Shown: positions 1 to 13,057 of the stretch, in pieces
Layout: every line of letters begins with the position of its first letter
How positions within the stretch are numbered: the stretch's first letter is position 1
DNA from: Bacteroidia bacterium
Lineage (GTDB): Bacteria > Bacteroidota > Bacteroidia > AKYH767-A > OLB10
Direction: 5' to 3'
DNA: 13,057 nt
Assembly (NCBI GenBank): GCA_025450095.1
Contig: JANWID010000171.1
Location: forward strand, 1 to 13,057
The notes under the pieces: generated by a model
What the model saw: only the letters and a program-made list of their open reading frames with translations
Databases searched by the model: none
Told to the model about the DNA's origin: nothing
Program-made: the position numbers and the translations under genes

Positions 1-74
1 TGATCCGGTTCATCTTTACATGAGCAAATAAATAAAAACACCGGCAACAGTCCTGCAAAAAATAACTTTTTCAT
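1..74 (-). CDS. N-terminus of a lipoprotein (cut by window edge)
   Basis: Only the first 24 codons are in the window. The ATG is at 74-72 on the minus strand, and translation gives MKKLFFAGLLPVFLFICSCK followed by DEPD. This is a lipoprotein signal peptide: two lysines, a hydrophobic stretch and a lipobox-like ICSC with the second cysteine near residue 19. The residues after the cysteine are charged, as expected for an exported Bacteroidota lipoprotein. The mature domain lies outside the window, so no function can be given. The gene is divergent from the yqgE-like gene at 289, with a 214-bp intergenic region between them. Confidence 0.7.
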   Translation of the reverse strand, partial: MKKLFFAGLLPVFLFICSCKDEPD

Positions 75-101
75 TTGTTAAGGCACTCCGGAATATTTAT
101 T

Positions 102-117
102 TGAAAAAATGATGCCA
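102..117 (-). promoter_or_regulatory. possible degenerate -24/-12 element upstream of the lipoprotein gene
   Basis: On the minus strand this reads TGGCAT-CATTT-TTTCA. The -24 half fits sigma-54, but the usual -12 GC is TC. The site lies about 30 bp before the ATG at 74. Its main support is near-identity to the element upstream of the other lipoprotein gene (5042-5057). Without the GC it is weak. Confidence 0.2.
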
Positions 118-236
118 GCATATCCGGATCCTTTTTATAGATCGGATCACTTAAGAAAGATTTATTATGAACATATTAACTTTCAGAAATTCATTCCAGG
201 AAATTGTTTAATTATTCATATTGCTCAGTAACATTT

Positions 237-252
237 TGGCATTAATGATGCA
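237..252 (+). promoter_or_regulatory. predicted sigma-54 (-24/-12) promoter for yqgE-like gene 1
   Basis: The sequence is TGGCAT-TAATG-ATGCA, with GG at 238-239 and GC at 250-251. That 12-bp offset is the one sigma-54 (RpoN) requires (consensus TGGCAC-N5-TTGCA/T). The predicted transcription start is near 263, about 26 nt before the ATG at 289. The second yqgE paralogue has nearly the same sequence upstream (5218-5233), which supports a functional site. No enhancer-binding protein gene lies in the window. Confidence 0.55.
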
Positions 253-288
253 AGTATATCTTGTATTAATTAATCATTTTTTAACGCT

Positions 289-864
289 ATGTTACATTCA
301 CATTACCAGTTAAATCAACAGCCCGAAATCAGTCAGGGAACCTTGCTGGTTTCAACACCTGTAAATTGTATGGCAGATCGTTCCAGGCTTCTCGTACTGG
401 TGATCCGCCATGATGTTTTATCAGGCACTACCGGGCTCATCTTAAATAAAGTGATCGATACCGAGCTGATATTTGGTGATACCGGGCTACAAAACAAATC
501 ATTCGATTTTTACTATGGCGGACCAGTTGAAACTAATTCCGTTTCATTTATGGTTGGATTCCCTTCTATGCGAAATGGTTTACAGGATTCCATCTACTGG
601 ATAAATGATTTCAATGACCTGGTAACCCTTCTGAATATGGTAAATACGAAAGACATCTCTATCCAGGCTTACAGGGGATGTATGAAGTGGGATCCGGGAC
701 AGTTGAAAGACGAAATAGAGAAAAAACAATGGTGGACTACCAACCATTTTAGTCTGGATGAACTAATGGTAAATGAAAATAAATGCTGGGAATACTACGC
801 ACGTCGTGATGGGGGTTATTTTTCACCACTTGTGGGTGCTGAAATACCCATAATTTATAATTGA
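289..864 (+). CDS. YqgE/AlgH-family protein, paralogue 1
   Basis: A 191-residue protein of the YqgE/AlgH (DUF179, UPF0301) family; E. coli YqgE is 187 residues. Family marks in order are GTLLVSTPV (17-25), GTTGLILN (46-53), YYGGPV (75-80), YRGCMKWDPGQL (128-139) and a WW pair (148-149). The molecular function of the family is unresolved; AlgH was named for an effect on alginate production in Pseudomonas. No signal peptide or membrane segment is visible, so it is probably cytoplasmic. It aligns end to end with the paralogue at 5279, including a C-terminal motif (GGYFSPLVGAEIPIIYN) that canonical YqgE lacks, so this looks like a lineage-specific branch. The ATG is chosen because the family domain begins at residue 17 and a sigma-54-type promoter lies just upstream. 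It converges on the CHAD gene with only 21 bp between stop codons. Confidence 0.88.
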   Translation: MLHSHYQLNQQPEISQGTLLVSTPVNCMADRSRLLVLVIRHDVLSGTTGLILNKVIDTELIFGDTGLQNKSFDFYYGGPVETNSVSFMVGFPSMRNGLQDSIYWINDFNDLVTLLNMVNTKDISIQAYRGCMKWDPGQLKDEIEKKQWWTTNHFSLDELMVNENKCWEYYARRDGGYFSPLVGAEIPIIYN

Positions 865-885
865 TGAACAACTGTTTGGTTGCTA

Positions 886-1737
886 TTAATTAAATACATG
901 ATTAACTCTTATCAGCTGTTTAAGTTCTTTTAGTTTTTTCTTCTGACGATTGGAAATGCTTTTCCGGAAATCATTATTCCTTGCATTATTTTTCTTAAGA
1001 TATTCCTTTATGTCCACGCAGTCGTGCCACTGACCAATTAAATGTTGAGTTCTATCCAGGCATTTAACATTCAGGCGTAATTTGCTGACAATTTTTGGTG
1101 GAAGAATATCATGGATATATATTAAATCTTTCAAATATTTTCTTGCCTTATGAAGTTTACTTGTTTTGTTTCGCATTACAGGCATAATATCCCCGTTGAT
1201 TCCGGATATGATCATCCAACATCTTTCTGTTACAAATTGATCCGGGAGCGGTGCAAGGTAACCGGTGATCATTTTTTGAAAACTCAGGAGTTGTTTGGTA
1301 TACAAATCCGAATAATTCTTCAACTTATCTGCAAGTAGCTTTCTTTGTCTTTTGCTTTTTTTAAATAAGGTTGTCCCGGGATTGTCAAGCTTCTTCAATA
1401 ATTCTATTATGATATCCATGCTTCTGACTCCGGCTGCATCTCTGTTTAAGGGTTTTAACATCTCGAAAATAACAGGCACGGCACCCGGTTCTCCGGGAAA
1501 TTTTTTAAATAACAGTGTGAGTGCCCTGATTTTTTTTATGCTTATGCGAAGCCGGTGCAACTCACGGGCATCACCTTTTATTTTGAATTTCTTAATGCCT
1601 CTGCGAGCCGTTTGTAATACAGGAATTAAATAACTAGTCAACTTAGGTTTTGATATCATTCTATAAGTTGCATCCTTGATAAAATAAATAGATGATAAAG
1701 TTGTGGAATTTATTGCCTGATGTGTGTAATCCCGCAT
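886..1737 (-). CDS. CHAD-domain protein, likely polyphosphate-binding
   Basis: A 283-residue, strongly basic alpha-helical protein. The CHAD domain (conserved histidine alpha-helical domain) is recognised from LHRLRISIKKIRAL (about 60-73, H61 and R64), GVRSMDI (103-109), KLHKARKYLKDLIY (194-207, H196) and IGQWHDC (234-240, H238). In characterised CHAD proteins these histidines and the surrounding Arg/Lys bind inorganic polyphosphate. No CYTH/triphosphatase domain is fused, so this is a stand-alone CHAD protein of roughly normal length. The first ATG (1737) is used, but an in-frame ATG at 1659 (residue 27) would still keep the whole domain and cannot be excluded. A small palindrome (1746-1764) lies just upstream of the start. 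It is divergent from the membrane-protein gene at 1888. Confidence 0.85.
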   Translation of the reverse strand: MRDYTHQAINSTTLSSIYFIKDATYRMISKPKLTSYLIPVLQTARRGIKKFKIKGDARELHRLRISIKKIRALTLLFKKFPGEPGAVPVIFEMLKPLNRDAAGVRSMDIIIELLKKLDNPGTTLFKKSKRQRKLLADKLKNYSDLYTKQLLSFQKMITGYLAPLPDQFVTERCWMIISGINGDIMPVMRNKTSKLHKARKYLKDLIYIHDILPPKIVSKLRLNVKCLDRTQHLIGQWHDCVDIKEYLKKNNARNNDFRKSISNRQKKKLKELKQLIRVNHVFN

Positions 1738-1745
1738 CCCATTTT

Positions 1746-1764
1746 GTAGTATTTTAAAAACTAC
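1746..1764. repeat. small palindrome upstream of the CHAD gene
   Basis: GTAGT and ACTAC arms flank an A/T-rich centre (ATTTTAAAA), ending 9 bp before the CHAD start codon. It could be an operator or a leader hairpin. The short arms and A/T-rich setting make chance plausible. Confidence 0.25.
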
Positions 1765-1836
1765 TATTTATTAGCGTTCCTGAAATTCTCTGAAATATCC
1801 TGTAAATCCGCATACTATACAACCAAGATCGATTAA

Positions 1837-1849
1837 CCCGGATTCCGGG
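1837..1849. repeat. CCCGG-ATT-CCGGG inverted repeat in a divergent intergenic region
   Basis: A perfect 5-bp-arm inverted repeat of unusually high GC in an A/T-rich intergenic region. It lies between the divergent CHAD gene (starts 1737) and membrane-protein gene (starts 1888), which suits a shared operator. No regulator can be named. Confidence 0.3.
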
Positions 1850-1887
1850 GGTACATATTTTGTTATACTAAAAGCAAACCAAATGTC

Positions 1888-2379
1888 ATGCATAACTATC
1901 AAAGTAAAACCATTCAGAATACAGCAACCCACTCAAGAAATCCTAATTATGCTATTTGCATACCGGCAGCTCTTATGGGAGGGGCTCTTCTGATTACATA
2001 TTTTTTAATTGTTTCACTAATAGGATATGAAGATCAAACCGGGCTTCGTTTTCTGAATTTTGTTTTGTTGATTCCCGTTATAATTTATGCACTATCAACT
2101 TATGTAAATACTGTGCATAAAAAGTCTTACATGGAAGCTTTCCGTGTATCCGTACTATCATTTATTGGTTCCTATGCAATCCTTGCCCTATTCATGTTCA
2201 TCTACCTGATGGTGCTTAACCCGGATTTTATGACTACTCTTCAGACGCAACTACCCATGTTAAAGCTGAATGCTTTTGGTGTGGTCGCTTTACTGATGGG
2301 GGAAGGCTGCATTGGAGCAGTTGTATTGACATATATTGCAATGCAACACTTTAAAACCAAAATCAGAAAATTGGTTTAA
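1888..2379 (+). CDS. four-helix membrane protein, DUF4199-like
   Basis: A 163-residue integral membrane protein with four predicted transmembrane segments at about 22-44, 53-73, 87-110 and 128-150. A polar N-terminal tail of about 20 residues precedes them and a basic tail (KTKIRKLV) follows. The layout, size and the short polar stretch (VNTVHKKSYMEAFRVS) between helices 2 and 3 resemble the DUF4199 family, common in Bacteroidota and of unknown function; that assignment is from overall appearance. No catalytic motif is visible. It stands alone: divergent from the CHAD gene and convergent with the histidine kinase, separated from the latter by a 97-bp inverted-repeat element that may terminate both. 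Confidence 0.75.
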   Translation: MHNYQSKTIQNTATHSRNPNYAICIPAALMGGALLITYFLIVSLIGYEDQTGLRFLNFVLLIPVIIYALSTYVNTVHKKSYMEAFRVSVLSFIGSYAILALFMFIYLMVLNPDFMTTLQTQLPMLKLNAFGVVALLMGEGCIGAVVLTYIAMQHFKTKIRKLV

Positions 2380-2382
2380 TTA

Positions 2383-2479
2383 GATGTAACGAATGTACGA
2401 ATCGGCTGCGCCGTACGAATCTACGAATACTGGATTCGTAAATTCGTAGATTCGTATTCATTCGTATATTTGTTACATC
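2383..2479. repeat. 97-bp imperfect inverted repeat, TACGAAT family, at a convergent junction
   Basis: Outer arms 2383-2402 and 2460-2479 match over 20 bp with two differences, both G-U pairs in plus-strand RNA. Inner arms 2414-2428 and 2442-2456 are a perfect 15-bp match. Between the outer and inner parts of the left arm sits a small hairpin, CGGC-TGC-GCCG (2403-2413). The left half is one unit of the 43-bp repeat in the tandem array at 12869, and the core word (T)ACGAAT recurs throughout. It fills almost the whole gap between convergent stop codons, so it may act as a bidirectional terminator; a mobile palindrome is the alternative. Confidence 0.8.
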
Positions 2480-2485
2480 ACTTTT

Positions 2486-4261
2486 TTAAGTCCTTACGTG
2501 TTGATGAACCGGTAACTCCACTGTAAACACGGCTCCTTCACCCGGCACTCCACTGGCAGTGATGGTTCCGTCGTGGTTGTTTACAATTCTTTTGCAGATT
2601 GCAAGCCCGATTCCGGTTCCTTCATAAGCGTGTTTCCCGTGCAGTCGTTGAAAAATTACGAAAATCTTTTCAGCATATTTTTGATCGAATCCTATTCCAT
2701 TATCAAGGATCATAATGCGAACCCGCTGATTATAACGGTTAGGAATATTGGATTGACCATTATCGGTGTGAATATAGTTTTCCGACCGGATCTCAATCCT
2801 TGGTGTAACTTCACTACGACTGAATTTTAATGCATTTCCAACCAGGTTAAAAAACAGTTGGTACATTTGCGACGGAACGGCATCAATAACCGGGAGAACG
2901 GAACAGGATATAACAGCCTGTTTCCGGAGAATTTTAATTTCCAGATCGCTTAATACATCCTGCAGTACTTTATTCAGGTCCGTGGAAGTAAAATCGTTAT
3001 TAGCGCGTACCAGCCTGGAAAAATTCAACAGGTCAGCAATCAGGCCTGACATCCGGTTCGAAGCCGAAAGCATTTTATCCATATATATTCTTGTCTCATC
3101 TGTCAACAGGTGATTAGCCTTTGTGCTGAGACGGTCGCCGAAGGCCTGTATTTTGCGAAGAGGCTCCTGGAGATCGTGTGATGCGACAAATGCAAACTGC
3201 TCCAGTTCATTATTGGATCTTTTCAACTCGGATATGTAGCGTTGTAAAGCCACTTCATATTCTTTTTCTTTCGAAATATCATCCAGTGTCAGCATAATAC
3301 CATCATCAAGTTTTCCTGCAACGATCCGATACCATTTTCCCTTATCCTTACCTGGGTAAAAACGCTCCGCTTTAAAAACCTTATCATCCATTACGACTTT
3401 AATATATTCCTCCATCAAACCAGATTCGAGGCTGTCAGGGAATATAGACTGCAAAGTTTTACCAACCGGACCGGGATTTCCTGCGGCAGATAATTCTGCT
3501 CCTACCTTATTAGAGTGAAGACAAACAAAATCGCTTATGCGTCCGTCGGGTTGACGTATTGCACTGAAAGATATAATGGCGCTTTGGGATGCTTCAAGTA
3601 CAGCATCGAGAAGATATTTAACTTTTCGTTTGCTTCGAATTTCCAACAGGATATAAAATAACGAAGTCACCATTATAATCACGACAGTAGCAGAAAATAT
3701 TGTGCTTACTATTTTCGTATTCATTACTGAATCGGAACCTTCCAGGCTGCGGTACACTTTCCACCGCTCTTCTTCCCGCTTCATCTTTCCGGCGATTATT
3801 TTAATAGAATCCATCAGCATGGATGACTGACCGATCAGTTCCTGGTATCCGAATTTGAAATTTCCGCCTTTCTGAAGGTGAATAATAAATTCCTGGCTTT
3901 TTACTTTCAAGTCAATCAGCCGTGCAATGGTATCCATATAATATTCCTGGGTGGAATTCCCCTGGATCAGCTTGTGCAACTCTTCCACTTTACCGGGAAC
4001 CTGCTCTCTTGCAATTTTATAAGGCTCAAGATAGATTTCCTTGTCAGTAAGCGCATAGCCCCGCGTTCCGGATTCCATGTCTTTAAGCATTCCCAGCAAT
4101 TCTTCAGTATTGTCCATCAGGTCCAGCGTATGCACCAGCCTGCTGTTACTCTCGTTCGTCCGGTTGAAACTGGTTGTGTACAGATAAATCAATAGAATGA
4201 TGATGATAAAAGCGATTCCGAATACAAGAAAAATTCGTTTTAAAATATTGGTACTTTCCAT
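2486..4261 (-). CDS. CHASE3 sensor histidine kinase
   Basis: A membrane-bound sensor kinase of 591 residues from the ATG at 4261; a GTG at 4279 would add six residues. In order: transmembrane helix about 10-28; extracytoplasmic CHASE3 domain about 35-180 with the typical MESGTRGYALT motif (62-72); second helix about 185-207; a degenerate PAS-like region about 215-330; a short coiled coil; a HisKA dimerisation domain with phospho-acceptor H362 in FAFVASHDLQEPLRK; and a HATPase domain with N box (N472, N476), G1 box DNGIG (520-524), an F-box region near 532-541 and G2 box GTGIGLA (548-554). All catalytic residues are present. No receiver domain is fused and no response regulator or DNA-binding gene is adjacent, so it is an orphan kinase of unknown signal. 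A terminator separates it from the lipoprotein gene upstream. Confidence 0.93.
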   Translation of the reverse strand: MESTNILKRIFLVFGIAFIIIILLIYLYTTSFNRTNESNSRLVHTLDLMDNTEELLGMLKDMESGTRGYALTDKEIYLEPYKIAREQVPGKVEELHKLIQGNSTQEYYMDTIARLIDLKVKSQEFIIHLQKGGNFKFGYQELIGQSSMLMDSIKIIAGKMKREEERWKVYRSLEGSDSVMNTKIVSTIFSATVVIIMVTSLFYILLEIRSKRKVKYLLDAVLEASQSAIISFSAIRQPDGRISDFVCLHSNKVGAELSAAGNPGPVGKTLQSIFPDSLESGLMEEYIKVVMDDKVFKAERFYPGKDKGKWYRIVAGKLDDGIMLTLDDISKEKEYEVALQRYISELKRSNNELEQFAFVASHDLQEPLRKIQAFGDRLSTKANHLLTDETRIYMDKMLSASNRMSGLIADLLNFSRLVRANNDFTSTDLNKVLQDVLSDLEIKILRKQAVISCSVLPVIDAVPSQMYQLFFNLVGNALKFSRSEVTPRIEIRSENYIHTDNGQSNIPNRYNQRVRIMILDNGIGFDQKYAEKIFVIFQRLHGKHAYEGTGIGLAICKRIVNNHDGTITASGVPGEGAVFTVELPVHQHVRT

Positions 4262-4280
4262 TCCAATCGTATTATTCACA

Positions 4281-4322
4281 AATAAATAAAAAAGCCAGGG
4301 AATTATAAAACTTCCTGGCTTT
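4281..4322 (-). terminator. intrinsic terminator of the coiled-coil lipoprotein gene
   Basis: A 9-bp stem (AAAGCCAGG at 4291-4299 pairing with CCTGGCTTT at 4314-4322) has an A/T-rich loop. On the minus strand it is followed directly by a T-rich run. It starts about 20 nt after the lipoprotein stop codon and ends before the histidine kinase start, so the two genes are probably separate units. Confidence 0.8.
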
Positions 4323-4341
4323 ATTTAATTGAAGAAAGAGC

Positions 4342-4986
4342 TTATTTATCTTTTTCTTTAGCTACATTTTCTTCTGTTTTAGCGACCGGTCTGTTTAAGG
4401 CCTTTATGCCGGTATATTTCATTTTTTGTTCGGCTAGTATTATTTCATCGCCGGCTTTTACATCTTTTTCGACCTGGTCTTTGCGATCATCAAGTCTGTC
4501 CCACAAATTTTCAACGCGGGTCCACTCTTCTTTTGTTAAATTATCCTTACGTGCTTCCACGTTATTAACGAAATGCTTGTACACTTCCACAACATTACTA
4601 CTTGTAACATTGGTCAGCTCATGATTAATTCCCTCAGGAAGCAATGAGCTCATTAATATTTCATCCGCTTTTTGTTGCTCACGGGCTTTTAGCTCTGCAG
4701 TATGATTTTCGTGGAACGATTCCCAGTTTTGTTTGAGTGTTTGATACTCGGCACGCATCTGGTCATTCCAGCTGTCCATTTTAGCTTCAGCTTTGTTTTG
4801 TTTTTCATTGTATTCCTGCTCGATTTCCGCCCATTGCCGGTCTAAATATTTTTCAGTATTGTTTTGATGTTCTATTACATATTCCCGGTAATCGTTATAA
4901 GCCTGGTCACTTTTCTGTTCGCGTGTACAGGAAATAACTGCAAAGGCGGTTAGAATAAGAAGGAACGCTTTAATTTGATTTTTCAT
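4342..4986 (-). CDS. coiled-coil lipoprotein of unknown function
   Basis: A 214-residue predicted lipoprotein. The N-terminus MKNQIKAFLLILTAFAVISC is a clear lipoprotein signal with lipobox VISC and cleavage before C20. The mature part is highly charged and helical. Residues about 25-110 are rich in Glu, Gln, Lys and Trp with heptad-like spacing, and a second helical block covers about 130-185. The lysine-rich tail ends AKEKDK. No catalytic motif is visible. Its likely place is the envelope, anchored by lipid to the inner or outer membrane and possibly acting as a spacer or scaffold; that is inference. I do not firmly recognise the family. It has its own terminator and a long divergent upstream region shared with the second yqgE gene. 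Confidence 0.82.
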   Translation of the reverse strand: MKNQIKAFLLILTAFAVISCTREQKSDQAYNDYREYVIEHQNNTEKYLDRQWAEIEQEYNEKQNKAEAKMDSWNDQMRAEYQTLKQNWESFHENHTAELKAREQQKADEILMSSLLPEGINHELTNVTSSNVVEVYKHFVNNVEARKDNLTKEEWTRVENLWDRLDDRKDQVEKDVKAGDEIILAEQKMKYTGIKALNRPVAKTEENVAKEKDK

Positions 4987-5041
4987 GTTATAAAGAATTA
5001 AATAGTTTGAGGTTTATTTTAAATAGTGCCACTGAAAAAAA

Positions 5042-5057
5042 TGAAAACATCATGCCA
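5042..5057 (-). promoter_or_regulatory. possible degenerate -24/-12 element upstream of the coiled-coil lipoprotein
   Basis: The minus strand reads TGGCAT-GATGT-TTTCA. The -24 half is good but TC replaces GC at -12, exactly as in the element upstream of the other lipoprotein gene (102-117). A start site about 45 nt before the ATG at 4986 would follow. Confidence 0.22.
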
Positions 5058-5217
5058 AAGCATTTACCCATACTATTCTTTTCAGGAATTATTTTTTGTG
5101 TCTCTTTCCTCAGTTTGTGGAATAAAATGCCTGTTGTCCGAAAATTAATTCCTGTAAAACTCCTGGTAGAATGTTTAGCAGGTTCCGTACGTCAGTATTT
5201 TAAACATCGTACCTGTT

Positions 5218-5233
5218 TGGCATTAATGCTGCT
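5218..5233 (+). promoter_or_regulatory. predicted sigma-54 (-24/-12) promoter for yqgE-like gene 2 operon
   Basis: The sequence is TGGCAT-TAATG-CTGCT, with GG at 5219-5220 and GC at 5231-5232, the sigma-54 spacing. The eleven bases TGGCATTAATG are identical to those upstream of yqgE-like gene 1. The predicted start is near 5244, giving a leader of about 35 nt. Confidence 0.55.
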
Positions 5234-5278
5234 GCAACAACTTAAATATTTCATTCCCTGACGTCAAAACCTGAAAAT

Positions 5279-5848
5279 ATGCTAAATCGTCAAAAACAAA
5301 CCGATACCTGTACTTCGCTCCAGACGGGAAGTCTGTTAATTTCAACACCGGTAAACTTAAAGTACAACACATCCCGTCTGTTGATACTGGTTACACATCA
5401 TAGTGAAGCAGGCACAACAGGTATCATTCTGAACAGGGACCTACCAGGGAACAAAATCCTGAAATATATTAATGATGGCGACCCGGTTGAACTGAAATAC
5501 GGAGGTCCTCATTATCTGCAAAGCGAATCCTATATTGTAATCTACCCCTCCATAAAAAATGGTTGGAAGGATTCTGTTTATTGGAGCGCTGATGTAAAAG
5601 ATCTTAACACCATATTACATTTTATGTCGGACTATAATATCCGTTACGGTGCTTACTATGGTTGTTTTAAATGGATGCCGGAAGAACTTGAGAATGATCT
5701 TGCAACCGGGATGTGGTGGCTTACCAATAATTACCCGGTGAATACGATTTTTGAATCTGGGAATTCGATCTGGAATAATTTTGCAAAACAATACGGAGGA
5801 TATTATTCTGGTCTTGCAGGTAATGATTTGCCAATATGTTATAACTAA
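5279..5848 (+). CDS. YqgE/AlgH-family protein, paralogue 2
   Basis: A 189-residue YqgE/AlgH (DUF179) protein and a clear paralogue of the protein at 289. Matching motifs are GSLLISTPV (17-25, the same position as in paralogue 1), GTTGIILN (45-52), KYGGP (73-77), YYGCFKWMPEEL (126-137), a WW pair (146-147) and the tail GGYYSGLAGNDLPICYN. The usual PGQL after the tryptophan is PEEL here, so this copy has drifted further from canonical YqgE. No signal peptide or membrane segment is visible. It is first in a two-gene unit: the next ATG is 14 bp after the stop and has a strong Shine-Dalgarno. Its sigma-54-like promoter is shared with paralogue 1, suggesting co-regulation. Biochemical function is unknown. 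Confidence 0.87.
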   Translation: MLNRQKQTDTCTSLQTGSLLISTPVNLKYNTSRLLILVTHHSEAGTTGIILNRDLPGNKILKYINDGDPVELKYGGPHYLQSESYIVIYPSIKNGWKDSVYWSADVKDLNTILHFMSDYNIRYGAYYGCFKWMPEELENDLATGMWWLTNNYPVNTIFESGNSIWNNFAKQYGGYYSGLAGNDLPICYN

Positions 5849-5852
5849 GGAG
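5847..5852 (+). promoter_or_regulatory. strong Shine-Dalgarno (AAGGAG) for the disordered protein gene
   Basis: AAGGAG overlaps the yqgE-like gene 2 stop codon and sits 10 nt before the ATG at 5863. It stands out because the other leaders in this window are A/T-rich and lack a Shine-Dalgarno. It supports translation of this small gene as the second cistron. Confidence 0.7.
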
Positions 5853-5862
5853 ATATTATATC

Positions 5863-6159
5863 ATGTCAAAAGAAAAAGAAAAAATAACCACCGAAACAAA
5901 AGGAACACAGGTGGCACCTAAAATAACTCCTGCAGAAAAAGAAGCGGCAAAGAAAGCTACTCCAGAGAAGGAACCTGTCGGAGCACCTGCTCCACGGGAA
6001 TTGCTTGAAAAAGGTAAGCCGGCTGAAGAGGGAGGTCCGGTTAAAGCTGATACAAATATGGAATCCGAATCGGATTTAAACCGTCAGAACAGTGAAGATA
6101 GCAGCCCGGATCCGGCTCAAAACAGGCAGGATAATAATTTATATGGTAAGGGGCTGTGA
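5863..6159 (+). CDS. small disordered, charged protein, yqgE-linked
   Basis: A 98-residue protein with no hydrophobic core. It is Lys/Glu/Pro/Ala-rich in the first half (KEAAKKATPEKEPVGAPAP) and Asp/Ser/Asn/Gln-rich in the second (NRQNSEDSSPDPAQNRQDNN). No cysteine, tryptophan, signal peptide or membrane segment is present. It is almost certainly intrinsically disordered and I recognise no family. Expression is supported by a strong Shine-Dalgarno and by lying 14 bp after yqgE-like gene 2, in the same predicted sigma-54 transcript. Such proteins often serve as protectants or as flexible partners of the neighbouring product, but nothing in the sequence decides this. It converges on mlaD, with a GGCAGT-type inverted repeat between them. 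Confidence 0.7.
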   Translation: MSKEKEKITTETKGTQVAPKITPAEKEAAKKATPEKEPVGAPAPRELLEKGKPAEEGGPVKADTNMESESDLNRQNSEDSSPDPAQNRQDNNLYGKGL

Positions 6160-6193
6160 AAGTACTTAGTTCTCTTTTAGCTTTTTCGTAAAA

Positions 6194-6326
6194 GTCGGCA
6201 GCTGGCAGTTAGCAGTCGGCAGTTAGCAGTCGGCAGTCAAAAAATATTCATTAAATTAACTGACAAAAAAATCTGCTTGCTACTTATGACTATTTGCCTA
6301 CTGCCTACTGATTACTGCCTGCTGCA
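6194..6326. repeat. imperfect inverted repeat, GGCAGT family, at a convergent junction
   Basis: The left arm 6194-6238 is made of repeated GGCAGT and TAGCAGT words. The right arm (about 6280-6326) holds the same words inverted (CTACTGCC, ATTACTGCC). Over the outer 30-odd bases most positions pair, separated by an A/T-rich loop. It fills the gap between the convergent disordered-protein gene and mlaD, ending 2 bp before the mlaD stop codon. A copy of the same family lies at 10467-10560. It may terminate transcription from both sides. Confidence 0.7.
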
Positions 6327-6328
6327 AA

Positions 6329-7057
6329 CTACTTTTCATTCTTTTTCTTTTGCGGATCAGTATCTTTCTTATCCGTCGATTCTTCTTCCTTTTTCATTTT
6401 ACGGAAAGCGCCGCGAAGCAGGAAACTTTTCTTTGCTGCGGTAAGATTTTCCTCGAGGCTCTTGCTGGAAGTTTCAAGGTTTTGCATGGTGTTAGCGAAA
6501 TTATCTGCCATGGTAGTATCCACGAGCATTCTTGAAAGCACTCCATTCCCGTTGTTTACCTTGAATAGAATCATTGCCAGTTCAGAGCTGATAACTTCAG
6601 CATTCTCTACTGTATTCTGCAGGTTATCCAGAATTGCATCCATTTCAATCGGAGCCTGGGAACTGATGTAAGCGTTTTCTTTAATCGGAGGAAAATCACC
6701 GGATCCGGATGTTATGGTCACTACTTTGTCGCCCATAAGACCTTCCGTTCCTATTGTAGTTCTGGAATTCGTCCGGATGAAAGGCAGCTTTTCATTTTCA
6801 ATCATCAGTTGCACCATCACAGTTGTATCACTCAATAGTACGATATCACTGACTGTTCCTATAGTGATGCCGTTGAAACGCACATTATTTCCTACCTGCA
6901 ATCCACCCACATTGGTGAAAATAGTTTTAACGGTTGTGGTAGCTCCGAAGAGGTTTTGCTGCCTTCCAACAAAAAAGATTAACACAACCAGGAGGAGACA
7001 TCCGAAAGCTACAAGGATACCTACCCGCAAAGCGTATTTTGAACTATGGTCGCTCAT
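6329..7057 (-). CDS. mlaD: MlaD-like MCE-domain protein
   Basis: A 242-residue substrate-binding subunit of an MlaFED-type ABC system for phospholipid movement between the membranes. It has one N-terminal transmembrane anchor (about 9-30), a single MCE domain (about 40-117) with GGLQVGNNVRFNGITIGTV and GLMGDKVVTI, then a helical periplasmic region and a lysine-rich tail (about 220-242). In known MlaD proteins the MCE domains form a hexameric ring with a central lipid channel. It is last in mlaE-mlaF-mlaD: its ATG follows the mlaF stop with one base between, indicating translational coupling. No mlaC or mlaB gene adjoins, which is usual in Bacteroidota. A start at 7057 puts the anchor at the expected distance. 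Confidence 0.92.
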   Translation of the reverse strand: MSDHSSKYALRVGILVAFGCLLLVVLIFFVGRQQNLFGATTTVKTIFTNVGGLQVGNNVRFNGITIGTVSDIVLLSDTTVMVQLMIENEKLPFIRTNSRTTIGTEGLMGDKVVTITSGSGDFPPIKENAYISSQAPIEMDAILDNLQNTVENAEVISSELAMILFKVNNGNGVLSRMLVDTTMADNFANTMQNLETSSKSLEENLTAAKKSFLLRGAFRKMKKEEESTDKKDTDPQKKKNEK

Positions 7058-7058
7058 T

Positions 7059-7811
7059 TTATTCGTTATAAAAAAAAGTTTTAATAAACGGATCGTCCGA
7101 TTCCATCAAATCATCATACGTCCCTTCTTTGAATATTTTACCATCTTTTAGCATCAGGATCCGGTCTGAATAATCATTTGCGAATTTCATATCATGCGTA
7201 ATGATTATGGAGCTGGTATTGAATTTTTCTCTTACTTTCATAACAAGTTCGCCAATTTCCGCAGAGGTAATCGGATCAAGACCGGTAGTGGGTTCGTCAT
7301 ATAGGATAACTTCCGGTTCCAGGATCAGGGTGCGGGCAAGTCCAATTCGTTTTTTCATTCCACCGGATAATTCGGATGGCATTTTATCAATCGATTGTTC
7401 AAGACCAACATCAGTGAGTGCATTCATAATCCGATCATCAATTTCAGATTTTTTCAGCTTTCGCTGATGACGTACTAATGGGAATTCAAGATTTTCACGA
7501 ACCGTCATGCTGTCATATAAAGCTGCGCCCTGGAAAAGAAAACCGATTTTTTTGCGAACCTGGTTTAGTTTTTTGGAGCTGGAATGGGTGATATCGGTGC
7601 CCAATGCATTAATGCTACCCTGGTCAGGAGTTATCAGGTTGACAATACACTTTATCAGCACTGATTTCCCTGTACCCGACTTGCCAAGGACAACCAGGTT
7701 TTCTTTTTTGTGTAATGTGAGATCAACTCCATTCAATACTTTATTTCGTCCGAAAGATTTACTCAGTCCGTTAACCGAAATAACTGTTTCTCCATTTGTT
7801 AATTCCTTCAT
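7059..7811 (-). CDS. mlaF: MlaF-like ABC transporter ATPase
   Basis: A 250-residue cytoplasmic ATPase that powers the MlaFED lipid transporter. Complete ABC motifs are Walker A GKSGTGKS (43-50), Q-loop Q94 in FLFQGAALYD, signature LSGGM (148-152), Walker B VILYDEP (168-174) followed by TTGLDP, and H-loop H206. FQGAALYDSMTV and LSGGMKKRIGLAR are typical of the MlaF branch rather than of other ABC importers. It lies 3 bp after mlaE and 1 bp before mlaD, so it is co-transcribed and probably translationally coupled to both. The length is normal and no residues are missing. Confidence 0.95.
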   Translation of the reverse strand: MKELTNGETVISVNGLSKSFGRNKVLNGVDLTLHKKENLVVLGKSGTGKSVLIKCIVNLITPDQGSINALGTDITHSSSKKLNQVRKKIGFLFQGAALYDSMTVRENLEFPLVRHQRKLKKSEIDDRIMNALTDVGLEQSIDKMPSELSGGMKKRIGLARTLILEPEVILYDEPTTGLDPITSAEIGELVMKVREKFNTSSIIITHDMKFANDYSDRILMLKDGKIFKEGTYDDLMESDDPFIKTFFYNE

Positions 7812-7814
7812 AAC

Positions 7815-8624
7815 TCAGACAATTAAATTAGTCAACTGTACTGCTATCACATCAATAATAAAAACCATCAATGATGCTGATATAACCGCTTCATTAGATG
7901 CTGTTCCCACACTTTCGGTGCCGCGACTTGCATTGAATCCTTTATAACAACCAATTACACCGATGAAAAATCCAAACACCACCGATTTAATTGTAGCCGG
8001 AATCACATCGGAAAATCTTACCGAACTCATTGCCTGGTTAACGAATAAAATCAGGGAAACATCTCCATCAATATTCGCAGCCAGGAATGAACCGATTAAT
8101 CCGGTGAAGTCAGCGCACAACACCAGTATGGGCAGCATGATGGATGATGCAAGCACACGGGTTACTACAAGGTATTTATATGGATTAGAACCGGAAACTT
8201 CCATTGCTTCAATTTGCTCTGAAACTTTCATGGATCCAAGTTCAGCTCCGATACCGGAGCCTACTTTTCCGGCGCATATCAAAGCCGTTATAACCGGTCC
8301 GATCTCACGGATAATGGAAATGGAAACCATTTGCGGCAACCAGGCCTCTGCGCCAAAATCTTCAAGCGTTGGCCTTGATTGCAGGGTGAGTACCATTCCC
8401 ATTATAAAACCAGTTGTTATCACCAACCCGAATGAACGGTTACCGATAAAAAAGGTTTGTCGCATAAATTCAGCTCCCTCAAAAGGGAAATTGAAAACCT
8501 CTTTGAAAAATCTCGAGACGAAAATTGTGAATTCTCCCAGATCACTAATAGTTCCGGATATTCTGTTTGTGATCCAGCTTCGCGAATTTTCAAGATCTGA
8601 AATAGAATAACCCTTTGGAATCAT
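7815..8624 (-). CDS. mlaE: MlaE-like permease
   Basis: A 269-residue inner-membrane permease of the MlaE (DUF140) family that carries the MlaD ring and binds MlaF. Family hallmarks are REIGPVITALICAGKVGSGIGAE in the middle (about 106-128) followed by GSMKVSEQIEAMEV, plus several hydrophobic helices on either side ending QLTNLIV. An N-terminal amphipathic part precedes the first membrane segment, as in the family. I prefer the ATG at 8624; a TTG two codons upstream (8630) is the only other nearby start. It is first in mlaE-mlaF-mlaD and divergent from the YtxH operon. No convincing promoter was found upstream. Confidence 0.93.
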   Translation of the reverse strand: MIPKGYSISDLENSRSWITNRISGTISDLGEFTIFVSRFFKEVFNFPFEGAEFMRQTFFIGNRSFGLVITTGFIMGMVLTLQSRPTLEDFGAEAWLPQMVSISIIREIGPVITALICAGKVGSGIGAELGSMKVSEQIEAMEVSGSNPYKYLVVTRVLASSIMLPILVLCADFTGLIGSFLAANIDGDVSLILFVNQAMSSVRFSDVIPATIKSVVFGFFIGVIGCYKGFNASRGTESVGTASNEAVISASLMVFIIDVIAVQLTNLIV

Positions 8625-8730
8625 TTTCAACTGTTGTATGCATCGCCATTATTAAAAAAATCATGCCGTGCAGAAGAAAAGGAGGCACTCAGACAAAAGA
8701 GGGATTAATCCTGCTGTAACTTAAATTCCC

Positions 8731-8740
8731 CCACATGTGG
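8731..8740. promoter_or_regulatory. CCACATGTGG palindrome, possible regulator site
   Basis: A perfect 10-bp palindrome in a GC-richer island of the divergent region. Enhancer-binding proteins for sigma-54 bind palindromes upstream of the promoter, so it is a candidate activator site. It could equally act on mlaE. I saw no copy near the other three predicted sigma-54 promoters, which weakens the case. Confidence 0.3.
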
Positions 8741-8910
8741 AAAAATATGCATAGTATGTTATGAATATTTAAAGAATAAACTTAAAATATTGATGTACGG
8801 GTGTAAAATTTAAATGTAACTAAAAATATTTAGAGTAAAAACTACAACAACTGCGGAAAATAAATACACTGAATTACGAAATCATAATTACAAAAAACAA
8901 TTTTCATTAT

Positions 8911-8926
8911 TGGATTGAAATTTGCA
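8911..8926 (+). promoter_or_regulatory. predicted sigma-54 (-24/-12) promoter for the YtxH operon
   Basis: The sequence is TGGATT-GAAAT-TTGCA, with GG at 8912-8913 and GC at 8924-8925 at exact 12-bp offset, plus a full TTGCA in the -12 half. The predicted start is near 8937, giving a leader of about 36 nt before the ATG at 8973. Confidence 0.55.
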
Positions 8927-8972
8927 ATTCCTGAAATAACTCATTATAAATTCACTTAAAAAATTTAAAATT

Positions 8973-9257
8973 ATGTCAGAACAATCAAAAATCGTTACTG
9001 CTCTTCTGGTAGGAGCAGCCGCAGGAGCCGTTTTAGGATTGTTGTTTGCCCCGGACAAAGGCAGCAACATACGGAATAAGATAATGCAATTCGGAAAAGA
9101 GACCGGGGATGAACTAGGTTCATATGTAGATGAAGGAATCAGCTATGCGAAACGTAAGTACGATGAAGTCAAATCAAAAACAAGCGGATTGGCCGACGAA
9201 GTTCAAAACAAAGCAGATGATCTGAGTCGCAGAACTGAAAAACCGAGAGTGAGCTAA
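8973..9257 (+). CDS. YtxH-like small membrane protein
   Basis: A 94-residue protein with one glycine/alanine-rich transmembrane helix near the N-terminus (about 7-25, ending LLFAPDKG) followed by a charged helical tail (RNKIMQF... to ...DDLSRRTEK). This is the YtxH domain pattern, known from Bacillus general-stress proteins and widespread in Bacteroidota. Function is not established; it probably sits in the inner membrane with the amphipathic tail in the cytoplasm. It is first in a four-gene plus-strand unit, 57 bp before the holin-X-like gene, and preceded by a sigma-54-type promoter, so stress- or growth-phase-controlled expression is likely by inference. Confidence 0.85.
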   Translation: MSEQSKIVTALLVGAAAGAVLGLLFAPDKGSNIRNKIMQFGKETGDELGSYVDEGISYAKRKYDEVKSKTSGLADEVQNKADDLSRRTEKPRVS

Positions 9258-9314
9258 TTCATTTGGGAATCAGAACAAGATAAGAATCAATTTTAGATCT
9301 TAAAAAAAAGCAAC

Positions 9315-9665
9315 ATGGAAAACAGCAGTGGCATCAACCTTCATAAATTAACTGATAATATCAGGGAATATATTGAAACACGAATCGATATCATTAAGCT
9401 TGAAACCGCCGAGTCCGGTGCATCTGCTGTTTCTTCCATGATGTCATGGTTAATTATCCTGCTCATTGGATTTCTGGTTGTACTTATGTTAACTGTTGGC
9501 ATGGCAATCGGCATCGGCTATCTCATGGAAAATTTTGCAGTAGGATTCTTCATTGTCACGGCGTTTTATCTTGTGGTAGGTTTGCTGATGTACAACTATC
9601 GGGAAAAATGGCTCCGAAAGCCATTTATCAACGTTATTGTTAAAAATATATATCATCATGAATAA
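9315..9665 (+). CDS. holin-X/YqjE-like membrane protein
   Basis: A 116-residue protein with an N-terminal amphipathic helix (LTDNIREYIETRIDIIKLETAE, about 12-33 in two parts) and two strong transmembrane segments (about 44-67 and 75-95), then a basic tail. This is the pattern of the 'phage holin family' / putative holin-X (YqjE-like) proteins. Despite the name these are usually chromosomal housekeeping or stress proteins, often next to YtxH genes. No phage genes lie nearby, so lysis is not implied. Its stop codon overlaps the next gene's start by 8 bp, indicating translational coupling. Confidence 0.8.
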   Translation: MENSSGINLHKLTDNIREYIETRIDIIKLETAESGASAVSSMMSWLIILLIGFLVVLMLTVGMAIGIGYLMENFAVGFFIVTAFYLVVGLLMYNYREKWLRKPFINVIVKNIYHHE

Positions 9666-10104
9666 GTATAAATCCATCGATGAATTGCGTTCAGCAAAAG
9701 GAAGGCTTTATTTCCGGAAAGAAGAACTGGAAGCTGAGATAAAAAATAATTTTGCATCACTGAAACATTCACTGACTCCTTCAGGAATTATTGGAAATTT
9801 CATGACAGCAAAAAATTCTCATGCTGCTGAAAACACCCAGGGTCCGGGTATGCTGAATAACGTTGCTGCAACTGCAATGGATATCCTGGTCAATGATATT
9901 TTTCTGCGGCGTAAATCATATTTTAAACGCTTTTTCATGTCGTACCTTATACGTATTGTCGGACCTACTCTGATGCATACTGCTGGTCCATTGATTAATA
10001 AGCTGGCCAAAAAAACAGGAATCATGAATTATTTCGGAGTCAAGCATTCCAATAACGGGCACCCGGTCCATGACGAGCCAGTTTACACTCATGGAGTAGG
10101 TTAA
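9658..10104 (+). CDS. small protein of unknown function in the YtxH operon
   Basis: A 148-residue protein. The ATG at 9658 is preferred over an in-frame TTG at 9637, because it overlaps the upstream stop in the usual coupled way. A charged N-terminal helix (about 5-35) is followed by a flexible middle, a hydrophobic/amphipathic stretch (about 83-112, FMSYLIRIVGPTLMHTAGPLI) that may associate with the membrane, and a His/Gly-rich tail (KHSNNGHPVHDEP). No family or catalytic motif is recognised. Being third behind YtxH and holin-X genes, it probably works at the inner membrane with them; that is inference from context. Confidence 0.75.
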   Translation: MNKYKSIDELRSAKGRLYFRKEELEAEIKNNFASLKHSLTPSGIIGNFMTAKNSHAAENTQGPGMLNNVAATAMDILVNDIFLRRKSYFKRFFMSYLIRIVGPTLMHTAGPLINKLAKKTGIMNYFGVKHSNNGHPVHDEPVYTHGVG

Positions 10105-10121
10105 CTTTAAGAACTTTGAAT

Positions 10122-10454
10122 ATGTCTAGAAAACCAGTTGAAATAACGCCGATGAAAACGTTGTCGGAATGTGTTAATAGTCTTGTTGAACAAGGTTATG
10201 GTGAAAGTTTTCGTGTAAAAAATAAAATGCTTTTTGGAGATCAGAACAAGAAATCCTATCCACCCGACAAAGTGCATATTGCAAATTTTTACCGTTTTGA
10301 AGGTGATTCCGATCCGGGAGATAATGCAATCCTGTACGCTATTGAAACCGATGACGGCACATATGGCGTGCTGGTTGATGCTTATGGATCTGCAGCTGAT
10401 GCCGGTGTATCGGAATTTATACGGCAGGTTAGTGATATCAATAAGATGATGTGA
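10122..10454 (+). CDS. conserved small soluble protein, last in the YtxH operon
   Basis: A 110-residue soluble protein, from the ATG at 10122 rather than the in-frame TTG at 10116. It belongs to a small Bacteroidota family recognised by a 'YRFEGDSDPGDNAILYAIETDDGTYGVLVDAYG' signature (about residues 56-88, with fixed FEG, SDPGD and GVLVDAYG elements). From memory, members are sometimes labelled phosphoribosylpyrophosphate synthetase. The size and lack of a PRPP-binding loop make that label almost certainly wrong. No signal peptide or membrane segment is seen. It lies 17 bp after the previous gene and converges on the outer-membrane protein gene across a GGCAGT-type repeat. Function unknown. 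Confidence 0.78.
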   Translation: MSRKPVEITPMKTLSECVNSLVEQGYGESFRVKNKMLFGDQNKKSYPPDKVHIANFYRFEGDSDPGDNAILYAIETDDGTYGVLVDAYGSAADAGVSEFIRQVSDINKMM

Positions 10455-10466
10455 TTTTTACTACTA

Positions 10467-10560
10467 GTTGGCAGCTGGCAGTAAGCAGCCTGCAGTAGGC
10501 AGCATGTATACTATTTATCAACTTTGCCCTTTGTCTGCTTACTGGCGACTTCGGGCTGCC
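10467..10560. repeat. imperfect inverted repeat, GGCAGT family, at a convergent junction
   Basis: CAGTAAGCAG (10479-10488) pairs perfectly with CTGCTTACTG (10535-10544), and GGCAG (10470-10474) pairs with CTGCC (10556-10560). A nested hairpin GCCT-N5-AGGC lies at 10488-10500. The words match those of the element at 6194-6326. It lies between the stop codons of the YtxH operon and the outer-membrane protein gene and may terminate both. Confidence 0.7.
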
Positions 10561-10567
10561 GGCTTTT

Positions 10568-12415
10568 CTATTGAAACGATGCCACATCAGGTTTCGTAAT
10601 TTCAAAATCATGAAACCTGAAATCTTTCAGCTTAACAGGATCGAAACGCAGGTCGGCACTGGAACCGGGAAGAATCGGGTACCAGGCAATTGTTATCTGG
10701 AAAGTATCCATTACCAGCAGTTCATTTTTAATCAGCAGTCCGAATCCATAACTTTGATAAATTTTCGAATCCAGGATTGAACTGTTATAATCGCCCATCA
10801 TTCCGATTCCGGCAAGCAAAATAGGAGCAAACCTGAATCCGAGAATTTCGTACGGGGTATAAAATACAGCCTGTGTCGATATGGATAAGCGACTTGTTCC
10901 ATAAGGCAAATTGCTTTTGTAACCGGGAAGTCCGTCATCTGCATTCATGTATATTCTTTCATTGAATTTCCGGTCGATGCCATAGTCCAGGTTGAGCGAT
11001 GTAAAATTCCGGATCCGCCATCTATGCGCCTGGTATAAAGGAGTGAGATAAATTAAAGAAGAACTAACTAATCCCTGGGCCAGATGATATTTATTTGCAT
11101 AACTACTGTATCCAAGGCTAAGATAAAAATAACCCAGGTCAGGAAAGTATGTTCCAATTGCACCTTCAGCACCAAAATAATATCGCACTTGTTGTGGTGT
11201 ATTTTCAAAACCCGCGGTAAGAGTCACTTTTCGTCCATCAGGAACATCTTCGGCTTCACCGAACTTAAAGATGTACCGGTCCTTGACATACTTCCGGGAT
11301 GAAAGACTGATACTTCCCAGGACCAGATCTGTGGGCGCAAAATAATAATCGATAACAGCATCATTTGTATTATCAAAATCATATCGCATACGCGCATACC
11401 GTAAGGCAGTAACCAACCGGGTACTGCGTTCTTCGTCGGTATTCCCTTTCAGGAGTTTCCAGCTAATCCCTGACCATCCATCAATGACGAATGACCGGTA
11501 TTGATAATCAAAATAAACAGTGTCATCCTGAAGTCGGGTGGAATCGGAAGCGGACCTGGAATATAAATCGAGCCCTCCGGCTATTCGCGTCAGCGGGCTG
11601 TAAAACGGCCTGTTTACACTCAGGCCCCGGACGTTATTCACATCGGATGTGCCGAAGTATACGACCGGGGAAATATATGTACTTCCCAGTGTGGGAATAC
11701 GATAAATTGCATCTACAATCAGTGTGGAAGCTTCCTTAAGTTTGTCGGTAAACCGGATATCAACCTCATGCCCTAATCCTGCGATATTTGTTTCTTCTAC
11801 TCTGTAACTGGCCTTACTGGTGGATGCGGTAATAAATGGACGAAGCGTCCAGTAATCCTGGGTAAGAAGTACTATATCGACGGTATCTTTGGTTCCGGGA
11901 ATTTCCTTTACGGTGATTCTCGCATCGCGGATAAAGCCGGTGCTTCGCAATAATCGTTCTGATTCGGCAATTTTTAATGGATCGAGATATTCATTTTCAT
12001 CAAAAAGCAGCCGGTCCCTAATGGTCGATCGTCGGGTGAGCGGGTGGGTCGAATTGCCTACTTTCTGAATTACGCTATGTGGTACCCTCGTGGAATCATT
12101 CATGCTTGTACCAAATGGTTCCAGGGATCGGATATAAATTTTCCGGATCACTTTACCGGAATAATGTTCAATCGGAAAGGTTGCAGCCTTTTTTTTCCGT
12201 GGTACCTTACTAACGGTAACCGGTGGATTAAAAATACTTTTATAAACTACGTAAAGTAATTTATGGCTCTTTGCATAATGATATAATTTTTTGTAAAACT
12301 CCGCAGTGTCGGAAACTGTTTCGAAATCATCGAGGGGTTCAGAAATAATTTGCCCCTTAGCGGGAAGAGCTGTAATAATCAAAATCAGCACCAATATAAT
12401 CTGCCGGCTTTTCAT
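10568..12415 (-). CDS. POTRA/beta-barrel outer-membrane protein (BamA/TamA-like)
   Basis: A 615-residue exported protein. A signal peptide (MKSRQIILVLILIITALPAKGQ) is followed by a polar linker with a basic patch (PRKKK, 72-76), a POTRA-like module (about 87-186: GKVIRKIYIRSLEPFG ... ESERLLRSTGFIRDARITVKE ... DTVDIVLLTQDYW), then a long region of alternating aromatic and polar residues typical of a beta-barrel, opening with NIAGLGHEVDIRF (210-222). It has one POTRA-like module rather than the five of BamA and is shorter, so it is an Omp85/TamA-type relative, not BamA itself. The last residue is Gln, preceded by Phe, so the classic C-terminal aromatic is offset by one. It may insert or export envelope proteins or lipids; the substrate is unknown. 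It is a single gene, convergent with the YtxH operon. Confidence 0.82.
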   Translation of the reverse strand: MKSRQIILVLILIITALPAKGQIISEPLDDFETVSDTAEFYKKLYHYAKSHKLLYVVYKSIFNPPVTVSKVPRKKKAATFPIEHYSGKVIRKIYIRSLEPFGTSMNDSTRVPHSVIQKVGNSTHPLTRRSTIRDRLLFDENEYLDPLKIAESERLLRSTGFIRDARITVKEIPGTKDTVDIVLLTQDYWTLRPFITASTSKASYRVEETNIAGLGHEVDIRFTDKLKEASTLIVDAIYRIPTLGSTYISPVVYFGTSDVNNVRGLSVNRPFYSPLTRIAGGLDLYSRSASDSTRLQDDTVYFDYQYRSFVIDGWSGISWKLLKGNTDEERSTRLVTALRYARMRYDFDNTNDAVIDYYFAPTDLVLGSISLSSRKYVKDRYIFKFGEAEDVPDGRKVTLTAGFENTPQQVRYYFGAEGAIGTYFPDLGYFYLSLGYSSYANKYHLAQGLVSSSLIYLTPLYQAHRWRIRNFTSLNLDYGIDRKFNERIYMNADDGLPGYKSNLPYGTSRLSISTQAVFYTPYEILGFRFAPILLAGIGMMGDYNSSILDSKIYQSYGFGLLIKNELLVMDTFQITIAWYPILPGSSADLRFDPVKLKDFRFHDFEITKPDVASFQ

Positions 12416-12450
12416 GTATTCCTGGCTTGATCTTGCTGCTCATTATGCTT

Positions 12451-12488
12451 AAAGACCCCGGATAACTTCATTCGTATCCAGGGTCTTT
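12451..12488 (-). terminator. strong hairpin, possible terminator or leader structure
   Basis: AAAGACCC-C-GGAT pairs with ATCC-A-GGGTCTTT around a 12-nt loop, a stem of 12 pairs with one mismatch. It lies between the DUF5670 gene and the outer-membrane protein gene on the minus strand, about 36 bp before the latter's ATG. Only a short T run follows, so it may be a weak terminator of the upstream gene or part of the downstream leader. Confidence 0.5.
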
Positions 12489-12493
12489 AGCAG

Positions 12494-12511
12494 GCATCCT
12501 GGTCAGGATGC
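12494..12511. repeat. short perfect hairpin next to the 12451 hairpin
   Basis: GCATCCTG-GT-CAGGATGC is a perfect inverted repeat, realistically a 7-bp stem with a 4-nt loop, 5 bp from the larger hairpin. The two probably act as one structured unit between the DUF5670 gene and the outer-membrane protein gene. Confidence 0.5.
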
Positions 12512-12597
12512 AATTCCATCAAATATTTCAGTTGATTCGTTAATCAATTTCGACATATTACATAATATTAAATTGTGTAGCGGCATAATGCTATGTG

Positions 12598-12750
12598 TCA
12601 AACTTTTTCACCCCGGATCAACCTTAGTAAAATAGATATTACAGCTATTACCAGCAGAATATGAAAGATGCCGCCGATACTGTAAGCGAAGAAACCAATA
12701 GCCCAGGCTATAACGAGCACCACTGCTATCAGATAAAGTAAATTTCCCAT
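12598..12750 (-). CDS. DUF5670 / lmo0937-family small membrane protein
   Basis: A 50-residue protein beginning MGNLLYLIAVVLVIAWAIGF and ending LLRLIRGEKV. Two hydrophobic helices (about 4-22 and 28-42) are joined by a short turn (YSIGG) and followed by a basic end (RLIRG). This is the typical pattern of the lmo0937/DUF5670 family of tiny inner-membrane proteins, often seen near stress genes and of unknown function. The ATG at 12750 is the only plausible start and the frame is open to TGA at 12600-12598. Two candidate promoters lie upstream, a sigma-54-type (12780-12796) and a Bacteroidota housekeeping-type (12815-12845). Two hairpins follow before the outer-membrane protein gene. Confidence 0.85.
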   Translation of the reverse strand: MGNLLYLIAVVLVIAWAIGFFAYSIGGIFHILLVIAVISILLRLIRGEKV

Positions 12751-12779
12751 GGTTTAAATAATTTTGTTTAATACCTGTT

Positions 12780-12796
12780 ATGCTATAATCATTCCA
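12780..12796 (-). promoter_or_regulatory. predicted sigma-54 (-24/-12) promoter for the DUF5670 gene
   Basis: The minus strand reads TGGAAT-GATTA-TAGCA, with GG at 12795-12794 and GC at 12783-12782, the 12-bp offset of sigma-54 promoters. The -12 half is imperfect (TAGC for TTGC). The predicted start is near 12770, about 20 nt before the ATG. Confidence 0.42.
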
Positions 12797-12814
12797 GACC
12801 AGAAAAACACAATA

Positions 12815-12845
12815 TCAATATATAATAATAACATATATGCCCAAA
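12815..12845 (-). promoter_or_regulatory. possible Bacteroidota housekeeping promoter upstream of the DUF5670 gene
   Basis: The minus strand has TTTG (12845-12842), 19 bp, then TATATTGA (12822-12815), close to the Bacteroidota consensus TTTG and TAnnTTTG. It lies in A/T-rich sequence where chance matches are common. It would act with or instead of the sigma-54-type site. Confidence 0.3.
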
Positions 12846-12868
12846 TAGTGAAAGGAATTCCACAGTAA

Positions 12869-13057
12869 TGTAACGAATGTACGAATAGGCTACGCCTTAC
12901 GAATCTACGAATGTAACGAATGTACGAATAGGCTACGCCTTACGAATCTACGAATGTAACGAATGTACGAATAGGCTGCGCCTTACGAATCTACGAATGT
13001 AACGAATGTACGAATAGGCTACGCCTTACGAATCTACGAATGTAACGAATGTACGAA
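12869..13057. repeat. 43-bp tandem repeat array, TACGAAT family, running off the edge
   Basis: Four full 43-bp units begin at 12869, 12912, 12955 and 12998, followed by 17 bp of a fifth at the window end. Units are identical except one base in the third (GGCTGCGCC for GGCTACGCC). Each holds four ACGAAT words and a small hairpin AGGC-TAC-GCCT. The same unit, with changed but still pairing hairpin ends, forms the left arm of the element at 2383-2479. No non-repeated spacers are present, so it is not a CRISPR. The true length is unknown. Confidence 0.9.

Follow-up and report, generated by a model that had tools for sequence, protein, structure and literature searches.

Candidate sigma-54-type promoters with a relaxed -12 element at envelope and stress genes of a Bacteroidota lineage

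The window, that is the whole stretch of 13,057 nucleotides analysed here, from an uncultured Bacteroidia bacterium, carries sites that, judged from sequence comparison, probably (at a probability of roughly 0.6) represent promoters of a small RpoN-dependent envelope/stress regulon with a relaxed -12 element in this Bacteroidota lineage. The predicted regulon would comprise mlaEFD, the ytxH operon, lip214-kinase, DUF5670 and DUF4199, with the yqgE genes as probable members. The original prediction had named the two yqgE paralogues, the ytxH operon and the DUF5670 peptide; the candidate membership is wider, with mlaE, lip214-kinase and probably DUF4199 added, and the yqgE part is its least certain component. 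The features are as follows; gene starts are approximate, because ORF calling simply took the longest frame.

237..252, plus strand: yqgE1 site TGGCATTAATGATGCA, sigma-54-type (as TGGCATTAATGATGC at 237-251)
289..864, plus strand: yqgE1, DUF179/AlgH-like, 191 aa (PF02622, 63.9 bits)
1849..1864, plus strand: weak candidate site GGGTACATATTTTGTT before the DUF4199 gene (P 0.11 alone)
1888..2379, plus strand: DUF4199-like membrane protein, 163 aa (PF13858 under its cut-off, 30.2 of 32.3 bits)
2486..4279, minus strand: CHASE3-HisKA-HATPase histidine kinase (domain search), downstream of lip214
4342..4986, minus strand: lip214, putative lipoprotein, no Pfam family over its cut-off
5016-5031, minus strand: alternative lip214 site TGGCACTATTTAAAAT
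5042..5057, minus strand: lip214 site TGGCATGATGTTTTCA (P 0.001, window-free matrix)
5218..5233, plus strand: yqgE2 site TGGCATTAATGCTGCT (as TGGCATTAATGCTGC at 5218-5232)
5279..5848, plus strand: yqgE2, DUF179 paralogue, 189 aa (PF02622, 48.5 bits)
5863..6159, plus strand: small low-complexity protein, no Pfam match
6329..8630, minus strand: mlaE-mlaF-mlaD (Pfam MlaE, ABC_tran, MlaD)
8653..8668, minus strand: mlaE site CGGCATGATTTTTTTA, first base 8668, strongest of the window
8911..8926, plus strand: ytxH operon site TGGATTGAAATTTGCA (as TGGATTGAAATTTGC at 8911-8925)
8973..10454, plus strand: ytxH operon, encoding YtxH, a holin-like protein of 116 aa (PF07332), a 148-aa protein (ATG 9658) and a 110-aa protein (ATG 10122)
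10568..12415, minus strand: POTRA/barrel-like surface protein (POTRA just below cut-off, 19.6 of 21.3 bits), no site
12598..12750, minus strand: DUF5670 peptide, 50 aa (PF18919, 51.6 bits)
12781..12796, minus strand: DUF5670 site TGGAATGATTATAGCA (as TGGAATGATTATAGC at 12796-12782)

The small low-complexity protein is probably encoded on the yqgE2 transcript. By eye, a similar-looking 95-aa ORF follows mlaD in G434, which is, together with G262, the nearest relative of the window.

The four sites originally proposed, before yqgE1, yqgE2, ytxH and DUF5670, all contain TGG...GC at the positions listed, with 12 bp from GG to GC in 4/4, and the claimed leaders of 20-36 nt fit these coordinates, provided that transcription starts ~12 nt past the GC. 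When the window was scored with a matrix of 19 sites from relatives, which holds no window sites, each of the four outscored every other position between 25 and 115 nt upstream of its gene. With P values uncorrected for the 16 genes tested, and with the G262/G434 orthologues of mlaE, lip214, ytxH and DUF5670 among the training sites, the DUF5670 site reached P 0.001 and the ytxH site P 0.048, followed by yqgE1 (P ~0.10) and yqgE2 (P 0.12). The mlaE and lip214-kinase sites scored above all four, the mlaE site with 17.9, a value reached by 0/4000 random sequences. The claim that no such site precedes mlaE holds for the strict GC form, but fails with matrices from other genomes, for which the mlaE site is the best of the window; the absence of a site before the barrel gene was confirmed (best score -2.4, P 0.93). 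A GG at -24 is present in 19/19 training sites and in all four window sites, a count that lends no independent support because the sites were picked partly for GG. Smaller matrices were poorer at recovering the window sites, and with a 6-site matrix from relatives only, the proposed yqgE1 and ytxH sites were not the top-ranked positions in the window.

In G262 and G434, which are closely related and thus not independent of each other, the cluster is kept with the same gene order in the ytxH operon, and related motifs are found at similar positions. TGGTATGGTTTTAGCC precedes DUF5670 in G262, and G262 and G434 carry, respectively, TGGTACTGTTTTTGTC and TGGTATCGTTTTTGTC before ytxH, CGGCACGATTTTTCTT and CGGCATGATTTTGCTT before mlaE, and TGGCATTGAAATTGAA and TGGCATTGATATTGGA at the DUF4199 homologues. 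Upstream of lip214 both have TGGCACGATTATTTGA, and in both, sites also lie upstream of receiver-activator, DUF2383 and DUF4199 genes. The DUF5670 peptide of the window is 78% identical to its G262 counterpart, the kinase 51% to the kinase at the same place in both relatives, lip214 44-45% to its homologues there, and the DUF4199-like protein 37% to L286:18915-19415.

The motifs of G262 and G434 comprise GG and, twelve bases on, G, T or C, with GC being uncommon there. GC at 12 bp from GG was seen in the four window sites and at DUF5670 of G262, and is missing at most orthologous promoters; in the 19 training sites, position 14 is C9 G7 T3 and position 15 is A4 C4 G3 T8. This frequent absence of the -12 GC is unlike classical sigma-54 promoters. 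The proposed shared sigma-54-type class is supported before ytxH and DUF5670 (G262 keeps both sites, G434 that of ytxH); its -12 GC is not generally kept. Among the first MlaE loci listed, strict sites occurred in 1/16 ytxH entries (L064, 249 nt upstream) and in 6/19 DUF5670 entries, the latter by eye mostly inside the preceding coding sequence; the remaining ytxH promoters compared were without the site. Conserved blocks are visible 60-80 nt upstream. Upstream palindromes were not significant, and TGGAA-N4-TTCC, considered as an upstream activator site, showed no enrichment over other spacers.

The two yqgE genes are the weakest of the probable members. The word claimed to be common to them was verified, as an upstream 15-mer is shared at 14/15 positions (null maximum of 13 in 60 simulations); the proteins are 38% identical. 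A sigma-54 regulon of mla, ytxH, lip214 and DUF5670 from which yqgE is excluded, its word being a relic of duplication, is a competing reading that we place below even odds. It is in line with the P values of the yqgE sites given above and with the presence of DUF179 in 0/36 genomes of the G003 order (also that of G001), though members keep the ytxH-rpoN2 operon; the yqgE1 protein likewise was found in 0/36. However, the word is retained amid otherwise dissimilar flanks and, by eye, is the best of the four in its fit to the classical consensus. The protein database yielded 10 matches to yqgE1 including itself, six of them at 64-88% and on short or unlisted contigs; no relatives of yqgE2 were confirmed in genome_contigs, and none of either protein in viral_contigs.

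An rpoN gene was present in 15/15 relatives examined, picked from 80 loci, and an rpoN2 query was matched in 376/395 genomes of the class. The ytxH operon continues into a gene of the rpoN2 type in eight relatives. In a ninth and more distant one, L062, which lies outside the 15, was examined separately and likewise has ytxH beside mlaE, the operon runs into an rpoN gene and TGGCACAGTTTTTT precedes ytxH. In favour of the regulon, too, GGCAYGATTATTC is found exactly once in each of 9/36 genomes of the G001/G003 order; six of these copies precede ytxH, and one, at the end of a contig, shares the block upstream. The RpoN box reads ARRTVVKYRE in rpoN2 of G003, and ARRTIAKYRE and ARRTVAKYRE in rpoN of the one-copy genomes G008 and G005. 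Moreover, relatives encode an activator of the NtrC type, with the loop GSFTGA (G262, G434, G003 and G001), on the same contig as the cluster, 10-39 kb away; it comprises receiver, Sigma54_activat and HTH_8 domains (the Fis-type HTH was scanned in G262). It matches its G003 and G001 counterparts at 52-54%, compared with 35-38% for three other activators from three of six loci. In G229 an rpoN2-like gene, the second rpoN, lies directly before the activator, the loop of which reads GAFTGA. Matches to the activator at E 1.4e-144 or better were obtained in 41/395 genomes, with at most four candidates scored per genome. The presence of Sigma54_activat alone says little, because 14/14 control genomes also match; a GAFTGA-type AAA+ activator was found in relatives only.

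These genes bear on the unlikely reading that the GGCAYGATTWTT block is an ordinary transcription-factor operator and that the genes are read by a housekeeping or ECF sigma factor. In relatives this block exceeds a bare -24 element in both length and conservation, and is without the -12 GC. The promoter-like location of the GGCAYGATTWTT block, ~40-90 nt before the starts, the exact GG-N10-GC at homologous positions of DUF5670 in the window and G262, and the operon-borne rpoN with the GSFTGA activator on the same contigs argue against an operator.

A chance origin of the sites, as GG...GC words that merely happen to fall in AT-rich leaders, appears improbable, although several counts favour it. 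TGG-N10-GC over the whole window gave 12 matches versus a shuffle mean of 15.9 (sd 3.8), hence no enrichment; only 2/32 canonical yqgE promoters hold a strict site; and the expected concentration upstream of genes was not borne out in G262, where, in the 2.21 of ~4.3 Mb covered, strict GG-N10-GC occurred at 324 per Mb upstream versus 671 per Mb in coding sequence. A matrix of the four window sites alone likewise gave no upstream enrichment in G262. Nevertheless, within the window TGG-N10-GC lies 5-120 nt upstream in 4/10 promoter-bearing genes (0.47 expected on average from 3000 first-order Markov simulations, P 0.0003), and the motif is kept amid diverging flanks, as at lip214 in G262 and G434. 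Matrices including sites from relatives are modestly enriched upstream in G262; the 6-site matrix had 12 upstream matches at a score of at least 12 bits versus 4.0 expected. A matrix that lacked G262/G434 sites, but was trained in part on the mlaE and lip214 sites of the window, placed the six orthologues of window genes in G262 at ranks 1, 4, 49, 101, 143 and 168 among 845 (one-sided Mann-Whitney P 3.5e-5), the best G262 ytxH and yqgE positions differing from the sites read by eye. When the barrel and kinase genes, both without a site and outside this test, were added, the P value weakened to 0.0097. A ten-gene version gave P 1.8e-5, which is biased because OMP, DUF2383 and receiver-activator were picked after the scan had shown them; therefore, the six-orthologue value is preferred. 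Across the G262 family (24 genomes), the pattern GGCAYGATTWTTY gave 26 matches versus 17 for a backwards control, divided into 10 versus 0 in G262 and G434 and 16 versus 17 in the other genomes. Seven of the ten precede OmpA-like (2), lip214 (2), mlaE (1) and 118-aa secreted-type protein (2) genes; the other three do not, two lying at the edge of an ORF common to G262/G434 and one inside a 327-aa ORF.

Bacteroidota housekeeping promoters have the consensus -33 TTG and -7 TAnnTTTG. Their use here is equally improbable: TTTG occurs in several sites (ytxH of the window, GAAATTTG) and the activator genes of G003 and G001 have TAAATTTG and TATATTTG, but when a TTG was required 17-22 nt upstream, one of the 10 genes, that of the barrel protein, matched with a single mismatch, and yqgE, lip214, mlaE, ytxH and DUF5670 had 2-3 (raw counts without a null), a poor fit.

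Returning to the RpoN-dependent regulon, the motif positions, the synteny, the domains and the co-location of rpoN2 and activator are read directly from the sequences, and from these we infer sigma-54 use, pairing of activator and site, pairing of kinase and activator, and a role in stress. The CHASE3 kinase co-made with lip214 would sense the envelope state and phosphorylate, directly or via receiver-only proteins, the NtrC-type activator whose gene lies in this region in relatives. The latter would bind upstream and drive RpoN polymerase at TGG(C/T/A)A(Y)...(T/A)TG or TTC sites. Predicted targets are mlaEFD, the ytxH operon, lip214-kinase, DUF5670, DUF4199 and the receiver gene of the activator itself, probably together with yqgE1 and yqgE2. 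In some relatives, whose ytxH operon ends in rpoN, this RpoN is probably the dedicated sigma factor, under its own promoter.

The shared sigma-54-type switch, together with the cluster-borne sigma-54 gene and matching activator of relatives, is a sign of an as yet undescribed circuit for the control of envelope stress. A fuller version is tentative, and we regard it as rather doubtful: an envelope/general stress response of Bacteroidota governed by a dedicated sigma-54 paralogue, the gene of which lies in an operon that it controls, with a changed -12 (TTC/TTGT for TTGC) and a conserved kinase-receiver-activator module, the ytxH operon of the window being without rpoN and the YqgE paralogues having been recruited. 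Stress control in Bacteroidota is poorly described, and neither RpoS nor SigB is known there. If true, a sigma-54 circuit that brings its own sigma gene and activator would be a testable candidate for such control, its escape from strict sigma-54 matrices would be explained, and YtxH, DUF5670, DUF4199 and YqgE proteins would gain a functional context. A literature search, with subscription papers mostly beyond its reach, found no published account of such a circuit among the titles listed.

In PspF/NtrC-type membrane-stress circuits, an activator and sigma-54 direct the synthesis of small membrane proteins; the putative circuit differs in its receiver-bearing activator, its CHASE3 kinase and, in relatives, the sigma-54 gene inside a target operon. 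Sigma-54 (RpoN) regulons have been described as governing the bacterial exterior (Francke et al. 2011, PMC3162934), the main text of which contains no occurrence of 'Bacteroid'. GG/GC promoter logic, NtrC-type activators and envelope-related targets would be common to both, whereas the relaxed -12 and the mla, YtxH, DUF5670 and DUF4199 targets set the present case apart from the regulons of that text. A PSSM survey predicts sigma-54 targets in Bacteroidota, including heat-shock and envelope genes (Carrera-Reyna et al. 2025, PMC12316311), and in this it resembles our prediction; YtxH does not occur in its main text, and a TTGC-demanding matrix would presumably miss most sites found here. Two RpoN proteins with a possible division of labour are described for Ralstonia (PMC4371752) and Bradyrhizobium (PMC9977809); in contrast to the dual rpoN of these accounts, rpoN2 is here, in relatives, embedded in a YtxH-type operon.

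The four TGG...GC sites of the original prediction, located before yqgE1, yqgE2, the ytxH operon and the DUF5670 gene, are present at their places, each being exactly GG-N10-GC. This strict site is not a rare word, since it occurs 12 times across the whole window (15.9 expected); the unusual part is its position, 4 of the 10 promoter-bearing window genes carrying it 5-120 nt upstream (null mean 0.47, P 0.0003). Pfam assigns yqgE1 and yqgE2 to DUF179, the first genes of the (+) operon to YtxH and a holin-like protein, the 50-aa peptide to DUF5670, the (-) operon to mlaE-mlaF-mlaD, and the kinase encoded downstream of the putative lipoprotein gene lip214 to CHASE3-HisKA-HATPase. In addition, tandem GTAACGAATGTACGAATAGGCTACGCCTTACGAATCTACGAAT-type repeats occupy the window end (12870-13057), with a similar copy near 2400 (2386-2475), and short GGCAGTTAGCAGTCGGCAGT-type repeats lie in gaps between operons (6190-6240 and 10465-10505).

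None of the 80 loci kept from genome_contigs exceeds 65% identity to the window MlaE, and the lineage is therefore far from the species compared. The nearest relatives, G262 and G434, both contain the barrel, 110-aa, 148-aa, holin-like and ytxH genes, mlaEFD in divergent orientation, and lip214 with the kinase gene behind it (51% identity between the window and these relatives); the cluster occupies a single contig in G434 and is spread over two (C43, C18) in G262. The DUF5670 gene of G262 occupies the homologous place (78% identical) and its promoter site reads TGGTATGGTTTTAGCC. The homologous ytxH promoter site reads TGGTACTGTTTTTGTC in G262 and TGGTATCGTTTTTGTC in G434, the mlaE promoter site CGGCACGATTTTTCTT and CGGCATGATTTTGCTT, respectively, and the lip214 site is TGGCACGATTATTTGA in both. 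In both genomes, sites are also found before the genes for DUF4199, DUF2383 and the receiver-activator. A second DUF5670-like gene adjoins DUF4199 and DUF2383 in G262 (L286:18549-18695, 62.5% to that of the window) and, by eye, in G434 (L366:4570-4773). Near the ytxH promoter of two relatives are genes that we take to be OsmC-like stress genes (L143:2128-2553, L149:717-1142).

The window genes were scored with a matrix of 19 relatives' sites, which excludes the window sites and includes the G262/G434 orthologues; P values refer to 4000 random sequences and are uncorrected for 16 genes. None of these 19 sites departs from GG or from A at position 5, in part because of how they were selected; T occupies position 12 throughout and position 14 is C9 G7 T3. 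For yqgE1, yqgE2, ytxH and DUF5670 alike, the predicted site was the best position 25-115 nt upstream (P 0.10, 0.12, 0.048 and 0.001, respectively). mlaE scored 17.9, a value reached by 0 of 4000 random sequences, lip214 13.4 (P 0.001) and DUF4199 6.1 (P 0.11); orf98 gave P 0.005 with a site inside yqgE2, and the remaining 8 of 16 genes all gave P of at least 0.15 (barrel 0.93). With a 6-site relatives' matrix (two sites from G434), mlaE and DUF5670 were the top matches in the window, and the predicted sites of yqgE1 and ytxH were outscored by other positions.

In the reverse test, a matrix of six window sites, mlaE and lip214 included, and five G003-group sites ranked 845 promoter-bearing G262 ORFs. 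Ranks were 1 for mlaE, 4 for lip214, 49 for DUF4199, 101 for yqgE, 143 for DUF5670 and 168 for ytxH, which for the six window orthologues corresponds to P 3.5e-5, or P 0.0097 when barrel (549) and kinase (788) are added. For G262 ytxH and yqgE the position that scored differs from the site identified by eye. Also near the top, rank 2 went to an OmpA-family protein and rank 3 to a short-chain dehydrogenase.

The expected concentration of strict patterns upstream of genes did not hold in G262, where no enrichment was found; with a matrix of the four window sites, upstream regions of G262 were likewise not enriched. A relatives-only matrix gave modest upstream enrichment there (12 matches at >=12 bits, 4.0 expected). 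A strict site precedes canonical yqgE in 2 of 32 loci of the class and ytxH in 1 of 16 rows of the first loci, at 249 nt upstream, and none was seen by eye in ytxH promoters of other members of the G262 family. As strict sites are neither enriched in G262 nor frequent before yqgE and ytxH elsewhere, the predicted regulon is small and lineage-bound.

In several relatives the ytxH operon itself adjoins mlaE, as follows:

L012, L018, L020, L023 and L040 (G001, G002, G003, G004 and G011, respectively): ytxH, holin-like and 148-aa-type genes adjoining mlaE
L062:7172-9893 (Cytophagales MAG): ytxH, holin-like and 136-aa genes next to mlaE, then rpoN

In an rpoN search of 15 genomes picked from the 80 mlaE loci, G001, G002, G003, G004 and G011 have two rpoN copies and the other ten have one. 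In these five, and in G020, G024 and G027, the 148-aa-type gene of the ytxH operon is followed by an rpoN2-type gene, with just the first 107-123 residues within the locus in G020 and G027. In the six of these eight genomes where copies were counted (G001, G002, G003, G004, G011 and G024), it is a second copy. L062, whose operon-closing rpoN is 34% identical to G003 rpoN2, is a ninth case of an rpoN gene in the ytxH operon. None of the 36 genomes of the G003 order yielded DUF179 (YqgE), which 330 of the 395 genomes in the class have. L001, titled as a Rhizobium sp. MAG, has a Bacteroidota-like mlaE (63%); the bin is probably mislabelled or mixed.

Upstream of ytxH in G001, G002, G003, G004, G011 and G024 we observed the block [ACG]GGCA[CT]GATTATTC, with its GG 53-69 nt before the ytxH start in five measured genomes and at about 210 nt in G024. 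A search of the order's 36 genomes found GGCAYGATTATTC in 9, one copy in each (3 matches in the backwards control): before ytxH in G001, G003, G004, G020, G024 and G027, near the end of a contig in G033, where the upstream block is shared, and elsewhere in G034 and G044. In L062 this 13-mer is missing, and TGGCACAGTTTTTT lies roughly 60 nt upstream of ytxH. The GG of the block is compatible with a -24 element; the -12 GC is not conserved.

Sigma54_activat had matches in all 13 genomes and in all 14 controls as well, and this count by itself therefore says little. One NtrC-type activator group, told apart in the first search just by E-values (about 1e-64 to 1e-66), lies 10-39 kb from ytxH, rpoN2 or lip214 on the same contig in G001, G002, G003, G004, G020, G027, G262 and G434; in G024 it is found on a different contig. 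Identity comparison (53-56% to G262) confirmed it in G001, G002, G003, G004 and G024 and showed its absence from G008 and G424; the assignments for G015, G426, G020 and G027 come from the E-value search. The G262 activator is a receiver-AAA-Fis protein with a GSFTGA loop; the gene before it encodes a receiver only and carries a site of its own. Identity of the activator is 80% with its G434 counterpart and 52-54% with the G003 and G001 proteins, as against 35-38% with three other activators. As 41 of 395 genomes have a best match at E <=1.4e-144 (52-62% identity, self excluded), it is more widespread than rpoN2. In G229 an rpoN2-like gene (43% to G003 rpoN2) is followed about 0.2 kb on by the activator (54%, GAFTGA).

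The simplest account of the sites is a single sigma-54 circuit for envelope upkeep, for which we infer the use of sigma-54, the signal and the phosphotransfer. It would run from the kinase through the receiver and the activator to RpoN (or RpoN2). Its putative targets would be lipid transport (Mla), the YtxH and holin-like proteins associated with the membrane, a lipoprotein, and DUF5670. The yqgE genes are probable members; their sites are the most classical in sequence and their comparative support is the weakest. This circuit is not named in the accessible portions of Francke 2011 (PMC3162934) or Carrera-Reyna 2025 (PMC12316311), of which the former deals with envelope genes under sigma-54 and the latter with Bacteroidota genes and sigma-54.
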